Source of the DNA: Salinibacterium xinjiangense
GTDB lineage: Bacteria > Actinomycetota > Actinomycetes > Actinomycetales > Microbacteriaceae
Direction: 5' to 3'
NCBI RefSeq assembly: GCF_014645015.1
Contig: NZ_BMLC01000002.1
Span: 186,001 to 250,000, forward strand
DNA: 64,000 bases
Shown here: piece after piece, positions 1-64,000 of the stretch
Layout: each line of letters opens with the position of its first letter
Numbering within the stretch: position 1 is the stretch's first letter
Made by a program: the position numbers and the translations under genes
Notes under the pieces: generated by a model
Seen by the model: the letters and a program-made list of their open reading frames with translations, nothing else
What the model was told of the DNA's origin: nothing
The model's database searches: none

Positions 1-398
1 CCGAACTCGCCGAGCGTGTCACGGTGGCAGCGGATGCCGCGATCGACCGTTTCGCGATCAACGAGGCTCTCGCGAGCATCTGGGAGCTCGTGGACGCATT
101 GAACGGTTACATCACGGAGCATGAGCCGTGGGCGCTCGCAAAGGATCCCGCGAACCGCGATCGCCTCGCGCAGGTGCTTGCGACCGTGGTGCACGGCCTC
201 GGCACGCTCACCGTGCTGCTGTCACCGGTGCTCCCGAAGGCGACATCCACCCTCTGGGCGGCTCTCGGCGGAACCGGGAGCGTCGACGAGCAGCGGGTCG
301 ACCGCGCGTGGCAGTTCACCGCCGGTTCACGCGTCACGCCGCTTTCGGCCCCGCTCTTCCCGCGTATCGAGCAGGCCGCCACCGAAGGAGCCGCGTGA
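1..398 (+). CDS. metG: Methionyl-tRNA synthetase, C-terminal part (partial)
   Basis: This is the 3' end of a gene that begins before the window; the frame runs from base 3 to a TGA at 396-398. The roughly 130 residues are helical and match the anticodon-binding and C-terminal part of class I MetRS, with a characteristic EPWALAKDP segment followed by a helical LLSPVLP stretch. The catalytic HIGH and KMSKS parts lie outside. The enzyme charges tRNA-Met in the cytosol. The next gene, tatD, starts inside the stop codon (GTGA overlap), and metG followed by tatD, rsmA and ispE is a conserved actinobacterial order, which supports the call. Confidence 0.88.
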   Translation, partial: ELAERVTVAADAAIDRFAINEALASIWELVDALNGYITEHEPWALAKDPANRDRLAQVLATVVHGLGTLTVLLSPVLPKATSTLWAALGGTGSVDEQRVDRAWQFTAGSRVTPLSAPLFPRIEQAATEGAA

Positions 399-1321
399 GC
401 GAAGCGCACCTCCGGCATCGCCAGACCGAGGGCCCCCGGGATCTTCAGTATCCGCCGCTGCCTGAGGCGCTCGTCGTCGGCACCTACGACAACCACACCC
501 ACCTCGAGATCTCGGACGGCGGCCCGGACGGGCAGCTCGACTATCACGAGCACCTCGACCGGGCATCCAGTGTCGGTGTGCGCGGTGTGGTGCAGGTCGG
601 GACCGACCTCGAGACCTCACGATGGTCGGCGGATGTGGCGAGCGTCGAACCGCGCGTTCTCGCAGCCGTGGCGCTGCACCCCAACGAGGCGCCGCGGTAT
701 GACGCCGAGGGAACCCTCGACGCGGCCCTGGCCGAGATCGACGAGCTCGCCGGGCGGCCGCGCGTGCGCGCCATCGGTGAGACGGGGCTCGACTTCTTCC
801 GCACCGGAGCGGATGGCCGGGATGCGCAGTTCCGTTCGTTCGAGGCGCACATCGAGATCGCCAAGCGCCACAACCTCGCGCTGCAGATCCACGACAGGGA
901 TGCTCACGCTGAGGTGATCGAGACGCTCAGGCGTGTCGGTGCACCCGAGCGCACGGTGTTTCACTGCTTTTCCGGGGACGCCGAGATGGCGAAACTCTGC
1001 ACGGACAACGGCTGGTACCTGTCATTTGCCGGCACCGTGACGTTCAAGAACGCCGGCGGCCTGCGCGATGCGCTCAGCGTGATCCCGCGCAGCCGCATCC
1101 TGATCGAAACCGATGCCCCGTACCTCACACCCGACCCGCTTCGAGGTCGACCGAATGCGCCGTACCTGATCCCGTATACGCTGCGTGCGATGGCGGCTCA
1201 CCTCGAGACCGACGTGTCCATGCTCGCCGCGCAGGTCACGTCGACCACGGAAGAGGTCTACGGCCGCTGGGACGCTGAACCTGTGACCGCGCCGGACGGC
1301 CCGTTCGCTGACCTGGCGTGA
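395..1321 (+). CDS. tatD: TatD family metal-dependent hydrolase
   Basis: A 308-residue TIM-barrel amidohydrolase of the TatD DNase family. The metal-binding DNHTHLE motif sits near the N terminus, GETGLDFF supplies a further ligand, and IHDRDAH, FHCFSG and IETDAPYL follow in family order. TatD proteins are cytosolic 3'-5' exonucleases or hydrolases with roles in DNA quality control. The GTG start at 395 overlaps the metG stop. The frame stays open far upstream through metG, but that part is an out-of-frame reading of metG and is not coding. The end overlaps rsmA (GTGA), so metG-tatD-rsmA look translationally coupled. The resuscitation-promoting factor gene often found between tatD and rsmA in mycobacteria is absent. 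Confidence 0.93.
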   Translation: MSEAHLRHRQTEGPRDLQYPPLPEALVVGTYDNHTHLEISDGGPDGQLDYHEHLDRASSVGVRGVVQVGTDLETSRWSADVASVEPRVLAAVALHPNEAPRYDAEGTLDAALAEIDELAGRPRVRAIGETGLDFFRTGADGRDAQFRSFEAHIEIAKRHNLALQIHDRDAHAEVIETLRRVGAPERTVFHCFSGDAEMAKLCTDNGWYLSFAGTVTFKNAGGLRDALSVIPRSRILIETDAPYLTPDPLRGRPNAPYLIPYTLRAMAAHLETDVSMLAAQVTSTTEEVYGRWDAEPVTAPDGPFADLA

Positions 1322-2154
1322 GCGGCGCGTTGCTCGGGCCGGTCGAGATTCGGGAGCTCGCCCAACTGCTCGACATCCAGCCCACGAAGAAGCTCGGGCA
1401 GAATTTCGTCATCGACGCAAACACTGTCAGGCGTATCGTCAAGTCGGCGGGGGTTATGGCCGGGGAGACCGTCGTCGAGGTCGGCCCCGGGCTCGGATCC
1501 CTGACTCTCGGACTGCTCGACACCGGCGCCTCGGTCGTGGCGGTGGAGATCGACAAGCGACTGGCCACCCAACTGCCCGCCACGGTGTCGAAATTCCAGC
1601 CCGATTCCGAGCTGATCGTAATCACCGAGGATGCACTGCGGATCACGGAGTTGCCGAACGACCCGACGGTGTTCGTTGCGAACCTGCCATACAACGTGTC
1701 CGTGCCCGTCCTGCTGCATTTTCTGGAGCGATTCCCGACTATCGATCGCGGGCTCGTGATGGTGCAGGCCGAGGTCGGCCAGCGTGTCGCCGCTGGCCCC
1801 GGATCGAAGATCTACGGCAGCCCGAGCGTGAAGGCCGCCTGGTACGGCGATTTCTCGACCGCGGGCCAGGTGAGCCGGCAGGTGTTCTGGCCGGTGCCGA
1901 ACGTCGACTCGATCCTCGTGCGGTTCAATCGGCACGAGCAGCCGGGAACCGAAGCCGAGCGACTCTCCACCTTCGAACTGGTGGATGCCGCGTTCCAGCA
2001 GCGGCGCAAGATGCTCCGTCAGGCGCTCTCCGGTGTGCTGGGCGGCTCGATCGGTGCGTCAGCCACCCTCGAGGCAGCGGGTGTCGCCCCCACGGCCCGC
2101 GGCGAGGAACTCACTGTGGCCGACTTCCTCGCAGTCGCCCGGGCTCGCGGCTGA
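1318..2154 (+). CDS. rsmA: 16S rRNA (adenine1518/1519-N6)-dimethyltransferase
   Basis: A 278-residue KsgA/RsmA protein that dimethylates two adjacent adenines in the 3' hairpin of 16S rRNA late in 30S assembly. The N-terminal KKLGQNF motif (about residues 24-30), the SAM-binding VEVGPGLGSLT loop (about 53-63) and the catalytic NLPYN motif (about 122-126) are all present, followed by the helical rRNA-binding C-terminal domain with QQRRKMLR. The GTG start overlaps the tatD stop. Length is normal for the family and the gene looks intact. Confidence 0.96.
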   Translation: MSGALLGPVEIRELAQLLDIQPTKKLGQNFVIDANTVRRIVKSAGVMAGETVVEVGPGLGSLTLGLLDTGASVVAVEIDKRLATQLPATVSKFQPDSELIVITEDALRITELPNDPTVFVANLPYNVSVPVLLHFLERFPTIDRGLVMVQAEVGQRVAAGPGSKIYGSPSVKAAWYGDFSTAGQVSRQVFWPVPNVDSILVRFNRHEQPGTEAERLSTFELVDAAFQQRRKMLRQALSGVLGGSIGASATLEAAGVAPTARGEELTVADFLAVARARG

Positions 2155-2174
2155 GAGTTCGTCGTGTTGCGCGC

Positions 2175-2180
2175 TAGATT
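2175..2180 (+). promoter_or_regulatory. -10 hexamer (TAGATT), leaderless start of ispE
   Basis: TAGATT ends 6 nt before the ATG at 2187, so transcription would begin at or next to the start codon. No Shine-Dalgarno sequence is present. ispE therefore has its own promoter despite following rsmA closely. Confidence 0.55.
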
Positions 2181-2186
2181 TGTCGT

Positions 2187-3119
2187 ATGACTTCCGGGCC
2201 AGGTTCGAGCATGGTGCACACTCGGGCGCCGGGCAAGATCAACGTGTTCCTGAAAGTCGGCTCCCTGCTCGACGACGGGTACCACGATGTCGCCATCGCC
2301 TACCAGGCCGTCTCCCTCTATGAGGATGTTCGCGCCTACCCCGCCGATGACTTCTCGGTATCGGTGACGGGAACCGTCGAGCTCTCCAGAGTGCCGACAG
2401 ACGGCTCCAACATCGCCATCAAAGCCGCACGACTGCTCGCGCGCCGCACGGCGTTCCGCGGCGGTGTGCGTCTCGAGATCGACAAGCACGTTCCCGTGGC
2501 GGGCGGTATGGGCGGTGGTTCGGCGGATGCCGCGGCCACCCTCCTCGCCTGCGACACCCTGTGGGGTACCGGCCTCCCGCGGGAGGAGATGCTCGAACTC
2601 GCGAGCGAACTCGGCGCCGACGTGCCGTTCTCGTTGACGGGTGGCACGGCCATCGGCACGGGCCGCGGCGACCAGTTGAGCCCGGCACTGGCCAAGGGAA
2701 CCTTCCAGTGGGTGCTCGTGCTCGCGGACTTCGGGCTGTCGACCCCGGAGGTCTACCGGGAGTTGGACCGGCACCGTGACCGCCACTCCCAGGACATCTT
2801 CCCGGTATCCATCGCACCATCGGTCGACGCGAACGTGCTGCAGGCGTTGCGGGCGGGGGACCCACACATGCTCGCCGAGAGCCTTCACAACGACCTCCAG
2901 GCCCCGGCCCTGCACCTCGAACCATCGCTGGCCTCTGTCATCGAGCTGGGCGAGCAAAACGGCGCTCTCGCGGGGATCGTGTCTGGCTCGGGGCCGACCG
3001 TCGCATTCCTGACGGCTGACCTCGACTCTGCGCTCGAACTGCAGATCGCGCTGGGCGCGGCACGACACACTGTGGTTCGGGCGACCGGCCCTGTGCACGG
3101 CGCCCGCGTCATCACCTGA
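2187..3119 (+). CDS. ispE: 4-diphosphocytidyl-2-C-methyl-D-erythritol kinase
   Basis: A 310-residue GHMP-family kinase of the MEP isoprenoid pathway; it phosphorylates CDP-methylerythritol using ATP. The N-terminal APGKINVFL motif, the glycine-rich ATP loop [13 protein letters not shown] (about residues 104-116) and the C-terminal GSGPTVAFL motif are all visible. The ATG at 2187 is favoured because a TAGATT hexamer lies 6 nt upstream; an alternative ATG at 2211 would trim eight residues. In many actinobacteria an ABC-F ATPase follows ispE directly. Here the ABC-F gene is 17.5 kb away, so the intervening envelope genes look like an insertion into the conserved order. Confidence 0.95.
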
Positions 3120-3132
3120 TCCGCAGCACCGC

Positions 3133-4665
3133 TCAGTCGCGGATGTAGCGCAGCACGTTGACCCGGGTGAAGTTCCACTCGTCAGTCACTCGCCAGCCGA
3201 TGGAGGCGAGAGCCGCGGTGGTCGCCGGCCGCACGTCACGGGTGGGGCTTGCGATCAGGTAGGCGACATCCGTGCCGGTCAGCCTGTCGAGGCACTCGGC
3301 GATGGGGGCACGTGTCTCCCAAAGCTGGGCGGTGTCGGCCGCTGGGGTGCGGATCGTGACATCCACCGTCGAAGCGAACTGCTCAGGATAGGAGTACGCG
3401 ATCACCCTGGTCGTCGCTTTCGAGTGGCCCCAGAGCTCTCCGTAGATGATGGCCGTCGTGCTGCCGGGGCCGTCTGCCGCCCGCTCGGTGGCGATGAGGT
3501 CGGCGACCTGAGCCCAGGACGAACTCTCCTTCGACTCGGGCTCACGCTGCACGATGATCTGCGGAACGGCGAGCACCGCGAGCAGGGCGACGGCCATGAT
3601 CGCGCCGGGCCGCCAGCGGATCGAGTCGATGCCTGCGGCGATCGCGATCGCCACGAACGGAGTGCACATGGCGAGGTAGCGCGGCTGGTAGACGGGCTGG
3701 TGCACGACGCTGATGAGCAGCAGCGCGATGGTCGGTGCAACGAGGGCCGGCATGACCACGGCGAGGAAGGTGAGAGCGGTATCGTCGGTTCGGTTTCGGC
3801 GCGAGAGCACCAGCCCGCGCACCAGCACGGCAACACCGAGCACGATGAACGCCCAGGATGCGACGGCGAACCACACGCCCGAATAGAACCACTGCGAGCG
3901 CAGTACTCCCCGTATCGTCGAGCCGCTGAGTGGCGGGATCCATGACAACTGCCCGCTCTGGCTGACGACCTCGATGGCGAACGGGATACTCGCCGCCCCG
4001 GCGATTGCGGCCGAGACCAGCCAGTTCCGCGCCACGCGGCGTGACGCCGGAGTTCGGGCGCCAGCCAGCCACGCTACGGTCAGGCCATGTGCCACGATCA
4101 CGAGAGCCAGGTAGATGAATAGTGTCACCGACAGCACTGCGACGACCCCGTAGACGATCCAGACTGCGCGCGTGCCCACGCGAACCGCGCGCAGCAGTGC
4201 GACCGTCGCGAGCACGGCGAGCGTGGCGGTGAGGGCGTAGGAGCGGCCCTCGGTCCCCATCCACGTGACGCGGGGGATGAGGCAGAAGGTGATTGCCGCG
4301 ATGACTGCGAGCCTCGGTCTGCCGAGCTGGCGGCCGAGGATCAGCACGAGGGCTGCGGCGATGCCCACGGCGATGGCGCTGGGCATCCTGAGCGACAGGG
4401 GCGAATAGCCGACGACGTCGAAGATGACGTGCAGGATGGCGTAGTACAGGGCGTGCACGGCATCGACGTTGCCGAGCTCCGCCCACAGCTGCGGCCAGCT
4501 GCGCGTCGTCGAGCTGACGGAGGCGGCCTCGTCGTACCAGAGGCCGGGGACCGTGATGCCGATCATCGAGATCGCGAACCCGAGGAGGCCTGCAGCCAGC
4601 GGTGAGACGAACGGTCGTTGCAGCAAGGGCAGTCTGACCGTCTCGCGGCCCATCGTCGCGGTCAT
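3133..4665 (-). CDS. Polytopic membrane glycosyltransferase, GT39/ArnT-like (GT-C fold)
   Basis: A 510-residue integral membrane protein with about ten predicted hydrophobic segments. The first extracytoplasmic loop carries WYDEA (residues 43-47), the acidic DE-type motif expected of polyprenyl-phosphate-sugar-dependent GT-C enzymes, and VHALYY (70-75) resembles the PMT/ArnT substrate loop. It probably transfers a sugar from a polyprenyl-phosphate donor to an envelope glycan or protein on the outer face of the membrane. It converges with ispE. A TAGCCT hexamer 6 nt before the ATG indicates a leaderless transcript. Sugar and acceptor cannot be read from sequence. Proximity to the DUF2064/GT2/MTA phosphorylase set suggests a shared envelope glycan. 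Confidence 0.75.
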   Translation of the reverse strand: MTATMGRETVRLPLLQRPFVSPLAAGLLGFAISMIGITVPGLWYDEAASVSSTTRSWPQLWAELGNVDAVHALYYAILHVIFDVVGYSPLSLRMPSAIAVGIAAALVLILGRQLGRPRLAVIAAITFCLIPRVTWMGTEGRSYALTATLAVLATVALLRAVRVGTRAVWIVYGVVAVLSVTLFIYLALVIVAHGLTVAWLAGARTPASRRVARNWLVSAAIAGAASIPFAIEVVSQSGQLSWIPPLSGSTIRGVLRSQWFYSGVWFAVASWAFIVLGVAVLVRGLVLSRRNRTDDTALTFLAVVMPALVAPTIALLLISVVHQPVYQPRYLAMCTPFVAIAIAAGIDSIRWRPGAIMAVALLAVLAVPQIIVQREPESKESSSWAQVADLIATERAADGPGSTTAIIYGELWGHSKATTRVIAYSYPEQFASTVDVTIRTPAADTAQLWETRAPIAECLDRLTGTDVAYLIASPTRDVRPATTAALASIGWRVTDEWNFTRVNVLRYIRD

Positions 4666-4671
4666 TGTTGC

Positions 4672-4677
4672 AGGCTA
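4672..4677 (-). promoter_or_regulatory. -10 hexamer (TAGCCT), leaderless start of the GT39-like gene
   Basis: On the minus strand TAGCCT is followed by six bases and then the ATG at 4665. Further upstream an 11-nt CTGTTTGGGGG motif (plus-strand sense) occurs twice at about 4703-4729; its role is unknown. Confidence 0.55.
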
Positions 4678-4737
4678 CCCTTCCTTACCGTGTGCGGGCC
4701 TTACTGTTTGGGGGTCCTGCTGTTTGGGGGGAATGCG

Positions 4738-4774
4738 GAAAGCCCCGCTGCGCATGAAGCGCAGCGGGGCTTTC
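4738..4774 (-). terminator. Intrinsic terminator of the lipoprotein gene
   Basis: A perfect 16-bp inverted repeat (4738-4753 and 4759-4774) with a 5-nt loop and an AAAGCCCCGC/GCGGGGCTTT core. It begins 20 nt beyond the lipoprotein stop codon. The outer A/T pairs supply the U-rich 3' side. It also insulates the neighbouring glycosyltransferase promoter. Confidence 0.8.
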
Positions 4775-4793
4775 TGTGAAGCGGGGGCTGTGG

Positions 4794-5468
4794 TTACGCT
4801 GCAGCCTTGGCCGTGATGGTGGCGATGCCGACGACGAGCTTGTCGGTGACAGCGTCGGTGCCGAACGTCTGGTTCAGCAGCGCAGCGGCGTCCGCGCTGA
4901 TCAGGACCGTGGTGCCCTGGAGCACAGCGTTTCCATCAGCGTCGGTCTCGAGCGGGTTCAGGGTTGAACCGTCGAGGTTGAAGATGAAGATGTCCTTGCC
5001 GACCTCTGCACCGTTGGCGGTGACGGTACCGGTGAGGCGTGAGGTGCCCGGGTCGATCTCGAAGTCGCTGAGGCCGACGACGATGTCACCAGCGGTCAGC
5101 GTGATGCCGGAGCCATCGTGGTTGATGAGGCCCTGGACGTAGGGACGGTACGACTCGTTGGGGTCGTAGTAGTCGACGTTTCCGCCGGTGATCGGGAAGT
5201 GCAGCGAGCCGTCGACCAGCGTCGCGGTTCCGGTCACTCCGGGGGTGAGGCCGAGGCTCGTGAGAGCGTCGACGAAGCCCTGGTCGAGAGCAACGGCGGT
5301 GTCGACACCGTCGAGGGCCGGGATCGAGGCCAGGGGCACCGGGTCGGCTTCAACGGAAGGAGCGGTGGTCTCTTCGGTCTCGGCTGCGGGAGCCGAGCAG
5401 CCGGCGAGGCCTGCAACAAGGAGGCTGGCGGTGGCGAGTCCGAGAGTTACTTTCGAGAACGTGCGCAT
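4794..5468 (-). CDS. Secreted lipoprotein of unknown function
   Basis: A 224-residue protein with a clear lipoprotein signal: MRTFSK, a hydrophobic core, then LVAGLAGC with the lipidated Cys at about residue 24. A Thr/Glu-rich spacer leads to a beta-rich domain with FPITGGNVDYYDP and GSGITLTAGD segments and a repeated ADAAALLNQTFG-type end. I do not recognise the domain with confidence. It should be anchored on the outer face of the membrane. It is monocistronic, with a strong terminator 20 nt downstream. Whether it relates to the flanking glycosyltransferases is unknown. Confidence 0.7.
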   Translation of the reverse strand: MRTFSKVTLGLATASLLVAGLAGCSAPAAETEETTAPSVEADPVPLASIPALDGVDTAVALDQGFVDALTSLGLTPGVTGTATLVDGSLHFPITGGNVDYYDPNESYRPYVQGLINHDGSGITLTAGDIVVGLSDFEIDPGTSRLTGTVTANGAEVGKDIFIFNLDGSTLNPLETDADGNAVLQGTTVLISADAAALLNQTFGTDAVTDKLVVGIATITAKAAA

Positions 5469-5558
5469 TGTTTCAATCCTTTGTTTGGTGTGGGTTGTCT
5501 TGGTGCTGGTGATGGTTCGGGCCCCTACCGCGAATCAGATTGGAATGAGTCTGTTCCG

Positions 5559-7040
5559 TTACGTTTCCGTTATAAAAGCGGATGAAGATCCGCGCAATTC
5601 CGGGGTCTTTCCTCTGCCGAAGGGATGCCGGATCGCCTTTCCGAGCCGGGCGAGCGCGCCGGGGCCCGCCCGATGGATGGTCATCGCGACGATCAGGATG
5701 ATCGCGAGGGTGACCGTGAGCCGGGCGAGGTCGACCGATGGAATGAGCAGTCGCTCCGTCAGCGCGAGGGGCACGGCCAGCCACTCCCAGCGTCCCGTCA
5801 TGACGATCATGGGCACGAGCAGCAGGGCGTACCAGGGGTAGCGCGGTGTGACGATGAGCAGGGTCACACCGATCATGACGAGCTGACCGAGCCACGGGTC
5901 ATCCGGATTCGACTTCCACCAGGTGAGCGCCGCCGTGACCAGGATCAGGATGCCCGCGACCACGAGTGCCGCGAAGCCCGGTGCCACCAGCGAGATCATG
6001 ATGAACCGGGTGCCCGAGGTGTAGCCCTCCTCGCTGAGATAGCCGGGCAGATAGCCCAGCACGTCGATTCCGCTCGCCAGGATGTATGGCACATAGAGGA
6101 GAGCGAAGGTGCCGACCGCGCCCAGGATGACGATGAACGGGTTGCGCTTCAGCAGCGCGAACGACCCGATCGCCGGGATGAGCTTGACTGAGATCGCTAC
6201 GCCGAGCGCGATTCCGCCCAGCAGCGGTCGACGGGAAGAGATAAGCAGTGTCGCCACCAGCAGGAACATCGCGCCGACGATGTCGATGTGGGAGTTGGTG
6301 ACGCCCTCGGTGGCCACGAGGGGGCACCACCCCCACAGGGCAGCCCAGCGCGGGTCGCGACCGCGGGCAATGAGGGCCCTGAGCAGCAGCACGGTCGTGC
6401 CGAGGCTGATCAGCAGTCCGGCGAGCTGCATGGGCCAGTACTGGGGTGTCGGGCCCGTGACGAACCTGACGGCGGCGAAGAAGATCTCGCTGGCCGGCGG
6501 GTAGATCGTGGTGACCTTCGACCTGTTGATGGCTGTGCAGATGATGTCGCCGGTCTTCGGCTCTTCCACGGTCATAATGCGCGGGCCCGCGCAGCCGAAC
6601 TCGCCGTCGGCCTTCACTACAGGGGTGGGAAACAGCCACTCTGTTCGCAGGCTGGTCAACACGGGGTTGGCCGGCACATAGTCGTACGGCGAGATGCCAG
6701 CATTCTGCACGATGCCGTCCCAGGCGTACCGTGCCGAGTCCGTGCTCGTGTTGGGAGGGCCCGCCATCGCCGCTCCGCCGATGGCCACGGAGCCGACGAG
6801 CACGAGCACGATCGCCGCGCGGGTGCGAACTCCCTTAGATGCCAGCAGGGAGAGGCCGAACAACATCCAGAGCCCGGCTGTGACGTAGACCAGCGGTTCG
6901 AGGTCACCGGTTTTATCGTCATAGTAGGGCAGCGCGGTGATCGACAGCGCTGTGCCCACGGCCGACGCGGCCAGCAGCAGGGAGGTCAGAACAATTCGCA
7001 CCCGTTCATCCTGTCTGATCGCATGAGCGCTACGAACCAT
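5559..7040 (-). CDS. Polytopic membrane glycosyltransferase, GT87/DUF2029-like
   Basis: A protein of about 493 residues with ten or more hydrophobic helices. The first large loop reads YAWDGIVQNAGISPYDY, the hallmark of DUF2029/GT87 polyprenyl-phosphate-mannose-type transferases (the mycobacterial PimE class). It likely acts on the outer face of the membrane, extending an envelope glycan. The start is uncertain: ATG 7040 has a TATGTC hexamer 5 nt upstream, GTG 7001 has an AGGA ribosome site, and ATG 7058 is also in frame. The gene is divergent from the molybdopterin oxidoreductase. In the M. tuberculosis methylthioxylose region a membrane glycosyltransferase of this general type is also present, so this is a candidate for the transferase of that pathway (inference). 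Confidence 0.72.
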   Translation of the reverse strand: MVRSAHAIRQDERVRIVLTSLLLAASAVGTALSITALPYYDDKTGDLEPLVYVTAGLWMLFGLSLLASKGVRTRAAIVLVLVGSVAIGGAAMAGPPNTSTDSARYAWDGIVQNAGISPYDYVPANPVLTSLRTEWLFPTPVVKADGEFGCAGPRIMTVEEPKTGDIICTAINRSKVTTIYPPASEIFFAAVRFVTGPTPQYWPMQLAGLLISLGTTVLLLRALIARGRDPRWAALWGWCPLVATEGVTNSHIDIVGAMFLLVATLLISSRRPLLGGIALGVAISVKLIPAIGSFALLKRNPFIVILGAVGTFALLYVPYILASGIDVLGYLPGYLSEEGYTSGTRFIMISLVAPGFAALVVAGILILVTAALTWWKSNPDDPWLGQLVMIGVTLLIVTPRYPWYALLLVPMIVMTGRWEWLAVPLALTERLLIPSVDLARLTVTLAIILIVAMTIHRAGPGALARLGKAIRHPFGRGKTPELRGSSSAFITET

Positions 7041-7049
7041 AATGAGACA

Positions 7050-7055
7050 TAGGGT
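7050..7055 (+). promoter_or_regulatory. -10 hexamer (TAGGGT) for the oxidoreductase
   Basis: TAGGGT in the short divergent gap would start a transcript at about 7062, leaving roughly 20 nt of leader that contains the AAAGGGGG ribosome site before GTG 7081. Confidence 0.4.
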
Positions 7056-7080
7056 CATCCACGTCCAAAGGGGGTCGCAC

Positions 7081-8367
7081 GTGCTGCTGAAATGGCAAAT
7101 TCAACGCTTACTGCACCAGACGCAGCACTCACTCGCCTCACCGTCGCGAAATCCGCGGGCCACGGTTGTCATCGGCCGGCTGCTCGGCATCGCGTTCCTC
7201 ATCTGCTTCGCGACCGGGACCTACAGCCACTTCATCCAGGAGCCGCTGCCGGGCATGGTGTTTCTCACCAGGCCGATCTGGCTCTACCAGGTCTCGCAGG
7301 GCATCCACATCACGGCCGGCATCATCTGCTTCCCGTTGCTTTTCGCGAAGCTCTACACCGTTTTCCCCGGGCTGTTCCAGTCGCCGCCGGTGCGATCATT
7401 CCCGCACTTCCTCGAGCGCGCGTCCATCGCCCTGTTCGTGGCATCGTCGCTCGTGCAGATCACCATCGGGCTGCTGAACACCTACCAGTGGTACGCGCTG
7501 TTCCCCTTCGCGTTCCGCCAGACCCACTACGCCCTGTCATTCGTGATCATCGGCTCGCTGGCCATCCATATCGCGGTCAAGCTGCCGATCATCTCCCGGT
7601 ATTGGCTCAAGCGAGACGCCGTCACGGCAGACGGCGAGATCGCCGGGCACGAAGTCGTCGACGATCCAGCCGCTCCGGATGAACTGCAGCGACTCACCGG
7701 AAAGAGGCAGTACGCCGGGGTCACCGGTCGGATCTTCCAGTGGATCGACTCCTCGCCCGCACCGCGACCGCAGACCAGCCGCCGGGGCTTCTTCGCGACC
7801 GTCGCCGTGGCATCCGCAGCCCTGGTCACCCTCACGGCAGGGCAATCGTTCCGCGTATTCGATGCCACGAACCTGTTCGGTGCTCGCAAAAACGATGTCG
7901 GACCGCAGGGCCTGCCGGTGAACCGCACCGCGAAGCGCGCCAAAGTGCTTGAGACCGCAACCTCGGCCGACTGGCGGCTGACCGTCAGCAACGGAGAATC
8001 CACGAAGGTATTCAGCTACGACGACCTGCGAGCGATGACCCAGTACGAGGTGGTGCTGCCGATTGCCTGCGTCGAAGGCTGGAGCCAGTACGCCACCTGG
8101 CAGGGCCCGAGGCTCAAAGACCTCATCGCCGCCGTGGGCGCCGAGCCGTCGTCGACCGTGAGACTGACGAGCCTCGAACAGGACAGCTCGTACGCCCAGA
8201 CCACCATGCAGCCCGAATTCGTTCGGGATGACCTGACCCTCATCGCGCTCGACCTCGAGGGTGAGCCCCTCGATATTGACCATGGGTATCCCGCCAGGGC
8301 GATCGCGCCGGCACGGCCCGGTGTGTTGCAAACCAAATGGCTCAGCACCCTGGAGGTCATGTCATGA
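7081..8367 (+). CDS. Fused cytochrome-b561-like / molybdopterin-dependent oxidoreductase
   Basis: A 428-residue fusion. Residues 28-175 form about four membrane helices with histidines placed to bind heme (YSH50, GIH76, THY149, AIH163). After a linker and a Tat-like SRRGFF segment (233-238), residues 280-428 form a sulfite-oxidase-family molybdopterin domain with the metal-ligand cysteine in LPIACVEGW (Cys330). A heme-b membrane part joined to a sulfite-oxidase-fold part resembles MsrQ and MsrP joined in one chain. It could move electrons from quinones to an extracytoplasmic sulfoxide or similar substrate (inference). GTG 7081 is chosen because AAAGGGGG lies just upstream. It overlaps the next gene by ATGA. 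Confidence 0.82.
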   Translation: MLLKWQIQRLLHQTQHSLASPSRNPRATVVIGRLLGIAFLICFATGTYSHFIQEPLPGMVFLTRPIWLYQVSQGIHITAGIICFPLLFAKLYTVFPGLFQSPPVRSFPHFLERASIALFVASSLVQITIGLLNTYQWYALFPFAFRQTHYALSFVIIGSLAIHIAVKLPIISRYWLKRDAVTADGEIAGHEVVDDPAAPDELQRLTGKRQYAGVTGRIFQWIDSSPAPRPQTSRRGFFATVAVASAALVTLTAGQSFRVFDATNLFGARKNDVGPQGLPVNRTAKRAKVLETATSADWRLTVSNGESTKVFSYDDLRAMTQYEVVLPIACVEGWSQYATWQGPRLKDLIAAVGAEPSSTVRLTSLEQDSSYAQTTMQPEFVRDDLTLIALDLEGEPLDIDHGYPARAIAPARPGVLQTKWLSTLEVMS

Positions 8368-8864
8368 GCAACACCACAGCGCCAGAACCGATCCTGGCCG
8401 GACGGATGACCGTGACGAGGCGCTGGCAGACGGGGCTCATCCTCGTCGGAATCGCGCTACTCGTGGTCGGGGCGATCACGCTGCTTAACGACGTCGCACC
8501 AAAGGACTACATCGGTATCGCCATCTGGTTCCTCGGCGCGCTTGTGATCCACGACGGCATTGCTTCGTTCGTGATTTTCGGTGTGATCGTCGTGATGCGC
8601 AGGGCATCCCGCAAGATTCCGCTGGCGGTCATCGCGATCATCCAGGGTGCACTCGCGATCGGTGCGATCTTCTTTGTGATCGTCGTTCCCGCGATCCTGA
8701 AGAAAGACATCGGATCGGCTAACACGTCGATCCTGCCGCTGGACTACGGCCTCAACCTCGTGTCGTTCTACGCGGGCCTTGCGGTCGTGACCGCTGCGGC
8801 GATCGCGGCTTACCTGGTTTTGGCGAGGCGGCAGAACGCACGCCCGTCAAGCTCCCAAAACTGA
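8364..8864 (+). CDS. Small integral membrane protein, function unknown
   Basis: A 166-residue protein with four predicted membrane helices, near residues 23-43, 50-80, 87-110 and 130-155. There are no cysteines or obvious catalytic motifs. The ATG overlaps the stop of the molybdopterin oxidoreductase (ATGA), so the two are probably translated together and this may be a partner subunit or anchor for it. The last 55 nt overlap the 3' end of the convergent methyltransferase gene; neither reading frame is broken by this. Confidence 0.7.
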   Translation: MSNTTAPEPILAGRMTVTRRWQTGLILVGIALLVVGAITLLNDVAPKDYIGIAIWFLGALVIHDGIASFVIFGVIVVMRRASRKIPLAVIAIIQGALAIGAIFFVIVVPAILKKDIGSANTSILPLDYGLNLVSFYAGLAVVTAAAIAAYLVLARRQNARPSSSQN

Positions 8865-9478
8865 ACGAGCTGGAGCCCGAGGCGGTCGAGCATCAGGCTC
8901 AACCGGTCGAGGCCTATCTCGGCCCACGGGAATGAGTCGCTGCGGTTGCCGTGCGAGTCAGCGACCTCGGCGAAGTAGTGCTCTTCATGGTCGGGGTCGG
9001 CGTTGAGCTCGATGACGATCTCACCGGTGGCCGCCAGAAGCTCGCGACAGCGAGCCAGCAGGTTGGGGATGTCGCCGCCGATGCCCACATTCCCATCGAC
9101 GAGCAGCGTGGTTTGCCACATGCCCTCGCCGGGCACGCGGTCGAATACCGATCCCCGGAAGAACGAGCCGCCGAGGCTGCTCGCCATTTCCAGCGCGGCG
9201 GCAGATACGTCGATACCGACGGCATGCATGCCGAGATCCATGGCAGCGCGCACCATTCTCCCTGGGCCGCACCCGATGTCGAGAACGGGGCCGGTTACGC
9301 GCGAGAGCAGACTGAGGTCTGCAGCATCGGCGTCGGCATTCCAGCGCGACACATCCATGGTCACGCGAGTGGTCGAGCGGGCACGGGTGTCACTCAGGTA
9401 GAGCAGTTCGCCGGCGCGAAGTGCATTGGCGTACGGCTCGGCGCCACCGGCACCGAATGTCGTGGTTGCGATGCTCAC
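8810..9478 (-). CDS. Class I SAM-dependent methyltransferase
   Basis: A 222-residue methyltransferase. Motif I is VLDIGCGPGRMV (about residues 66-77), followed by an acidic VGIDVS end of beta-2 and a later EIVIELNAD segment that matches the beta-5 region. The substrate is unknown. The ATG overlaps the upstream DUF2064 stop by 4 bp, so it is the last gene of a tight minus-strand operon with DUF2064, GT2 and DedA. The 3' end overlaps the convergent membrane-protein gene by 55 bp. A methyltransferase travels with DUF2064, GT2 and a molybdopterin oxidoreductase in related actinobacteria, from memory. Confidence 0.8.
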   Translation of the reverse strand: MSIATTTFGAGGAEPYANALRAGELLYLSDTRARSTTRVTMDVSRWNADADAADLSLLSRVTGPVLDIGCGPGRMVRAAMDLGMHAVGIDVSAAALEMASSLGGSFFRGSVFDRVPGEGMWQTTLLVDGNVGIGGDIPNLLARCRELLAATGEIVIELNADPDHEEHYFAEVADSHGNRSDSFPWAEIGLDRLSLMLDRLGLQLVQFWELDGRAFCRLAKTR

Positions 9479-10113
9479 GGGGTCACCCGTTCGAACTGCT
9501 GGAGGGTGCGGGCGAAAAGAGTGTGCGGAGCTAGTGCCGCTACCTCGCGGGCCGAGTCGATCGTGTCGACGTCGGTGAGCGTGGGGAGGGTGCCCACCTT
9601 CAGGCCGGCCTCGTCCAGTCGTGCGAGCTGGGCCGCTCCGGTGTCATCCTGTGACATTTCGACCCCTCGGATGAGGTCGCCGCGGGGTTCGCGCATACCG
9701 AGCGCCCAGAACCCGCCATCGCTGGCCGGACCGTACCAGGCGTCCACGTCGGCGTTCTCATCGAGCGGCCAGCCGCCGAAAGCTGGAGCGAGGTCGTCGG
9801 AGGTCAGCTGCGGAGTATCCATTCCGATGAGCAGCATCGGTTCATCGCACTCGTCGAAGATCGCGCCGAGGCGAAGGTCGAGAGTGCCGGTTGTTTGCCC
9901 AGTCACGTCATAGGATTCGGAGCGCGCGGGCAAGCGGTTGCCTTCGAAAAGCAGAATTCTGCGGGTCGCGGGAAGCGAGTGCATCGCGAGCAGGGTGTCG
10001 TCGATCGCGGCTGCTGCCAGCGACGCCGCCTGCTCGAGCGTGAGCGGCGGGTGCAGCCGGGTCTTCGCCTTGCCGGGAAGCGGCTCTTTGGCGATCAGCA
10101 CGAGGGTAGTCAC
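9475..10113 (-). CDS. DUF2064 / TIGR04282-type nucleotidyl- or glycosyltransferase
   Basis: A 212-residue protein with a GT-A/nucleotidyltransferase-like fold. The N-terminal LIAKEPLPGKAKTRL motif is typical of DUF2064 and related to guanylyltransferases such as CofC, and LIGMDTPQLT is the expected acidic metal-binding motif. Family members sit next to GT2 glycosyltransferases; the M. tuberculosis relative is, from memory, Rv0540 beside Rv0539 (GT2). It may make an activated sugar for the adjacent GT2. It overlaps the methyltransferase by 4 bp and is 2 bp from the GT2 gene. Confidence 0.82.
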   Translation of the reverse strand: MTTLVLIAKEPLPGKAKTRLHPPLTLEQAASLAAAAIDDTLLAMHSLPATRRILLFEGNRLPARSESYDVTGQTTGTLDLRLGAIFDECDEPMLLIGMDTPQLTSDDLAPAFGGWPLDENADVDAWYGPASDGGFWALGMREPRGDLIRGVEMSQDDTGAAQLARLDEAGLKVGTLPTLTDVDTIDSAREVAALAPHTLFARTLQQFERVTP

Positions 10114-10115
10114 AA

Positions 10116-10802
10116 TTAGTTCTTCGGAGCCCTCCGCTGCGCCGCTAGGAGTCGTGACATATCTTTTATGGCGACGATGGTGCCCCTGACGGTTCCCGTC
10201 ACCTTAGACCGACCGACCCTGGGAGAATACGGGGTGTCGACCTCCGTGATGCGCCATCCTGCATCGTTCGCCTTGAGCACCATCTCGAGCGGATAGCCGC
10301 TGCGGCGATCCTGCAGGCCCAGCGCGACGACCGCCTCGCGATGGGCCGCCCTCATGGGGCCGAGATCATGGAAGGCGATACCGGTCGCCCGCCGCATCAG
10401 GAACGCGAGAGCACGGTTGGCGATGCGGGCATGGATGGGCCAGGCGCCGCGCGTGGTTGGCCTCCTGCGCCCCAGCACAAGGTCGCTCGAGCCGGCGACC
10501 ACGGGGTCGACGACCAGCGGCAGGTCGGCCGGGTCCATCGAGGCGTCTGCATCGCAGATGGCGACGATCGGTGCAGTCGCCGCCATCAGGCCGGCATGCG
10601 CGGCCGATCCGAAGCCGCGGATCGGCTCCGTCACGACCAGGGCGCCGTGTTCTTTCGCTACCGCCGCGGAGTTGTCGGTCGACCCGTTGTCGACGACGAT
10701 CGCGCGATAGCCCTCCGGCAGCCGGGAGAGCACCCAGGGGAGGGCTCCCTCCTCGTTGAGGCAGGGGAAGACGACATCGACGAGGAGCTCGGGGCTGCGC
10801 AT
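10116..10802 (-). CDS. Family 2 glycosyltransferase, polyprenyl-phosphate sugar synthase type
   Basis: A 228-residue GT-A enzyme. The N-terminal FPCLNEEGALPWVL is the GT2 nucleotide-sugar motif, VDNGSTDNSA follows, and CDADASMDPADL is the metal-binding DxD region. It lacks long membrane segments and is short, like dolichyl/polyprenyl-phosphate-sugar synthases. It could load a sugar onto polyprenyl phosphate for the nearby GT-C enzymes. It lies in a four-gene operon with spacing of 2-3 bp on each side. The sugar is not deducible; the M. tuberculosis relative, from memory, is Rv0539. Confidence 0.85.
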   Translation of the reverse strand: MRSPELLVDVVFPCLNEEGALPWVLSRLPEGYRAIVVDNGSTDNSAAVAKEHGALVVTEPIRGFGSAAHAGLMAATAPIVAICDADASMDPADLPLVVDPVVAGSSDLVLGRRRPTTRGAWPIHARIANRALAFLMRRATGIAFHDLGPMRAAHREAVVALGLQDRRSGYPLEMVLKANDAGWRITEVDTPYSPRVGRSKVTGTVRGTIVAIKDMSRLLAAQRRAPKN

Positions 10803-10805
10803 TTG

Positions 10806-11513
10806 TCAGATGCCGGCTGTGTCAACGGCTGTGTCGACGGCGTGATTATCGTCCGGGACGGCGGCCGCAGCGGCCCGACCCGAGCGGTCGATGACCAGCG
10901 CCCTGATTCCGGCGATGATCGAGGCGAGGATGACAACTCCCGCGACGATATAGGCGATCGGGCGGAGCTCCGGTTGCGATCCCGCCGCGTAGCCGACGAC
11001 CGTGATCAGCACGCCCCATGACACCGCGCCCACGAGGTTCGCGGTGAGGAAACGCCAGTACGCCATACCGGCGATGCCCGCGACCGGTGGCACGAACACG
11101 CGTCCCCAGGGGATGTAGCGACCCACGACCACAGACCACCAGCCGAACAGCTCGTAGAAGCGCTCGGTGCGCGCGATACCGGCCTGCACCCAGCGCCCGC
11201 GACGCCTGCTCAGGTAGGGCCGTCCGAAGTGGCGCCCCAGCACGAACCCGACCTGGTCACCGGCGAACGCCGCGACGCCCACCCCGATGGCGAGGATCCA
11301 GATCGAGAGGTTGTCATTGGTCGCCGTCGCGATCCCCGCCGCGAAGAGCAGGGAGTCACCGGTGATGAACGGGATGAAGACACCCACGAAGAGCGCCGTG
11401 CCGACGAAGACGAGCCCCCACACCACGAGGTAGAAAGCGATCGGCCCGACCTGCGTCAGAAGGTCGGCAAGCTGGTCCCCGATCGTGGACGGTGCCGTGC
11501 TTCTGGCGAGCAT
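10806..11513 (-). CDS. DedA family membrane protein
   Basis: A 235-residue DedA/SNARE-associated (VTT-domain) protein. PFITGDSLLFAAG near the N terminus and GRYIPWGRVFVPPVAG in the middle are family motifs with re-entrant loops; three or four further membrane helices follow and the C terminus is Asp/Ala-rich. DedA members include flippases that recycle undecaprenyl phosphate, which fits an operon with a polyprenyl-phosphate glycosyltransferase. The ATG at 11513 has a good AAGGAG site; the frame runs further upstream without support. An M20 peptidase gene ends 37 nt upstream. Confidence 0.88.
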   Translation of the reverse strand: MLARSTAPSTIGDQLADLLTQVGPIAFYLVVWGLVFVGTALFVGVFIPFITGDSLLFAAGIATATNDNLSIWILAIGVGVAAFAGDQVGFVLGRHFGRPYLSRRRGRWVQAGIARTERFYELFGWWSVVVGRYIPWGRVFVPPVAGIAGMAYWRFLTANLVGAVSWGVLITVVGYAAGSQPELRPIAYIVAGVVILASIIAGIRALVIDRSGRAAAAAVPDDNHAVDTAVDTAGI

Positions 11514-11550
11514 GATCTCCTTCAGGGGCGGCCGCGGATGCGGTTCAAGC

Positions 11551-12864
11551 TTACGCGCGTGCGGCTGTCGGGGGTCGCGTGGTGACCGACTCGCGAGCAC
11601 CGCAACGTCGGATAGCCAGCAGCAGCAGCGATCGGGTGACCGATACCAGCTCGGCAATGGCTACCTGCTCGCGGGGTGCGTGGGCAAAACGCACATCCCC
11701 GGGTCCAAAGTGAAGCGTGGGGATTCCGCCGATTCCCGAATAGAGCCGGAGGTCGCTGCCGTACGGCGCAGCTGCGATCTCGGGTCGCACACCGCCGGCG
11801 ACATCCACAACCGACTGTGCCATCTCCCCGATGAGGGGATGCCCGGGGTCCAGCCACCCGCTCGCGAACTGCCCACCGGGCCAGGTGAGAGAAATCGGGT
11901 GGTCGCGCAGCCAGGGGTCGCGGGCAGACACCGCGTCGATCATGCGTGTAAACGCAGCGCGAGCGTCAGTGGGGTCCTCCCCCAATCGAAGCCCGAAACG
12001 ACCATCAGCGGTCAGGATGTCCGGGACGCTGCTCGGCCAGTCACCGGCCGAGATCCGACCGATCGAGATGGGGTACGGCAGTACGGTGTCTGGAAACCGA
12101 GCATCAGGCACCGCGTTGCGCTCTCGCTCGAGTTCCGCCATGGCGGCGTAGATCGGCAGGAACGCGTCGAGGGCGCTGACACCTTCGAGGCGTGTGCTGC
12201 CGTGGGCAGCCCTCCCGGGAACGACCATGCGGAATGTCAGCGCACCGGCGTTCGCGGTCACGATGCGATTGCTCGTCGGTTCGCTGATGACGGCGGCCTC
12301 CCCGGTGTGCCCGCGCAGCAGGGTCGCGAACGCGCCCAGACCGCCATCCTCTTCGCTGACAACGGAATGGATGCCCAGCGGCCGATCGAGCGTGACACCG
12401 GAGGCAGCGAGCGTGCGAGCCACGGCCATGTTCGCGGCGACCCCGGCTTTCATGTCGCACGCACCCCGGCCATGGAGCAGGCCGCCGCTGATCGAGCCGC
12501 TGAACGCGTCGCGATCGTGCCATTTGTCGAGATCGCCGGTGGGCACGACGTCGACATGACCCTGCAGGATCAGTGCTGGGATGCCGCTGCCACCGATGGT
12601 CGCGACGAGCCCGTATCCCTCCTCCCGGTCGGTCTCTATGCCGGGAAACAGGGGGTGTGCGGTGAGCTCCTCGAGGTCGAACTTCCAGCTGTCCACGTCG
12701 AACCCGTAGAGCGCCAACTCAGCCGCCTGGTGGTGCTGCAACTGGGATTCTTCTGCGGTGCCCGTGACGCTGGGGATGCGGACCGACTCCACCAGGCTGT
12801 CTACGAGGCGCTGCTCGTCAAGGGAGTTCAGCATGCGCGCTTCGAACGGGGAGATCGTGGTCAT
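11551..12864 (-). CDS. M20 family metallopeptidase (ArgE/DapE/ACY1-like)
   Basis: A 437-residue co-catalytic zinc hydrolase. LQGHVDVVP (first zinc ligand), GRGACDMKAG (bridging Asp), VVSEEDGGLG (catalytic Glu pair), a central lid with GRAAHGST, and HFGPGDVRFAHAPREQV near the end appear in the family order. It removes acyl or aminoacyl groups from small peptides or amino acids in the cytosol; the substrate is not specific from sequence. It probably heads the minus-strand operon leading to DedA (37-nt gap). A long inverted repeat lies upstream of its start. Confidence 0.88.
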   Translation of the reverse strand: MTTISPFEARMLNSLDEQRLVDSLVESVRIPSVTGTAEESQLQHHQAAELALYGFDVDSWKFDLEELTAHPLFPGIETDREEGYGLVATIGGSGIPALILQGHVDVVPTGDLDKWHDRDAFSGSISGGLLHGRGACDMKAGVAANMAVARTLAASGVTLDRPLGIHSVVSEEDGGLGAFATLLRGHTGEAAVISEPTSNRIVTANAGALTFRMVVPGRAAHGSTRLEGVSALDAFLPIYAAMAELERERNAVPDARFPDTVLPYPISIGRISAGDWPSSVPDILTADGRFGLRLGEDPTDARAAFTRMIDAVSARDPWLRDHPISLTWPGGQFASGWLDPGHPLIGEMAQSVVDVAGGVRPEIAAAPYGSDLRLYSGIGGIPTLHFGPGDVRFAHAPREQVAIAELVSVTRSLLLLAIRRCGARESVTTRPPTAARA

Positions 12865-12942
12865 GCTGCACTCTATCGAGAGCTCTCAGCACGGTGCCGA
12901 CGCCAGAGGTGGTCATCCGAACATCCATCTTCCCTCCGCAAT

Positions 12943-13030
12943 CTTCCGAAATGACGGAAAGTGTGGCGTTGCCGACCCGGTACGGGCGATCCGACCCCGA
13001 TTGCGGACGAGAACTCCGTCATTTCGGAAG
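12943..13030. repeat. Intergenic inverted repeat with AAATGACGGA core
   Basis: Arms at 12943-12958 and 13015-13030 are perfect 16-bp complements separated by 56 nt. Each arm is itself nearly palindromic (TTCCG, six bases, CGGAA). The core AAATGA-GGA is shared with the inverted repeats at 27179-27263 and 61523-61647. Confidence 0.75.
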
Positions 13031-13033
13031 AAA

Positions 13034-13063
13034 GGGAGGGAGGGAGGGAGGGAGGGAGGGAGG
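13034..13063 (+). repeat. GGGA tandem repeat, possible G-quadruplex
   Basis: Seven or more consecutive GGGA units directly follow the right arm of the inverted repeat. Four runs of three G with one-base loops fit a G-quadruplex. It lies about 20 nt beyond the stop of the epimerase gene, on the opposite strand to that transcript. Confidence 0.7.
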
Positions 13064-13084
13064 CGACACCCGGGGAGGCGTGCG

Positions 13085-14137
13085 CTAAGTGACGGCGGGG
13101 CGCAGCGGGGCGGTGGCGAATTCTCGCATGCCATCCTCGAAACTGACGGCGGGCACCCATGACAGTTCATTTCTCAGGCGGGCGGATGACGCGGTGATGT
13201 GTCGCACGTCGCCGAGCCGGTATTCGCCCGTGGTCACGGGTGGCAGCCCACCGGAATGCAGGCTCACCTGCTGCGCCAGTTCGCCGATGGTGTGCACGAT
13301 GCCGCTGCCGACGTTGAACGCGCGGAAGCTGCCTGCACTCGCCGTTGACGTCCACTCGAGGGCGGCCAGGTTGGCGGTGGCGACATCCCTGACGTGCACG
13401 AAGTCGCGACGCTGGGCGCCATCCTCGAACACCTTCGGCGCTTCGCCGCGCTCCACGGCACTGCGGAACAGGGACGCGACTCCGGCGTACGGGGTGTTCT
13501 GGGGCATGCCCGGGCCATAGACATTGTGGTACCGGAGGGCGATGGCCGTGCCGCCGGTGGCACGGGTCCACGAGCTGGCGAGATACTCCTGCGACAGTTT
13601 CGACGCGGCATAGACGTTGCGCGGGTCGAGGGGCGCGTCCTCGTCGATGAGTTCGGGCTGCAGCGGATTGCCGTCGGCGTCCAGCGGGTCGAATCGTCCG
13701 GCATCGAGGTCGGCGATGGCGCGGGGTGCCGGCCTGGTGAGCCCGTTCGGTCCCGAGTAAGAACCCTCGCCGTAGACGACCATGGAGCTCGCGATGACGA
13801 GTCGACCGGTGCCGGCCACTGTCATCGCGGCGAGCAGGGTGGCCGTTCCGAGGTCGTTGGATCCGATGTAATCCGGCGCATCGGAGAAGTCGACCCCGAG
13901 GCCGACCTTCGCCGCCTGGTGGCAGACGACGGAGACCCCATCGAGGGCGGATGCCACGGCCTCGGCATCGCGAACGTCGGCGTGCACGAACTGCACCCCC
14001 GCCGGCACCACGGGAGAGTCGCCGTGTACGTCTGAGCGCAGCGAGTCGAGCACCCGCACGGTCTCGCCGCGCCGGAGCGCTTCAGCCACGATCGCGCCGC
14101 CGATGAAGCCCGCGCCGCCGGTGATGAGCAGCGTCAT
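13085..14137 (-). CDS. NAD-dependent sugar epimerase/dehydratase (extended SDR)
   Basis: A 350-residue extended short-chain dehydrogenase of the GalE/UDP-glucose-4-epimerase group. TGGAGFIGG at residues 6-14 binds NAD, an ASSMVVYGEGSYS segment gives the catalytic Ser, and the Tyr-Lys pair is in YAASKLSQE, followed by RYHNVYGPGMP. The frame stays open to 15220, but residues before the ATG at 14137 come from the antisense of the MTA phosphorylase gene and are not real. The ATG overlaps the phosphorylase stop (ATGA). MTA phosphorylase followed by a GalE-like epimerase matches, from memory, pnp-galE3 (Rv0535-Rv0536) in M. tuberculosis. Confidence 0.87.
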   Translation of the reverse strand: MTLLITGGAGFIGGAIVAEALRRGETVRVLDSLRSDVHGDSPVVPAGVQFVHADVRDAEAVASALDGVSVVCHQAAKVGLGVDFSDAPDYIGSNDLGTATLLAAMTVAGTGRLVIASSMVVYGEGSYSGPNGLTRPAPRAIADLDAGRFDPLDADGNPLQPELIDEDAPLDPRNVYAASKLSQEYLASSWTRATGGTAIALRYHNVYGPGMPQNTPYAGVASLFRSAVERGEAPKVFEDGAQRRDFVHVRDVATANLAALEWTSTASAGSFRAFNVGSGIVHTIGELAQQVSLHSGGLPPVTTGEYRLGDVRHITASSARLRNELSWVPAVSFEDGMREFATAPLRPAVT

Positions 14138-14937
14138 GATGTGCTCCGTGCCAGCACTGCCGCGACTTCCGCGGGGGCGATCAGCTCCCGTGGTGCGTAG
14201 TTCTCGGGAATTGCCGCGACGACAGATTCGAGAGCCGTGATGATGCGGGGCTGCGCCTCGGCGAAACGCGCGAATACGAGCTTGGCGCTCAACTCCTCGT
14301 CGGCTGGGGCGGCATCCGCGTCGGTGACGTAGGCGATGTTGACCGTGCCGATGTTGAGTTCGGAGGCGAGCGGAACCTCGGGATAGAGGGTCATGTTCAC
14401 AATGTGCGCTGCCGCCGCGCGGAACCACAGCGACTCCGCCCGTGTCGAGAATCGCGGACCCTGGATGACGACCACGGTACCGGTCGGGATCGCGATGCCG
14501 GCAAGCGCAACTACGGCTGCATCGTGAAGCGCCGGGCAGAACGGGTCTGCCGACGAGAGGTGCTGCACCGAACCCCTGTCGTAGAACGTGTCTGCACGGC
14601 CGGAGGTGCGGTCGATGTACTGGTCGGCGAGCACGAGGCTTCCCGGCGGATAGTCCGGGCTGACGCCCCCGACGGCGGCGGTGGAGACGATCGCCTTTAC
14701 TCCGATCGACGCGAGCGCCCAGATGTTTGCGCGGTAGTTGATGAGGTGGGGTGCCGCGGTGTGGCCGACCCCGTGGCGCGGGAGGAACGCGACACTGCGA
14801 CCGGCGAGCACGCCCGTCGTGACATCCACCGCACCATAGGGCGTCTGGATCGTGTTGATCAGGGAGGCCGCTGGGTCGAACAGGGAGTACAGGCCCGAAC
14901 CGCCGATGACGGCGATGGATGTGCGCGTGATGCTCAT
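14134..14937 (-). CDS. S-methyl-5'-thioadenosine phosphorylase
   Basis: A 267-residue PNP/MTAP-family enzyme that splits methylthioadenosine into adenine and 5-methylthioribose-1-phosphate. IGGSGLYSL opens the protein, PRHGVGH is the phosphate/nucleoside loop, NYRANIWAL, STAAVGGVSPDYPPGSLV and QGPRFSTRAES follow, and VNMTLYPEVPLASE carries the methionine-glutamate signature of the ribose site; DADAAP matches the MTAP-type purine site. No other methionine-salvage genes are near. It is coupled (ATGA) to a sugar epimerase, so methylthioribose-1-phosphate may feed a methylthio-sugar rather than salvage (inference). Confidence 0.9.
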   Translation of the reverse strand: MSITRTSIAVIGGSGLYSLFDPAASLINTIQTPYGAVDVTTGVLAGRSVAFLPRHGVGHTAAPHLINYRANIWALASIGVKAIVSTAAVGGVSPDYPPGSLVLADQYIDRTSGRADTFYDRGSVQHLSSADPFCPALHDAAVVALAGIAIPTGTVVVIQGPRFSTRAESLWFRAAAAHIVNMTLYPEVPLASELNIGTVNIAYVTDADAAPADEELSAKLVFARFAEAQPRIITALESVVAAIPENYAPRELIAPAEVAAVLARSTS

Positions 14938-14967
14938 GGCTAAAGTCTGCCACCTGCTGTTCCTTGC

Positions 14968-14973
14968 TAGATT
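14968..14973 (+). promoter_or_regulatory. -10 hexamer (TAGATT), leaderless start of the aminotransferase
   Basis: TAGATT is 8 nt before ATG 14982, in the short gap between divergent genes. It also argues against the in-frame TTG at 14964, which would lie upstream of the transcription start. Confidence 0.5.
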
Positions 14974-14981
14974 TGGGCCTT

Positions 14982-16193
14982 ATGCCCATCCCCTTCTCCC
15001 TCCCCCTGATCGATGACGATGTCATCGCGGAGGTGAACGATGCGCTCACGGGCACCGGCTGGCTCACGACAGGTCCGAAGGTTCGCCAGCTCGAGGCCGA
15101 GATCAGCGCCATCACGGGCACCCCGGTGCTCTGCGTCAACTCGTGGACGTCCGGCGCGATGCTCATGCTGCACTGGTTCGGGGTCGGGCCCGGCGATGAA
15201 GTCATCATCCCCGCGTACACCTACAGTGCGACCGCGCTCTGCGCCATGAACCTCGGTGCGACCGTGGTGATGGTGGACGTCGACGACGACTTCACAATCT
15301 CTGCGGCGAACATCCGCGCGGCCATCACGCCACGCACGAAAGCCGTCATCCCCGTCGACATGGCCGGATGGCCGGCAGACTACGACGCGATCAAAGCGGT
15401 GCTGGCGGAGTCGGCGGTCGTGGCACAGTTCACCGCGTCGACCGAGCGGCAGGCCAGGCTCGGGCGCATCCTGCTGATCTCGGATGCTGCCCACTCGATC
15501 GGTTCGACCTATAAGGGCCAGCCCAACGGGCGGCAGGCGGATGCCGCAATCTTCTCGCTGCACTCGGTCAAGAACATCACCACCGGCGAGGGCGGAGCGA
15601 TCTGCATCAACCTGCCAGCGCCGTTCGACAACGACGCCGAATACCTTTTCCTTCGTGCCTTCGCGCTCAACGGGCAGACCAAGAGCGCGTTCGAGAAGAA
15701 CCAGCCTGGCGCGTGGCGCTACGACATCATCGACCAGGGCATGAAGGTCAACATGCCCGACATCGGGGCCGCGATCGGCCTCGCACAGATCCGCAAATAC
15801 CAGTCCACGCTGCTGCCCGACCGCAAGCGCATCTTCGCCAGGTACCAGGACGGATTCGCGGGTCGCGACTGGGCGATCCTGCCTGTGTCGAAAAACGGCG
15901 AGCGGGAAAGCTCGTGCCACCTCTACATGCTGCGTATCGCCGGAGTTGACGAGACCGCCCGCGACGCGATCATCCAGGCGATCGCCGACCACGGCGTCGG
16001 CGTGAACGTGCACTACATCCCGATGGCGATGCTCACGCTCTTCAGGAATCGGGGATTCGATATCGCCGACTACCCGAAGACCTACGGACTGTATTCGAAC
16101 GAGATCACCCTGCCGCTGTACAACGGGCTTACCGACGAGCAGGTGGACGAGGTCATCCGCGTCGTGATCGAGTCTGTCGAGAGCATGCTGTGA
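14982..16193 (+). CDS. DegT/DnrJ/EryC1-type sugar aminotransferase
   Basis: A 403-residue PLP enzyme. The SxxGxxM-type phosphate loop (NSWTSGAM, 53-60), DAAHSIG (169-175) and the PLP lysine in HSVKNITTGEGGA (Lys197) follow the family pattern, with VHYIPMA near the C terminus. These enzymes transaminate nucleotide-linked keto sugars, usually 4-keto-6-deoxy-hexoses. The next two genes encode a FlaA1-type dehydratase, the usual source of that substrate, and a phosphoglycosyl transferase. The set resembles PglE, PglF and PglC of bacillosamine pathways, but no PglD-like acetyltransferase is in the window. Confidence 0.85.
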   Translation: MPIPFSLPLIDDDVIAEVNDALTGTGWLTTGPKVRQLEAEISAITGTPVLCVNSWTSGAMLMLHWFGVGPGDEVIIPAYTYSATALCAMNLGATVVMVDVDDDFTISAANIRAAITPRTKAVIPVDMAGWPADYDAIKAVLAESAVVAQFTASTERQARLGRILLISDAAHSIGSTYKGQPNGRQADAAIFSLHSVKNITTGEGGAICINLPAPFDNDAEYLFLRAFALNGQTKSAFEKNQPGAWRYDIIDQGMKVNMPDIGAAIGLAQIRKYQSTLLPDRKRIFARYQDGFAGRDWAILPVSKNGERESSCHLYMLRIAGVDETARDAIIQAIADHGVGVNVHYIPMAMLTLFRNRGFDIADYPKTYGLYSNEITLPLYNGLTDEQVDEVIRVVIESVESML

Positions 16194-16209
16194 TGCTGGG
16201 ACGGCTGTG

Positions 16210-17418
16210 ATGTTCGACCTCGAGAACTTCATCGCGAAGCACGTGACGGGCCGCGACGAGTCGCTGTTCGCGGCAGACCTCGCCACCCACGAGCCTGAGC
16301 TGCGGGCCGCCATCGCAGGCCGCTCAGTGCTCGTGATCGGCGGCGCCGGCACCATCGGGTCGTCGTTCATCCGAGCGCTGCTGCCGTTCGAGCCCGCGCG
16401 ACTCTACGTCGTCGACCTCAACGAGAACGGGTTGACCGAACTGACCCGGGACCTGCGCAGCACATCCGGCCAGTTCGTCCCCGACGACTTCAAGACCTAT
16501 CCGATCAGCTTCGGCGACCCGGTCTTCGCGAGGATGATGCGCCGCGAGGGCCCGTTCGACGTCGTGGCGCACTTCGCTGCCCACAAGCATGTGCGCAGCG
16601 AGAAAGACCGGTACTCGATCGAGGCGATGGTCGAAAACAACGTGATGAACACCGTCGCGCTGCTCGAGCTGCTGATCGAGCAGCCGCCCCGGCACTTCTT
16701 CTGCGTGTCGACAGACAAGGCGGCGAACCCGGCCAACGTGATGGGTGCCTCCAAGAAGCTCATGGAGGAGGCGGTGCTCGCGTACTCCGCGAGACTGCCG
16801 GCTGTCACGGCCAGGTTTGCGAACGTCGCATTCTCCAACGGCAGCCTGCCCGCCGGATTCCTCGAGCGCATCAGCAAGGCACAGCCCCTGTCTGCCCCGC
16901 ACGACGTGCGCCGCTACTTCGTCTCGCCGGCCGAGAGCGGTGAACTGTGCCTGCTCGCCTGCGTGCTCGGCGCGCCCGGGGACATCTTCTTCCCCGAACT
17001 GGACGAGCCCAGGATGCTCACCTTCTCGGCCATCGCAGACGCCCTGTTGCGCGACATGGGCTACACGCCGGTGCCGTGCGCGAGTGAGGACGAAGCACGG
17101 GATGCTGCAGCGCGGCGATCGTCCGAGGATCCCACGTGGCCGGTGTACTACTTCACCTCCGAGACCTCGGGCGAGAAGCCGTTCGAGGAATTCTTCACCG
17201 TCGACGAGAACGTCGACCACGAACGCTTCGCGGCGCTGGGAGTGATCGCGGGCACAACGCGCAACGATGTGGCGAGCATCCGGTCGACCGTCGCGGATCT
17301 TCAGACGCTCTTCTCCCGCCCGGAGCTCACCAAGAGCGCCATCGTCGAAACCCTCACCAGGCTCGTACCGAGTTTCCAGCACGTGGAAACCGGTAAGAGC
17401 CTGGATGCGAAGATGTGA
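16210..17418 (+). CDS. FlaA1/CapD-type nucleotide-sugar 4,6-dehydratase
   Basis: A protein of about 402 residues of the polysaccharide-biosynthesis SDR group. GGAGTIG (residues 44-50) binds NAD(P); AAHKHV and the MGASKK active-site motif, with Met in place of the usual Tyr, are diagnostic of FlaA1/CapD/PglF-like 4,6-dehydratases. It lacks the N-terminal membrane helices of PglF/CapD, so it is soluble. It probably converts a UDP-HexNAc to the 4-keto-6-deoxy sugar used by the upstream aminotransferase. ATG 16210 is used; a GTG at 16207 is an equally possible start. It overlaps the transferase gene by 4 bp. Confidence 0.83.
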   Translation: MFDLENFIAKHVTGRDESLFAADLATHEPELRAAIAGRSVLVIGGAGTIGSSFIRALLPFEPARLYVVDLNENGLTELTRDLRSTSGQFVPDDFKTYPISFGDPVFARMMRREGPFDVVAHFAAHKHVRSEKDRYSIEAMVENNVMNTVALLELLIEQPPRHFFCVSTDKAANPANVMGASKKLMEEAVLAYSARLPAVTARFANVAFSNGSLPAGFLERISKAQPLSAPHDVRRYFVSPAESGELCLLACVLGAPGDIFFPELDEPRMLTFSAIADALLRDMGYTPVPCASEDEARDAAARRSSEDPTWPVYYFTSETSGEKPFEEFFTVDENVDHERFAALGVIAGTTRNDVASIRSTVADLQTLFSRPELTKSAIVETLTRLVPSFQHVETGKSLDAKM

Positions 17419-18092
17419 CCGTGAGCCGATTCTTCAAGAGGTTCTTCGACGTGCTGGTGGCGGCCGTCGCGCTGCTGGTCCTGACCCCACTGCTGCTGCC
17501 CGTCATGCTCGCGCTCAGGCTCACGGGTGAGGGAGAGGTGTTCTACCGACAGAAGCGGATCGGGCTGCACAATGGCGACTTCAACATCTTGAAGTTCGCG
17601 ACGATGCTGAAGAACAGTCCGAACATGGGCACGGGGAGCCTGACCGTGCGGGGCGACCCACGCGTGACCCCACTGGGGCACGGGCTGCGCGCGACGAAGA
17701 TCAACGAACTTCCGCAACTGATCAACGTGCTGGTGGGCGACATGAGTTTCGTGGGACCGCGACCTCAGATGCAGGTCGACTTCGACGTGTACCCGGAGCC
17801 GGTGCGGGAGTGTATCTATGAGGTCCGACCGGGAGTGACCGGCATCGGGTCGATCGTGTTCCGCGACGAGGAGCGACTGCTGTCGCGCGAGGGCATCGAC
17901 CCGCGACAGTTCTACAGTGACAAGATCGCGCCATACAAGGGCGCGCTCGAGATGTGGTACCTCGACCACCATTCGCTGTGGCTGGATGCACGGCTCATGG
18001 TTCTCACGGTTCACGCGGTGCTCCGACCTGAGTCAGACCTCATCTATCGCCGTTTCCCCGACCTTCCCGCCCGCCCGGCCTGGATGGACTGA
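17415..18092 (+). CDS. Monotopic phosphoglycosyl transferase (PglC/sugar transferase)
   Basis: A 225-residue enzyme of the bacterial sugar transferase family, in the small form without extra membrane helices. A basic N terminus and one hydrophobic re-entrant segment (about 9-32) lead to EVFYRQKRIGL, LKFATML, ATKINELPQLINVLVGDMSFVGPRP and VRPGVTG, all family hallmarks. It transfers a sugar-1-phosphate from UDP-sugar to undecaprenyl phosphate to start a glycan at the inner face of the membrane. GTG 17415 overlaps the dehydratase stop; GTG 17421 is an alternative. It follows the dehydratase and aminotransferase that would make its sugar. Confidence 0.9.
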   Translation: MTVSRFFKRFFDVLVAAVALLVLTPLLLPVMLALRLTGEGEVFYRQKRIGLHNGDFNILKFATMLKNSPNMGTGSLTVRGDPRVTPLGHGLRATKINELPQLINVLVGDMSFVGPRPQMQVDFDVYPEPVRECIYEVRPGVTGIGSIVFRDEERLLSREGIDPRQFYSDKIAPYKGALEMWYLDHHSLWLDARLMVLTVHAVLRPESDLIYRRFPDLPARPAWMD

Positions 18093-18110
18093 ATTCACGG
18101 TTTCGGGCGC

Positions 18111-18116
18111 TAGCAT
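18111..18116 (+). promoter_or_regulatory. -10 hexamer (TAGCAT), leaderless start of the second oxidoreductase
   Basis: TAGCAT ends 7 nt before ATG 18124, and no ribosome site is present between them. Confidence 0.5.
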
Positions 18117-18123
18117 CACCGCT

Positions 18124-19710
18124 ATGGACCCTAGGCGCATCACCCTCTGGGCCGCAATCACCGGCGTTCTCGCCGCTGTCGTGACACTGGCCATCGCCGA
18201 GGCCTTCGCCGCATTCATGGCCACTCCGGGCAGCAGCCCCCTGTTCGCCGTCGGCGCCGCCGTCGTCGACCTGGTACCGACCTGGCTGAAAGATCTTGTC
18301 ATCTCGCTGTTCGGCACCGGCGACAAGGTCGCCCTGTTCGTGGTTCTCGGCATCCTGGTGCTGATCCTCGCCATGGTCGTGGGTGTGCTGCAGTTTCGCC
18401 GGCCGCCGTGGGGATCGGTGCTGCTCGCCGCCGTAGGCGTGGTCTCGGTGCTCGCCGTGGCCACGCGCGCGGGATCATCGGCGCTGTGGGCGCTGCCCTC
18501 CCTCGCCGGTGTCTTCGGGGGCATCATGGTGCTTCGCGCCACCTCCAACAAGCTGCACGACTGGGTGCATGCCTCGGCTCCTACCCCTGCCCCGATTACC
18601 CCGGGGCTCTCCTCCACGAGAAACGCCGCACGAGCGTCCGTCACGCGTCGACGCTTCTTCATCCTGCTCGGTGGCACGGCTGCCGGCGCGGTCGTCATCG
18701 GGCTCGGAGCGCGCGCGCTCAACGCGGGAACGGCGGCCGTCAACACCGTGCGCCAGGCGCTGGTGCTGCCGGCACCCGCCATCGCGGCGCCCGCGATTGC
18801 GGCCGGTGCCTCGCTCGACATACCGGGGATCAGCCCGCTCATCTCCAGCAACGATGGCTTCTACCGCATCGATACGGCTCTTCAGGTTCCGGTGATCGAT
18901 GTCGCCAGCTGGAAGCTGAAGATCACCGGAATGGTCGACAACGAGATCGAGATCGGCTTCGACGAACTGCTCGAACTGCCCATGACCGAACATGTGGTGA
19001 CACTGATGTGCGTGTCGAACGAGGTCGGTGGCGATCTTGTGGGTAACGCGACCTGGCTGGGATACCCGATCAGGGAACTGCTGAAGCGGGCCGGCCCGAA
19101 GGCTGGCGCAGACATGGTGCTGTCGACGAGCATCGACGGCTTCACCGCAGGAACCCCGCTCGACGTGCTGCTCGAGGAAGACCGGCAGTCACTGCTCGCC
19201 GTCGGTATGAACGGCGAGCCGCTGCCCATCGAGCATGGATTCCCGGTGCGGATGGTCGTGCCAGGACTGTACGGATACGTGTCGGCCACCAAGTGGGTGG
19301 TGGAGCTGCGCGTCACGACCTTCGCCGCAGACATGGGCTACTGGACCCCGCGTGGCTGGGACGCCCTCGGACCGGTGAAGACGGCATCCAGGATCGACGT
19401 TCCATCGAGCGGGTCGTCGACTCCGGCCGGAACCGTTGCGATCGCGGGCGTCGCCTGGGCGCAGCATCGCGGCGTCGAGGGCGTCGAGGTGCGCATCGAC
19501 GACGGTGACTGGCAGCCGGCGACGATGGCCGAGGCCATCTCAATAGACACCTGGCGCCAGTGGTACCTCGAATGGGATGCGACCGCCGGAAACCACACCG
19601 TCGCCGTTCGCGCCACGGGTGCACCGAGCGATACGCAGCGCGAAAACAGGATTCCCGTCGCGCCGAACGGTTCAGAGGGCTTCCACACCATCACAGTGAA
19701 CGTCACATGA
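18124..19710 (+). CDS. Membrane-anchored molybdopterin-dependent oxidoreductase (sulfite oxidase family)
   Basis: A 528-residue protein. Residues 8-30, 65-90, 98-114 and 118-137 are hydrophobic helices; a TRRRFF segment and a fifth helix (about 180-200) resemble a Tat signal. Residues 255-420 form the sulfite-oxidase molybdopterin domain with the metal cysteine in VTLMCVSNE (Cys296). Residues 430-528 form the Mo-co dimerisation Ig-like domain with VAIAGVAW and WRQWYLEWD. The histidine pattern of the first oxidoreductase is absent, so this is a different subtype. The physiological substrate is unknown. A MOSC protein and a small membrane protein follow. The start is set by the TAGCAT hexamer; residues before it are antisense-like readthrough. 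Confidence 0.87.
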   Translation: MDPRRITLWAAITGVLAAVVTLAIAEAFAAFMATPGSSPLFAVGAAVVDLVPTWLKDLVISLFGTGDKVALFVVLGILVLILAMVVGVLQFRRPPWGSVLLAAVGVVSVLAVATRAGSSALWALPSLAGVFGGIMVLRATSNKLHDWVHASAPTPAPITPGLSSTRNAARASVTRRRFFILLGGTAAGAVVIGLGARALNAGTAAVNTVRQALVLPAPAIAAPAIAAGASLDIPGISPLISSNDGFYRIDTALQVPVIDVASWKLKITGMVDNEIEIGFDELLELPMTEHVVTLMCVSNEVGGDLVGNATWLGYPIRELLKRAGPKAGADMVLSTSIDGFTAGTPLDVLLEEDRQSLLAVGMNGEPLPIEHGFPVRMVVPGLYGYVSATKWVVELRVTTFAADMGYWTPRGWDALGPVKTASRIDVPSSGSSTPAGTVAIAGVAWAQHRGVEGVEVRIDDGDWQPATMAEAISIDTWRQWYLEWDATAGNHTVAVRATGAPSDTQRENRIPVAPNGSEGFHTITVNVT

Positions 19711-19760
19711 TCTGTACCCATTACTGGGGTCCACGCAGTGCATCCTCGACGCCATACAGT

Positions 19761-19766
19761 TAGACT
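19761..19766 (+). promoter_or_regulatory. -10 hexamer (TAGACT) for the 59-residue membrane protein
   Basis: TAGACT sits 33 nt before ATG 19800, leaving room for a short leader with a GGGAG ribosome site at 19791-19795. Confidence 0.4.
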
Positions 19767-19799
19767 TGGCGCGGGGGCGCCCTATTCATCGGGAGACAG

Positions 19800-19979
19800 A
19801 TGTCGAGCACGGTACAGGATCGGGCCTTCCTGGCAGACGTGCACGCCGATCCCGAGGACAGCGACGAAGCAGAGGGCAATCGTCGCGCTCAGGGTTGGCT
19901 CATCGCGATCGGTGCCTCGGTGCTGCTGTGGGCCGGCATCATCGTGGCAATCGTCGGCATCGTCGGCCTCGGCCAGTAA
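19800..19979 (+). CDS. Small single-span membrane protein (59 aa)
   Basis: A short gene starting at ATG 19800 with GGGAG five bases upstream and ending at TAA 19977-19979. The N-terminal 34 residues are charged (Asp/Glu-rich); residues 36-58 form one hydrophobic helix ending in GIVGLGQ. The acidic cytosolic part plus one helix suggests an accessory subunit or regulator, but no family is recognised. It lies between the second molybdopterin oxidoreductase and the convergent MOSC gene. Confidence 0.6.
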   Translation: MSSTVQDRAFLADVHADPEDSDEAEGNRRAQGWLIAIGASVLLWAGIIVAIVGIVGLGQ

Positions 19980-20058
19980 CCGCGGGGCTCACACCCGGCA
20001 CGTTTTGCCGCTGGGATCGAAGCCCTGCGGTGAGAACGGGCGGCACGAAGGCAAGTAG

Positions 20059-20604
20059 CTAGAACAGCGGAACCGGAGCGGTGGATGCCACGGCACGGCG
20101 CACGATCGCAGGGCCGAGCAGCAGCGTGCCGCTGGTCAGGGGCTCGCAGCGCATGCCGCCGCGCTGCCGGAGCGCCCGGTGGGCGCCCGGAGCCAGCACC
20201 ACATCCATCCATCCACACGGATTCGCGGGCCGGTGTGCGAGCAGTGTGACAGCGCCATGACCGCTGTCGATGCTGAACGTCTCGCCGCGCATCGCGTCGA
20301 TATCGAGCCCGCGCACGATGATGTTGCGGCGGGTGTCTGCCGCGAGCAGCGGCCCCGTGCCAAGGGTTCGCGCCACATACTCCACCGATTCGGCGGCCAT
20401 CACGGTGACCGAGGCGGTCACGTGCGCTCGCTGCCCGAAGTGCCGGTCGCCCACGACACCCAGGCCCGCCCGCACCTGGATGGAATCGTGCAGCTCCCTG
20501 GCCGTGGCATCCACCGGTCCATCCGATGGCCTGCCCTCGTACCGATGCTGGGGTGAGGCGAGCAGCAGTTCGATCGTGACCGGAGTCTCGAAGGGTAGTC
20601 GCAC
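20059..20604 (-). CDS. MOSC domain protein
   Basis: A 181-residue protein matching the MOSC (molybdenum cofactor sulfurase C-terminal) beta-barrel fold: LLLASPQHRYEGRP at the start, GVVGDRHFG, then TRRNIIVRGLDID, and CGWMDV followed by the RGGMRCE turn near the end. MOSC domains carry or receive sulfur for molybdenum-cofactor or similar chemistry. Two molybdopterin oxidoreductases are encoded within 14 kb, one adjacent, which fits such a role. GTG 20604 is chosen because TACCGT lies 6 nt upstream; the frame continues to 21216 only as antisense of the ABC-F gene. Confidence 0.78.
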   Translation of the reverse strand: MRLPFETPVTIELLLASPQHRYEGRPSDGPVDATARELHDSIQVRAGLGVVGDRHFGQRAHVTASVTVMAAESVEYVARTLGTGPLLAADTRRNIIVRGLDIDAMRGETFSIDSGHGAVTLLAHRPANPCGWMDVVLAPGAHRALRQRGGMRCEPLTSGTLLLGPAIVRRAVASTAPVPLF

Positions 20605-20610
20605 CCGCCA

Positions 20611-20616
20611 ACGGTA
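20611..20616 (-). promoter_or_regulatory. -10 hexamer (TACCGT), leaderless start of the MOSC gene
   Basis: On the minus strand TACCGT is followed by six bases and GTG 20604. It lies only 15 nt from the divergent ABC-F hexamer, so the two promoters should interfere with each other. Confidence 0.45.
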
Positions 20617-20631
20617 CCCTCCGCGCGCGGA

Positions 20632-20637
20632 TAAGCT
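20632..20637 (+). promoter_or_regulatory. -10 hexamer (TAAGCT), leaderless start of the ABC-F gene
   Basis: TAAGCT ends 7 nt before ATG 20645. There is no Shine-Dalgarno sequence. Confidence 0.5.
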
Positions 20638-20644
20638 TGCCCGA

Positions 20645-22423
20645 ATGGCACACCTTCTGGGCGCTGAAGCGCTGCACCTCGAATATCCGACCCGCGTCAT
20701 CTTCGACAAGATCACGATCGGGCTCGATGAGGGCGACCGCATCGGCATCGTCGGCCGCAACGGCGACGGCAAATCCACCCTGCTCAGGATGCTGTCCGGC
20801 CGGCTCGAGCCCAACTCCGGCCGTGTCACCCGCCGAGGTGGTGTCACGATCGCCATGCTCGACCAGGCGGACGAGCTCGACGGCGCCCTCACGGTGCACC
20901 AGACGGTCATCGGAGACATCGACGAGCACGTGTGGGCCGGGGATCCGCAGGTGCGCGACGTGATCGCCGGACTCATCGCCGACCTCCCGTGGGAGGCGAG
21001 CGTCTCAGAACTGAGCGGTGGCCAGCGCAGGCGCGTCGCGCTCGCGGCGCTGCTGATCGGCGACCACGATGTGATCTTCCTGGATGAGCCCACCAACCAC
21101 CTCGACGTGGAGGGCATCACGTGGCTGGCGCGCCACCTCAAGCGTCGCTGGTCAGCCAACGCTGGCGGGCTCGTGGTGGTCACCCACGACCGGTGGTTCC
21201 TCGACGAGATCTGCACCGCGACCTGGGAGGTGCACGACCAGCTGATCGAACCTTTCGAGGGTGGATACGCTGCCTATATCCTCCAGCGCGTCGAGCGCGA
21301 CCAGATGGCCGCGACCATGGAGTCGAAGCGCCAGAATCTCATGAAGAAAGAGCTGGCGTGGCTGCGTCGCGGGGCTCCGGCGCGCACGGCGAAGCCGAAG
21401 TTCCGCATCGATGCCGCCAACGAGTTGATCGCCAATGAGCCGCCGGCCCGCGACAGCGTGAGCCTGGCATCCATGGCCATGCAGCGGCTCGGTAAAGATG
21501 TCGTCGACCTCGAGAACATCAGCGTCGCCTACGGTGACAAGAAGGTGCTGACGGATGTCACGTGGCGCATCGCCCCCGGCGAGCGCACCGGCATCCTCGG
21601 GGTCAACGGCGCGGGCAAGAGCACGTTGCTGTCTCTCGTCGCCGGGAGCCTGCTGCCCACCAGCGGCACGGTGAAGCGCGGAAAGACGATCAAGGTCGCG
21701 ACCCTCACCCAGCAGCTCGCTGAGCTCGAAGACGTGTGGAACGATCGCGTCAGCGACGTCATCTCCCGCCAGAAAAGCACATACATCACGGGCGGCAAAG
21801 AGATGACGCCGAGCCAGATGCTCGAACGCGTCGGCTTCGCGAGCGCCCAACTCAGCACGCAGGTGAAAGACCTCTCGGGCGGGCAGAAACGTCGGCTGCA
21901 GTTGCTGCTGATCCTGCTGTCTGAACCGAACGTGTTGATCCTGGATGAGCCGACCAACGATCTCGACACCGACATGCTCGCGGCCATCGAAGACCTGCTC
22001 GACACCTACCCGGGAACGCTCCTGGTGGTCAGCCACGACCGGTACCTCGTGGAGCGCGTCACCGACCAGCAGTACGCGGTGATGAACGGGGCGCTGCGCC
22101 ACCTGCCGCGTGGGGTCGACCAGTACCTGGAGCTGCGCACGGCCCAGGACAAGGCATCGTCGAACACCACGACCACGACGACGGCCACCGAGCCGAAGCT
22201 CGGTGGAGCAGAACTGCGCACTGCCCAGAAGGAGTTCGCTGCTGCCGGTCGCAAGCTCGAGAAGTTCACAGGCCAGATCGCGGAGCTTCACCTGAAGCTC
22301 GCGGCCCATGACCAGGGCGACTACGTCGGTCTTGGCGAGATCTCGAAAGAGTTGCAGTCTGTGGAGGCCGCCCAGTCGGCTCTCGAACTGCGGTGGCTGG
22401 AGCTGGAAGAACTGCTCGGTTAG
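20645..22423 (+). CDS. ABC-F family ATPase
   Basis: A 592-residue cytosolic ATPase with two fused nucleotide-binding domains and no membrane segments. Walker A motifs are GRNGDGKST (first half) and GVNGAGKST (second half); signatures LSGGQRRR and LSGGQKRR and Walker B motifs IFLDEPTNHLD and LILDEPTNDLD are intact. The linker between the domains and a C-terminal coiled coil (about residues 520-592) match ABC-F proteins of the Uup/EttA type, which act on the ribosome. In actinobacteria this gene typically follows ispE. It stands alone here with its own promoter. Confidence 0.92.
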   Translation: MAHLLGAEALHLEYPTRVIFDKITIGLDEGDRIGIVGRNGDGKSTLLRMLSGRLEPNSGRVTRRGGVTIAMLDQADELDGALTVHQTVIGDIDEHVWAGDPQVRDVIAGLIADLPWEASVSELSGGQRRRVALAALLIGDHDVIFLDEPTNHLDVEGITWLARHLKRRWSANAGGLVVVTHDRWFLDEICTATWEVHDQLIEPFEGGYAAYILQRVERDQMAATMESKRQNLMKKELAWLRRGAPARTAKPKFRIDAANELIANEPPARDSVSLASMAMQRLGKDVVDLENISVAYGDKKVLTDVTWRIAPGERTGILGVNGAGKSTLLSLVAGSLLPTSGTVKRGKTIKVATLTQQLAELEDVWNDRVSDVISRQKSTYITGGKEMTPSQMLERVGFASAQLSTQVKDLSGGQKRRLQLLLILLSEPNVLILDEPTNDLDTDMLAAIEDLLDTYPGTLLVVSHDRYLVERVTDQQYAVMNGALRHLPRGVDQYLELRTAQDKASSNTTTTTTATEPKLGGAELRTAQKEFAAAGRKLEKFTGQIAELHLKLAAHDQGDYVGLGEISKELQSVEAAQSALELRWLELEELLG

Positions 22424-22439
22424 CCTCCGGTACGGGAGA

Positions 22440-23381
22440 ATGGTGAGTGTGTCACACGATCATGCACGCCAGGGCACCGGGCACAGCCATGGCTCCCAGT
22501 CGAGCCGCAGCCGACTCGCTATCGCCCTCGGGATCACCGTTGTCGTGCTCGTCGCCGAGGTGGTCGGCGCGATAGTGACAGGCAGCCTCGCACTGCTGGT
22601 GGATGCCGCACACATGCTCACGGATGCGGGAGGCCTCACCATCGCCCTCGTGGCCGCGACCCTCGCCGGGCGCCCCGCCACAGCCAAGCGCACCTGGGGT
22701 TTCGCCCGGAGTGAAGTGCTCGGTGCGACAGCCCAGGCGGCCGTGCTGCTCGCGGTCGGGATCTTCGTGGTGGTCGAAGCCGTACAGCGCCTGTTCGATC
22801 CACCCGAGATCGCGGGGGACCTGCTGGTGGTCTTCGGTGTGATCGGGCTGCTGGGCAATGTGGCATCCATCGCCATACTGGCAAGCCAGCGAGGCGCGAA
22901 CCTCAACATGCGCGCGGCCTTCCTCGAGGTCGTCAACGATGCGCTCGGTTCTGTCGCGGTCATCGTCGCCGCGCTCGTGATCCTGCTCACGGGCTTCCAG
23001 TTCGCCGATGCGATAGCCGCGATCATCATCGGCGCGCTGATCGTGCCGCGTGCTGTGCTTCTCTTGCGCGACTCCACCAGCGTGCTGCTCGAATCGACAC
23101 CGAAAGGCGTCGACCTCGAATCCGTGCGTGGGCATCTGCTCGAACTGGAGCACGTCATCGGTGTGCACGACCTGCACGTGAGCCAGATCGCGACGGGACT
23201 GCCCGTGCTCACCGCACATGTCGTCGTCGAAGACTCCTGCTTCTACGATGGTCACAACGCGCAGATGCTCGACTCGCTCCAGCACTGCGTCGCCGAGCAT
23301 TTCGAGGTGCAGATCGAGCACTCTACGTTCCAGCTCGAGCCTGCCGGGCACAGCGCCCACGAGCATCCGACGCACGACTAG
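22440..23381 (+). CDS. Cation diffusion facilitator (CDF) metal exporter
   Basis: A 313-residue CDF/ZitB-like transporter. A His-rich N terminus, six membrane helices, and paired metal motifs ALLVDAAHMLTDAGG (helix 2) and VVNDALGSVAV (helix 5) form the H-D/N-D site typical of zinc exporters. A cytosolic C-terminal domain with VHDLHV and a His-rich tail follow. It exports Zn or Co using the proton gradient. GGGAG lies just before ATG 22440. The 17-nt gap to the ABC-F gene suggests co-transcription. It converges with the SCO1664-like gene. Confidence 0.93.
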   Translation: MVSVSHDHARQGTGHSHGSQSSRSRLAIALGITVVVLVAEVVGAIVTGSLALLVDAAHMLTDAGGLTIALVAATLAGRPATAKRTWGFARSEVLGATAQAAVLLAVGIFVVVEAVQRLFDPPEIAGDLLVVFGVIGLLGNVASIAILASQRGANLNMRAAFLEVVNDALGSVAVIVAALVILLTGFQFADAIAAIIIGALIVPRAVLLLRDSTSVLLESTPKGVDLESVRGHLLELEHVIGVHDLHVSQIATGLPVLTAHVVVEDSCFYDGHNAQMLDSLQHCVAEHFEVQIEHSTFQLEPAGHSAHEHPTHD

Positions 23382-23405
23382 TGCGAGCAGTTTCCGGGTC
23401 GCTGG

Positions 23406-24200
23406 TCAGAACAGCGGCCATGGCACCGCGGGCATCGGGCCTCGCGGTGGGGGAAACAGCGCTGCCGACCGCAGCGCGTCGCAGCGGTCGGCCAGTGCAG
23501 CGATCTCGACCCCTGTCAGCAGCAGTGAAAGTGCCTCGCCCAGTTCGCCGGCCAGGGCATCCTGAACCCGCGCGATACCCGCCAGTTCGTCCGGGTTGAG
23601 TGGCTCGCCGATCCATCCCCACAGCACGGTGCGCAGCTTGTGTTCGGCGTGGAAGGTGAGCCCGTGATCGCAACCGTAGCGATGACCGCCGTCGACGGGC
23701 AGCACGTGCGCTCCCTTGCGATCGGCGTTGTTCACGACGATGTCGAAGACCGCCATGCGACGAAGCGCTGGGGAGTCCTCGTGGATCAGCGAGACTTCCC
23801 GGTCGTTCTCGTCGCTGGCGTCGAGTACGTGGCGCCATCCCCGGTCGGGGATCGCGTCGACGGTGACGAGGTCGACAGGGTCCTGGTTTGGCGCACAGTC
23901 CTGCCAGAGCTGCACCATGCCCTCACCACCGGGACCGTCACGCAGCCAGGTGCGCGGCACCACATTCCAGCCGAACGCCTCAGAGACCAGGTGGGCCGCC
24001 ACCTCCCTGCTCGCCAGGTCGCCATCGGGAAAATCCCAGAGCGGGCGTTCGCCGGCGATCGGCTTGTAGACGACCCTTGTGCCCCGGATGCTCGCCAGGA
24101 ACGTCGCGTTGGACGCTGTCGTGATGCGGCCCAGCAGTTCCAGCTCACCGCAGTCGAGGGCGTCGGCGACCTCGTTCGGCTCGGTGTCCCGCGGGGGCAT
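23406..24200 (-). CDS. SCO1664 family protein (PI3/PI4-kinase-like fold)
   Basis: A 264-residue protein of the SCO1664 group. ATFLASIRGTRVVYKPIAGERPLWDF contains the nucleotide-loop-like and YKP lysine parts, and VFDIVVNNADRKGAHVL with GYDHGLTFH resembles the catalytic HxxN...DHG pattern of PI3/4-kinase-like proteins. Function is unknown. It lies 2 bp after DUF3090 and a histidine phosphatase, a trio that in many actinobacteria lies with mshC of mycothiol biosynthesis; mshC is not adjacent here. ATG 24200 directly after the DUF3090 stop is preferred over an upstream in-frame ATG. Confidence 0.8.
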   Translation of the reverse strand: MPPRDTEPNEVADALDCGELELLGRITTASNATFLASIRGTRVVYKPIAGERPLWDFPDGDLASREVAAHLVSEAFGWNVVPRTWLRDGPGGEGMVQLWQDCAPNQDPVDLVTVDAIPDRGWRHVLDASDENDREVSLIHEDSPALRRMAVFDIVVNNADRKGAHVLPVDGGHRYGCDHGLTFHAEHKLRTVLWGWIGEPLNPDELAGIARVQDALAGELGEALSLLLTGVEIAALADRCDALRSAALFPPPRGPMPAVPWPLF

Positions 24201-24202
24201 CG

Positions 24203-24769
24203 TCAATAGCCGTCGGAGAGAATGCAGTTGTGGCCTTCTGCGTCCATCGGTTCGGCGCAGAACGGACACAACGGCCGACCAGCTCCGACGACCTCGAGGG
24301 TGCGTTTCGCGAACGCGCGAGCCGTACCGACGGGGATCTTCAGCAGCAACTTCTCCGCTGGCTCTATCTCGATCACCTCGAGATTTTCGAGGTCGGTGTC
24401 GGCATCCACCTCGATCTCGATGATCGGAAAGGCTTCGATCACGAGTTGGGACGTAGCGTAGTCCCAGCCGAGACTGATCCCACCAACGCGAAACTGCTCA
24501 TCCACAGGCTGCTCGAGCGGATCGTTGTCAACGAGTTCGATCGGGGTGGTGGCAGGAACGCTGAAAGGATTTCCCTCGGTCGCCATGAGCTGGTCGAGCA
24601 GCTCGTCGATTTTCTCCGCGAGGGCAGCCGACTGCTGTTTTTCGAGACCGACGCTGACGATGCGGCGTCCTGATCGGGCCTGCAGGTAGAAGGTGCGCTG
24701 CCCTGGGGCGCCCACCGTGCCGACGACGACGCGATCCGGCCAATCGAGTTCATGCACGAGTGTTGGCAT
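24203..24769 (-). CDS. DUF3090 family protein
   Basis: A 188-residue protein of the actinobacterial DUF3090 family. It opens with a beta-rich TFYLQARSGRRIVSVGLEK segment, has a long acidic middle, and ends with a zinc-ribbon-like CPFCAEPMDAEGHNC (two CxxC/HxC ligand pairs). The function is not established. It is the middle gene of the phosphatase-DUF3090-SCO1664 operon, 9 nt from the phosphatase stop, with 2 nt to the next gene. Confidence 0.85.
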   Translation of the reverse strand: MPTLVHELDWPDRVVVGTVGAPGQRTFYLQARSGRRIVSVGLEKQQSAALAEKIDELLDQLMATEGNPFSVPATTPIELVDNDPLEQPVDEQFRVGGISLGWDYATSQLVIEAFPIIEIEVDADTDLENLEVIEIEPAEKLLLKIPVGTARAFAKRTLEVVGAGRPLCPFCAEPMDAEGHNCILSDGY

Positions 24770-24778
24770 CCGTTAACT

Positions 24779-25486
24779 TTACGATCCTGCGGGGGGTGCC
24801 GCATCATGTCCGGCGCCCCCGCCGACCGGCGCATCGGCTACCGGAGCGCTGTGGTTCAGCCACGACAAGTCCCCGGAATCCGAATTGGTGGTGATCACCG
24901 TCGGGCGCGTCGCACCGTAGCGGACGATGGAGACAGACGCCGGGTCGACCGAGATCCGCTGGAACAGGTCCAGATGCATGCCGAGAGCGTCAGCGAGCAC
25001 CGACTTGATGATGTCGCCGTGGCTGACAGCGACCCAGACGGCGTTCGGTCCGTGTTCGGCTTCGATTGCTGCATCCCAGCGACGGATCGCGCCGACGGAT
25101 CGTGCCTGCATCGTCGCCATCGATTCTCCTCCGGGAAATGTCGCAGCCGACGGCTGGGTCTGAACCACCGACCAGAGTTTCTCGAGAGAGAGCAGCGAGA
25201 GCGGCTGGCCCTGCCAGTCGCCGTAGTCGCATTCGATGATGGCGCTCTCGACGACCGAGGTCGGCGCCGCCGCCTGCGCATCCAGGATGTGCCTGGCGGT
25301 CTGCTCGCACCTCTCGAGCGGGCTCGCGACGACCGCAACGAGGGGAACGACCGTGAGTCGTTCGGCGGTGCGGATCGCCTGGCCCGTGCCGACATCGTCG
25401 AGCACGACGCCGGGGGTGCGACCGGCCAGCATTCCTGACACGTTTGCGGTGGTGCGTCCGTGCCTCACGAGGATGACTGTGGCCAT
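24779..25486 (-). CDS. Histidine phosphatase family protein (MSMEG_4193 type)
   Basis: A 235-residue phosphoglycerate-mutase-fold phosphatase. LVRHGRTTAN at residues 6-15 contains the catalytic RHG; SPLERCEQTA, IECDYGDWQG and VSHGDI (second catalytic His) are in the expected order. The C terminus is Gly/Asp-rich. It heads the operon with DUF3090 and SCO1664-like genes, an arrangement conserved near mshC in actinobacteria. Three GACCGGTC palindromes spaced 17 bp lie just upstream and could be its operator. Confidence 0.86.
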   Translation of the reverse strand: MATVILVRHGRTTANVSGMLAGRTPGVVLDDVGTGQAIRTAERLTVVPLVAVVASPLERCEQTARHILDAQAAAPTSVVESAIIECDYGDWQGQPLSLLSLEKLWSVVQTQPSAATFPGGESMATMQARSVGAIRRWDAAIEAEHGPNAVWVAVSHGDIIKSVLADALGMHLDLFQRISVDPASVSIVRYGATRPTVITTNSDSGDLSWLNHSAPVADAPVGGGAGHDAAPPAGS

Positions 25487-25517
25487 GTGCCGAGCCTAGG
25501 CCGTGCTGCCTGTGAGA

Positions 25518-25568
25518 GACCGGTCAGCGAGGTGGACCGGTCAACGAAGTGGACCGGTCAGCGAAGCG
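25518..25568. repeat. Three 17-bp tandem repeats with GACCGGTC palindromes
   Basis: GACCGGTC occurs at 25518, 25535 and 25552, each followed by a (A/G)-CGA-(A/G)-GTG-like 9-nt spacer, giving an exact 17-bp period. The block is 32 nt upstream of the phosphatase start and runs into the last codons of the YeiH-type gene. The perfect palindromes suggest protein-binding sites. Confidence 0.7.
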
Positions 25569-26565
25569 CCGGTGCTCCCGCAGCGGTGGCGACGGCGACC
25601 GCCCCGAGTGACATCGCGGCGATCGCGACCCACGAGATGGCGGCGACGGCCAGCGGCCTCACGCCGGTGCGCACCAGGGTGCCCACGCGGATGGCTGCTC
25701 CCAGCCCGAACAGGGCCATTCCGAGCAGCACCAGCTGGATGAGGTCCGCTGCCTGCAGCACCACGTCGGGCACGGGAAGAAACGTGCGTACCAGAACGGC
25801 GGCGATGAATCCGATGAGGAACAGCGGCACCAGCGCCGGCCGCTTTCCCTTGCCGTCGCGCTTCAGCACGAGGCCCGTGATGGCGATCATCGGCGCGAGC
25901 ATTGCGACCCTGGTCAGCTTGACGACGACGGCGATGGCGAGGGCGGATGCCCCGGCGATCTGTGCTGTCGCCACAACCTGTCCCACGTCGTGAACGCTCG
26001 CACCGGTCCACATCCCGAACTGTTCGGCGTCGAGCCCGAACACGGGCCGGAGCGCGGGCAGCAGCGCGATCGCGAGCGTGCCGCACAGCGTGACGAGGGC
26101 GATCGGGGTGGCCTGCTCAGACTCCTTCGACCCGGTCACGCTACTCATCGCACCGATGGCGGATGCGCCACAGATCGAGAAACCGGCGGCGATCAGCAGC
26201 GGCTCGTCGCCCGGCAGCCGCAGAAGTCGGCCGATGGCGAAGGTGAACACGAACGTGGCGATGACGACCAGCACGATCATCCCGAGCACGAGCCAGCCGA
26301 GGCCGGCGATGTCGACGAGGCTGAGTTTCAGGCCGAGCAGCACGATTCCGATGCGCAGCAGTCGCCGGGCTGCAGTGGCAAAGCCCGGCTGGAGCACGGC
26401 CCGCACTCGCGGTGACCACCGGAGCGACGTGAAGGCCACGCCCAGCACGACGCACGCTGTCAGCGCGGGAATCCAGGGCGCCAGGAGGTGCGCGAGGCTC
26501 GCAAGACCGAACGCGGCGAGAGCCAGTGCCAGCCCGGGCAGCACGGCCACGAGCCGTTTAGTCAA
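25558..26565 (-). CDS. YeiH family transporter (putative sulfate exporter)
   Basis: A 335-residue protein with about ten membrane helices matching the YeiH/Cons_hypoth698 family. GIVLLGLKLSL, FSICGASAIGAMSSV and WTGASVHDVGQVVA are family motifs. Members are annotated as putative sulfate exporters, though direct evidence is thin. The TTG start at 26565 overlaps the MarR stop by 8 bp; a GTG at 26550 is an alternative. Co-transcription with the MarR regulator suggests regulated export. The gene ends inside a GACCGGTC tandem repeat. Confidence 0.82.
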   Translation of the reverse strand: MTKRLVAVLPGLALALAAFGLASLAHLLAPWIPALTACVVLGVAFTSLRWSPRVRAVLQPGFATAARRLLRIGIVLLGLKLSLVDIAGLGWLVLGMIVLVVIATFVFTFAIGRLLRLPGDEPLLIAAGFSICGASAIGAMSSVTGSKESEQATPIALVTLCGTLAIALLPALRPVFGLDAEQFGMWTGASVHDVGQVVATAQIAGASALAIAVVVKLTRVAMLAPMIAITGLVLKRDGKGKRPALVPLFLIGFIAAVLVRTFLPVPDVVLQAADLIQLVLLGMALFGLGAAIRVGTLVRTGVRPLAVAAISWVAIAAMSLGAVAVATAAGAPALR

Positions 26566-27049
26566 AGTCGAGGCTCAGCTTGCGCAGCAGGCCACTGAGG
26601 CGTTCCTGATCGGCTTTCGGCAGCGACTTCAGTAGTTCGTGCTCTGCGACGAGCAGCGTCCTGATCGCGGCATCCACCCGCTCACGGCCCGCATCGGTCA
26701 TGATGACCAGGATGCCGCGGCCGTCGTTCGGGTCGGTGCGCCGCTCGACGAGCTCGCGCGTGACCAGCCGGTCGATGCGGTTCGTCATGGTGCCGCTCGA
26801 GACGAGGGTCTGCTGCAGCAGCGCTTTGGGGCTTAACTGGTAGGGAACACCAGCCCGCCGCAGCGCTGAGAGCACATCGAACTCCCACAATTCGAGGTCG
26901 GATGCCTCGAACGAAGTCTTACGCGCCAACTCGAGGTGCCGGGCGAGACGGCCCACGCGCGACAGCACCTGCATGGGTGAGAAGTCGAGGTCGGGCCGCT
27001 CACGCGACCACCCGTCGACGATGCGGTCGACTTCGTCGCTGGTGGGCAT
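26558..27049 (-). CDS. MarR family transcriptional regulator
   Basis: A 163-residue winged-helix protein. LELWEFDVLSALRRAG and the recognition region LLQQTLVSSGTMTNRIDRL, followed by the wing DPNDGRGILVIMT, match MarR. The helical N and C termini form the dimer interface. It likely represses itself and the downstream YeiH-type gene, with which it overlaps. ATG 27049 is chosen because GATAAT is 6 nt upstream; a longer reading to 27844 would cross the inverted repeat and antisense of the CHAP gene. Confidence 0.9.
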   Translation of the reverse strand: MPTSDEVDRIVDGWSRERPDLDFSPMQVLSRVGRLARHLELARKTSFEASDLELWEFDVLSALRRAGVPYQLSPKALLQQTLVSSGTMTNRIDRLVTRELVERRTDPNDGRGILVIMTDAGRERVDAAIRTLLVAEHELLKSLPKADQERLSGLLRKLSLDFD

Positions 27050-27055
27050 CCCCCA

Positions 27056-27061
27056 ATTATC
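27056..27061 (-). promoter_or_regulatory. -10 hexamer (GATAAT), leaderless start of marR
   Basis: On the minus strand GATAAT is followed by six bases and ATG 27049. It is the closest match to TATAAT among the leaderless hexamers in the window. Confidence 0.6.
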
Positions 27062-27178
27062 GCTGGTGCGGTGCTCGGGTGCCCGCACCCTCGCGCCGGC
27101 CTCCGTCCCGCTCACCCTCGCCGCCCACCCGCTCACCGCCCGCCCGTCCTCTCCGCCCGTCCTCTCCGCCCGCTTGCT

Positions 27179-27263
27179 CATCCAAATGAAGGAGATTTCT
27201 TCTTCCTGCATGCTTTCGCGGCCCAGCGACGTGCCTGGCCGCGAAATCTCCTTCATTTGGATG
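27179..27263. repeat. Perfect 21-bp inverted repeat with AAATGAAGGAGAT core
   Basis: Arms at 27179-27199 and 27243-27263 are exact reverse complements with 43 nt between them. Inside, TTTCGCGGCC and GGCCGCGAAA form a second 10-bp hairpin that shares bases with the right arm, so two folds compete. The core AAATGA-GGA recurs near 12943 and 61523. Confidence 0.8.
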
Positions 27264-27271
27264 CGGAACGC

Positions 27272-27330
27272 GGGGGACGGGGGATGCGGGGGACGGGGGA
27301 TGTGGGAGCGGGGATGTGGGAGCGGGGGAT
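27272..27330 (+). repeat. G-rich tandem repeats (GGGGGACGGGGGATGC)
   Basis: Two 16-bp units and two shorter 14-bp variants (GGGAGCGGGGATGT) in tandem directly after the inverted repeat. Many runs of 3-5 G allow G-quadruplex formation upstream of the CHAP gene. Confidence 0.65.
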
Positions 27331-27494
27331 GCGCAGAGCGCAGCGCCGCCGTCACCCCCGGATTGCGGCGGAGGTTGTCGGCAACGGTCCGCAAGGTGAA
27401 CGGCGACTTATGGTGCAGAAAAGAGTTTGCGAACGGATGCGCGATCGTCACAGGGGCTCGCGCGGTCCGTGCGGCGGGCTGGCACCATAGTGAG

Positions 27495-29273
27495 GTGAGT
27501 ATCGGACGAAACCTTCGGACGCGCCTCGGCGCGGTCACGGCCTCGGCCGTTCTCGCGATCATCGTGGGCTCGCTCACACCCGCGGGAGTCGCTGCAGCAC
27601 CGACGGCTCCGGGCGCGATCGCGCTGTCGCGGACCGTCGTCGTGTGCACGACCGACTCCTGCGATGGCGGGCTGTGGCAGGCCGCCCGGGGTGCGTCGGA
27701 CCAGATTTCATACTGGGGCATGGGCGCGGGCCACAACTGCACGAACTTCGTCGCGTGGAAGCTGATTTCCAACGGGGTCAGCCGCCCCAACATCGGCCTG
27801 GGGGACGCGGGCCAGTGGGCCGAATCCGCGATTGCCAATGGCATCGGGGTCGACAGGGTGCCCGCGGTCGGTGCCGTGGCACAGTGGGATGCCTACGCGT
27901 CTAACGTCGGGATGTACGGCCACGTCGCCTACGTCGAGAAGGTCAACGCCGACGGCACGATCCTGATCTCCGAAGATGCCTGGCGGCCGAACAACAAGGG
28001 TGGACCACTGACCTTCAAGACGGTGGATGCGGCGACAGTGTCGAACTTCATCCACTTCGGCGACACCAACCGCTGGATTCGTGAGGTCATCTTCGGGGCG
28101 CCGACTCCCGTGAGCGTGGCACCGGTCGAAGAGCAGGCAGTGCAGCCGGGCGACGTCGCCCCGAGCATCCCGCCGCAGGAGATTCCGCATCCGAGTTTCG
28201 TACTGCCGGGCGAGGCCCCGGCCAACCCATTCATCCTTCCCGCTCCACTCGGGGGCATCGCGGGGTGGACGGTGCCGGATGCCGTGCCACCGACCCCGGA
28301 ACCAACACCTGAGCCAACCACGGCACCAGGCGCTCCCGAGCCGACCCCGGTGCCAAGCGAGCCGACCCCCGAACCCGTGCCGACTGGGCCGGCCCCGGCC
28401 CCGGTCGATCCGACTCCGGTTCCGGCCGAAACGCCCACTCTCACTCCCACTCCCACCGCACTCCCCCTGACGGGCGAGCCAGGAGCGCCCGTGTGGCAGG
28501 AGCGGAGCACCGGGCTGCTGACACAGCCGAGCGCGATGAGCGCGGTGGCGATGCGCGCGGTAGATGCTGGCGACAGCGTCACGGGCACGGCGGTCGCGGC
28601 ATCCACGCAGCTGGTGTTTGCCGACGGCGGCACGCTGAAGACCGCCACCAGGTCGGTCGACGGATGGGCCGTCACCGACACCGCGATCCCGTCGCGCAGC
28701 AGGAAGCTCGTCGCCGTCGACATGGGCGGCGCATCGCCGCAGGTGGTGTCGATCGACGACGGTCAGCTGTTCCTCACCGCGGCGAGCAGGACAGGCTGGC
28801 AGAAGATGCCCACGGGGATCAAGGTGAGTGGCGAGATCGCCGCGCTCGACACGGGCGGGCTCTGGCCGACGATCATGGTCTCCCAGAACGGGAAACTTTT
28901 CCAGGTGCGCCGTGGCATGGCGGGCTGGAAAGTCACCGACACTGGCATCGCGGTGACCGGTGACATCACGGCCGTCAATGTCGGCGGATCGCTTCCCCAG
29001 GTGTTCGCCATCGAGGGCGGGGTACTGCAGCAGGTCTGGGCAGATGCCCTCGGCTGGCACAGGAAGAGCACGGGCATTGAGGCGGACGGCGCGATCTCGG
29101 CCGTCGTCGTCGACGGCGCGGTGCAGGTCATCCTGAACGAGGATGGCGTCGTCAACCAGGTCACTCTTGACAGCAGCGGCTGGCACAGGTTCTCGACCGC
29201 GATCAGGGCTGGTGCTGAGTCGACGCCCGTCGACATCGGGCTCGACCACCCGCTCATCATCCAGGCCGGATAG
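27495..29273 (+). CDS. Secreted CHAP-domain cell-wall hydrolase with propeller-like tail
   Basis: A 592-residue secreted protein. Residues 1-35 are a signal peptide (cleavage near AAAP). Residues about 48-190 form a CHAP amidase/endopeptidase domain with the catalytic Cys in GHNCTNF (Cys82) and His in MYGHVAY (His143). A Pro/Thr/Glu-rich linker (about 270-330) leads to a C-terminal region of about five repeats of roughly 45 residues, each with a hydrophobic strand, a G-x-L-xx-V element and a GW...TGI turn, like a lectin or tectonin-type beta-propeller. It probably cuts peptidoglycan and binds wall glycan. GTG 27495 fits the signal peptide; the open frame before it crosses repeats and is not coding. 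Confidence 0.85.
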   Translation: MSIGRNLRTRLGAVTASAVLAIIVGSLTPAGVAAAPTAPGAIALSRTVVVCTTDSCDGGLWQAARGASDQISYWGMGAGHNCTNFVAWKLISNGVSRPNIGLGDAGQWAESAIANGIGVDRVPAVGAVAQWDAYASNVGMYGHVAYVEKVNADGTILISEDAWRPNNKGGPLTFKTVDAATVSNFIHFGDTNRWIREVIFGAPTPVSVAPVEEQAVQPGDVAPSIPPQEIPHPSFVLPGEAPANPFILPAPLGGIAGWTVPDAVPPTPEPTPEPTTAPGAPEPTPVPSEPTPEPVPTGPAPAPVDPTPVPAETPTLTPTPTALPLTGEPGAPVWQERSTGLLTQPSAMSAVAMRAVDAGDSVTGTAVAASTQLVFADGGTLKTATRSVDGWAVTDTAIPSRSRKLVAVDMGGASPQVVSIDDGQLFLTAASRTGWQKMPTGIKVSGEIAALDTGGLWPTIMVSQNGKLFQVRRGMAGWKVTDTGIAVTGDITAVNVGGSLPQVFAIEGGVLQQVWADALGWHRKSTGIEADGAISAVVVDGAVQVILNEDGVVNQVTLDSSGWHRFSTAIRAGAESTPVDIGLDHPLIIQAG

Positions 29274-29282
29274 GTCGAGCCT

Positions 29283-30116
29283 CTAACGGGTACTGATCTT
29301 GCGGAACTTGCGGATCGATGCTGGCACGAAGATGATGAGCACGATCGCGATCCCAGCCAGAACGGTGATCACCGGATGTTGCTGGGTCCAGACGTCTGAC
29401 ACAGGCGCTTCGGCCGGAACATTCCCGAAAAGCTCGCGAGCCGCCTGCACCAGTGCCGACACCGGGTTGTACTCAGCGAAGATGCGCAGCGGGGTAGGCA
29501 GGGTGTCGCTCGGAACGAAGGCATTCGACAGGAACGTCAGCGGGAAGAGGATGAGAAAAGAGACGTTATTGATGACTTCCGGGCTTCGCACACTCATGCC
29601 GATGAACGCCATCACCCACGACAGCGCATAGGCGAAGAGCAGCAGCAGGGCCACGGCGGCGACAGCCTCGAAGATGCTGGAGCGGATGCGCCATCCCACG
29701 ATGAATCCGGTGGCCATCATCACCACCATCGAGATCGTGTTGATGAGCAGGTCGCCGTTGGTGCGACCGACGAGCACCGATGACGGGCTCATTGGAAGCG
29801 TGCGGAACCGGTCGATGATGCCGTCTTTCAGATCATTGGCCATCGCCGAACCGGAGTAGGTCGAGCCGAACACGACGGTCTGGGCGAAGATGCCGGCCAT
29901 GATGAATTCGGTGTAGGTGCTGCCGGGAATGTCGATGACACCCGCGTAGACGTAGGTGAACAGCAGCACGAACATGATCGGCTGCAGCGTCGTGAACACC
30001 AGGATGTCTGGCACCCTTTTGATCTTGATGAGGTTGCGGCGGGTCGTGATCCAGCCGTCGTTGAGCCAGGTAGCCAGCGATGCGCGGTACTGCTGCTGGG
30101 GCGTGTCCACGGTCAT
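29283..30116 (-). CDS. ABC-2 type transporter permease (DrrB-like)
   Basis: A 277-residue permease with six membrane helices. QPIMFVLLFTYVYAG near the start and LTFLSNAFVPSDTLP near the end are DrrB/ABC-2 motifs. It pairs with the ATPase upstream (4-bp ATGA overlap) to form an exporter, probably of a hydrophobic drug, lipid or glycolipid. It converges with the CHAP gene (9-nt gap). Confidence 0.9.
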   Translation of the reverse strand: MTVDTPQQQYRASLATWLNDGWITTRRNLIKIKRVPDILVFTTLQPIMFVLLFTYVYAGVIDIPGSTYTEFIMAGIFAQTVVFGSTYSGSAMANDLKDGIIDRFRTLPMSPSSVLVGRTNGDLLINTISMVVMMATGFIVGWRIRSSIFEAVAAVALLLLFAYALSWVMAFIGMSVRSPEVINNVSFLILFPLTFLSNAFVPSDTLPTPLRIFAEYNPVSALVQAARELFGNVPAEAPVSDVWTQQHPVITVLAGIAIVLIIFVPASIRKFRKISTR

Positions 30117-31111
30117 CTCTTCGCCTTCTTCTTCGTGGTGGCTGGTGACTCGTCATCCACGGTGGCGGAGCGGCCCGTGAGCTTGAGGAACACGTCGTCG
30201 AGGGTGGGCCTGCGCATTCCGGCATCGAATAGCTGGATGCCGCTGCTGCCGAATTCCGCGAGGATACGCTGCAGGGCGGCCGGGGCGTCATCTGCGGTTA
30301 CCGTGAGCGCACGCCCGTCGGCGGTGACGGTCGGTTCGCCGGAGCCGTGGCGCACCAGGATCTCGCGGGCCGCCGTGGAGTCATCCGGGCTGACGAGGCT
30401 GAGTTCTACCCGCTGGCCACCGATCGAGGCCTTCAACTCGTCTGAGGTGCCCTTCGCAATGACCTTGCCGTCGTCGATCACCGAAATGCTGTCGGCGAGC
30501 TGGTCGGCCTCTTCGAGGTACTGGGTGGTCAGCAGCACAGTGGTGCCCTCCCCGACGAGGGTGGTGATGATGTCCCACATGCCGAGTCGACTTCGCGGGT
30601 CGAGACCGGTGGTGGGTTCATCCAGAAACAGCACCCGCGGCCTGGTGACGAGTGCGCAGGCGAGGTCGATCCTGCGGCGCATGCCACCACTGAAGCCTTT
30701 GACCGGTCGGTTCTGTGCCTCGGTGAGATCGAAGAGCTCAATGAGTTCGCGAGCGCGGGCTCGGGAGGCACTTGCTCCGAGGTGGTAGAGGCGACCGACC
30801 ATATCAAGGTTCTCGAAGGCGGTCAGGTTCTCGTCGACTGCCGCATACTGCCCTGACACCCCGATGATCGGGCGGATGCGCTCGGGATGCGCAATGACGT
30901 CGATTCCATCGATCACGGCGGTGCCGGAGTCTGGCGTGACGAGGGTGGTGAGCACCTTCACCGCCGTGGTCTTGCCCGCGCCGTTGGGGCCGAGCAGCGC
31001 CGTGACCGTGCCCTGCGGCACGGCCAGATCGAGACCGTCGAGGGCGTGGACGGGGGATGCCCCACGCGGGGTATACGTCTTCTTCAGGCTCTCGGCTTCG
31101 ATGAAACTCAC
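30113..31111 (-). CDS. ABC transporter ATP-binding protein (DrrA-like)
   Basis: A 332-residue ATPase. Walker A GPNGAGKTT, signature FSGGMRRR, Walker B VLFLDEPTTGLD and the H-loop region with TTQYLEEAD match daunorubicin-resistance (DrrA) ATPases, including the family's extended C-terminal regulatory domain. It ends in a Lys/Arg tail. GTG 31111 is preferred because TAACGT lies 7 nt upstream; the longer frame is antisense to DedA. It is the first gene of the two-gene exporter operon. Confidence 0.92.
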   Translation of the reverse strand: MSFIEAESLKKTYTPRGASPVHALDGLDLAVPQGTVTALLGPNGAGKTTAVKVLTTLVTPDSGTAVIDGIDVIAHPERIRPIIGVSGQYAAVDENLTAFENLDMVGRLYHLGASASRARARELIELFDLTEAQNRPVKGFSGGMRRRIDLACALVTRPRVLFLDEPTTGLDPRSRLGMWDIITTLVGEGTTVLLTTQYLEEADQLADSISVIDDGKVIAKGTSDELKASIGGQRVELSLVSPDDSTAAREILVRHGSGEPTVTADGRALTVTADDAPAALQRILAEFGSSGIQLFDAGMRRPTLDDVFLKLTGRSATVDDESPATTKKKAKR

Positions 31112-31118
31112 GGGGAAA

Positions 31119-31124
31119 ACGTTA
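31119..31124 (-). promoter_or_regulatory. -10 hexamer (TAACGT), leaderless start of the exporter operon
   Basis: On the minus strand TAACGT is followed by seven bases and GTG 31111. Confidence 0.5.
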
Positions 31125-31211
31125 CTCGTCGCGAGCGACATCCAGCCAGAGGATTTCGGCGTCGGGCCGCCCCCGTGTGCAATCGCACAGGGGTTGCTGT
31201 GATGATGGGGT

Positions 31212-31853
31212 GTGCTGACTACTACCACCGACCCTGGCGATCTCGGCGGCATCGTAGGTTTCGCAGCCAGCCTCATCGACGCGATCGGCGAGTGGGGGGT
31301 CGGGTTTTTCACCCTCCTTGAGACGGTAATCCCGCCGATTCCGAGCGAGGTGATCCTGCCCCTCGCGGGTGTGCTGGCCCAGCAGGGGCGGCTGAATATG
31401 GCGCTCATTATCGTGACGAGCACCCTCGGTGCCTACCTCGGCTCGCTCGTGCTGTACGCGCTCGGGGCGCGGCTCGGCCTTGAGCGTTCGATCCGATGGC
31501 TGTCGAAACTGCCGCTCGTCGACCGGCAGGATTTCGAGAAGGCGGCAGCGTGGTTCACGAGGCACGGCAGGCCTGCAGTGTTCTTCGGCCGCTTCATCCC
31601 TGGCGTCCGAAGCCTGATCTCGATACCGGCTGGAGCAGCAGGCATGCCCCTGCTCACATTCAGCATCTTCACCATCGCGGGCAGTGCGATCTGGAATGGC
31701 CTGTTGATCGGCCTGGGTGCGGCCCTCGGCACCCAGTATCACCTGATCGACGAGTACTCGTCTTACCTCAACTATGCCGTCTACGCCGCGTTCGCCGGGA
31801 TCATCGTGTGGCTCGTGGTGCGTCGCGTTCGTCGCGCGCGGGTGTCGAGCTAG
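31212..31853 (+). CDS. DedA family membrane protein
   Basis: A 213-residue DedA/VTT-domain protein, the second in the window. PPIPSEVILPLAG near residue 42 and FFGRFIPGVRSLISIPAGAAGM in the middle are the conserved re-entrant motifs, with four further hydrophobic segments and a basic C terminus. It likely takes part in lipid-carrier recycling or membrane homeostasis. GTG 31212 fits an internal start with a GATGAT hexamer shortly before it. The stop overlaps the convergent lipoprotein gene by 4 bp. Confidence 0.92.
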   Translation: MLTTTTDPGDLGGIVGFAASLIDAIGEWGVGFFTLLETVIPPIPSEVILPLAGVLAQQGRLNMALIIVTSTLGAYLGSLVLYALGARLGLERSIRWLSKLPLVDRQDFEKAAAWFTRHGRPAVFFGRFIPGVRSLISIPAGAAGMPLLTFSIFTIAGSAIWNGLLIGLGAALGTQYHLIDEYSSYLNYAVYAAFAGIIVWLVVRRVRRARVSS

Positions 31854-32602
31854 GAACCACCGCCGATGGTGCAGGAGCCGCCATCCGAGACCGACGACCA
31901 CGCGTCGTCGCCACCACCGAACTTGGTTCCGAGGTCGGTGAGGACGAAACTGCAATCGCTGAAGGTGACGCTGGCCGCCGCGGTGAATCCGAAGCGCTGG
32001 CTCGTCCAGCCCCGGAAGGTGCCGCTGTCGCCCTTCACACCTAACGCGATGGCTCCGTTGCCCATCGTCGAGAACGACTTCGCGTCGGAGCACGGCGCGG
32101 TCGCGTCGGCAGCCTCGCGCAGCATCCCTCGCCCGACGACCGGTACGACGACCGGCACGCCGCCCGGTGTCGGTTCGACCTTCAGCGTCGCGTCCGTTGG
32201 CCAATCGGCGGTGGATGCGGCCGTCGGCACCGCACTGATATTCGCCCGGGCGAAGCTCCACGCCTCGGCGGCAAACAGGTCGGCGTTGTAGGTCGCGCCG
32301 CACGATTCAACGAAGGCTCCCGGCAGCGTCTGGTTTGCGACGTCGTCGAAGGGAATCGGCTGATGCACGCGCATTTCTAGGGCGAGTTGCGCCCCGTTGG
32401 CAGCCGTCGCCGTGGTCTTCACGATGAGCGTCGTATCGGCCTCGACCTCGCCGGGAGCCTTAGCCAGGGGCGTCTCATCCGGGGTCGGAGCCGAGACGTT
32501 CGACTCCTCAGGAAGCGGGGTGGGCGTGGGGGCTGGCGCGGCAGTGCAGCCAGCGAGCAGGAGCAGGAGCGGGGCAACAAACAGGGGAGTGCGCGATCTC
32601 AT
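31850..32602 (-). CDS. Secreted lipoprotein of unknown function
   Basis: A 250-residue lipoprotein: MRSRTP, a Leu-rich core and LLLLLAGC (lipidated Cys at about 19), then a Pro/Thr spacer and a beta-rich domain with four further cysteines (SCGATYN, APCSDA, FSDCSF, SCTIGGG) likely to form two disulfides. No family is recognised. ATG 32602 is chosen over the GTG at 32611 because the GTG immediately follows the TATGAT hexamer and would not be in the transcript. Confidence 0.68.
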   Translation of the reverse strand: MRSRTPLFVAPLLLLLAGCTAAPAPTPTPLPEESNVSAPTPDETPLAKAPGEVEADTTLIVKTTATAANGAQLALEMRVHQPIPFDDVANQTLPGAFVESCGATYNADLFAAEAWSFARANISAVPTAASTADWPTDATLKVEPTPGGVPVVVPVVGRGMLREAADATAPCSDAKSFSTMGNGAIALGVKGDSGTFRGWTSQRFGFTAAASVTFSDCSFVLTDLGTKFGGGDDAWSSVSDGGSCTIGGGS

Positions 32603-32611
32603 AATGCGCAC

Positions 32612-32617
32612 ATCATA
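32612..32617 (-). promoter_or_regulatory. -10 hexamer (TATGAT) of the lipoprotein gene
   Basis: TATGAT on the minus strand lies 9 nt before ATG 32602, giving at most a two- or three-base leader. Confidence 0.5.
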
Positions 32618-32722
32618 GGGTGGGCCGGTAACGACTTATCGCCCGAACGTTAACGGCAACGGTCCGGACTGGCAGCGCGTCGCCCGGTCGGTCTGGCAGA
32701 CTTGTCCGGCACGCGTGTGCGG

Positions 32723-32794
32723 TCCGCCTTGGTGTAATGGCAGCACGACAGCCTTTGGAGCTGTTAGGTCTAGGTTCGAGTCCTGGAGGCGGAG
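32723..32794 (+). tRNA. tRNA-Gln (anticodon TTG)
   Basis: A 72-nt cloverleaf. The acceptor stem pairs TCCGCCT with AGGCGGA and is followed by discriminator G. The D arm is GGTGTAATGGCAGCAC; the anticodon stem ACAGC/GCTGT encloses CTTTGGA, which puts TTG at positions 34-36; the T arm contains GGTTCGAGTCC. CCA is not encoded. It reads CAA and, by wobble, CAG. Confidence 0.93.
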
Positions 32795-33296
32795 CTGGGA
32801 GGGGTTCTGGAAACTGAGTGGATCGGGTTCCGATAACTCGATGTTCATCCGTTCAGCGAGTGAGGGCTAGCACCGCGGCCAGAATGTTGGCCTGTTACCG
32901 CTTGGTGTATTGCTGACGCGTTGATAAGTGCGCCTATCCGATCGGCTCCTTCCCTTACTTTTCAGGTGTGCCATAACTCACCGTGTGTACTGCAGTTTGC
33001 GCTGGACGTTACGCGACAGAAGCATGCGAATCGCCGCTGGCCGAAAATGGTCGATGCCAAGCACCGTCCCGGTGAATCATCGAGACGCCTCAAATCGCTA
33101 GGGATACGAGACGGCCATAAACGTCAACCTGCTGTCGCGTTGAAGCCACCTGAGCGCTATTCGTCAGTAGGCGAGGTAAGCGCGCCACCCTGAGCCTCGT
33201 CGACCTACGGAAGGCGTGGGAGGGTCCATTCAACGGCCCGCTTCGTCGCCGCGGTCTTCATGAAGGAGGGCAATAAGTCGGCACTAGGGTCGGCAT
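32795..33296. other. Gene-free, lower-GC region after tRNA-Gln
   Basis: These 502 nt contain no convincing gene on either strand. Base composition is visibly richer in A/T than the surroundings, and short unlinked open stretches lack ribosome sites. It may be the eroded end of an element inserted at the tRNA. I searched by eye for a second copy of the tRNA 3' end up to 36 kb and found none. Confidence 0.5.
33285..33290 (+). promoter_or_regulatory. -10 hexamer (TAGGGT), leaderless start of the HEPN-like gene
   Basis: TAGGGT ends 6 nt before ATG 33297, the same geometry as the backbone genes, so the acquired gene uses the host-type promoter pattern. Confidence 0.5.
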
Positions 33297-34256
33297 ATGA
33301 ACTACATGTTTCGATTCCCCTTCGACCTGGCCGAAACACAGCGCATTAATGTCGATGGTCAGGAGATGCTCATTTTTGAGGAGGGCGAACGGCGCATTAT
33401 TATCCGATCTGGCACTGAGCTCCCGATAGCGCAGGTCGGACGATTGGAAGTCCGCGGTTACGGGTATTGCAGCGAAGATGAAGCCAGAGCGGACGGGGCT
33501 CGCTGGAAAGGAGCTACGGCAATGGGACTACTCCGTTCCAACCTCGGGGTAGATTTTCGTGCGAGACAAGTCCCGCACTATCTCACTGAGGAGGGTAAAC
33601 AGCATTTCGCCCGCTTCTTCGAAGCGCGTCCTGGCGAGCGTCTAGGGAGCGACGTTCCGGGTGTGTCCATCTTTCAGGATGGGAGCGAACCGGCTCGCTT
33701 TATCCGGATGTTCACAACCAGCCGCCAGATCTCAACCGGGGAGAGAGCGTTGGCGGCCATCCGTGACTCCTACGATGAGACCGCTGTTCCGGATGCAGCT
33801 GCCCTCGTTGCGATTGATATGTTCGGCTCCTACTTCCACATGCCTTCGACAGATGCACAGTTTTTGAGCTTGATGATTGCGCTGGAGGCGCTAGTCGTAC
33901 CTCTACCGTTCGACGGCGTCAACGCCGACGCGGTCGCGTCAGTGATCACACACATTCGAACACTGGATCTCGACCCATCGGCTCGAGATTCCCTAGCGGC
34001 GCGGGTCGGGCATCTGGGAGAGGAGTCCATCGGTCAAGCGGGTAAACGGGTTGCCATGGGTCTTGGCGATCGTTTGTACGGTGGCCTCGACGCACCGTCA
34101 TTCTTCACGTACTGCTACAGGATGCGCAGCGCGATCGTTCATGGCAGCGAGAATCGGCCTGATCCAGCAGAGCTGCACGACGCGATAGCAGCCCTACTCT
34201 CCTTCACTCGGGATCTCATCCAAATCCACGTGCTGGGGAAAACAACCTCCGGCTGA
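33297..34256 (+). CDS. HEPN-like domain protein, possible defence or stress RNase
   Basis: A 319-residue protein without a known name. The N-terminal 150 residues are mixed alpha/beta. The C-terminal half is helical and begins with DAQFLSLMIALEALV, the pattern of ApeA-like HEPN domains. It ends with YRMRSAIVHGSE, which contains the R-x4-H motif (Arg277, His282) of HEPN ribonucleases, followed by a last amphipathic helix. Related proteins act in anti-phage or toxin systems; the target here is unknown. Codon use is more A/T-rich than its neighbours and it lies alone after a tRNA, both signs of transfer. No partner antitoxin is adjacent. Confidence 0.6.
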   Translation: MNYMFRFPFDLAETQRINVDGQEMLIFEEGERRIIIRSGTELPIAQVGRLEVRGYGYCSEDEARADGARWKGATAMGLLRSNLGVDFRARQVPHYLTEEGKQHFARFFEARPGERLGSDVPGVSIFQDGSEPARFIRMFTTSRQISTGERALAAIRDSYDETAVPDAAALVAIDMFGSYFHMPSTDAQFLSLMIALEALVVPLPFDGVNADAVASVITHIRTLDLDPSARDSLAARVGHLGEESIGQAGKRVAMGLGDRLYGGLDAPSFFTYCYRMRSAIVHGSENRPDPAELHDAIAALLSFTRDLIQIHVLGKTTSG

Positions 34257-34281
34257 CCTCACGCCGACACCGAACTCGGCG

Positions 34282-34304
34282 ACAGCCCGCGAGAACGGGG
34301 CTGT
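34282..34304 (+). terminator. Hairpin after the HEPN-like gene
   Basis: ACAGCCC (34282-34288) pairs with GGGCTGT (34298-34304) across a 9-nt loop, 26 nt after the stop codon. No T tract follows, so it may be a weak terminator only. Confidence 0.4.
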
Positions 34305-34348
34305 GAGATGACGAGCGCTCTTCGGGCACCATCCCGCTAATCATTCGG

Positions 34349-34389
34349 GTCTGCTGCACGGATTGGTGAGAGTGTGACGTGCAGCAGAC
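34349..34389. repeat. 11-bp inverted repeat
   Basis: GTCTGCTGCAC (34349-34359) and GTGCAGCAGAC (34379-34389) are perfect complements with a 19-nt loop, midway between the HEPN-like gene and the aldo/keto reductase. It could be a terminator or an operator. Confidence 0.55.
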
Positions 34390-34495
34390 CTACTCGCAAC
34401 TCTCTTCAATCGTCTGTTTATCCTCAGTCGTTTCCTCGTCGAGACGGACTGATGGGGCGCGAGCGCAAGGGGGACACCAGGAAAAGTTGCCTGCC

Positions 34496-34501
34496 TACAA
34501 T
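34496..34501 (+). promoter_or_regulatory. -10 hexamer (TACAAT) of the aldo/keto reductase
   Basis: TACAAT lies 47 nt before ATG 34549, giving a leader of about 40 nt that holds the GAGGAG ribosome site. This is a leadered gene, unlike many neighbours. Confidence 0.45.
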
Positions 34502-34548
34502 CGATAAGAGGTCCCGAGTTCCGGGTCTCGCAATGTGAGGAGATCATC

Positions 34549-35370
34549 ATGGCCGCACTGACCGACACGTTCACGCTCCACAACGGCAACACCATCCCGA
34601 AGATCGGCTTCGGCACCTGGCAGATCCCGGACGGAGCCGAGGCCTACGACGCGACCGCGGCCGCGCTGAACGCTGGATATCGTCACATCGACACCGCGCG
34701 GGTCTATGGCAACGAGCCAAGTGTGGGCCGGGCGGTGCGCGACAGCGGAATCGCCCGCGACGAGCTGTTCATCACCACGAAGCTGCCCGCCGAAGTCAAG
34801 GACTACGACGGTGCCAGGGCAAGCTTCGACGTGACGATGGCCGCTCTCGATCTCGACTACGTCGACCTGTACCTGATCCACGCGCCGTGGCCGTGGTCTG
34901 ACATGGGCAGCGACCATCGCGAGGGCAATAAGCAGGCCTGGCGGGCGCTCGAGGAGATTTTCGGAGCCGGCGGATCCCGCGCAATCGGCGTCTCCAACTT
35001 CCAGGTAGATGACTTGCAGTCGCTCCTGACGTCAGCCACAGTCACCCCGCACGCCAACCAGATCCGTTACTTCGTCGGCTACACCCAGAACGATGTCGTG
35101 GAGTTCTGCGCGGAGCACAACATTCTGGTCGAGGGATACTCCCCGCTCGCCACCGGCGCGATTCTCGACAACGAGGATGTGACGGCGATCGCCGCGAAGT
35201 ACGACCGGTCGGTGGCGCAGCTCTGCATCCGCTATGTGCTGCAGAACGGCATCCTGCCGCTGCCGAAGACGACGAACGCGTCGCGCATGACGGAGAACGC
35301 CGATGTTGATTTCGAGATCGCCGACGATGACATGGCCACCCTCGATGCGCTGACCGACACCGAGTCGTAG
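34549..35370 (+). CDS. Aldo/keto reductase (2,5-diketo-D-gluconate reductase-like)
   Basis: A 273-residue NADPH-dependent reductase with an (alpha/beta)8 barrel. GFGTWQ near residue 20, GYRHIDTARVYGNE with the catalytic Asp and Tyr, TTKLP with the Lys and YLIHAPWP with the His complete the AKR tetrad; LPKTTNASRMTEN is the cofactor-phosphate loop. It reduces aldehydes and ketones in the cytosol. GAGGAG sits at the right distance before the ATG. High GC returns here, so the transferred patch seems to end upstream. Confidence 0.92.
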   Translation: MAALTDTFTLHNGNTIPKIGFGTWQIPDGAEAYDATAAALNAGYRHIDTARVYGNEPSVGRAVRDSGIARDELFITTKLPAEVKDYDGARASFDVTMAALDLDYVDLYLIHAPWPWSDMGSDHREGNKQAWRALEEIFGAGGSRAIGVSNFQVDDLQSLLTSATVTPHANQIRYFVGYTQNDVVEFCAEHNILVEGYSPLATGAILDNEDVTAIAAKYDRSVAQLCIRYVLQNGILPLPKTTNASRMTENADVDFEIADDDMATLDALTDTES

Positions 35371-35516
35371 CGAGCTGCGCGCGCCAGTCGTCAGCGATTC
35401 GCGCGGCAGGCGTCGGCATGTCGCGGCAGGGCCCTTGTGCGACGGTGTGGCCCTCTGTTGCGTCCGCGAGCAGATTGGTGCTTGCACAAGCTGAAAGCCG
35501 ATCATCGCATTCGAGA

Positions 35517-35540
35517 TGACTGACTGACTGACTGACTGAC
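35517..35540. repeat. TGAC tetranucleotide repeat, six copies
   Basis: Six exact TGAC units in the gap between the aldo/keto reductase and the Pst-WxL operon. It lies outside any gene, so length change would affect only spacing. Confidence 0.85.
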
Positions 35541-35747
35541 TGGCGGTCGCGAACACCTACGCACGCAATCTGGTCAGTGTCCGATCTCGACGCGGTCAAC
35601 TACATCAGGAGGTGTCTAGCGACCTTCGATCTCATCTGCATGTCGCGTTTCATAGGTGAACGCGCGACGCGAGTGAATACGACGGCGACCGCCAGTTGTC
35701 GGAACCCCTCACCGGCCGTACCCCGGTTGTACCCCGAGACATCCACT

Positions 35748-35776
35748 GTTCACCAAATAAAGCGCTGTTGTATGTG
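35748..35776 (+). promoter_or_regulatory. Candidate PHO-box/promoter of the Pst-WxL operon
   Basis: GTTCACC at 35748-35754 matches the core unit of actinobacterial PhoP boxes and sits where a -35 would be; TATGTG at 35771-35776, 16 nt downstream, is a plausible -10. Only one good unit is visible, so the assignment is tentative. Confidence 0.35.
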
Positions 35777-35871
35777 ATTGCGACGCGACGCGTTTAGTGC
35801 CCGGGATTTGAATGCACTCGCCTCGTTACCCGATGTCGAGGCTCCCGCGTCTCATCAGAAGGTGGCCGACA

Positions 35872-36351
35872 ATGGCTGTTGGACCTCGTGTAGTTTTCGT
35901 GCGCTTCCAGAGTGCCGACAGTCCAAAACTAACACCGTGGATCGCTCATGTTTCACGGGTCGTCGGTCGCACCGCGCGAGCCACCGTGCCGGTTGTCGGT
36001 GACAGCCGTATCGTCTGGCAACTGGTGTCTGCGAACAACCGCGAGCTGGCCAGGAGCGTGGACGTCTACGGCACCTTCGAGTCGGCAACCGCCGGCGCGC
36101 AACACGTCGTCGATTCGAGCGCCGATTCGGTCATCGAGCAGGTGAGCGAATCGGGTCGCGGAGTCTACGGATGGTTCACGACAGTCGATGGCGTGCCGGT
36201 AATGACGTGCGCGCGTTGGTACGTCACCGACCGTGACCGCCGCCACTCCATCGAGATCGCACGCAAAGCCATCGTGTCGGCGACGCTGCACACCGGAGCT
36301 CGACTCAACCTGCCTGCACTGATGGGAGGCGATCTTGGCCGCCAGCGTTGA
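35872..36351 (+). CDS. Conserved hypothetical protein, DUF1508/YegP-like
   Basis: A 159-residue protein. After a short N terminus, IVWQLVSANNRELARSVDVYGTFESA resembles the beta-strand/helix unit of DUF1508 (YegP) proteins, followed by a helix and a strand with YGWFTTVDG. The function is unknown. ATG 35872 has an AAGGTGG site; an upstream ATG at 35812 is less supported. The 3' end overlaps the start of pstC by 17 bp, so it is likely the first gene of the Pst-WxL operon and translated with it. Confidence 0.55.
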   Translation: MAVGPRVVFVRFQSADSPKLTPWIAHVSRVVGRTARATVPVVGDSRIVWQLVSANNRELARSVDVYGTFESATAGAQHVVDSSADSVIEQVSESGRGVYGWFTTVDGVPVMTCARWYVTDRDRRHSIEIARKAIVSATLHTGARLNLPALMGGDLGRQR

Positions 36352-37459
36352 GACAGGCAGCGTCGAGGCAGGCGCCGTCGAGACAGGAACGGTTGAGACA
36401 GACAGCGTTGAGACAGACAGCGTCGAGACAGGCACCGCGATTCTCGAGGTGACCGAGCCGATGACCGAGGCCTTGCCCGTTGCCGAAGACAAGCCGAGAA
36501 AGCTGTCGTCGAAGATCGACCGGCCGGATGCCGCGTTCCGCTGGATCGCGCGCGGTGGCGGCACCATCGTGGTCACCGTCATGTCGCTCGTCGGCCTGTT
36601 TCTCGCCTACCAGGGTTTCCAGGCCCTGCAGGTCGCCGGGCCGTCTTTTCTCACCGAGCAGAGCTGGGATCCGAACTCGGGCAAGTTCGGCATCGCCGCG
36701 GTATTGGCCGGCACGTTCTTTATCGCCCTCACGGCGATCTCATTCGCCCTGCCCCTGGCACTGGGCACGGCGCTCTACATCAGCGAGTACGCCCCGGCGA
36801 AGATCAGGAACGGACTGGTGACGATAGTCGACCTCATGGCGGCCGTGCCCAGCGTCGTTTACGGGCTGTGGGGCGTGTTCTTCCTGAGTCCGAACATCAT
36901 CCCTGTCTCCCAGTGGCTGTCGACCTATCTGAACTGGATCCCCGTCTTCCGCGTCAATGGCTTCGACACGAACGACCCGCTGGCAAGCCCGACGGTGTTC
37001 GCGGCATCCACCTTCATCGCAGGAATCGTCGTGGCCCTGATGGTCGCGCCGATCACCAGTTCGATTATGCGGGAGGTGTTCACGCAGGCCCCGATCGGCG
37101 AACGTGAGGGTGCACTCGCGCTCGGTGCCACCCGCTGGGGCATGATTCGCAACGTTGTGCTGCCCTTCGGTCGGGGTGGCATCATCGGTGGAACCATGCT
37201 CGGTCTCGGCCGGGCACTCGGCGAGACCATCGCGGTGTTCCTGATCATCTCGCCGGTGTTCGTCATCCAGCCGCACATTCTTGAAAAGGGTGCGAACTCG
37301 ATCTCGGCCCTCATCGCCCTGCGTTACAACGAGGCGTCGGTCTTCGAGATCTCCGCGTTGATGGCGGCTGGGCTCGCTCTCTTCCTCATCACCCTCGTCG
37401 TCAACTTCATCGCCTCGACGATCATCGTGCGAAGCCGCTCAGGGAGCCAAAGCGACTAA
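36335..37459 (+). CDS. pstC: Phosphate-type ABC transporter permease PstC
   Basis: A 374-residue permease with six core membrane helices. The cytoplasmic coupling motif EREGALALGATRWGMI and the GRALGETIAV segment are typical of PstC. A cytosolic N-terminal extension of about 70 residues begins with six near-repeats of the unit VET(G/D)(S/T), encoded by a 15-bp tandem. The TTG start is supported by GGGAGG at 36322-36327, inside the overlapping upstream gene. It forms the channel with PstA; pstA starts at the stop codon (TAATG). Confidence 0.9.
   Translation: MAASVETGSVEAGAVETGTVETDSVETDSVETGTAILEVTEPMTEALPVAEDKPRKLSSKIDRPDAAFRWIARGGGTIVVTVMSLVGLFLAYQGFQALQVAGPSFLTEQSWDPNSGKFGIAAVLAGTFFIALTAISFALPLALGTALYISEYAPAKIRNGLVTIVDLMAAVPSVVYGLWGVFFLSPNIIPVSQWLSTYLNWIPVFRVNGFDTNDPLASPTVFAASTFIAGIVVALMVAPITSSIMREVFTQAPIGEREGALALGATRWGMIRNVVLPFGRGGIIGGTMLGLGRALGETIAVFLIISPVFVIQPHILEKGANSISALIALRYNEASVFEISALMAAGLALFLITLVVNFIASTIIVRSRSGSQSD
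36350..36439 (+). repeat. Six 15-bp tandem repeats in the pstC 5' end
   Basis: Consensus GAGACAGGCAGCGTC, six units, each in frame (five residues per unit). Copy-number change would lengthen or shorten the PstC N-terminal tail without a frameshift. Confidence 0.85.
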
Positions 37460-38814
37460 TGTCAACCACCGAACAGACCGAGGCGCCCACCGCGCTTGCG
37501 CCCGCACACGTGGCCCCTCCTGTATCGAGTCCGCGCACCTGGATCAGGGATGCGGCAATGGCAACGCCGCCCGGCGCGGCCGAGGCTCGCCGGTCGACGG
37601 CAACCGTCCGCACCGTCGATGTGATCCGGATGCTCGGATCCGCCGCCGCGGCGGTCGGACTCACAGCCTGGCTCTACTTTTTTGCGCTCCCGCTGCAGGG
37701 GCAGCTCGGTTTCGTGCTGATCTCCTACCTGATCTTCCTGATCCTGTTCGCGATCTTGACATCGTTCGATGAGAACCGGATCACGGTGAAGGATCGCCTC
37801 ATCGCCGTTTTCATCCAGTCGCTCGCGTTCATCCTGCTACTCGCGCTGTTCTCGGTCGTCATCTACACCTTCGGTCGGGGACTCGCGCCGTTGGGTAACC
37901 TGAATTTTTTCATCGAAGACATGAGCAACGCCGGTCCGCTTGAGCCTCTGACACAGGGAGGCGTGCTCCACGCCGTGGTCGGCACACTGATCATGATCAC
38001 GATCGCGCTAGCGATCAGCATTCCGCTCGGACTCCTCACCGCCGTCTTCCTGAGCGAGTTCCCCGGACGCTACGCCAGCTTCGTACGCACGATCGTCGAG
38101 GCCATGACCGCGCTGCCGTCCATCGTCGCCGGTCTCTTCATCTACGCGACGCTCATCGTCTTTCTGGGCTTCAACCGGTCGGGCTTCGCGGCATCCCTCG
38201 CTATCACGGTGATGATGCTGCCGATCATCATCCGTTCGGCCGATGTTGTGCTGCGACTCGTGCCGGGAAACCTCAAGGAGGCGTCGAGAGCGCTCGGTGC
38301 CTCGACGTGGCGCACGGTCTGGAACGTGACCCTGCCGACGGCCAGGTCGGGGCTCACGACGGCCATCATCCTCGGCACCGCGCGCGGCATCGGTGAGACC
38401 TCGCCGGTGCTCCTGACGGCGGGTGCCACGACATTCCTCAACCTGAACCCGTTTAACGGTCCGATGACATCGCTGCCGCTCACCACTTTCACGTTCGTGA
38501 AGTCCCCGGAATTGACGATGGTCGCCCGAGGCTTCGGCACGGCCGCGGTGCTCATGGTGCTCGTCCTGATCCTGTTCGCACTGGCAAGAGCCATTGGCGG
38601 CAGGGGCGCGGGTCAGCTCTCTGTTCGGCAGCAGCGCGCTCGGACGAGGCAGTCCCGCGATGACGATTACCGCTACCGCAGGCGTGAGCTCGGTTTGGAC
38701 CGCAACGGTGGGGGAGCGTCGCGCGGCTCGCTGCGCGCGCGGCTCGGCATCGGCCATCCATTGCCACCTCGCGAATCCCCCGCCACACCGACCAGGAAAG
38801 ACACCAAATCGTGA
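37459..38814 (+). CDS. pstA: Phosphate-type ABC transporter permease PstA
   Basis: A 451-residue permease, well above the usual size of about 300. Residues 1-50 are a cytosolic tail; two extra helices (about 57-100) precede the six core helices. The coupling loop is LKEASRALGASTWRTVW and GIGETSPVLLTAG follows, as in PstA. The last 75 residues form an Arg-rich cytosolic tail. The ATG overlaps the pstC stop, and the stop overlaps the pstS start (GTGA). With PstC it forms the membrane channel. Confidence 0.9.
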   Translation: MSTTEQTEAPTALAPAHVAPPVSSPRTWIRDAAMATPPGAAEARRSTATVRTVDVIRMLGSAAAAVGLTAWLYFFALPLQGQLGFVLISYLIFLILFAILTSFDENRITVKDRLIAVFIQSLAFILLLALFSVVIYTFGRGLAPLGNLNFFIEDMSNAGPLEPLTQGGVLHAVVGTLIMITIALAISIPLGLLTAVFLSEFPGRYASFVRTIVEAMTALPSIVAGLFIYATLIVFLGFNRSGFAASLAITVMMLPIIIRSADVVLRLVPGNLKEASRALGASTWRTVWNVTLPTARSGLTTAIILGTARGIGETSPVLLTAGATTFLNLNPFNGPMTSLPLTTFTFVKSPELTMVARGFGTAAVLMVLVLILFALARAIGGRGAGQLSVRQQRARTRQSRDDDYRYRRRELGLDRNGGGASRGSLRARLGIGHPLPPRESPATPTRKDTKS

Positions 38815-40589
38815 AAAAGACGCTGACCGTCCCCAGGGGCATTCAGGGGACGCTCGCCATCGTGATGGTGGTGGCGCTGACCCTCGGGTCCGGTGTTGAA
38901 GGTACGACTGCGGCCGACGCCGAGGCCAGTCCTCAGTACCAGTCTGTACAGGGTGCCGGATCAACCTGGTCAGCCAACGCCCTCGACCAGTGGACCAGAA
39001 ACTTCTTCGACAACTATCAGGGAAGGGTGAGTTATACCGCCAGCGGGTCCACAGCCGGACGAACCCTCTTTTCGCAGGGAACTATTGATTTCGGCGTCTC
39101 GGAAATTCCCTACACATTGAGCGGCAGTGACGCCCCCGACCCGAAGCCGAAGCGGCCGTTCGCCTACATCCCGATCGTTGCCGGTGGTACGTCTTTCATG
39201 TACAACCTCGCCATCGGTGGCCAGCGGGTGAATAACCTGCGACTGTCGGGTGAGACGCTCGCCAAGATCTTTACCGGCGTCATCACGAAGTGGAACGACC
39301 CGGCGGTCGCAAAAGACAATCCAAAGCTCACACTTCCGGCGATTACCGTGGTGCCGGTTGTGCGCTCAGACGGTTCGGGCACCACGGCACAGTTCTCGTC
39401 ATGGATGAGGTCGCAATATCCGGCAATCTGGAACGCGTATTGCGCCAAGGCCGGTCGCTCGAACTGCGGCATCACCTCCAACTACCCGGTTGTTCCCGGC
39501 TCGGCATTCGTCAGCCAACAGGGCTCGGACGGCGTAGCCGGATTCGTCAAGGGCGACGCGGCAGGTGCGATCACCTACGTGGAGACCTCCTACGCGCTCA
39601 ACGAGGGATTTCCCGTCGCCAAGGTGCTGAACAGTTCCGGCTACTTCACAGAGCCGACGGCCTCGAACGTTGCGGTCTCCTTGCTGGCAGCGGTCGTTAA
39701 CACGACCGCAGCATCCCCGGACTACCTCACCGCCGACCTGCGCGGCGTGTACGGCAACGTAGACCCCAGAACCTATCCCCTGTCGTCCTACTCCTACATG
39801 ATCGTCCCGCTCGCGATCGAAGGCAATTTCACCGTGGACAAGGGACTGACGCTCGCCGAGTTTGTGTCGTACTTCCTATGCGAGGGCCAGCAGTCCGCCG
39901 AGGTGCTGGGGTACTCCCCGTTGCCGGTCAACCTTGCCTCCGCCGGTCTCGAACAGGCGCAGAGAATTCCCGGGGGAAACCCAAAAAACAAGACGATCGC
40001 GAGTTGCAACAACCCGACCTTCTCGCCGGATGGCACCAACAAACTCGCCAACGAAGCACCCCAACCCCAGGCCTGCGATAAGCAGGGCGCAGACCAGTGC
40101 TTGACCGGCACAGGCGGTGCGGCAGACACGGTCACCGCAGACAGTTCAGGGAATGCGAGCTCTGCAGCTGCTACGGCCAGCGCCGCCGCAGCGGCCGGTG
40201 CTGCGGGCGCCGTCGGTGCAGGAGGTGCCGTCGGTGCGGGAGGTGTGCCGGCTGCCGTCGACGGCAAAGCTGTCGGTTTGACTGCAGGAGGCGACCCGAT
40301 TGTCGCCGGTTCGCCGGTCGACCTGCCCGGCCGAGGTTTGTCGCTCGCGACACTCGCGTTCATGCTTCTCGCGGCGGTTGCGGCAATTTCGCTGGTGTTT
40401 CTCCCTCCGATGATCGCGCGCAGAAGAGCAGCCATGGCGGGTATTCCCCGCGGCCCGACCAGACGTCGGACAGACGGAAGCAAGAAGCGACAGAACTCGT
40501 CCCAGAATCGGCTGAGAATTCCCAAAGTTCATCTTGATAACCCCTTTAGGAAACGTGGTAGTGCCGCAGCTTCGAAGGGTGACTCATAA
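38811..40589 (+). CDS. pstS: PstS-like phosphate-binding protein with C-terminal membrane anchor
   Basis: A 592-residue protein. Residues 1-35 are a signal peptide without a lipobox. The binding domain shows GAGSTW (48-53), SGSTAG (78-83), IFTGVITKWNDP (153-164) and RSDGSGTT (185-192), the phosphate-site motifs of PstS. An Ala/Gly linker (about 440-500) leads to a membrane helix (about 511-534) and a basic cytosolic tail of some 55 residues. Usual PstS proteins are lipoproteins of about 370 residues, so this is an anchored variant. It overlaps pstA (GTGA) and lies directly before the 908-residue surface protein. Confidence 0.85.
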   Translation: MKKTLTVPRGIQGTLAIVMVVALTLGSGVEGTTAADAEASPQYQSVQGAGSTWSANALDQWTRNFFDNYQGRVSYTASGSTAGRTLFSQGTIDFGVSEIPYTLSGSDAPDPKPKRPFAYIPIVAGGTSFMYNLAIGGQRVNNLRLSGETLAKIFTGVITKWNDPAVAKDNPKLTLPAITVVPVVRSDGSGTTAQFSSWMRSQYPAIWNAYCAKAGRSNCGITSNYPVVPGSAFVSQQGSDGVAGFVKGDAAGAITYVETSYALNEGFPVAKVLNSSGYFTEPTASNVAVSLLAAVVNTTAASPDYLTADLRGVYGNVDPRTYPLSSYSYMIVPLAIEGNFTVDKGLTLAEFVSYFLCEGQQSAEVLGYSPLPVNLASAGLEQAQRIPGGNPKNKTIASCNNPTFSPDGTNKLANEAPQPQACDKQGADQCLTGTGGAADTVTADSSGNASSAAATASAAAAAGAAGAVGAGGAVGAGGVPAAVDGKAVGLTAGGDPIVAGSPVDLPGRGLSLATLAFMLLAAVAAISLVFLPPMIARRRAAMAGIPRGPTRRRTDGSKKRQNSSQNRLRIPKVHLDNPFRKRGSAAASKGDS

Positions 40590-40590
40590 C

Positions 40591-43317
40591 GTGCTCTCTG
40601 TGATGCTCTCCCACCCGAAGTCGCCAGCTCAGCGCCGCGTCAAGCGCGTCGTCACGGCAGTCTCCGGCGCACTCGTCACGCTGGCCGTGATGGGGCTGGT
40701 CGTCATTGTGCCGGTGGATTCGACGCCAGCGGTTGCCGCGACATCCACCAACTCGGAGTTGACTGTCGCCTGGGACGGCGATGTCTCACTGGCGAAGGAT
40801 TTCCAACCCGAACGCAACCCTTCGAGCTCCGGTTATGCGGAGTTCAACGACATCAAAGTCTCGGTCTCCCAGACGCAGGGAATTGTCGATCAGACTGTCC
40901 GGGTTTCCGTCACAGGGTTCAGCCCGACTATCAGCGCAACGCAGAGCCGGGACGGAGTCGCGGCCGACAGCGCGAAGAACTACATCCAGGCGATGCAGTG
41001 CTGGGGCGATGACCCCAATGCGGTTGATTTCAATGAAACCTGCCAATGGGGCGGTCGAGTGGATGGCACGGGCGTCGGTGACTCGGTCATCGCCGACAAT
41101 CTCGGTCGTGTCGGCCCCCTCGACAATGACTTCGCAAAGCCCACCACCCACGACGTTCCGTTCCGCACCGCCAACGGCAGGGAAGTGAGCGGCAAGCCAC
41201 GTCTGGTCGATGGTCTCGCCCAGTACGACATGCTCAACTATTTCAGTTCGTCCAGTACCAACGAGGTGAGCGCCGCCCGTATCGGTACGAAGGGATCAGG
41301 TTATTTCGAGTTCGAAACGCAGTCTTCCGCGTCAGCACCGCAGTTGGGCTGTGGTTCGGCGAAGCACCTTCGGTGCTGGCTCGTGGTGGTGCCGCGCGGC
41401 ACTCACTTTGGCGGAAATGGCGATGAGTGCAGCGGGGTCCGGGCTAACCAGGACCCGTACGACCTGTTCAAGAAAGGCCAGGCCAACGTCATCCAGGGGG
41501 GAAGCCCGGTAAACGACCAGTGCGACTATTTCGACAATCGCATCGTGGTTCCTCTCGACTTCATGCCGACTGGTGTCACCTGCGCGATCGGCAGCACGGA
41601 GACCCGAGTGGTCGGGTCACAGTTGATGACGGCTGCGATGAGCTCGTGGCAGCCGTCGCTGTGCTCGTCAGTGAAGTCGACCTTCAGTTTTTCGACCAAT
41701 TCTGATGTGTTGGCGCGAGCACAGCTGATTGATACTGGGCTCAGCTCTCCGAATATCGCGTATAGCGGCAACCCTGTGGCTGCGGGTGAGTTGAGCACCG
41801 AGAATCAGCGCACCAACTTCGCAAAAACCACACTGAGCTACGTGCCCGTCGGCGTCTCGTCGATGGTGATCGGGTTCGTCGCCGAATCCGCGTCAGGCCG
41901 CCAGGAGAGTCTCGTCTTCTCACCACGCCTGATGGCGAAATACCTCACGCAGTCTTATCCGTTCCTGGTGCCGCAGTCCATCTCGAGCCAGGGCAGGAAC
42001 GCGACTCACCTCGGTGCTGCTAACCAGAAGTACACGAAGCCTTTCCAGGATCCGGAGTTCCAGGTTCTGAATCCGACGAACTACCTGCAGTTCCAGTACG
42101 TACCGGCACTCGTGCTGCCGGGGTCCAAATCTGACGGCATCAGGCAGGTGTGGCGCTGGATCCTCGCCGACGCTGACGCTCGGGCGTTCCTTTCCGGCGC
42201 GGAGGACCCGTGGGGGATGACGGTCAACCCCTACTACCTCCCCAAAGGCACGGCGGCGGCGACGATCCCCTGGTACCTGAGTGAGTCGCGGGACTATCTC
42301 GAGACCGCGGTCACACGGGCAGTGGGACTGAGCAACCTCGACGGCACTCCGCGAAAACTCGTCGACTCTCCGCCCGACGATTTCTCCAAGTACGACCAAA
42401 CGCTGATGCCCTTGAAGCTCGCCACCGAGCGGTCGAGGTTCGACTCCATTCAGTTCGCGCCGTACTCCGAGACCTTCCTCGCTGGCGCGCGCCAGACATT
42501 TCGTGCGGATTCGCGAGCGAAGACCATGTGGGATCCGAACTCGATCAACGCGGTGGGAGAGAAGGGCGACTGGAAGGCCACCGGTGCCCAGGTGCCGGGC
42601 CAGCGATTCATGATCACGGTCACCGACAGCGTGTCGGCCCAGCGGTGGGGCATCAGCACCGCAAGCCTCACCGCGCCGGGAACGACGGTCACGGCGAAGA
42701 CGGTGCCAGCCGATGTGAAGTCCATCACGATGACCCCCGAATCGATGTCGAAGGCGCTCGCAGCGCTCACGGCGACGAGTCTGGATTCGGTGAAGCAGGT
42801 CGATCCGTCAAAGGTGGTTGCAGGTGGATGGCCGATGACGATGGTCACGTACGCAGGTGTCAACCTGACCAAAGCCCCGGTCGCGGCGAGGAAGACGATC
42901 TCGGCGATGTTGAAGCAGGTCACGACGACCGGGCAGATCCTGGGCACCGCGCCAGGTGAGCTGCCCACCGGCTACCTGCCTCTCACCGACGAGCTGAAAA
43001 CGCAGGCCGTGGCTGCTATCGCCACGATCGACTCCTTCGTGCCGGTAACGAAAACGCCTGCGCCGAAGCCTGCTGCCGCTAGTCCGGTTGCTCCGAAGGC
43101 CATCGCTCAGGATCCGTTCGAGGCGGCGGCCGATTCTGGAGCTGCGGCTGCCGCCGATCCGGCGGTCGTTGCCGGAGTCGACGAACTGTCGACGGCACGC
43201 ACCAACGCCTCGTCTACCGATCCACTTCTTCTTTCCGGCCTCGTGATCGCCCTTGTCATCGGGCTGGCAGGCCTGCTCATCGCCCCGGTCTTACTCAGAG
43301 GCAGAGGTTTCTTCTAA
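40591..43317 (+). CDS. Large surface protein with N-terminal signal and C-terminal membrane anchor
   Basis: A 908-residue protein I do not recognise by name. A basic N terminus (AQRRVKRVV) and a hydrophobic segment form a signal/anchor; a long beta-rich ectodomain contains paired cysteines (MQCWGDD and NETCQWG, LGCGSAKHLRCW, DECSG and DQCDYF). The C-terminal 200 residues end in GGWPMTMVTYAGVNL and TGYLPLTDE, reminiscent of the PstS C-terminal pattern. An Ala/Pro linker, a membrane helix (about 880-903) and RGRGFF close the protein. GTG 40591, one base after the pstS stop, is preferred; ATG 40603 is possible. Membership of the operon suggests a role in the wall complex. Confidence 0.72.
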   Translation: MLSVMLSHPKSPAQRRVKRVVTAVSGALVTLAVMGLVVIVPVDSTPAVAATSTNSELTVAWDGDVSLAKDFQPERNPSSSGYAEFNDIKVSVSQTQGIVDQTVRVSVTGFSPTISATQSRDGVAADSAKNYIQAMQCWGDDPNAVDFNETCQWGGRVDGTGVGDSVIADNLGRVGPLDNDFAKPTTHDVPFRTANGREVSGKPRLVDGLAQYDMLNYFSSSSTNEVSAARIGTKGSGYFEFETQSSASAPQLGCGSAKHLRCWLVVVPRGTHFGGNGDECSGVRANQDPYDLFKKGQANVIQGGSPVNDQCDYFDNRIVVPLDFMPTGVTCAIGSTETRVVGSQLMTAAMSSWQPSLCSSVKSTFSFSTNSDVLARAQLIDTGLSSPNIAYSGNPVAAGELSTENQRTNFAKTTLSYVPVGVSSMVIGFVAESASGRQESLVFSPRLMAKYLTQSYPFLVPQSISSQGRNATHLGAANQKYTKPFQDPEFQVLNPTNYLQFQYVPALVLPGSKSDGIRQVWRWILADADARAFLSGAEDPWGMTVNPYYLPKGTAAATIPWYLSESRDYLETAVTRAVGLSNLDGTPRKLVDSPPDDFSKYDQTLMPLKLATERSRFDSIQFAPYSETFLAGARQTFRADSRAKTMWDPNSINAVGEKGDWKATGAQVPGQRFMITVTDSVSAQRWGISTASLTAPGTTVTAKTVPADVKSITMTPESMSKALAALTATSLDSVKQVDPSKVVAGGWPMTMVTYAGVNLTKAPVAARKTISAMLKQVTTTGQILGTAPGELPTGYLPLTDELKTQAVAAIATIDSFVPVTKTPAPKPAAASPVAPKAIAQDPFEAAADSGAAAAADPAVVAGVDELSTARTNASSTDPLLLSGLVIALVIGLAGLLIAPVLLRGRGFF

Positions 43318-43361
43318 ACACCCGAAACTTCCTGTGCGTTTCGCTCCGGCGCACAAGAAAA

Positions 43362-43392
43362 CCCCTCATCGAACCGCAAAGCCAATGAGGGG
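43362..43392 (+). terminator. Hairpin between the anchored protein and the second PstS-like gene
   Basis: CCCCTCAT (43362-43369) pairs with ATGAGGGG (43385-43392) over a 15-nt loop, 45 nt after the stop codon. It may partly end transcription and let the downstream secreted proteins be expressed at another level. Confidence 0.5.
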
Positions 43393-43448
43393 CTAGTCCA
43401 TCCGGACTGAACTGCAGGGGCACCCTACCAAACGAAGGTTGGAACACA

Positions 43449-44558
43449 ATGCTCAACAAAACAAAGCTGCGTCTTGGCGTTGTAGCAGCTGCTGCTGCCG
43501 CCACGCTCGCGTTCGGCGCAGCGGCCCCCGCGTACGCAGACCCGATCGGCTTCAAGCCGCTCAACGGCGCGGGCTCTGACACCACCCAGGATGTTGTGGA
43601 TGGTGTCGCCACGGTCGTGACCTCGATCGGCTCCTGGGACGCGATCGGTTCGGCAACTATCCAGACCACGTCGGGTGGCGCGACGTTCAACCGTCCGAAC
43701 GGCTCGACGCAGGGCGTCCAGGCCCTGAGCGCGTCGATCAACAACACCGGTACGCGCACGTTCCCGGCTTCGGGCGGCGTGAGCATCACCGGCCAGCTCG
43801 ACTTCGCTCGTAGCTCTAGCGCACCGAGCGGCTCCTTCGTCGGAACCGACCTGACCTTCGTCCCCTTCGCTCGTGACGCCGTCACGTACGCGGTGAGCCA
43901 GGCGAGCGACTTCCCGCGCGACATTGCTCTCGGCAGCGCTTCACAGGATGCTGTTTCACCCGCGCCGTTCACACTGCGCAACATCTACCGTGGCGCCGTC
44001 ACCACCTACGCAGATGGCGACTTCAACGCTGTCACGATCCGTCCGATCATCCCGCAGTCAGGGTCCGGCACTCGCTCCTTCTGGCTCTCAGCGCTCGGCC
44101 TGACCGAAGCGACGATCGTCGGAACCCCGACGACGGACATCGGCAACACGGCACAGGAGCACACCGGTACCTACATCAAGAACGCCGGAGACATCGCACC
44201 GTTCTCTATCGCGCAGTACATCGCGCAGGGTAACCACGGTGCGCTGCCGACCAACGTCATCGAGCGCCGTGGGAACATCGCGCTGGGCAACGTCGACACG
44301 GTCAAGCCCATCCTGCTGACCGCAGGTGGCGGAGTCGAGCTCAACACCGCTTTCCCGATCAACCGTCTCGTGTTCAACGTCGTGCAGACCTCGCGCCTTG
44401 CCGGCACGTCGACGGCCGACACCCTGCTCAGGAACACCTTCTCAGGAACCACCTCGAGTGTCTGTGCGGCCTCCGCACAGATCAAGCAGTTCGGATTCGG
44501 CACCATCGGCTCCCTCTGCGGTAACACCACCACTTACAAGCAAGCCTTCCGTTACTAA
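43449..44558 (+). CDS. Secreted PstS-like substrate-binding protein
   Basis: A 369-residue secreted protein. Residues 1-30 are a signal peptide ending AYADP. NGAGSDTTQDVVDG, DFARSSSAP, FTLRNIYRGAVTTY and PQSGSGTRSFW follow the type II substrate-binding order seen in PstS-like proteins of actinobacteria. There is neither a lipobox nor a membrane helix, so it is released or held by partners. Two cysteines near the C terminus (SVCAAS, SLCGNT) probably form a disulfide. It is a second binding protein beside the anchored PstS and lies 35 nt before the first WxL gene. Confidence 0.78.
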   Translation: MLNKTKLRLGVVAAAAAATLAFGAAAPAYADPIGFKPLNGAGSDTTQDVVDGVATVVTSIGSWDAIGSATIQTTSGGATFNRPNGSTQGVQALSASINNTGTRTFPASGGVSITGQLDFARSSSAPSGSFVGTDLTFVPFARDAVTYAVSQASDFPRDIALGSASQDAVSPAPFTLRNIYRGAVTTYADGDFNAVTIRPIIPQSGSGTRSFWLSALGLTEATIVGTPTTDIGNTAQEHTGTYIKNAGDIAPFSIAQYIAQGNHGALPTNVIERRGNIALGNVDTVKPILLTAGGGVELNTAFPINRLVFNVVQTSRLAGTSTADTLLRNTFSGTTSSVCAASAQIKQFGFGTIGSLCGNTTTYKQAFRY

Positions 44559-44593
44559 CCCCCGCTAGAAAAACGATAAGGACACTTAAAGCA

Positions 44594-45871
44594 ATGAACA
44601 TCTCCAAAAAGATCGCAGCAATCGCGGTTGCCGCGGCGCTCACGGTTGGTGGGTTGAGCGCTACTCAATCCGCCTCGGCTGCCGAGATTCCCGGAACGCT
44701 CACGGTCACGCCCACCTCGGGTAACGTCTCAGACACCTACTTGTTCAACAGCATCGCCCTGGATATCGGCGCAGTCGCGCCGTACAACGTGCTAGCCGGA
44801 ACGTTCGCCTATCAGAATGGCGTCGAGATGGGGTCGCTCGCGAACGCGCGAAACGCTGGCAACGTGCCCTCAACGGCTGGGACAAGCGGTCTGAACGGTT
44901 CTGCGGCATTCCATGACCGCTCGATCAGCCCGACGAATAACTTCGTGAGCAACAAGCAGCTGACAGCGCTTGTCACCCCTCTGGTGACCGGAAATTGGGA
45001 GCTGCGCTGGTACTACTTCGCATCGACCACTGCACCGAACCGTACGACGGACCCGTACGTCAAGCTCAACATGACGTTCGATTCGACCACAGGTGCCTGG
45101 GCCGTCTACTCCGCTCCTGCTGCTGCAGTGGCCAGCACGACCTCGCTGACGGCCCAGGCCACTGGCTCGGCCGTGACGCTGAAGGCAACTGTTGCACCCG
45201 CAGCAGCTGTCGGGACGGTCTCCTTCTCCGAAGGTTCCACCGTTGTTGCTGCCAACGTCGCCGTTTCGGGTGGAGTCGCCACGGCGAACCTCCCGGCCGT
45301 CACCGATGGCCCGCACAGCTACACCGCTACCTTTACGCCGACGAACGCTGCCAACTTCACCGCATCCACCTCGACCGCGGCATCGGTGTACGTCGGCGCG
45401 ATTGTTCAGAGCACGAACGTGACGACGTCGGTCGCTGCGGGTGCTGGTGGTGGGGTTCTGACGTTGACGGGTGTGCCGGCTTCGGTCGCTCTTGGTGCGG
45501 CAACGCTCAACGCCGGAACGCTTAACGCTTCCGGAACGCTGAACGCTGTTGTCACCGATTCACGCCAGCTTGATTTCCCGGCGTGGAGCCTCACCGGCCA
45601 GATCGCTGACTTCAAGTCGGGTACGAAGGTTCTCTCGGGTAAGTACCTGGGTTGGACCCCGTCGGTGACGGGTGCTCCGAACTCTGTTGCTGGTGCGGTT
45701 GTGCTGCCGGCTCCGGGTTCGGTCAGCGGCCTGACGACGGTCAGCACGCTGGCCACTGGTGCACCGAACAATGTCGAGGTCAGCAACGTTTCGGCGCTGC
45801 TGCAGCTCAAGGCTCCGAAGAACACTCCTGCCGGTGACTACTCGGCAGTGCTCACGCTGACCCTCATCTAG
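44594..45871 (+). CDS. WxL-domain surface protein 1
   Basis: A 425-residue secreted protein. Residues 1-30 are a signal peptide; 35-172 form a beta-rich domain shared with the next gene; 180-268 form an Ig-like (Big_3_5 type) domain with VTLKATV and GPHSYTATF; 274-425 match the WxL wall-binding domain, with the first motif in FPAWSLTG (Trp331-Leu333) and the second in DYSAVLTLTL, where Trp is replaced. WxL domains bind peptidoglycan non-covalently and are known mainly from Firmicutes. The DUF916 partner gene lies downstream, as in Firmicutes clusters. The last 472 nt are almost identical to the next gene. Confidence 0.78.
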   Translation: MNISKKIAAIAVAAALTVGGLSATQSASAAEIPGTLTVTPTSGNVSDTYLFNSIALDIGAVAPYNVLAGTFAYQNGVEMGSLANARNAGNVPSTAGTSGLNGSAAFHDRSISPTNNFVSNKQLTALVTPLVTGNWELRWYYFASTTAPNRTTDPYVKLNMTFDSTTGAWAVYSAPAAAVASTTSLTAQATGSAVTLKATVAPAAAVGTVSFSEGSTVVAANVAVSGGVATANLPAVTDGPHSYTATFTPTNAANFTASTSTAASVYVGAIVQSTNVTTSVAAGAGGGVLTLTGVPASVALGAATLNAGTLNASGTLNAVVTDSRQLDFPAWSLTGQIADFKSGTKVLSGKYLGWTPSVTGAPNSVAGAVVLPAPGSVSGLTTVSTLATGAPNNVEVSNVSALLQLKAPKNTPAGDYSAVLTLTLI

Positions 45872-45882
45872 GTTCAGTCGCT
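45411..45882 (+). repeat. WxL-coding direct repeat, copy 1
   Basis: 472 nt matching copy 2 at 46833-47304 without indels and with about nine mismatches by eye. It covers the WxL domain and 11 nt after the stop codon, so the identity continues outside the reading frame. Confidence 0.9.
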
Positions 45883-45983
45883 TCACCGGCGGGTTGGGCA
45901 CAGCGCACTGCTGGGCCCAACTCGCCACCACCATTTCACCACCCCTCATCGTTCCCCCCGACGCTGATAAGGAGCCCCCGACC

Positions 45984-46004
45984 ATGACCCCTGCTTCCGG
46001 TTGA
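45984..46004 (+). other. Six-codon mini-reading frame before WxL gene 2
   Basis: AAGGAG at 45969-45974 is ideally placed for ATG 45984, but that frame stops after six codons (MTPASG) at a TGA that overlaps the TTG start of WxL gene 2. Either translation is coupled through TTGA or a single-base deletion has split the signal peptide from its start. Confidence 0.6.
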
Positions 46005-47293
46005 GGGCCGCGGCCCTTGCTGGCGCCATCATTGCCGCATCCCTCACCGGATCGCTGGCGGCGGCCCAGCCCGCATTCGCCGGCGGGCCCGTCGTCCAGG
46101 TCGCATCCCTCACCGTCTCGCCGCTCAGCGGCAACGCCACCGCGGATTCCACCTTCCTGTCGAGCATCGCCACGAACGTGGGCGCGCCGGCCGGAGCGCG
46201 TGCCTCCGGCGCGACCTTCATTTTTCAGGGGGATGTGAGCCGCGGGCCGATCGCGAGCATGCGCACGGTATCCACTCCCGGCACCTATGGCACCTTCGGT
46301 CTCGACGGCCAGCCCGGCTTCGCTGACAGGTCTACCGTCGCCGCGAATAACTATGTGAGCAACCTCGAGCTCGATGCGCCGGAACTGGGCCTCACCACCG
46401 GCATCGTCGAACTGCGCTACTACTGGTCGGCATCGGCGACCGGCCCTGATGCCGCCACGGATCCGTACCTCCAGATCGCCATCGACTGGAATGCGTCCAC
46501 CGGAGCCTGGAGCGTGCTGCCACCCCCGGTCGACACCACCGTCTCGCTCGCGGCCTCATCGTCAGGCTCGACGGTGACCCTCGACGCGTCCATCAAGGAT
46601 GCGGCGACCGGCCTGGTCGACACTTCAGCGCCGGGCCCTGTCACCTTTATCGAGAATTCCGCGATCATCGTCGGAATCGCAGAGGTCGTCGCCGGTCACG
46701 CCGTGCTCGTGCTGACGGGCGTCTCTGACGGCCCGCACACCTACCGTGCTGACTACGACAGCTCCAATTTTTACACTCATGTCGGGTCGTCATCTGGCGA
46801 CGCGTCAGTGAACGTCGGCGGCCAGGGAGGTGGCACGAACGTGACGACGTCAGTTGCTGCGGGTGCTGGTGGCGGTGTGTTGACGTTGACGGGTGTGCCG
46901 GCTTCGGTCGCTCTTGGTGCGGCAACGCTCAACGCCGGAACGCTGAACGCTTCCGGAACGCTGAACGCTGTTGTCACCGATTCACGCCAGCTTGATTTCC
47001 CGGCGTGGAGCCTCACCGGCCAGATCGCTGACTTCAAGTCGGGTACGAAGGTTCTCTCGGGTAAGTACCTGGGTTGGACCCCGTCGGTGACGGGTGCTCC
47101 GAACTCTGTTGCTGGTGCGGTTGTGCTGCCGGCTCCGGGTTCGGTCAGCGGCCTGACGACGGTCAGCACGCTGGCCACTGGTGCACCGAACAATGTCGAG
47201 GTCAGCAACGTTTCGGCGCTGCTGCAGCTCAAGGCTCCGAAGAACACTCCTGCCGGTGACTACTCGGCAGTGCTCACCCTGACCCTCATTTAG
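46001..47293 (+). CDS. WxL-domain surface protein 2
   Basis: A 430-residue paralogue of the preceding protein with the same plan: signal-like hydrophobic segment ending AQPAFAGG, a shared N-terminal beta domain, an Ig-like domain (about 183-272) and a WxL domain over the last 152 residues, which is identical in sequence to that of protein 1. The N-terminal halves differ widely. The in-frame start is TTG 46001 without its own ribosome site; the good AAGGAG/ATG pair upstream is in another frame. It may therefore depend on coupling or be frameshifted. It should attach to the wall in the same way as protein 1. Confidence 0.7.
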   Translation: MRAAALAGAIIAASLTGSLAAAQPAFAGGPVVQVASLTVSPLSGNATADSTFLSSIATNVGAPAGARASGATFIFQGDVSRGPIASMRTVSTPGTYGTFGLDGQPGFADRSTVAANNYVSNLELDAPELGLTTGIVELRYYWSASATGPDAATDPYLQIAIDWNASTGAWSVLPPPVDTTVSLAASSSGSTVTLDASIKDAATGLVDTSAPGPVTFIENSAIIVGIAEVVAGHAVLVLTGVSDGPHTYRADYDSSNFYTHVGSSSGDASVNVGGQGGGTNVTTSVAAGAGGGVLTLTGVPASVALGAATLNAGTLNASGTLNAVVTDSRQLDFPAWSLTGQIADFKSGTKVLSGKYLGWTPSVTGAPNSVAGAVVLPAPGSVSGLTTVSTLATGAPNNVEVSNVSALLQLKAPKNTPAGDYSAVLTLTLI

Positions 47294-47304
47294 GTTCAGT
47301 CGCT
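46833..47304 (+). repeat. WxL-coding direct repeat, copy 2
   Basis: Second copy of the 472-nt segment, offset 1,422 bp from copy 1. The flanking N-terminal coding parts are only distantly similar, so the repeat boundary is sharp. Confidence 0.9.
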
Positions 47305-47351
47305 AATCGACGGGCGACCCCGCGACCGGTCGTCCAGACCCTGAATCCGTA

Positions 47352-47384
47352 GTTAATGTTCCGTTCATATCCTGCTCGCTTCAC
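47352..47384 (+). promoter_or_regulatory. Candidate PHO box before the DUF916 gene
   Basis: Three 11-nt units in line: GTTAATGTTCC, GTTCATATCCT, GCTCGCTTCAC. The second matches the GTTCAYC-type core and the spacing equals the 11-bp period of streptomycete PHO boxes. A GGATAAC element follows at 47391-47397, close to ATG 47403. Confidence 0.4.
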
Positions 47385-47402
47385 ACTGATTGGATAACCC
47401 GG

Positions 47403-48608
47403 ATGTCCCGAATCACCACCCCCATCTCCTTGCTTATGGCCATGGCTTTAGCCCTCTCGCCGTTGGCTGTTTCGGCGTTCGGATTTGCTCCGGCCCCGAC
47501 CGCGGCAGCGGTGGACGGTGACATCACGTGGAGTGTGGAACCTGCTCCCACGGCAGAGGGCGGTCGCCGCACCTTCGACTACAAGACAGACCCCGGCACG
47601 CAGATCAACGACACCGTGCTCGTCACCAACCAGGGCACCACCGCCGCCGAATTCCTGATCTACGCGACCGACGCCCGCAACGAGCTGGAGACCGGGGCGT
47701 TCGGTCTGCTCAAGCGCGAAGAAGAGCCTATTGACGCCGGCGCCTGGATCACGACCGACATCGACAAGATCACGCTCCAGCCCGGCACGGAGGCGAGCAT
47801 TCCGTTCACCGTCCTCGTTCCCTCAGACGCTACCCCCGGCGATCACGTCGGTGGCATCGTTGCATCGGTCCTGACGACGGGCGACCAGGATGGCGCCGCG
47901 GTCGTGCTCGAACAGCGCGTCGGCGCTCGCGTGTACCTGACGGTGTCGGGAATCCCGGATGTCGGTGTCGAGACCAGCGGATTCCTCGCCGGCTTCACCC
48001 CCGAACTCAACCCCTTCGCGCCCGGCACAATGTCGGTCACCTACGATGTGCGCAACACCGGGAACGTGCGGATGGATGTGAACCAGAAGCTGCAGATCAC
48101 CGGGCCGTTCAGCATCCCACTGGGAGAGCTCACCCCGGAGCCGATCTCCAACATCCTTCCCCGCCAGACCGTGCGAGTGACCTCGCAGGTGCCCGCCATC
48201 GCCGCTCTGCTGATGGCATGGTCGACCGTCACTCTCGTGCCCGGGGCGATCGGCACTGCTGGGAACGCCATCGGCGATAGCCCGACCGCTGGCGCCTCAT
48301 CCGCGCCGACGAGTCCAGCTGCGGCGGATCCTGCTGTGGCAGCTCCGGCGGCGGCGGATCCTGCGGCTCCGGTGGTCGAGACGGAGGAGGCGCTCGAATT
48401 CCTGCCCGTGTCATCCTCGGCGTTCTCGCTCGCCATGTCGTGGACGCTGCTCGCTCTCATCGTTGTCGTGATCCTCGCGATCTTCCTCGTCCACCGTTAC
48501 GTGACCGGCATGCGAGACCGCCTGTACGACGCGATCGACGAAGCGGCAGAGGCGGCGCGCATCGAGGCGCTCGGCGGGCCGGGCACTACGGGGGTGCAGG
48601 CGGTATGA
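47403..48608 (+). CDS. DUF916 / WxL-interacting protein, membrane anchored
   Basis: A 401-residue protein. A signal peptide (1-35) precedes a DUF916 domain (about 38-165) with DPGTQINDTVLVTNQG, FLIYATDA and VPSDATPGDHVGGIVAS, the family pattern. A second beta domain (about 170-255, DUF3324-like position), an Ala/Pro linker, a membrane helix (345-364) and a cytosolic tail follow. In Firmicutes DUF916 proteins (WxLIP) bind peptidoglycan and WxL proteins. Presence right after two WxL genes supports both calls. It overlaps the next gene by ATGA. Confidence 0.82.
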   Translation: MSRITTPISLLMAMALALSPLAVSAFGFAPAPTAAAVDGDITWSVEPAPTAEGGRRTFDYKTDPGTQINDTVLVTNQGTTAAEFLIYATDARNELETGAFGLLKREEEPIDAGAWITTDIDKITLQPGTEASIPFTVLVPSDATPGDHVGGIVASVLTTGDQDGAAVVLEQRVGARVYLTVSGIPDVGVETSGFLAGFTPELNPFAPGTMSVTYDVRNTGNVRMDVNQKLQITGPFSIPLGELTPEPISNILPRQTVRVTSQVPAIAALLMAWSTVTLVPGAIGTAGNAIGDSPTAGASSAPTSPAAADPAVAAPAAADPAAPVVETEEALEFLPVSSSAFSLAMSWTLLALIVVVILAIFLVHRYVTGMRDRLYDAIDEAAEAARIEALGGPGTTGVQAV

Positions 48609-49372
48609 GACGAGTCATCGCCCTCGGGATCGGCACGTTGATCCTGGCCTCGAGCGTTCTGCCGTCGCTGGCAGTCGGCAACATGGCTTTCGCCGCGGCA
48701 TGCCCCGGCACGAGTTCGTCACTGCCCCTCAGCGTCACCATCCCCGACATCGGCCAGTCGGGCGGCGGTGACGTCGCAACCCCCGCGCCGACGGCCTGTG
48801 CGACGACCCCCCCGCCAGCGACGGGTGGAACGACTCCAGGCGGGTCGGGATCGGGAGGCTCGGGTTCAGGCGGCGGAGCTGCCACCCCCACGACTCCTGC
48901 CAGCCCCTCGGGCGAAGTAGTCGCGCCGATACCGCCCGCCACCCCATCCGGGAGCGCTTCGAAGCTCGAACTCGACCCCGAGCGCATTTCGGTACACGAA
49001 TGGATGGCCGCCACCGGCACCGGCTACAACGCCGACGAGAAGGTGCAATTGGTGCTCTATCCCGGTGCCGAGGTCATCGGCAGCTACGTGGCAGACGCCA
49101 CGGGGACGGTAACGGCCCGCTTCAGGATCCCCGACGAGACCCGTTCTGGCTCGCATGTGCTCGAAGCAACCGGCTGGGCGTCGGAGAAGGTGTCGAATGG
49201 TGCATTCACCGTCGTGACGGTCGCCGGTGCCGGCACGATACCGATGCTGTGGTGGGTCATCATCCTGTGCGGATCCCTGCTGGTCGGGCTCATCATCTTC
49301 GCGATCTACTTCCGGCGCAATATTGCCCACGCCTTCCGCGGCGGGCCCGAGACGGTGAAGGGAACCCCGTGA
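48605..49372 (+). CDS. Anchored surface protein with Gly/Ser/Pro linker
   Basis: A 255-residue protein: signal peptide (1-31), a short region with two cysteines (AACPG, TACATT), a Gly/Ser/Thr/Pro-rich spacer (about 62-110), a beta domain (about 120-205) with LDPERISVHEWMAATGTGYNA and SGSHVLEATGW resembling an IPT/Ig-like fold, and a C-terminal membrane helix (about 215-238) with a basic end. No enzymatic motif is seen. It is coupled to DUF916 upstream and the sortase-like gene downstream by 4-bp overlaps, so it is likely a structural part of the wall complex. Confidence 0.7.
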   Translation: MRRVIALGIGTLILASSVLPSLAVGNMAFAAACPGTSSSLPLSVTIPDIGQSGGGDVATPAPTACATTPPPATGGTTPGGSGSGGSGSGGGAATPTTPASPSGEVVAPIPPATPSGSASKLELDPERISVHEWMAATGTGYNADEKVQLVLYPGAEVIGSYVADATGTVTARFRIPDETRSGSHVLEATGWASEKVSNGAFTVVTVAGAGTIPMLWWVIILCGSLLVGLIIFAIYFRRNIAHAFRGGPETVKGTP

Positions 49373-50391
49373 CGCTGGTAGCCGAACCCGAGGTCGACGG
49401 CGCGGCTGCTGCCGAGGCATCCATTGTCGTCGTGGCCCCGACGCCGAAGAAGGCACCGCCGGCGAAGAAGCCGCCGAAGGGACTGCCGTTCTGGCTGCGC
49501 AAGCGGCCGAACCGCCCTCGGAACACCCGCCCGGCACCGACCCCGAGGGATATCCGCTGGTGGGTGGGGGTCGTCTGGCTGCTGCTGTCAGCCCTGCTGC
49601 TGGGGTTCGTGACGCACGTGACGATCATCGGATCGCTGCAGCATTCGCGTGCCCAGTATGTGCTGTACCAGGATCTGCGCACCGAGCTCGCGCTTGCGAC
49701 CACGCCGCTGGGTCAGCTCGGCGTCGATGGCAACCTCGTGCCCAACGGCGCCCCGCTCGGGCTCATCAGCATCGATCGCCTGGGGATCAACGAGGTGTAC
49801 GTGCAGGGAACCGCCCCGACCGACCTCACCAAGGGACCGGGTCACCGTCGTGACACGGTCATGCCTGGCCAGCAGGGCACGAGCATACTCATGGGCAGAC
49901 AGGCTACCTACGGTGGCCCTTTCGGTTCATTGAGTGCCCTGATCCCAGGCGACAAGATCACTGTCACGACCGGGCAGGGTAAGTCGACCTACACGGTGTT
50001 CGGCGTTCGACGTGATGGCGACCTCTTGCCGCAGCCGCTCGAAACGGGGGAGGGGCGACTCGAGCTGATCACGGCGAACGGCGTTCCGCTCGCGCCATCC
50101 GGAGCCCTGCACATCGACGCGTCCCTCGAGTCCGAGGCCAACCAAACCCCTTCGCCGGTGTTCACCAAAGAGGTACTCGACCCGTCTGAACTCGAACTCG
50201 GCATCGACTCGACGGGGTGGTTCCCACTGCTTTTCTGGCTGCAGTGGCTCACGGTGGCCGTCACAGCCCTGCGGTGGGTGCGAGGCCGCTGGGGCATGTG
50301 GCAGACGTGGATGATCGCTGTCCCCGTCGTGCTCGCCCTCGGGGCCGCGACCGCTGATGCCGCGATGACGCTTCTTCCCAACCTGCTCTAG
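49369..50391 (+). CDS. Sortase-fold protein lacking catalytic residues (pseudo-sortase)
   Basis: A 340-residue membrane protein with a basic Pro-rich cytosolic tail, a helix (about 63-88), a class E sortase-like domain (about 115-255) and two C-terminal helices. The fold is marked by [52 protein letters not shown] and STYTVFGV. At the catalytic positions, MGRQATYG has Arg177 where sortases have His, LELITANG has Ala236 in place of the Cys, and SGALHI has no Arg. All three catalytic residues are therefore missing and transpeptidation is unlikely. A scaffold or binding role in the WxL/Pst complex is inferred. Confidence 0.78.
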
Positions 50392-50410
50392 CCCGACCCG
50401 AGGAAACGAC

Positions 50411-51538
50411 ATGGACGAACCGACGAAACCCATCAGCACTGCGTCATCTGCGCGCACCCGCAGCACCGTCACCTCGAAGAAGCCCACAGCTCCGAGGCCG
50501 AAGGGTGCAGCGCAACGCAAGCCGACCGCATCAGCGACCACCACGGCCACGGCAGCTGCGCGTAAGACGACCCCGAAGCGCGCTTCGCTGGCAACCGCTG
50601 GAGCCGTGCAGGTGTCGGTCGAAGCCCCGCCGGCACCGGTCGACGACATGACGACCGCGGTGCCCACGATCACCGGGGTCATGAAACGCCCCGAGCTTCC
50701 CGAGACGCAGTGGAAGGGCGGAGAACTCGCCTCCAACACCCCGCCGCCCCTGCCTGATGCACCACTCGCCGTGCTGCAGGCGAACTCCATCTCGGCCTGG
50801 TTCGGTGACCGCAAGGTGCTCGACCGCGTCGACCTCACCATGGAGGCGGGCAAGGTGACGGCGCTCATCGGTCCGTCGGGTTGCGGCAAGTCCACCTTCC
50901 TGCGCATCCTGAACCGGATGCACGAGATGATCCCGTCTGCCTCACTCGCGGGCGAGGTGCTGCTCGATGGGGTCGACATCTACGACGCCAACCGCCGCCT
51001 CACCCAGGCCCGCCGTGACATCGGCATGGTGTTCCAGAAGCCCAACCCGTTCCCGGCGATGTCGATCTATGACAACGTCATCGCGGGGCTCAAGCTCACC
51101 GGCATCTCGGCCAGCCGCGACACGAAAGACCAGCTCGTCGAGTCGAGCCTCACCAAGGCCGGCCTCTGGAAGGAGGTGCGCGACCGACTTCGCCAGCCCG
51201 GCGGTGGCCTCTCCGGAGGGCAACAGCAGCGACTGTGCATCGCTCGCTCGCTCGCGGTGCGCCCGCGGGTGCTTTTGATGGATGAGCCGTGCTCCGCGCT
51301 CGACCCGACCTCCACTCGCGTCATCGAGGAGACGATGCTCGAGCTCGCCAAAGAGGTGACGATCGTGATCGTGACTCACAACATGCAGCAGGCCCAGCGC
51401 GTGTCTGACAATTGCGCATTCTTCCTGGCCTCGCTCGGCACCCCCGGCGCGATCGTCGAGCAGGGCGACACCGCGGTGATGTTCTCCGACCCGACAGACC
51501 CGCGCACCCTCGACTACGTCAACGGCCGATTCGGATGA
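50411..51538 (+). CDS. pstB: Phosphate-type ABC transporter ATPase PstB with long N-terminal extension
   Basis: A 375-residue ATPase. Residues 120-375 are a typical PstB domain: Walker [10 protein letters not shown] (154-162), [16 protein letters not shown], signature LSGGQQQR, Walker [14 protein letters not shown] and the H-loop THNMQQA. Residues 1-117 are a Lys/Ala/Thr/Pro-rich low-complexity extension absent from ordinary PstB (about 260 residues). GAGGAAA before ATG 50411 supports this start. It energises the PstC-PstA channel encoded 12 kb upstream; the surface genes lie between. Confidence 0.92.
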
Positions 51539-51572
51539 CCCCGGCGGCACGACCGCGTATCGCGCGATCATT

Positions 51573-52226
51573 ATGAGCGACGCGACGCCCGATCCCTTCG
51601 CCGCCTATCACCGTGCCGGTCGCCGGATGACCCTGGCGCGGGTCATTCCGGCCGTGATCGCCGCGCTCGCCATCGGCGGCGGGCTCGGGTATGTCGCTGG
51701 CGCCGCCCCCGCCGCCCCTCCGGCAGCGGTGGAACAGGATTCCCCAGCTCAGGCTGTCGGTCCGCCGCCGGACGCCGCTCCGCCACCGATCCCCGCAGCC
51801 CAGCTGCCGCAGCCCGGTGCGCCTGCCGGCGCGCCGGGCGAGGCGCCCCCGCCAAGGGCGCCCGCACTGCCGACGCTGGCTGCGACCGGTGAGGCGGAGT
51901 GGTCCATTTCGATCGACACCACGGGGTATCAGGCCGAGATCGACCAGTGCCTGTGGGTGCGGATGGACCTGGGCGTGCACGCGCCCGTTGTCGGCAAGCA
52001 CAACTACTGCGGCGGCGACATAGTGCTGGGTATGGCCATCGGCGACACGGTGACGTTGGCCGGGGTCGGCCTCGACGGCACGTACACGGTCGCCGCGACC
52101 CGTGACGCGCAGGCCGGCGACTACGCGAAGGTCGCCACAGAGGGGCTCGGTGGCTCGGTGATCCTGCAGACCTGCTACTGGGGAAATACCGGTGCGGAAC
52201 GGCTCGTAGCCCTCGATCGGACGTAG
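51573..52226 (+). CDS. Anchored secreted protein, Pro/Ala-rich with C-terminal domain
   Basis: A 217-residue protein not recognised by name. A membrane helix at about 20-44 follows a short cytosolic part; residues 45-105 are Pro/Ala-rich; residues 108-217 form a beta-rich domain with three cysteines (DQCLW, NYCGG, QTCYWG). The domain lies outside the membrane. It starts 34 nt after pstB and may be the last gene of the locus. The function is unknown; a role in the wall complex is only suggested by position. Confidence 0.62.
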   Translation: MSDATPDPFAAYHRAGRRMTLARVIPAVIAALAIGGGLGYVAGAAPAAPPAAVEQDSPAQAVGPPPDAAPPPIPAAQLPQPGAPAGAPGEAPPPRAPALPTLAATGEAEWSISIDTTGYQAEIDQCLWVRMDLGVHAPVVGKHNYCGGDIVLGMAIGDTVTLAGVGLDGTYTVAATRDAQAGDYAKVATEGLGGSVILQTCYWGNTGAERLVALDRT

Positions 52227-52370
52227 CGCGCCGCTGGTCCCGCCCACCTGCCGCGCGGGGCTCCGAGTGTTCCGCATCTGCCTCCGCAACGGCGAGTGGG
52301 TCGACAGGATCGGAACACTCGCTCGAGGCCACGATTTCTCGGGCGCTGTGCCGGGCTGCCCGCAGTGCGG

Positions 52371-52376
52371 GACAAT
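52371..52376 (+). promoter_or_regulatory. -10 hexamer (GACAAT), leaderless start of glmU
   Basis: GACAAT ends 6 nt before ATG 52383, with no ribosome site. It marks the return to backbone genes. Confidence 0.55.
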
Positions 52377-52382
52377 GGCAGC

Positions 52383-53819
52383 ATGACTGACCAGAATCTT
52401 GCCGTCATTGTTCTCGCCGCAGGCCAGGGTACCCGCATGAAGTCGTCGCGCCCGAAGGTGCTGCACTCCATCGCGGGCCGCTCGCTCATCGGGCACGTGC
52501 TCGCCACGGCGCGTGAACTCGAACCCAGCGTCGTCATCGCGGTGGTGCGCCACGAGCGCGACACCGTGGTCGCCTCCATCTCCGAGTTCGTCCCCGATGT
52601 GATTTTCGTCGACCAGGATGACATTCCCGGCACCGGTCGGGCCGTGGAGGTCGCGCTCACTGCGCTGCCGGCAGGCTTCGAGGGCGACGTGATCGTGGTC
52701 AGCGGCGATGTTCCGCTGCTGGATGCCGCCACCCTCGCCGCGCTCATCACCGAGCACCGCGCCGCGAGCGCCGCCGCGACACTGCTGTCTGCCGTGCTGG
52801 ACGACGCGACCGGCTACGGGCGCATCATCCGTGACGCGGAGGGAGCGCTCGACCGCATCGTGGAACAGAAAGACGCGACCCTGGCCGAGCGGGCTGTCAC
52901 CGAGATCAACTCGGGCACCTACGTGTTCAGCGTGGATGCGCTGCGGGTGCAGCTGCCGCTCGTCGGAACCCAAAACCTGGCCGGAGAGAAGTACCTCACC
53001 GACGTGATCGGCCTGTTGCGCGCGAGCGGCTCAGCCGTGTCAGCCGTGCCTGTGAGCGACGGCTGGATGGTCAGCGGAGTCAATGACCGCGTTCAGCTGG
53101 CCGAGGCATCCCGTCGCATGAATTCCCTGATCGTGCGCCGCTGGCAGGTCGCCGGTGTGACCGTGCAGGACCCTGCCACCACCTGGATCGACGCCGATGT
53201 GACCCTCGCCGAAGACGTCGAGCTGCTGCCGGGAACGCAGCTGAAAGGCGCGACCCTCATCCAGCGCGGGGCGACGGTCGGACCAGACACGACCCTGGTC
53301 GACTGCGAGGTCGGCGAAAACGCCGTCGTGAAGCGCACGGATGCCACGCTCGCCGTCATCGGCGCCGGTGCGAGTGTCGGCCCCTTCGCCTACCTGCGGC
53401 CCGGCACGTATCTCGGTGCCGACGGCAAGATCGGCGCCTTCGTGGAGACGAAGAACTCCACGATCGGCGCGGGAAGCAAAGTGCCGCACCTCAGCTACAT
53501 CGGAGATACCACCGTGGGGGAGCAGTCCAACATCGGCGCGGGCACCATCACGGCCAACTACGACGGTGTGAACAAGAGCGCGACGGTCGTGGGCTCGCAC
53601 GTGCGTACCGGCTCGCACAACGTGTTTGTGGCTCCGGTCAGCATCGGGGACGGTGCATATACGGGGGCAGGCACGGTGGTTCGTAAAGATGTGCCAGCGG
53701 GATCGCTGGCGATCACGGTCGCCCCGCAGCGCAACATGAGCGGATGGGTCGAGGCCAACCGCGCAGGCACAGCTGCGGCGCGGGCGGCGGTCGAGTCATC
53801 CGGCGCCCACGAGGTTTAG
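52383..53819 (+). CDS. glmU: Bifunctional GlcNAc-1-P uridyltransferase / GlcN-1-P acetyltransferase
   Basis: A 478-residue GlmU. The N-terminal pyrophosphorylase domain opens with VIVLAAGQGTRMKSSRPKVLH and includes VSGDVPLL; a helical linker precedes the left-handed beta-helix acyltransferase domain with GPFAYLRPGT, GAFVETKNS, HLSYIGD and GAGTITANYDG. It makes UDP-GlcNAc, the precursor of peptidoglycan and probably of the amino-sugar pathway at 15-18 kb. The ATG at 52383 fits the leaderless hexamer. prs follows 68 nt downstream, as in other actinobacteria. Confidence 0.96.
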   Translation: MTDQNLAVIVLAAGQGTRMKSSRPKVLHSIAGRSLIGHVLATARELEPSVVIAVVRHERDTVVASISEFVPDVIFVDQDDIPGTGRAVEVALTALPAGFEGDVIVVSGDVPLLDAATLAALITEHRAASAAATLLSAVLDDATGYGRIIRDAEGALDRIVEQKDATLAERAVTEINSGTYVFSVDALRVQLPLVGTQNLAGEKYLTDVIGLLRASGSAVSAVPVSDGWMVSGVNDRVQLAEASRRMNSLIVRRWQVAGVTVQDPATTWIDADVTLAEDVELLPGTQLKGATLIQRGATVGPDTTLVDCEVGENAVVKRTDATLAVIGAGASVGPFAYLRPGTYLGADGKIGAFVETKNSTIGAGSKVPHLSYIGDTTVGEQSNIGAGTITANYDGVNKSATVVGSHVRTGSHNVFVAPVSIGDGAYTGAGTVVRKDVPAGSLAITVAPQRNMSGWVEANRAGTAAARAAVESSGAHEV

Positions 53820-53836
53820 CGACAGTTCTGCGCGGA

Positions 53837-53842
53837 TAAGAT
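53837..53842 (+). promoter_or_regulatory. -10 hexamer (TAAGAT) of prs
   Basis: TAAGAT lies 45 nt before GTG 53888, which would give prs its own start with a leader of about 40 nt. Confidence 0.4.
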
Positions 53843-53887
53843 TGCCGGAGACAAACGCCGACGAAGTGTCGGCAGAGAGCGGGGACT

Positions 53888-54865
53888 GTGTCCGAGATCA
53901 AGATCACCGGACAGAAGAGGCTCGTGATCGTGAGCGGCAGGGCTCACCCGCAGCTCGCCATCGACATCGCAGCCGAGCTCGAAACCGATGTCGTACCCAC
54001 GGATGCCCGCACTTTTGCCAACGGTGAGATCTACGCCCGCTACGACGAGAGTGTTCGCGGTTGCGATGCATTCGTGATCCAGTCCCACACAGATCCCATC
54101 AATGAGTGGCTCATGGAGCAGCTGATCATGGTCGACGCCCTCAAGCGCGCTTCGGCGAAACGCATCACCGTCGTCTCGCCGTTCTACCCGTACGCCCGCC
54201 AGGACAAGAAGGGCCGCGGTCGCGAGCCGATCAGCGCCCGACTGATCGCCGACCTCTACAAGGCGGCCGGCGCAGACCGGATCATGAGTGTCGACCTGCA
54301 CGCAGCCCAGATCCAGGGATTCTTCGACGGGCCCGTCGATCACCTCTTCGCCATGCCGGTGCTGCTCGCGCATTTCCAGAAGATCCTCGACCCATCCACC
54401 CTCACCGTCGTCTCGCCCGACATGGGCCGCGTGCGCGTGGCCGACATCTGGAGCGACAAGCTCGGTGCGCCGCTCGCGATCATCCACAAGCGTCGCGACC
54501 CGCTCATCCCGAACAAGGTGACGGTGCACGAGATCGTCGGTGACGTCAACGGGCGTGTCTGCCTCCTGGTCGACGACATGATCGACACCGGGGGCACCAT
54601 CGTGAAGGCCGCCGAGGCGCTCAAAGCCGCCGGGGCCACGAAGGTCGTCGTCGCGGCAACGCACGCGATCTTCTCTTCCCCCGCGCCTGACCTGCTGCAG
54701 CACGCATCCATCGACTCCGTCGTCGTCACAGATACGTTGCCGATCCCCGAGCACAAGCGCTTTCCCACGCTCACCGTCCTGCCCATCGCGCCACTGCTCG
54801 CACGTGCGATCCACGAGGTCTTCGATGACGGATCCGTGACCAGCATGTTCGACGGCGCCGCGTGA
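53888..54865 (+). CDS. prs: Ribose-phosphate pyrophosphokinase
   Basis: A 325-residue PRPP synthetase. FANGEIYARYDESVRG, the ATP-binding YPYARQDKKGRGREPISARL, SVDLHAAQIQGFFD with metal-binding His, and the PRPP loop LVDDMIDTGGTI are intact. It makes PRPP from ribose-5-phosphate and ATP for nucleotide and amino-acid synthesis. GTG start with a weak GAGCGGGG site. The stop overlaps the acyl-CoA ligase start (GTGA). Confidence 0.96.
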   Translation: MSEIKITGQKRLVIVSGRAHPQLAIDIAAELETDVVPTDARTFANGEIYARYDESVRGCDAFVIQSHTDPINEWLMEQLIMVDALKRASAKRITVVSPFYPYARQDKKGRGREPISARLIADLYKAAGADRIMSVDLHAAQIQGFFDGPVDHLFAMPVLLAHFQKILDPSTLTVVSPDMGRVRVADIWSDKLGAPLAIIHKRRDPLIPNKVTVHEIVGDVNGRVCLLVDDMIDTGGTIVKAAEALKAAGATKVVVAATHAIFSSPAPDLLQHASIDSVVVTDTLPIPEHKRFPTLTVLPIAPLLARAIHEVFDDGSVTSMFDGAA

Positions 54866-56574
54866 CCATCTCCACCCCTCGCCCCTGGCTCGCCTCATAC
54901 GCCGACGGGGTTCCGGTCGAGCTGGAACTGCCCAGGGGTTCGCTATACGACCTGGTCGAGGCATCCATCGCCGAATTCCCTGACAACGCAGCGCTCGAGT
55001 TCTTCGGTCGCGAGACCACCTACGCCGAGATGGGCCTGCAGATCGGGCGGGCTGCCGAGGGTCTTCGCCTGCTGGGCGTGCAGAAGGGTGACACCGTCGC
55101 GCTCGTGCTGCCGAACTGCCCGCAGCACATCGTCGCCTTCTACGCCGTGCTTCGGATCGGCGCGATAGTCGTCGAGCACAACCCGCTGTACACCCCGCGT
55201 GAGCTTCGCCACCAGTTCGAAGACCACGCGGCGAAGGTCGTCATCGCGTGGAACAACGTCGTCGGCACGATCCAGGCCTTTCCGGCCGATGTCGCGGTCG
55301 ACACGATCATCTCGGTGGATGTCACGCGCGCGATGCCGTTCGCCACGAGAGCGCTGCTCCGGCTGCCGATAAGCAAGGCCCGCGACTCGCGAAAAGCGCT
55401 GACCGCCAACGTTCGCGGCACCGTCGTGTGGGAGGAGCTGCTCAAGTCTGCGCCGATCAAACCCGAGATCGTGCGCCCGGACGCGTCGGACGTTGCGCTC
55501 ATCCAGTACACCAGCGGCACCACCGGCAGCCCCAAGGGCGCCATCCTCACCCACCTCAACCTCACCACCAACGCGGCGCAGGCCCGCGCCTGGGTGCCGA
55601 CCGTCACGCGCGGCGAAGGCTGCGTGGTCTATGCGGTGCTTCCCATGTTCCACGCCTATGGACTCACGCTGTGTCTCACCTTCGCGATGAGCATGGGTGC
55701 CCGGCTCGTGCTCTTCCCGAAGTTCGATCCTGACCTCGTGCTCGCCGTCGCCAGGAAGCGCCCCGCGACCTTCCTCCCGGCCGTGCCTCCGATCTACCAG
55801 CGGCTCCAGGCCGCCGCCAACGAGAAGGGTGTCTCGCTGCAGGGCATCCAGATCTCCATCTCGGGGGCGATGCCGCTGTCGGCCTCCGTGGTCGAGCCGT
55901 GGGAGAAGGAGACTGGCGGATACCTCGTCGAGGGCTATGGGCTCAGCGAGACCAGCCCCGTGCTGATGGCCAACCCCGTCGGCCCCACTCGGGTCGCCGG
56001 CACCGTGGGCCTTCCCCTGCCCAACACGGAGATCCGTGTCGTCGATCCCGAGAATCCGACGGTCGATCGCGCGCCGGGCGACGAAGGTGAACTGATCGTG
56101 CGCGGCCCGCAGGTGTTCTCCGGATACTGGAAGAAGCCGGAGGAAACCGCCGCCGTCTTCGTCCCGACCTCGGATGACGGGGCCGACTGGTTCCGTACGG
56201 GTGACATCGTCACGGTCGATGAGGCCGGTTTCGTGCGCATCGTCGACCGCATCAAGGAGATCATCATCACGGGCGGCTTCAATGTCGCGCCGAGCGAGGT
56301 GGAAGATACGCTGCGGGCGCATCCGGATGTCTCGGATGTCGCCGTGGTGGGCCTGCCGAGCGCGCACAGTGGAGAGGATGTCGTTGCGGCAGTCGTGCTT
56401 GTCGATGGCAGCAAGCTCGATGAGGAAGCGATCCGCGATTTCGCGAGGTCAAACCTCGCGGCCTACAAGGTTCCGCGGCGGGTCTACCAGCTCGATGAAC
56501 TACCCCGCTCGCTCATCGGCAAGGTGCTGCGTCGCGAGGTGCGAGAGAAGCTGACGGCCGAGGCTGCCGACTAG
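54862..56574 (+). CDS. Long-chain fatty acid-CoA ligase (AMP-forming)
   Basis: A 570-residue adenylate-forming enzyme. The P-loop YTSGTTGSPKGAIL, GYGLSETSP, WFRTGDI and the C-terminal RIKEIIITGGFNVAPSEVE with the catalytic Lys in IGKVLRRE are all present. It activates fatty acids as CoA thioesters through an acyl-AMP. GTG start within the prs stop; co-transcription is likely. In M. tuberculosis an acyl-CoA ligase gene also lies in the ispE-mfd neighbourhood, which supports orthology of position. The stop overlaps the convergent small membrane-protein gene by 4 bp. Confidence 0.92.
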   Translation: MTISTPRPWLASYADGVPVELELPRGSLYDLVEASIAEFPDNAALEFFGRETTYAEMGLQIGRAAEGLRLLGVQKGDTVALVLPNCPQHIVAFYAVLRIGAIVVEHNPLYTPRELRHQFEDHAAKVVIAWNNVVGTIQAFPADVAVDTIISVDVTRAMPFATRALLRLPISKARDSRKALTANVRGTVVWEELLKSAPIKPEIVRPDASDVALIQYTSGTTGSPKGAILTHLNLTTNAAQARAWVPTVTRGEGCVVYAVLPMFHAYGLTLCLTFAMSMGARLVLFPKFDPDLVLAVARKRPATFLPAVPPIYQRLQAAANEKGVSLQGIQISISGAMPLSASVVEPWEKETGGYLVEGYGLSETSPVLMANPVGPTRVAGTVGLPLPNTEIRVVDPENPTVDRAPGDEGELIVRGPQVFSGYWKKPEETAAVFVPTSDDGADWFRTGDIVTVDEAGFVRIVDRIKEIIITGGFNVAPSEVEDTLRAHPDVSDVAVVGLPSAHSGEDVVAAVVLVDGSKLDEEAIRDFARSNLAAYKVPRRVYQLDELPRSLIGKVLRREVREKLTAEAAD

Positions 56575-56972
56575 GTTTCGCTTGTCGGAGCCAGTGGTGT
56601 CGCCGGCAGTCGCGCACCACCGGGGATGAGCCCCATGGTGGCGAGCAGCGTCTCGGAGCCGCCGAAGCCGACCGCGTAGCAGTTCCAGCCGATCCCCGAC
56701 TCGCTGGCGAGTTCGAACCTGGCCGAGAAACCCACGGCCTCCGGCGAGAGATATGACGTGTAGATCTCGCATGATCGCTGCGCCGTGTTGTTGGCGGTCG
56801 AGACCCCGATCAGGATGCCCGGCAGCACCAGCCCGATGAGCCCGACCACCACGACCACCCGCATCACGGTGAGCAGGTGGGGGCTGCGCAGCGGCCTGTC
56901 GCCGTGCGGCTCGTACCCGGCGAGCTCTGGTTCGTCGTCGTACTCGTGGGAGTTATCTGAGGGAGAAGCCAT
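56571..56972 (-). CDS. Small membrane protein of unknown function
   Basis: A 133-residue protein with an acidic cytosolic N terminus (DDEPEL), one strong membrane helix (about 37-58) and an extracytoplasmic part containing two cysteines (QRSCEIY, WNCYAV). No family recognised. ATG 56972 is chosen because a CACAAT hexamer lies 9 nt upstream; ATG 56978 is closer to the hexamer than a transcript could start. Confidence 0.6.
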   Translation of the reverse strand: MASPSDNSHEYDDEPELAGYEPHGDRPLRSPHLLTVMRVVVVVGLIGLVLPGILIGVSTANNTAQRSCEIYTSYLSPEAVGFSARFELASESGIGWNCYAVGFGGSETLLATMGLIPGGARLPATPLAPTSET

Positions 56973-57019
56973 GACCATTCCATTGTGTCACTGGCGCCGG
57001 TGATCCGGCGGGGCGTGAA

Positions 57020-58462
57020 CTAGTGCGAGCTGCCTACGCTCTCGATCTCGGTTCGGTCTCCACTCCACAGCGTGTGGAAGGTGCCCTCTTTGTCGATGCG
57101 CTTGTAGGTGTGCGCTCCGAAGAAGTCGCGCTGGCCCTGCACGAGAGCGGCGGGAAGGCGGTCGGCGCGCAGTCCGTCGTAATAGGCGAGCGACGACGAG
57201 AATGCGGGGGTCGGGATGCCGGACTGGGCGGCCCCCGAGACCACACGGCGCCAGGCATCCTGTGTCTTCGTCATCACGTCGACGAAGAACGGCGCGGTGA
57301 CGAGGGCGACAAGGCCGGGGTTCTCGGCGTAGGCCTCGGTGATGCGGTTGAGGAAGCGGGCGCGGATGATGCAGCCGCCGCGCCAAATCTTCGCGATCTC
57401 GCCCTTCTCGATGTTCCAGCCGTATTGCTCGGCCCCGGCGACGATCGCATCGAACCCCTGCGAGTACGCGATGACCTTGGAGGCGTAGAGCGCGAGCCGC
57501 ACATCTTCGATGAATGACTCGTCGTCACCGGCGACCTGTGATGACGGGCCGGGCAGCGAGGCTGCCGCTTCGCGCTGGGCGGGCTTGGACGATAGTGAGC
57601 GAGCGAACACCGCCTCCGCGATGCCGGAGACCGGGATGCCGAGATCGAGGGCGGTCTGCACGGTCCAGACTCCGGTCCCCTTGGAGCCGGCCTGGTCGAG
57701 GATCACATCGACGAGCGGGCGCCCGGTTGAGGCATCCATCTGCCTGAGCACCTCGGCGGTGATCTCGATGAGATAGCTCTCGAGCTCACCCTTGTTCCAC
57801 TCGGTGAAGATGTCGGAGATCTCGGTGGGGGTCTTGCCGGTGCCGCGGCGGATGAGGTCGTAGGCCTCGGCGATGAGCTGCATGTCGGCGTACTCGATGC
57901 CGTTGTGGATCATTTTCACGAAGTGGCCTGCACCGTCGTGGCCGACGTGCGTAACGCAGGGCTCGCCCTCAGCCACCGCGGCGATGGACTTCAGGATCGG
58001 GCCGAGCGTGACCCACGACTCGTCGGAACCCCCCGGCATGATCGACGGGCCGAGCAGTGCGCCCTCTTCGCCACCGGAGATGCCGGCGCCGACGAAGTTG
58101 ATGCCGGTCTCGCGCACGGCTTTCTCACGGCGGATGGTGTCGGTGAACAGCGCGTTGCCGCCGTCGACGATGATGTCGCCGGGCTCGAATACGCCCAGCA
58201 GTTCGTCGATGACGGCGTCGGTGCCCTTGCCCGCCTGCACCATGATCAGTGCGGTGCGCGGAGTAGAAAGCGACGCGGCGAACTCTGCGTAGGTCTTCGA
58301 GGCAACGAATTCGGCCTCGGGGTGCTCAGCCAGCAGCGTCTCCGTCTTTTGATAGGAGCGGTTGAAGATAGCGACCGAGTTGCCCTCGCGGCTGGCGAGG
58401 TTCCGGGCGAGGTTGCTGCCCATCACTGCGAGTCCAATTACGCCGATATTTGCCTGTGCCAC
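57020..58462 (-). CDS. gnd: 6-phosphogluconate dehydrogenase (NADP-dependent, decarboxylating)
   Basis: A 480-residue enzyme. The NADP fold IGLAVMGSNLARNLA opens the protein; FVGAGISGGEEGALLGPSIMPGG, the catalytic Lys/Asn in GAGHFVKMIHNGIEYADMQ, and WRGGCIIRARFL are family motifs. It converts 6-phosphogluconate to ribulose-5-phosphate. GTG start with AAGGAG. It is divergent from gntK, whose product makes its substrate, so the two likely share control. The leader contains a direct repeat. Confidence 0.96.
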   Translation of the reverse strand: MAQANIGVIGLAVMGSNLARNLASREGNSVAIFNRSYQKTETLLAEHPEAEFVASKTYAEFAASLSTPRTALIMVQAGKGTDAVIDELLGVFEPGDIIVDGGNALFTDTIRREKAVRETGINFVGAGISGGEEGALLGPSIMPGGSDESWVTLGPILKSIAAVAEGEPCVTHVGHDGAGHFVKMIHNGIEYADMQLIAEAYDLIRRGTGKTPTEISDIFTEWNKGELESYLIEITAEVLRQMDASTGRPLVDVILDQAGSKGTGVWTVQTALDLGIPVSGIAEAVFARSLSSKPAQREAAASLPGPSSQVAGDDESFIEDVRLALYASKVIAYSQGFDAIVAGAEQYGWNIEKGEIAKIWRGGCIIRARFLNRITEAYAENPGLVALVTAPFFVDVMTKTQDAWRRVVSGAAQSGIPTPAFSSSLAYYDGLRADRLPAALVQGQRDFFGAHTYKRIDKEGTFHTLWSGDRTEIESVGSSH

Positions 58463-58472
58463 GGTGTCTCCT

Positions 58473-58510
58473 TGAGAAGTGCCGGATGATCCTGAGAAGT
58501 GCCAGATGAT
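58473..58510. repeat. 18-nt direct repeat in the gnd leader, possible operator
   Basis: TGAGAAGTGCC(G/A)GATGAT occurs at 58473-58490 and 58493-58510 with one mismatch and a 20-bp period, about two helical turns. It lies between the gnd -10 and its start codon, where a bound repressor would block transcription. Confidence 0.55.
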
Positions 58511-58526
58511 GAGGAAGCCGTCTTCT

Positions 58527-58532
58527 AGGCTA
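58527..58532 (-). promoter_or_regulatory. -10 hexamer (TAGCCT) of gnd
   Basis: TAGCCT on the minus strand would start gnd transcription near 58520, giving a leader of about 58 nt that includes the direct repeat and AAGGAG. Confidence 0.4.
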
Positions 58533-58577
58533 GACCGTTTCGCTGGGAGGCTCTGCGGGTGGCTCGACGAACCCGGC

Positions 58578-58583
58578 TAGCCT
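58578..58583 (+). promoter_or_regulatory. -10 hexamer (TAGCCT), leaderless start of gntK
   Basis: TAGCCT lies 3 nt before ATG 58587 and 6 nt before GTG 58590. By the spacing seen elsewhere in the window, GTG 58590 is the likelier true start. Confidence 0.5.
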
Positions 58584-58586
58584 GAG

Positions 58587-59087
58587 ATGGTGAAGGGGCC
58601 TCAAATCGTCGTCATGGGCGTCAGCGGCTCCGGTAAGTCCACGATCGGTGGACTGCTCGCCCAGCGTCTCGGCAGCAGCTTTGTGGATGCCGACTCCCTC
58701 CATCCGTCAGCAAACGTCGCCAGGATGGCCGAGGGGCATCCACTCACCGATGATGATCGCTGGCCGTGGCTCGAAGCGGTGGGGGACGCGCTCGCCACCG
58801 CCGCGGTTCCGGGAATCATCGTGGCGTGCTCGACGCTCAAGCGCAGCTACCGTGAGGCAATCCTCGCGCAGGCACCCGGCACGAAATTCGTGCATCTCCA
58901 TGGATCTCGCGAGTTGCTCTTCCAGCGCATCGGGCAGCGGGAGGGCCACTTCATGCCGATGTCGTTGCTCGCCTCCCAACTGGCCACCCTCGAGCCGCTC
59001 GAGACCGATGAGCCGGGCGTGACAGTCGATATCGCGCCGGAGCCCGCGGCGATCGTCGATCGAATCATGCGCGAGCTGTTCGACTAA
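58587..59087 (+). CDS. gntK: Gluconokinase
   Basis: A 166-residue kinase. Walker A GVSGSGKST at about residues 10-18, FVDADSLHP, MAEGHPLTDDDRWPWL and ACSTLKRSYRE are typical of GntK/thermoresistant gluconokinases; LASQLATLEPLE is the C-terminal signature. It phosphorylates gluconate to 6-phosphogluconate, the substrate of the divergent gnd product. The ATG at 58587 is given; GTG 58590 would shorten it by one residue and fits the promoter better. No GntR regulator is adjacent. Confidence 0.93.
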   Translation: MVKGPQIVVMGVSGSGKSTIGGLLAQRLGSSFVDADSLHPSANVARMAEGHPLTDDDRWPWLEAVGDALATAAVPGIIVACSTLKRSYREAILAQAPGTKFVHLHGSRELLFQRIGQREGHFMPMSLLASQLATLEPLETDEPGVTVDIAPEPAAIVDRIMRELFD

Positions 59088-59122
59088 TCCCGCGTCAGCC
59101 TTGCGCGACGTGGCCCGCTCGT

Positions 59123-59128
59123 TAGTCT
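59123..59128 (+). promoter_or_regulatory. -10 hexamer (TAGTCT), leaderless start of the next gene
   Basis: TAGTCT ends 6 nt before ATG 59135, without a ribosome site. Confidence 0.5.
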
Positions 59129-59134
59129 CTGAGT

Positions 59135-59971
59135 ATGCTCAGGATCGCCCTCAGTGTCGTGATCGCGCTGGTCGCGAGCGTGTTGGGATATGCGGCTCTC
59201 TGGCAGGGCGGCTTCGTGCTGATGCGGGAAGCCGTGCAATTCGACCGGACCACCGATCCCACGGCGCTGCCGTTCGTCGTCGGTGGCCTGGTGCTCCTCG
59301 TCGTGGCGATGCTGAGTGTGGCGATGTCGTCGGTCGGCGTGATCACGGTGGGTGTGGTTCACCTGTTATCCGGCCTGGTCGCGGTGCTGGATCCGTCGCT
59401 TACCTTCATCAGGCTCATCGCGCAGTCGTTCGGTGAGGGCTCGACCATTGGCGACGGAGTGCTCTACTCCGTATCCACCGGTATCGGCATGCTTGCGGGC
59501 GTCGTCTTCCTCGTGACAGGGCTTGCAGCCCTGACCCGTCGCTCTCAGAGACCCGGCGCCGTCGCGCGTGTGGCGAGCGTGATCGTAGCGATCGTTGCTG
59601 GACCGATGGGCGTGCTCCTGGCATTCATGGGCGGCGGCCTCGTCTACACAGACCTGATCGTGCTCGCAACCGGAGGGTTCAATCCAACCGGAGCGGTGCT
59701 GCTCCTGGTCGGCACCGTTCTCCTCGGCCTTGCGGTGCTCACGCTCCGCTGGTCGTCAGTGGGGCTGATGGTGCTGGGGTCGGCGATAGCGGCGATCGGC
59801 TTCTTCGGCCTCGTGGGACCGGGGCAACTGGCATCCATCGCCGAACGTGTGTCTCGAGAGTTGAGCGTCACCGTGCAGTTCGCGGCACCCAACGGCAACC
59901 TCGCCCTGCTGGGGATGCTGCTGCTCGCGGCCGCGCTCGGCACCGTGCTTCGCTCCCGTCGTCGGCGCTGA
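59135..59971 (+). CDS. Integral membrane protein of unknown function
   Basis: A 278-residue protein with about eight hydrophobic helices, short loops and a basic C terminus (RSRRRR). No family motif is recognised. It stands between gntK and rplY with its own TAGTCT promoter. It may be an actinobacterial envelope protein; nothing in the sequence points to a substrate. Confidence 0.68.
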   Translation: MLRIALSVVIALVASVLGYAALWQGGFVLMREAVQFDRTTDPTALPFVVGGLVLLVVAMLSVAMSSVGVITVGVVHLLSGLVAVLDPSLTFIRLIAQSFGEGSTIGDGVLYSVSTGIGMLAGVVFLVTGLAALTRRSQRPGAVARVASVIVAIVAGPMGVLLAFMGGGLVYTDLIVLATGGFNPTGAVLLLVGTVLLGLAVLTLRWSSVGLMVLGSAIAAIGFFGLVGPGQLASIAERVSRELSVTVQFAAPNGNLALLGMLLLAAALGTVLRSRRRR

Positions 59972-60000
59972 CCGGCTAAGGGTTCACTTCCGAATTCGTG

Positions 60001-60006
60001 TAAGAT
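60001..60006 (+). promoter_or_regulatory. -10 hexamer (TAAGAT) of rplY, long leader
   Basis: TAAGAT lies 153 nt before the rplY ATG, so the leader would be about 145 nt, unusual in this window. It might hold a regulatory fold, but I could not identify one. Confidence 0.4.
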
Positions 60007-60159
60007 CGGGCACTGAACTTCGGCGAGGGAACCTGCGGGCTCCGTTATCGACGCGGCGGGTGAGTCACTGATCTTAAGTGCATTGGGCTTTTCCTCACGC
60101 TGGCAATCATGCGTTCGAGTTGAATACGATCTGGGCACCTGCCCGTTACGGAGAACATC

Positions 60160-60822
60160 ATGGCTAAGAAAGCCGCACAATCCAAAGACAGCAACTACCT
60201 CCTCACCGAGGTGCGCGACACGTTCGGCAAGGGCGTTGCACGCAAGATCCGCGCCCAGAACAAGATCCCTGCGGTCATCTACGGTCACGGCACCGAGCCG
60301 CAGCACGTCACCCTCCCAGGACACGAGACCGCTCTGATCCTGCGCAAGTCGAACCAGATCCTCGAGCTCGACATCCAGGGCACGATCCAGCTTGCACTGG
60401 TCAAGGACGTCCAGAAGGATCCTGTGCGCCAGATCATCGAGCACATCGACCTCATTGTCATCCGCAAGGGTGAGAAGGTCATCGTCGACATCCCCGTGCA
60501 CGTCGAGGGTGAGCCGGTTCCCGGCACCACCATCAACCAGGACTCCAACACGGTGTCGCTCGAAGTCGAGGCAACTCACATCCCCGAGAACATCGTTGTC
60601 TCTGTCGAGGGCCTCAAGGAGGGCGCGCAGATCCTGGCGAAGGACCTCACGCTGCCGACCGGCGCGACGCTCGTCACCGATGAGGAGACCCTCATCGTCG
60701 GCATCACAGGCGAGGTCGAGCAGGACCTCGGCGACGAGGCCGAGACCGACGAGGCTGCTGAAGGCGACGACGCCGCTGAGGGCGACGACGAAGACGCTGT
60801 TGCCGCCGAGGAATCCGAGTAG
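60160..60822 (+). CDS. rplY: 50S ribosomal protein L25 / general stress protein Ctc
   Basis: A 220-residue two-domain L25. The N-terminal 5S rRNA-binding domain has FGKGVARKIRAQNKIPAVIYG; the TL5-like second domain includes PVHVEGEPVPGT and LPTGATLV. The last 35 residues are almost all Asp, Glu and Ala. The GGAG site precedes ATG 60160. It binds 5S rRNA in the large subunit. The order rplY-pth-mfd is conserved in actinobacteria. Confidence 0.95.
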   Translation: MAKKAAQSKDSNYLLTEVRDTFGKGVARKIRAQNKIPAVIYGHGTEPQHVTLPGHETALILRKSNQILELDIQGTIQLALVKDVQKDPVRQIIEHIDLIVIRKGEKVIVDIPVHVEGEPVPGTTINQDSNTVSLEVEATHIPENIVVSVEGLKEGAQILAKDLTLPTGATLVTDEETLIVGITGEVEQDLGDEAETDEAAEGDDAAEGDDEDAVAAEESE

Positions 60823-60866
60823 TCCGAAGGTTCCGGCCGATCTGGTTCTCACGTAAGGCGCAGCCC

Positions 60867-61451
60867 GTGGATGAACTGTGGCTAGTAGTCGGGCTCGGCA
60901 ACCCCGGGTCCGACTACGCCGGAAATCGCCACAATGTAGGCCAGATGGTGCTGGCGCAGTTGGCCGACCGTCTTTCGGCGAGGTTCAAGAATCACAAGGC
61001 CAATGCCGCAGTGGCCGAGGGTCGCAGCTTGCAGGCCGGCCCGAGGCTGGTGCTGGCCAAGCCCAGTACGTTCATGAACGTGTCGGGCGGGCCGGTTTCC
61101 GCACTACTGCGCTTCTACAAGATCGAGCCGTCGCGGCTGATCGTGCTGCATGACGAGCTCGACATCCCGTTCGACTCGGTGCGGCTCAAGTTCGGAGGCG
61201 GTCACGGTGGTCATAACGGCATCCGCGACATCATCGCTGCGACCGGCACCGGTGACTTCACCCGCGTGCGTATCGGAATCGGCAGGCCGCCCGGGCGGCA
61301 GCCCGCCGCCGACTTCGTGCTGCGCGACTTCAGCGGGCAAGAGCGTGCGACGCTGCCCAACCTGCTCGACGAGGCGGCGGATGCCACGCAGCTCATCGCC
61401 ACGGACGGGCTCACCGCAGCACAGTTGAAGTTCCACACCGCGCGGCCGTAG
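60867..61451 (+). CDS. pth: Peptidyl-tRNA hydrolase
   Basis: A 194-residue Pth. VVGLGNPGSDYAGNRHNVGQMV contains the catalytic His (NRHN), KPSTFMNVSGGPV and LHDELDIPFDSVRLKFGGGHGGHNGIRDI complete the active site. It recycles peptidyl-tRNA dropped by ribosomes. GTG start, 44 nt after rplY. The 3' end is followed by a GC-rich hairpin (61457-61472) and an intergenic inverted repeat. Confidence 0.96.
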   Translation: MDELWLVVGLGNPGSDYAGNRHNVGQMVLAQLADRLSARFKNHKANAAVAEGRSLQAGPRLVLAKPSTFMNVSGGPVSALLRFYKIEPSRLIVLHDELDIPFDSVRLKFGGGHGGHNGIRDIIAATGTGDFTRVRIGIGRPPGRQPAADFVLRDFSGQERATLPNLLDEAADATQLIATDGLTAAQLKFHTARP

Positions 61452-61522
61452 TTCGCCGGCACCCCGGTGCCGCGCCTGCCCCTGCCGTCCTCAGCCCCGC
61501 TCCTCCCCTTACCGTTTAGCCC

Positions 61523-61647
61523 CCACTTCACCAAATGAAGGATATTTACGTGCCTGGGCACGCGACGCATGGCGTGGAGGGTGTTTCTGCCGAAATCTCC
61601 TTCATTTGGTGAAATGGCCTTCATGTGCTGAGATCTCCCTCATTTCG
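61523..61647. repeat. Intergenic inverted repeat with AAATGAAGGA core, plus a third half-site
   Basis: Arms at 61523-61550 and 61591-61617 are complementary over about 27 bp with a few mismatches (TTCACCAAATGAAGGA core). A further degenerate half-site, GAGATCTCCCTCATTTCG, follows at 61630-61647. It belongs to the same family as the repeats near 12943 and 27179. Confidence 0.75.
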
Positions 61648-61722
61648 CAGTGGATGACGCGGCCGGGCACTCTCGTGCGGTGGGGTGCGGCACCCACGCA
61701 GCCCGCTGTCAGCGGCGCGGCA

Positions 61723-61728
61723 TACACT
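61723..61728 (+). promoter_or_regulatory. -10 hexamer (TACACT), leaderless start of mfd
   Basis: TACACT ends 6 nt before GTG 61735, the same geometry as ispE and glmU. Confidence 0.5.
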
Positions 61729-61734
61729 CGTCCA

Positions 61735-64000
61735 GTGATACTCGATGGTTTTATCCCGGCCCTTTCGCGCGCCCGGACGTTCGAGAAAGCACTTTCTCTC
61801 GGCGCCAGAAGCGCTGACTTCTCGCTCGTCGACGGCCTCCGTGCTCCATTGCTGGCCGGGCTACTCACGCGAAAGGGCGGCCCGCGCGCGCTGCTCGCAA
61901 TCGTGGCGACGGGCCGGGAATCCGAAGCCTTGCGTCGATCACTGGCCAGCTACCTACCGGGCGCCACGATCGTCGAGTTCCCGGCATGGGAGACCCTGCC
62001 GCACGAGCGGCTCAGCCCCAGCTCGGAGACGGTGGGCAAGCGCATAGCTGCCCTCCGCACCATCCGGAACTGGGCGGCCGGCGACCAACAGACCGCGTTC
62101 GTCATGGTCGCCAGCGTGCGTGCTGCACTCCAGCCTCTCGCCGACAACCTGACCACCATCGAGCCCATCACGCTGGTGAAGGGTGGTCGTGGATACGACC
62201 TCGCGCACCTCAGCCGCCGGCTCGTCGACCTCGCGTATGCCCGCGTCGACATGGTGACCCGACGGGGTGAGTTCGCGGTGCGCGGCGGTATCGTCGACGT
62301 GTTCGCGCCGACCGACGAGCATCCACTCCGCCTCGAATTCTTCGGTGATGAGCTCGAGCAGGTTCGCGAATTCTCGGTCGCCGACCAGCGCTCGCTGCCA
62401 ACGGAGATCACTGGGGCAGAGCTGCCGCCGAGCCGGGAGATGCTGCTGAGCGACAGCGTGCGCCAGCGTGCACGCGAGATGCAGCACGAGTTTCCGAGCC
62501 TGTCGACGATGCTCGCGAAGATCGGCGAGGGAATTCCCGTCGACGGAATGGAGTCGCTCGCGCCGGCGCTCGTCGACCGGCTCGTGCCCCTCACCCACTA
62601 TCTGCCGCAGGATGCCGCGATCGCTGTGCTCTCGCCCGAGAAGGTTGCGACGCGCGCGGTCAATCTCGCGGAGACGAATCGCGAATTCCTCAGTGCTGCG
62701 TGGAACGCGGCAACCGCCGGAGCGGAGGCTCCGATCGACCTGGATGCTGGCGACTTCGTCACCCTCGCGAGGCTGCGCGAGGCTGCCGGTGACCGTCGGT
62801 GGTGGACGCTCTCTGCGTTCGACTCTGGCGTTCCCGAAGAACTCGAGGCGACGGCACTCGAGTCGTACGTGCGCATCGAGGCACGTACGGTGCCGAACTT
62901 CGCGGGCCAGCCAGACGGGGCCCTGGGCCACGTCGGCGAACTCCTGCGGGACGGCTGGACTGTTGCGGTCGTCTCCGAGGGAGCGGGACTCGTGGAGCGC
63001 ACAGCCAATGTGCTCGCCGAGCATGAGCTCGCCGGGCGGGCAGTAGACGCGTTTCCCGCGAAGGCCGAGCCCGGTGTCGCCTACCTGGTGCAGGCATCCG
63101 TCGACCAGGGTTTCGAGCTCGCCGAGATCAAGCTCGCGCTGTTCAGCGAGAGCGAGTTTTACGGTCGCACGGCCGGCTACGACACCCGCCAGGTCAAGAA
63201 GCTCGCGAGCCGCCGCAAAAACGTCGTCGATCCGCTGCAGCTCAAGGCCGGCGACTTCGTGGTGCACAACACCCACGGAATCGGCAGGTTCGTCGAACTC
63301 GTGCAACGCGAGGTGTCGACGGGTGGACGAAACGCGATCAGGACGCAACGGGAGTTCCTGGTTGTCGAGTACGCGCCCAATAAGCGCGGATACCCCGGGG
63401 ACAAGCTCTACGTTCCCACCGACCAGCTCGACCTGCTGAGCCGGTATGTCGGTGGCGAGGCTCCGGCGTTGAGCAAGATGGGCGGCAGCGACTGGGCCGC
63501 GGCCAAGGGTAAGGCGCGCAAGGCTGTTCGAGACATCGCCGTCGAACTGGTGAAGCTCTACAGCGCGCGCATGGCCTCCAAGGGGCACGCCTTCGGGCCG
63601 GATACCCCGTGGCAGCGCGAGCTCGAGGAGGCTTTCGCGTTCGTGGAGACGCCCGACCAGCTCACCACCATCGACGAGGTCAAGGCCGACATGGAGAGGC
63701 CGATACCGATGGATCGCCTGCTGAGCGGCGACGTCGGTTACGGCAAAACGGAGGTCGCCGTGCGCGCCGCGTTCAAGGCCGTTCAGGATGGCAAGCAGGT
63801 CGCGATGATCGTTCCGACGACGCTGCTCGTGCGCCAGCACATGGAGACGTTTGCCGAGCGGTTCGCAGGCTTCCCCGTGCACCTTCGCGCGCTCTCGAGG
63901 TTCCAGACCGACAAGGAATCGAAGGAGACCATGGCGGGCATGCAGGATGGCACGGTCGACGTCGTCATCGGCACACATCGCCTGCTCAGCAAGAACATCG
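61735..64000 (+). CDS. mfd: Transcription-repair coupling factor Mfd (partial, N-terminal part)
   Basis: 755 codons of an expected 1,200 or so; the gene runs off the window. The UvrB-like N-terminal part has EFPAWETLPHERLSP and RRGEFAVRGGIVDVF; the RNA-polymerase-interacting domain has LKAGDFVVHNTHGIGRFV and DKLYVPTDQLDLLSRYVG; the translocase begins with the Q-motif region FVETPDQLTTIDEVK, Walker A GDVGYGKTEVA and VVIGTHRLLSKNI. It removes RNA polymerase stalled at lesions and recruits UvrA. GTG 61735 fits the leaderless hexamer. The frame is unbroken to the edge. Confidence 0.95.
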   Translation, partial: MILDGFIPALSRARTFEKALSLGARSADFSLVDGLRAPLLAGLLTRKGGPRALLAIVATGRESEALRRSLASYLPGATIVEFPAWETLPHERLSPSSETVGKRIAALRTIRNWAAGDQQTAFVMVASVRAALQPLADNLTTIEPITLVKGGRGYDLAHLSRRLVDLAYARVDMVTRRGEFAVRGGIVDVFAPTDEHPLRLEFFGDELEQVREFSVADQRSLPTEITGAELPPSREMLLSDSVRQRAREMQHEFPSLSTMLAKIGEGIPVDGMESLAPALVDRLVPLTHYLPQDAAIAVLSPEKVATRAVNLAETNREFLSAAWNAATAGAEAPIDLDAGDFVTLARLREAAGDRRWWTLSAFDSGVPEELEATALESYVRIEARTVPNFAGQPDGALGHVGELLRDGWTVAVVSEGAGLVERTANVLAEHELAGRAVDAFPAKAEPGVAYLVQASVDQGFELAEIKLALFSESEFYGRTAGYDTRQVKKLASRRKNVVDPLQLKAGDFVVHNTHGIGRFVELVQREVSTGGRNAIRTQREFLVVEYAPNKRGYPGDKLYVPTDQLDLLSRYVGGEAPALSKMGGSDWAAAKGKARKAVRDIAVELVKLYSARMASKGHAFGPDTPWQRELEEAFAFVETPDQLTTIDEVKADMERPIPMDRLLSGDVGYGKTEVAVRAAFKAVQDGKQVAMIVPTTLLVRQHMETFAERFAGFPVHLRALSRFQTDKESKETMAGMQDGTVDVVIGTHRLLSKNI

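Follow-up and report, generated by a model that had tools for sequence, protein, structure and literature searches.

The described systems closest to the locus studied here are the PstSCAB importer, the WxL/WxLIP (csc-type) clusters of Firmicutes and the class E sortases. Pst systems signal as well as transport. Like PstSCAB, the locus has members of the PstC, PstA and PstB families, and it preserves the permease arginines and, for the most part, the PstS phosphate pocket. It differs in that its PstC belongs to a separate clade and is usually additional to another Pst system, that pstB lies at the far end, that a C-terminal hydrophobic segment of its first binding protein (PstS1) replaces the lipid anchor (as judged by eye), and that two further PstS-fold proteins and a wall module are placed between the transporter genes. 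Compared with the Firmicutes WxL clusters as described in PMC10599100 and PMC9772566, it shares a DUF916 protein with a C-terminal hydrophobic segment adjoining a WxL-like protein, as well as an Asp and an Arg preceding the first WxL motif. In contrast to those clusters, the window (the whole 64,000-nt stretch of Salinibacterium xinjiangense DNA analyzed here) keeps the first WxL motif only and has no small WxL protein, DUF3324 was not found in its DUF916 protein, and its WxL genes are linked to those of a Pst transporter. More than 91% of known WxL sequences are from Firmicutes, according to a passage in PMC9772566. Finally, among NCBIfam models the sortase-like protein is matched best by class E sortases, at 61.7 bits (cut-off 160). 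It passes the Pfam Sortase cut-off but, unlike class E sortases, lacks the catalytic His and Cys and carries extra C-terminal hydrophobic segments. That Pst genes are packed together with genes for large surface proteins, wall anchoring and a dead sortase suggests that many actinobacteria have a second machine for phosphate-type uptake, integrated into the cell wall. A search of the open-access literature found no description of such a block.

Organization and recurrence of the locus

An initial annotation of the window had proposed a run of eleven genes from pstC to pstB (35872–52226). All eleven were found at the positions, in the order and on the strand claimed, and are given below with neighboring features.

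35986..36351, + strand: small upstream gene "c8"; no Pfam match; an ORF is open from 35812
36335..37459, + strand: pstC, permease; TIGR02138, 252 bits (cut-off 196)
37459..38814, + strand: pstA, permease; BPD_transp_1 and alignment with E. coli PstA
38811..40589, + strand: anchored pstS (PstS1); TIGR00975, 206.1 bits (cut-off 205)
40591..43317, + strand: giant surface protein, 908 aa; AlphaFold2, Foldseek, hhalign and residue counts
43362..43392, + strand: 8-bp inverted repeat (hairpin), read from the sequence, within the 131-bp gap preceding pstS2
43449..44558, + strand: second PstS-like protein (PstS2), secreted; PF12849, 32.4 bits
44594..45871, + strand: WxL-like protein 1, with an Ig-like domain (Big_3_5) and a C-terminal WxL-like domain; profiles of relatives
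46001..47293, + strand: WxL-like protein 2; start codon ambiguous
47403..48608, + strand: DUF916 protein (WxL-interacting protein, PGBD) with a C-terminal hydrophobic segment; PF06030 and 9i1y
48605..49372, + strand: anchored surface protein rich in proline and glycine; sequence features
49369..50391, + strand: sortase-fold membrane protein without catalytic residues; PF04203, 50.8 bits (cut-off 26.6)
50411..51538, + strand: pstB, ATPase; TIGR00972, 336.5 bits (just below the cut-off of 343.2); Walker A and LSGGQ both found

The annotated 4-bp overlaps were present at three joints (pstA/pstS, DUF916/anchored protein and anchored protein/sortase-like protein), and pstC and pstA have one base in common. 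The G+C content of the window is reduced over 32–46 kb.

The suggestion that the Pst, surface and WxL/DUF916 genes form one conserved block, found beyond this genome, was borne out. Counting the window's own copy, 74 distinct actinobacterial loci, ranging from Microbacteriaceae to Streptomyces and Actinoplanes, carry the block in complete form. Loci were taken as distinct if their giant proteins differed within the first 200 residues. The order of the block is pstC, pstA, anchored pstS, giant surface protein, PstS2, anchor module, sortase-like protein and pstB, the constant extras besides the Pst core being the giant PstS-fold protein, PstS2 and the inactive sortase. This order was strictly kept in 73 of the 77 judgeable loci; loci cut by contig ends were excluded from both this count and that of the 74. 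The deviants were L069 (identical gene set in a different order), L108 (a spurious 61-aa ORF interposed), L116 (pstB call too short) and L145 (no pstC call). When duplicates were removed before rather than after the completeness test, 73 complete loci were counted instead of 74; PstS2 was not labeled in two of the 73. The distribution is patchy: 8 of 396 genomes of the phylum had a match at E 1e-20 or better (including the source genome and one partial match), and 4 of 27 genomes of the same genus were clear carriers. Of the relatives checked for a further PstC (see below), those at the order level had been screened for DUF916 alone, so carriers among them may be more numerous. Of the 74 complete loci, 32 have a c8 relative close to the block.

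Transporter subunits and PstS-fold proteins

The transporter subunits keep most of the residues that we examined. In PstC, the Arg237 equivalent is retained in 96/96 sequences; in PstA, the equivalents of Arg170 and Arg220 are retained and that of Glu173 is Asp. PstS1 continues through a long linker into its C-terminal hydrophobic segment. At the positions that we take, in E. coli numbering, to form the phosphate pocket, the equivalents of Arg135, Ser38 and Gly140 are present in all 97 PstS1 sequences and that of Ser139 in 96, with the Asp56 equivalent being Glu in 89/97 and the Phe11 equivalent being Trp in 96/97.

In the giant protein, the PstS fold is enlarged and its phosphate pocket lost. 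Its AlphaFold2 model (pLDDT 87.4) comprises an extra beta-rich N-terminal domain (∼55–340), a PstS fold with insertions (∼341–813), a linker and a C-terminal helix, and matched PstS in Foldseek (1.1e-10), with an hhalign comparison as further evidence. Residue counts over 99 sequences revealed six invariant Cys, and the phosphate-pocket residues were not retained. PstS2, which has a signal sequence, carries a different but nearly invariant pocket of Asp44, Arg82, Ser86, Arg121 and Ser206-Gly-Thr-Arg209, conserved in 92–97 of 97 sequences (Asp44, Arg82 and Arg121 in 95, Arg209 in 92). Equivalents of Arg135 and Asp56 are missing from it.

Taken together with the wall module, these features make it fairly probable, in our view, that the locus encodes a dedicated second ABC importer of the Pst type (PstC-PstA-PstB), which displays its binding proteins in the wall. 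The ligand is likely of the phosphate type, because the phosphate residues of PstS1 and the permease are intact and PHO-box-like repeats lie upstream of some copies. The two exchanges in PstS1, Glu for Asp56 and Trp for Phe11, could indicate another ligand, and PstS2, without equivalents of Arg135 and Asp56, conserves Asp44, Arg82, Arg121 and Arg209. An importer for another oxyanion or an organic phosphorus compound instead of inorganic phosphate nevertheless seems unlikely to us, as the pocket of PstS1 otherwise hardly varies, the permease scores above the cut-off of the PstC model and the upstream repeats point to phosphate control.

Upstream repeats and relation to the ordinary Pst system

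PHO-box-like repeats were assessed with a 14-position score, tested with shuffles, permuted motifs and control upstreams from the same loci. At a score of ≥12, a threshold picked after viewing the first 14-position results (88 upstreams), repeats were present in 17 of 83 operon upstreams compared to 3 of 144 controls (p 4.7e-6), the set of 83 being obtained by dropping near-identical PstC. All 17 lay on the strand of the operon, and the remaining 66 upstreams scored <12. The corresponding numbers were 34/83 versus 9/144 at ≥11 and 6/83 versus 1/144 at ≥13. Permuted motifs reached 12 in 0.37 upstreams on average and in 5 at most. An earlier and weaker test with a strict pattern had found 4 of 89 upstreams, with a shuffle mean of 0.07. 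In the window's own upstream region, the best PHO box scored 10/14, no better than chance. The importer would probably have its role under phosphate limitation.

Another PstC besides that of the operon was found in 38 of the 39 carriers checked (8/8, 26/26 and 4/5), which comprised eight known among the searched relatives and the remaining 31 genomes of the family in which the giant protein was matched. The exception is a carrier whose genome is 85% complete (G149). Short contigs make the assignment of the ordinary PstC indirect in G087 and G160. Replacement of the ordinary Pst is therefore not the rule. Three genomes (G003, G012 and G024) have two PstC yet no giant protein, and a second PstC is thus not peculiar to carriers. 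In the tree, all 95 operon PstC copies were monophyletic (support 0.878), with none of the 31 ordinary PstC falling within the clade.

With uptake perhaps covered already by the other PstC, and given the known signaling role of Pst systems, the locus might serve for sensing instead of feeding. Through the permease and the wall-anchored binding proteins, signaling of the PhoR or PASTA-kinase type would then be informed of phosphate, or of wall polymers rich in it, with transport being secondary. Relatives of a PASTA Ser/Thr kinase and of a lytic transglycosylase are indeed close to 24 and 12 of the 74 complete loci, respectively. However, the permease and ATPase residues examined are retained, no sensor kinase was recognized among the labeled genes of the block, and the PASTA kinase was not found near the other 50 loci or within the window; we consider a sensor quite improbable.

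Anchor modules, sortase-like protein and proposed mechanism

The WxL/DUF916 genes do lie between pstA/pstS and pstB in the window, as annotated, but this placement is not constant. Among the 74 complete loci, the anchor was of the WxL/DUF916 type in 41, a long PstS2 (over 500 aa) in 23 and of the LPxTG type in nine, with none recognized in one. Big_3_5, an Ig-like family, was matched by 20 of the 23 long PstS2. None of the 23 shared a block with WxL/DUF916 (Fisher 1.6e-11). LPxTG and WxL modules are not mutually exclusive (L134, L149, L152), and two of the nine LPxTG-type loci have WxL genes immediately downstream. On the core tree, the anchor type switched at least four times. The window's own anchored protein (48605..49372) revealed no LPxTG.

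Profile searches agree with the annotated WxL and DUF916 folds. All 25 aligned members were matched by PF06030 (DUF916) at E up to 1, and it scored the window protein at 29.1 bits in one search (cut-off 27.3) and at 26.5 by hmmscan. The DUF916 protein also matched EfmWxLIP1 (9i1y, E 4.7e-5); DUF3324 (HBD) was not listed for it and was absent among the best 25 of 44 families. Among 34 relatives, nine matched PF13731 (WxL) with E no higher than 1, the best at 3.7e-6, and the WxL-like profile matched the solved WxL domain 9i25_A at E 0.014. Neither of the window's two WxL-like proteins matched PF13731 at E up to 0.1, and their putative assignment draws on the matches of relatives. In the alignment of 34 WxL-like sequences, Asp322 and Arg324 are invariant and Trp331 and Leu333 are present at ≥90%. 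A second Trp-x-Leu motif was not found, the C-terminal strand being TLTLTLI-like and without Trp. Foldseek with the whole WxL-like model returned generic Ig matches, with no WxL among the 50 matches listed. The last 400 nt of the two WxL-like genes are 99.3% identical.

As for the annotated sortase-fold protein, the fold is assigned by sequence through PF04203. The catalytic residues, at positions we presume to be those of the His and Cys, are missing: His is replaced by Arg in 90/90 operon copies (some of them represented twice), and Cys by Ala, Gly, Ser or Thr in 90/90 (Arg177 and Ala236 in the window). An active sortase is ruled out on these grounds.

The variable anchor module and the pocket-less giant PstS-fold protein would also fit a surface-structure or adhesion system, in which WxL, Ig-repeat and LPxTG proteins carry a PstS-like tip and the Pst proteins assist assembly or are co-opted, without import. 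Firmicutes WxL clusters are surface platforms, according to passages in PMC10599100 and PMC9772566. Yet PstS1, PstC, PstA and PstB retain most of the transport and ligand residues examined, which a structural role would not need, and PHO boxes are enriched upstream of the operons, making this an improbable account as well. Chance insertion of unrelated surface genes into an ordinary pst operon, which the lower G+C could suggest as an acquisition, can be dismissed as extremely improbable, as the block is shared by 74 distinct loci across the phylum and its PstC forms a separate clade.

For the wall-displayed importer, we propose that phosphate scarcity would lead to production of the locus, and that PstS2 in the wall, together with stalk proteins, would capture a phosphate-type ligand. 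This could be phosphate or a more anionic compound such as an ester or pyrophosphate, which is conceivable given that three arginines of PstS2 are almost invariant. Bound to the membrane, the dead sortase and the giant protein may serve as scaffolds, docking the wall part beside the permease. As the initial annotation had imagined, the ligand would be handed to the Pst channel: PstS1 would load PstC-PstA, and PstB would drive uptake. In its fullest form, which we put forward tentatively, this would be an undescribed, phylum-wide, wall-spanning ABC importer of Gram-positive bacteria in which wall PstS2, the pocket-less giant scaffold and tethered PstS1 relay a phosphorus ligand, while the dead sortase docks the assembly and one of several alternative anchors holds it.

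If so, actinobacteria, including some Streptomyces, would have a second phosphorus-uptake route organized via the wall, and "one Pst, one binding protein" would be too simple a picture of the response to phosphate scarcity. The locus would also provide a conserved case of a sortase fold outliving catalysis, with Arg fixed at the His position, and would place WxL/DUF916 display outside its described host-attachment setting.

The gap before pstS2 is retained in relatives (median 132 bp, 101 pairs), with modest hairpin strength (mean z −1.1, 30% below −1.5; 60 of 88 folded). In this one genome, PstS2 has the highest codon adaptation of the operon (0.700). The reference was an approximate set of ten ORFs, and one of them, with a score of 0.482, is perhaps not ribosomal.

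The block in its surroundings

The locus represents a second Pst-type system that is probably wall-tethered, and its transporter is filed as a Pst variant. The eleven genes listed in the initial annotation (pstC, pstA, pstS1, a giant surface protein, pstS2, two WxL-like genes, DUF916, an anchored surface protein, a sortase-like gene and pstB) were recovered in the same order, all co-directional and with three 4-bp overlaps. Family searches of the window confirmed PstC, PstS, PstB, the Sortase-domain protein, a second PBP-like protein and DUF916. The observation was confirmed, and its interpretation as a wall-bound assembly feeding the Pst channel was supported in part. Features referred to by position are:

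38811–40589, PstS1, the anchored PstS
40591–43317, giant protein, 908 aa, with a beta-rich extra domain at about residues 55–340
43449–44558, PstS2, the second PstS-like protein
46001–47293, second WxL-like gene; candidate start TTG at 46001, the only one at the signal peptide
51573–52226, gene of a 217-aa protein, between pstB and a glmU-like gene

In this 3.0-Mb genome the block is flanked on one side by an aldo/keto-reductase-like gene (identified by eye) and on the other by glmU-like (named from Pfam domains) and prs-like (named by eye) genes. Pfam and NCBIfam searches with the 217-aa protein gave no match, and the same-genus loci L077 and L080 were the only ones with a relative labelled in this position. 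G+C is 0.61–0.64 over 32001–46000 versus 0.64–0.68 in the remainder of the window, which may hint at acquisition. A run of GACT tetranucleotide repeats occupies 35517–35542, within the intergenic stretch that separates a small upstream gene from the reductase-like gene.

Transporter core, PstS-fold and sortase-like proteins

Residue numbers in PstS1, the giant protein, PstC and PstA refer to what we take to be the E. coli equivalents. The PstS1 pocket retains Ser38, Arg135 and Gly140 in 97/97 copies and Ser139 in 96/97; Thr10 is Thr or Ser and Phe11 is Trp in 96/97 each, Asp56 is Glu in 89/97 and Asp in 8/97, and Thr141 is variable. With some copies fetched twice, the permease arginines are kept (PstC Arg237, 96/96; PstA Arg170, 101/101, and Arg220, 100/101), as is the PstB Walker A Lys (88/88), and PstA Glu173 is Asp in 101/101; LSGGQ is present in the window's PstB. 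Judged by these residues, the transporter core looks functional.

By eye, a signal sequence is visible in PstS2 and a membrane anchor is not. Its pocket differs from that of PstS1 and is almost constant: Gly42-Ser43-Asp44-Thr45, Arg82, Ser86, Arg121 and Ser123 in 95/97 (the other two being gaps), Ser206-Gly207 in 97/97, Thr208 in 93/97 and Arg209 in 92/97. We read PstS2 as a working binding protein and infer a ligand or binding mode unlike that of PstS.

The giant protein gave a good model (pLDDT 87.4, pTM 0.83), whose best solved matches were PstS proteins, among them E. coli PstS (9k3x; E 1.1e-10, TM 0.75 by target and 0.29 by query length). Residues 341–813 aligned with PstS1 49–386 profile to profile (probability 96.6, E 6.4e-10), and a PDB search matched the C-terminal half to PstS1 of M. 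tuberculosis (E 1.1e-9). Six Cys are invariant (99/99). Asp or Glu stands at the Ser38 position in 87/99 and the Arg135 stretch is an alignment gap; the phosphate pocket looks lost.

In the sortase-like protein, the catalytic His position is Arg in 90/90 operon copies, and the catalytic Cys position is Ala in 80, Gly in 7, Ser in 2 and Thr in 1. We place it outside the functional sortases. The fixed Arg, where decay would be random, speaks for a new role that is not enzymatic; our guess is docking. The only protein so labelled with both His and Cys (39 bits, L132) was an ordinary sortase located where the fetched stretch begins, outside the block.

Distribution and expression

Relatives of the giant protein (query, 927-aa ORF form) were found in 35 of 150 family genomes and 24 of 85 genera, own genome counted. 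Its profile matched 8/396 phylum-wide genomes at E 1e-20 or better, counting the own genome and a partial match (G211), and 5/27 genomes of the genus, one of them (G021) weakly and partially. A scan of named genomes gave at least 598 candidates (575 of those 598 confirmed), and the best 80 led to 79 loci in Cryobacterium, Agromyces, Microbacterium, Curtobacterium, Cellulomonas, Promicromonospora, Propionibacteriaceae, Streptomyces, Actinoplanes, Plantactinospora, Planotetraspora and others. After gene calling with a simple caller and labelling with profiles from the first locus set, 74 distinct loci carried pstC-pstA-pstS1-giant protein, followed directly after a variable middle by sortase-like-pstB. 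The surface genes do not stand beside pst in this genome only; in Actinomycetota the system is widespread but patchy. Strict gene order was kept in 73 of 77 judgeable loci; L069 (genome G149) has the same genes rearranged, with PstS2 and the giant protein placed ahead of pstC-pstA-pstS1-sortase-like-pstB. On an E. coli-rooted tree, all 95 operon PstC copies (some fetched twice) form a single clade with support 0.878, and 0/31 ordinary PstC fall inside it.

Elsewhere the window's genome carries a plain pstS-pstC-pstA-pstB, and a PstC additional to the block's was present in 38 of 39 checked carriers (8/8, 26/26 and 4/5); only the block's PstC was found in G149 (85% complete), also the genome of the reordered locus. 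The block is usually extra to, not a replacement of, another Pst. Having a second PstC does not by itself mark a genome as a carrier: G003, G012 and G024 each have two without the giant protein.

PHO boxes are described in PMC4415409 and PMC9019756 as two GTTCACC-type units 11 bp apart. Pairs with at least 12/14 matches preceded 17/83 operons versus 3/144 same-locus control upstreams (p 4.7e-6); each of the 17 lies on the same strand as its operon, and permuted motifs hit a mean of 0.37 and at most 5 upstreams. The window's block scores 10/14, versus 13/14 at its ordinary pst. Median gaps were 132 bp before PstS2 and 119 bp between WxL and DUF916, versus at most 20 bp at transporter and membrane gene joints; the long gaps might suit differing protein amounts.

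A variable, probable wall-anchor module

Both WxL and DUF916, as named in the initial annotation, proved real by family and solved-structure profile matches. All 25 of 25 members matched DUF916 with E values of 1 or lower (best 8.3e-10), and the profile aligned with solved EfmWxLIP1 (9i1y; E 4.7e-5); we class the protein as WxLIP-like without DUF3324. The WxL-like domain matched PF13731 in 9/34 members (best 3.7e-6) and, across its Asp-x-Arg...Trp-x-Leu region, could be aligned to a solved WxL domain (9i25_A; E 0.014). It shares the Asp/Arg pair that PMC9772566 places ahead of the first motif and lacks the Trp of the second; we class the two proteins as WxL-like, with one of two motifs. The same paper assigns over 91% of 938 WxL sequences to Firmicutes, and DUF916 is proposed in PMC10599100 to bind WxL and peptidoglycan. 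The window's two WxL-like genes differ at 3 positions in their final 400 nt, which makes the second look like a recent duplicate or a product of gene conversion. In its start region (45984–46010) no in-frame ATG or GTG lies at the signal peptide, and a nearby out-of-frame ATG runs into a stop within a few codons.

The anchor type differs among loci: WxL and/or DUF916 lie inside the block in 41 of the 74 complete loci (L152 additionally with an LPxTG protein), and the other 33 have other anchor types or none recognised. PstS2 exceeds 500 aa in 23/74, matching the Ig-like family Big_3_5 in 20/23; a further 9/74 have LPxTG-, LAxTG- or MPxTG-type proteins; and no anchor module was recognised in L151 (1/74). 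Long PstS2 never shared a block with WxL/DUF916 (0/23; Fisher 1.6e-11), nor were these found elsewhere in the fetched stretches of long-PstS2 loci. LPxTG and WxL are not mutually exclusive, since WxL-like genes directly follow pstB in L134 and L149, the latter with DUF916 too. Anchor type changed at least 4 times on the core-protein tree versus at least 23 with shuffled labels. The core is kept while anchors change, and this is the strongest argument that the module would serve wall display.

A PASTA-kinase relative adjoins the block in 24/74 and a lytic-transglycosylase relative in 12/74 complete loci (L053, L054, L060, L101, L140 and others), which ties the block to wall synthesis. In six further loci (L079, L081, L082, L083, L084 and L086, the last beginning at a contig end) the fetched 20 kb contains WxL-like and DUF916 genes but nothing labelled as pstC, pstA, pstS or giant protein; these are apparently WxL systems outside Firmicutes free of pst.
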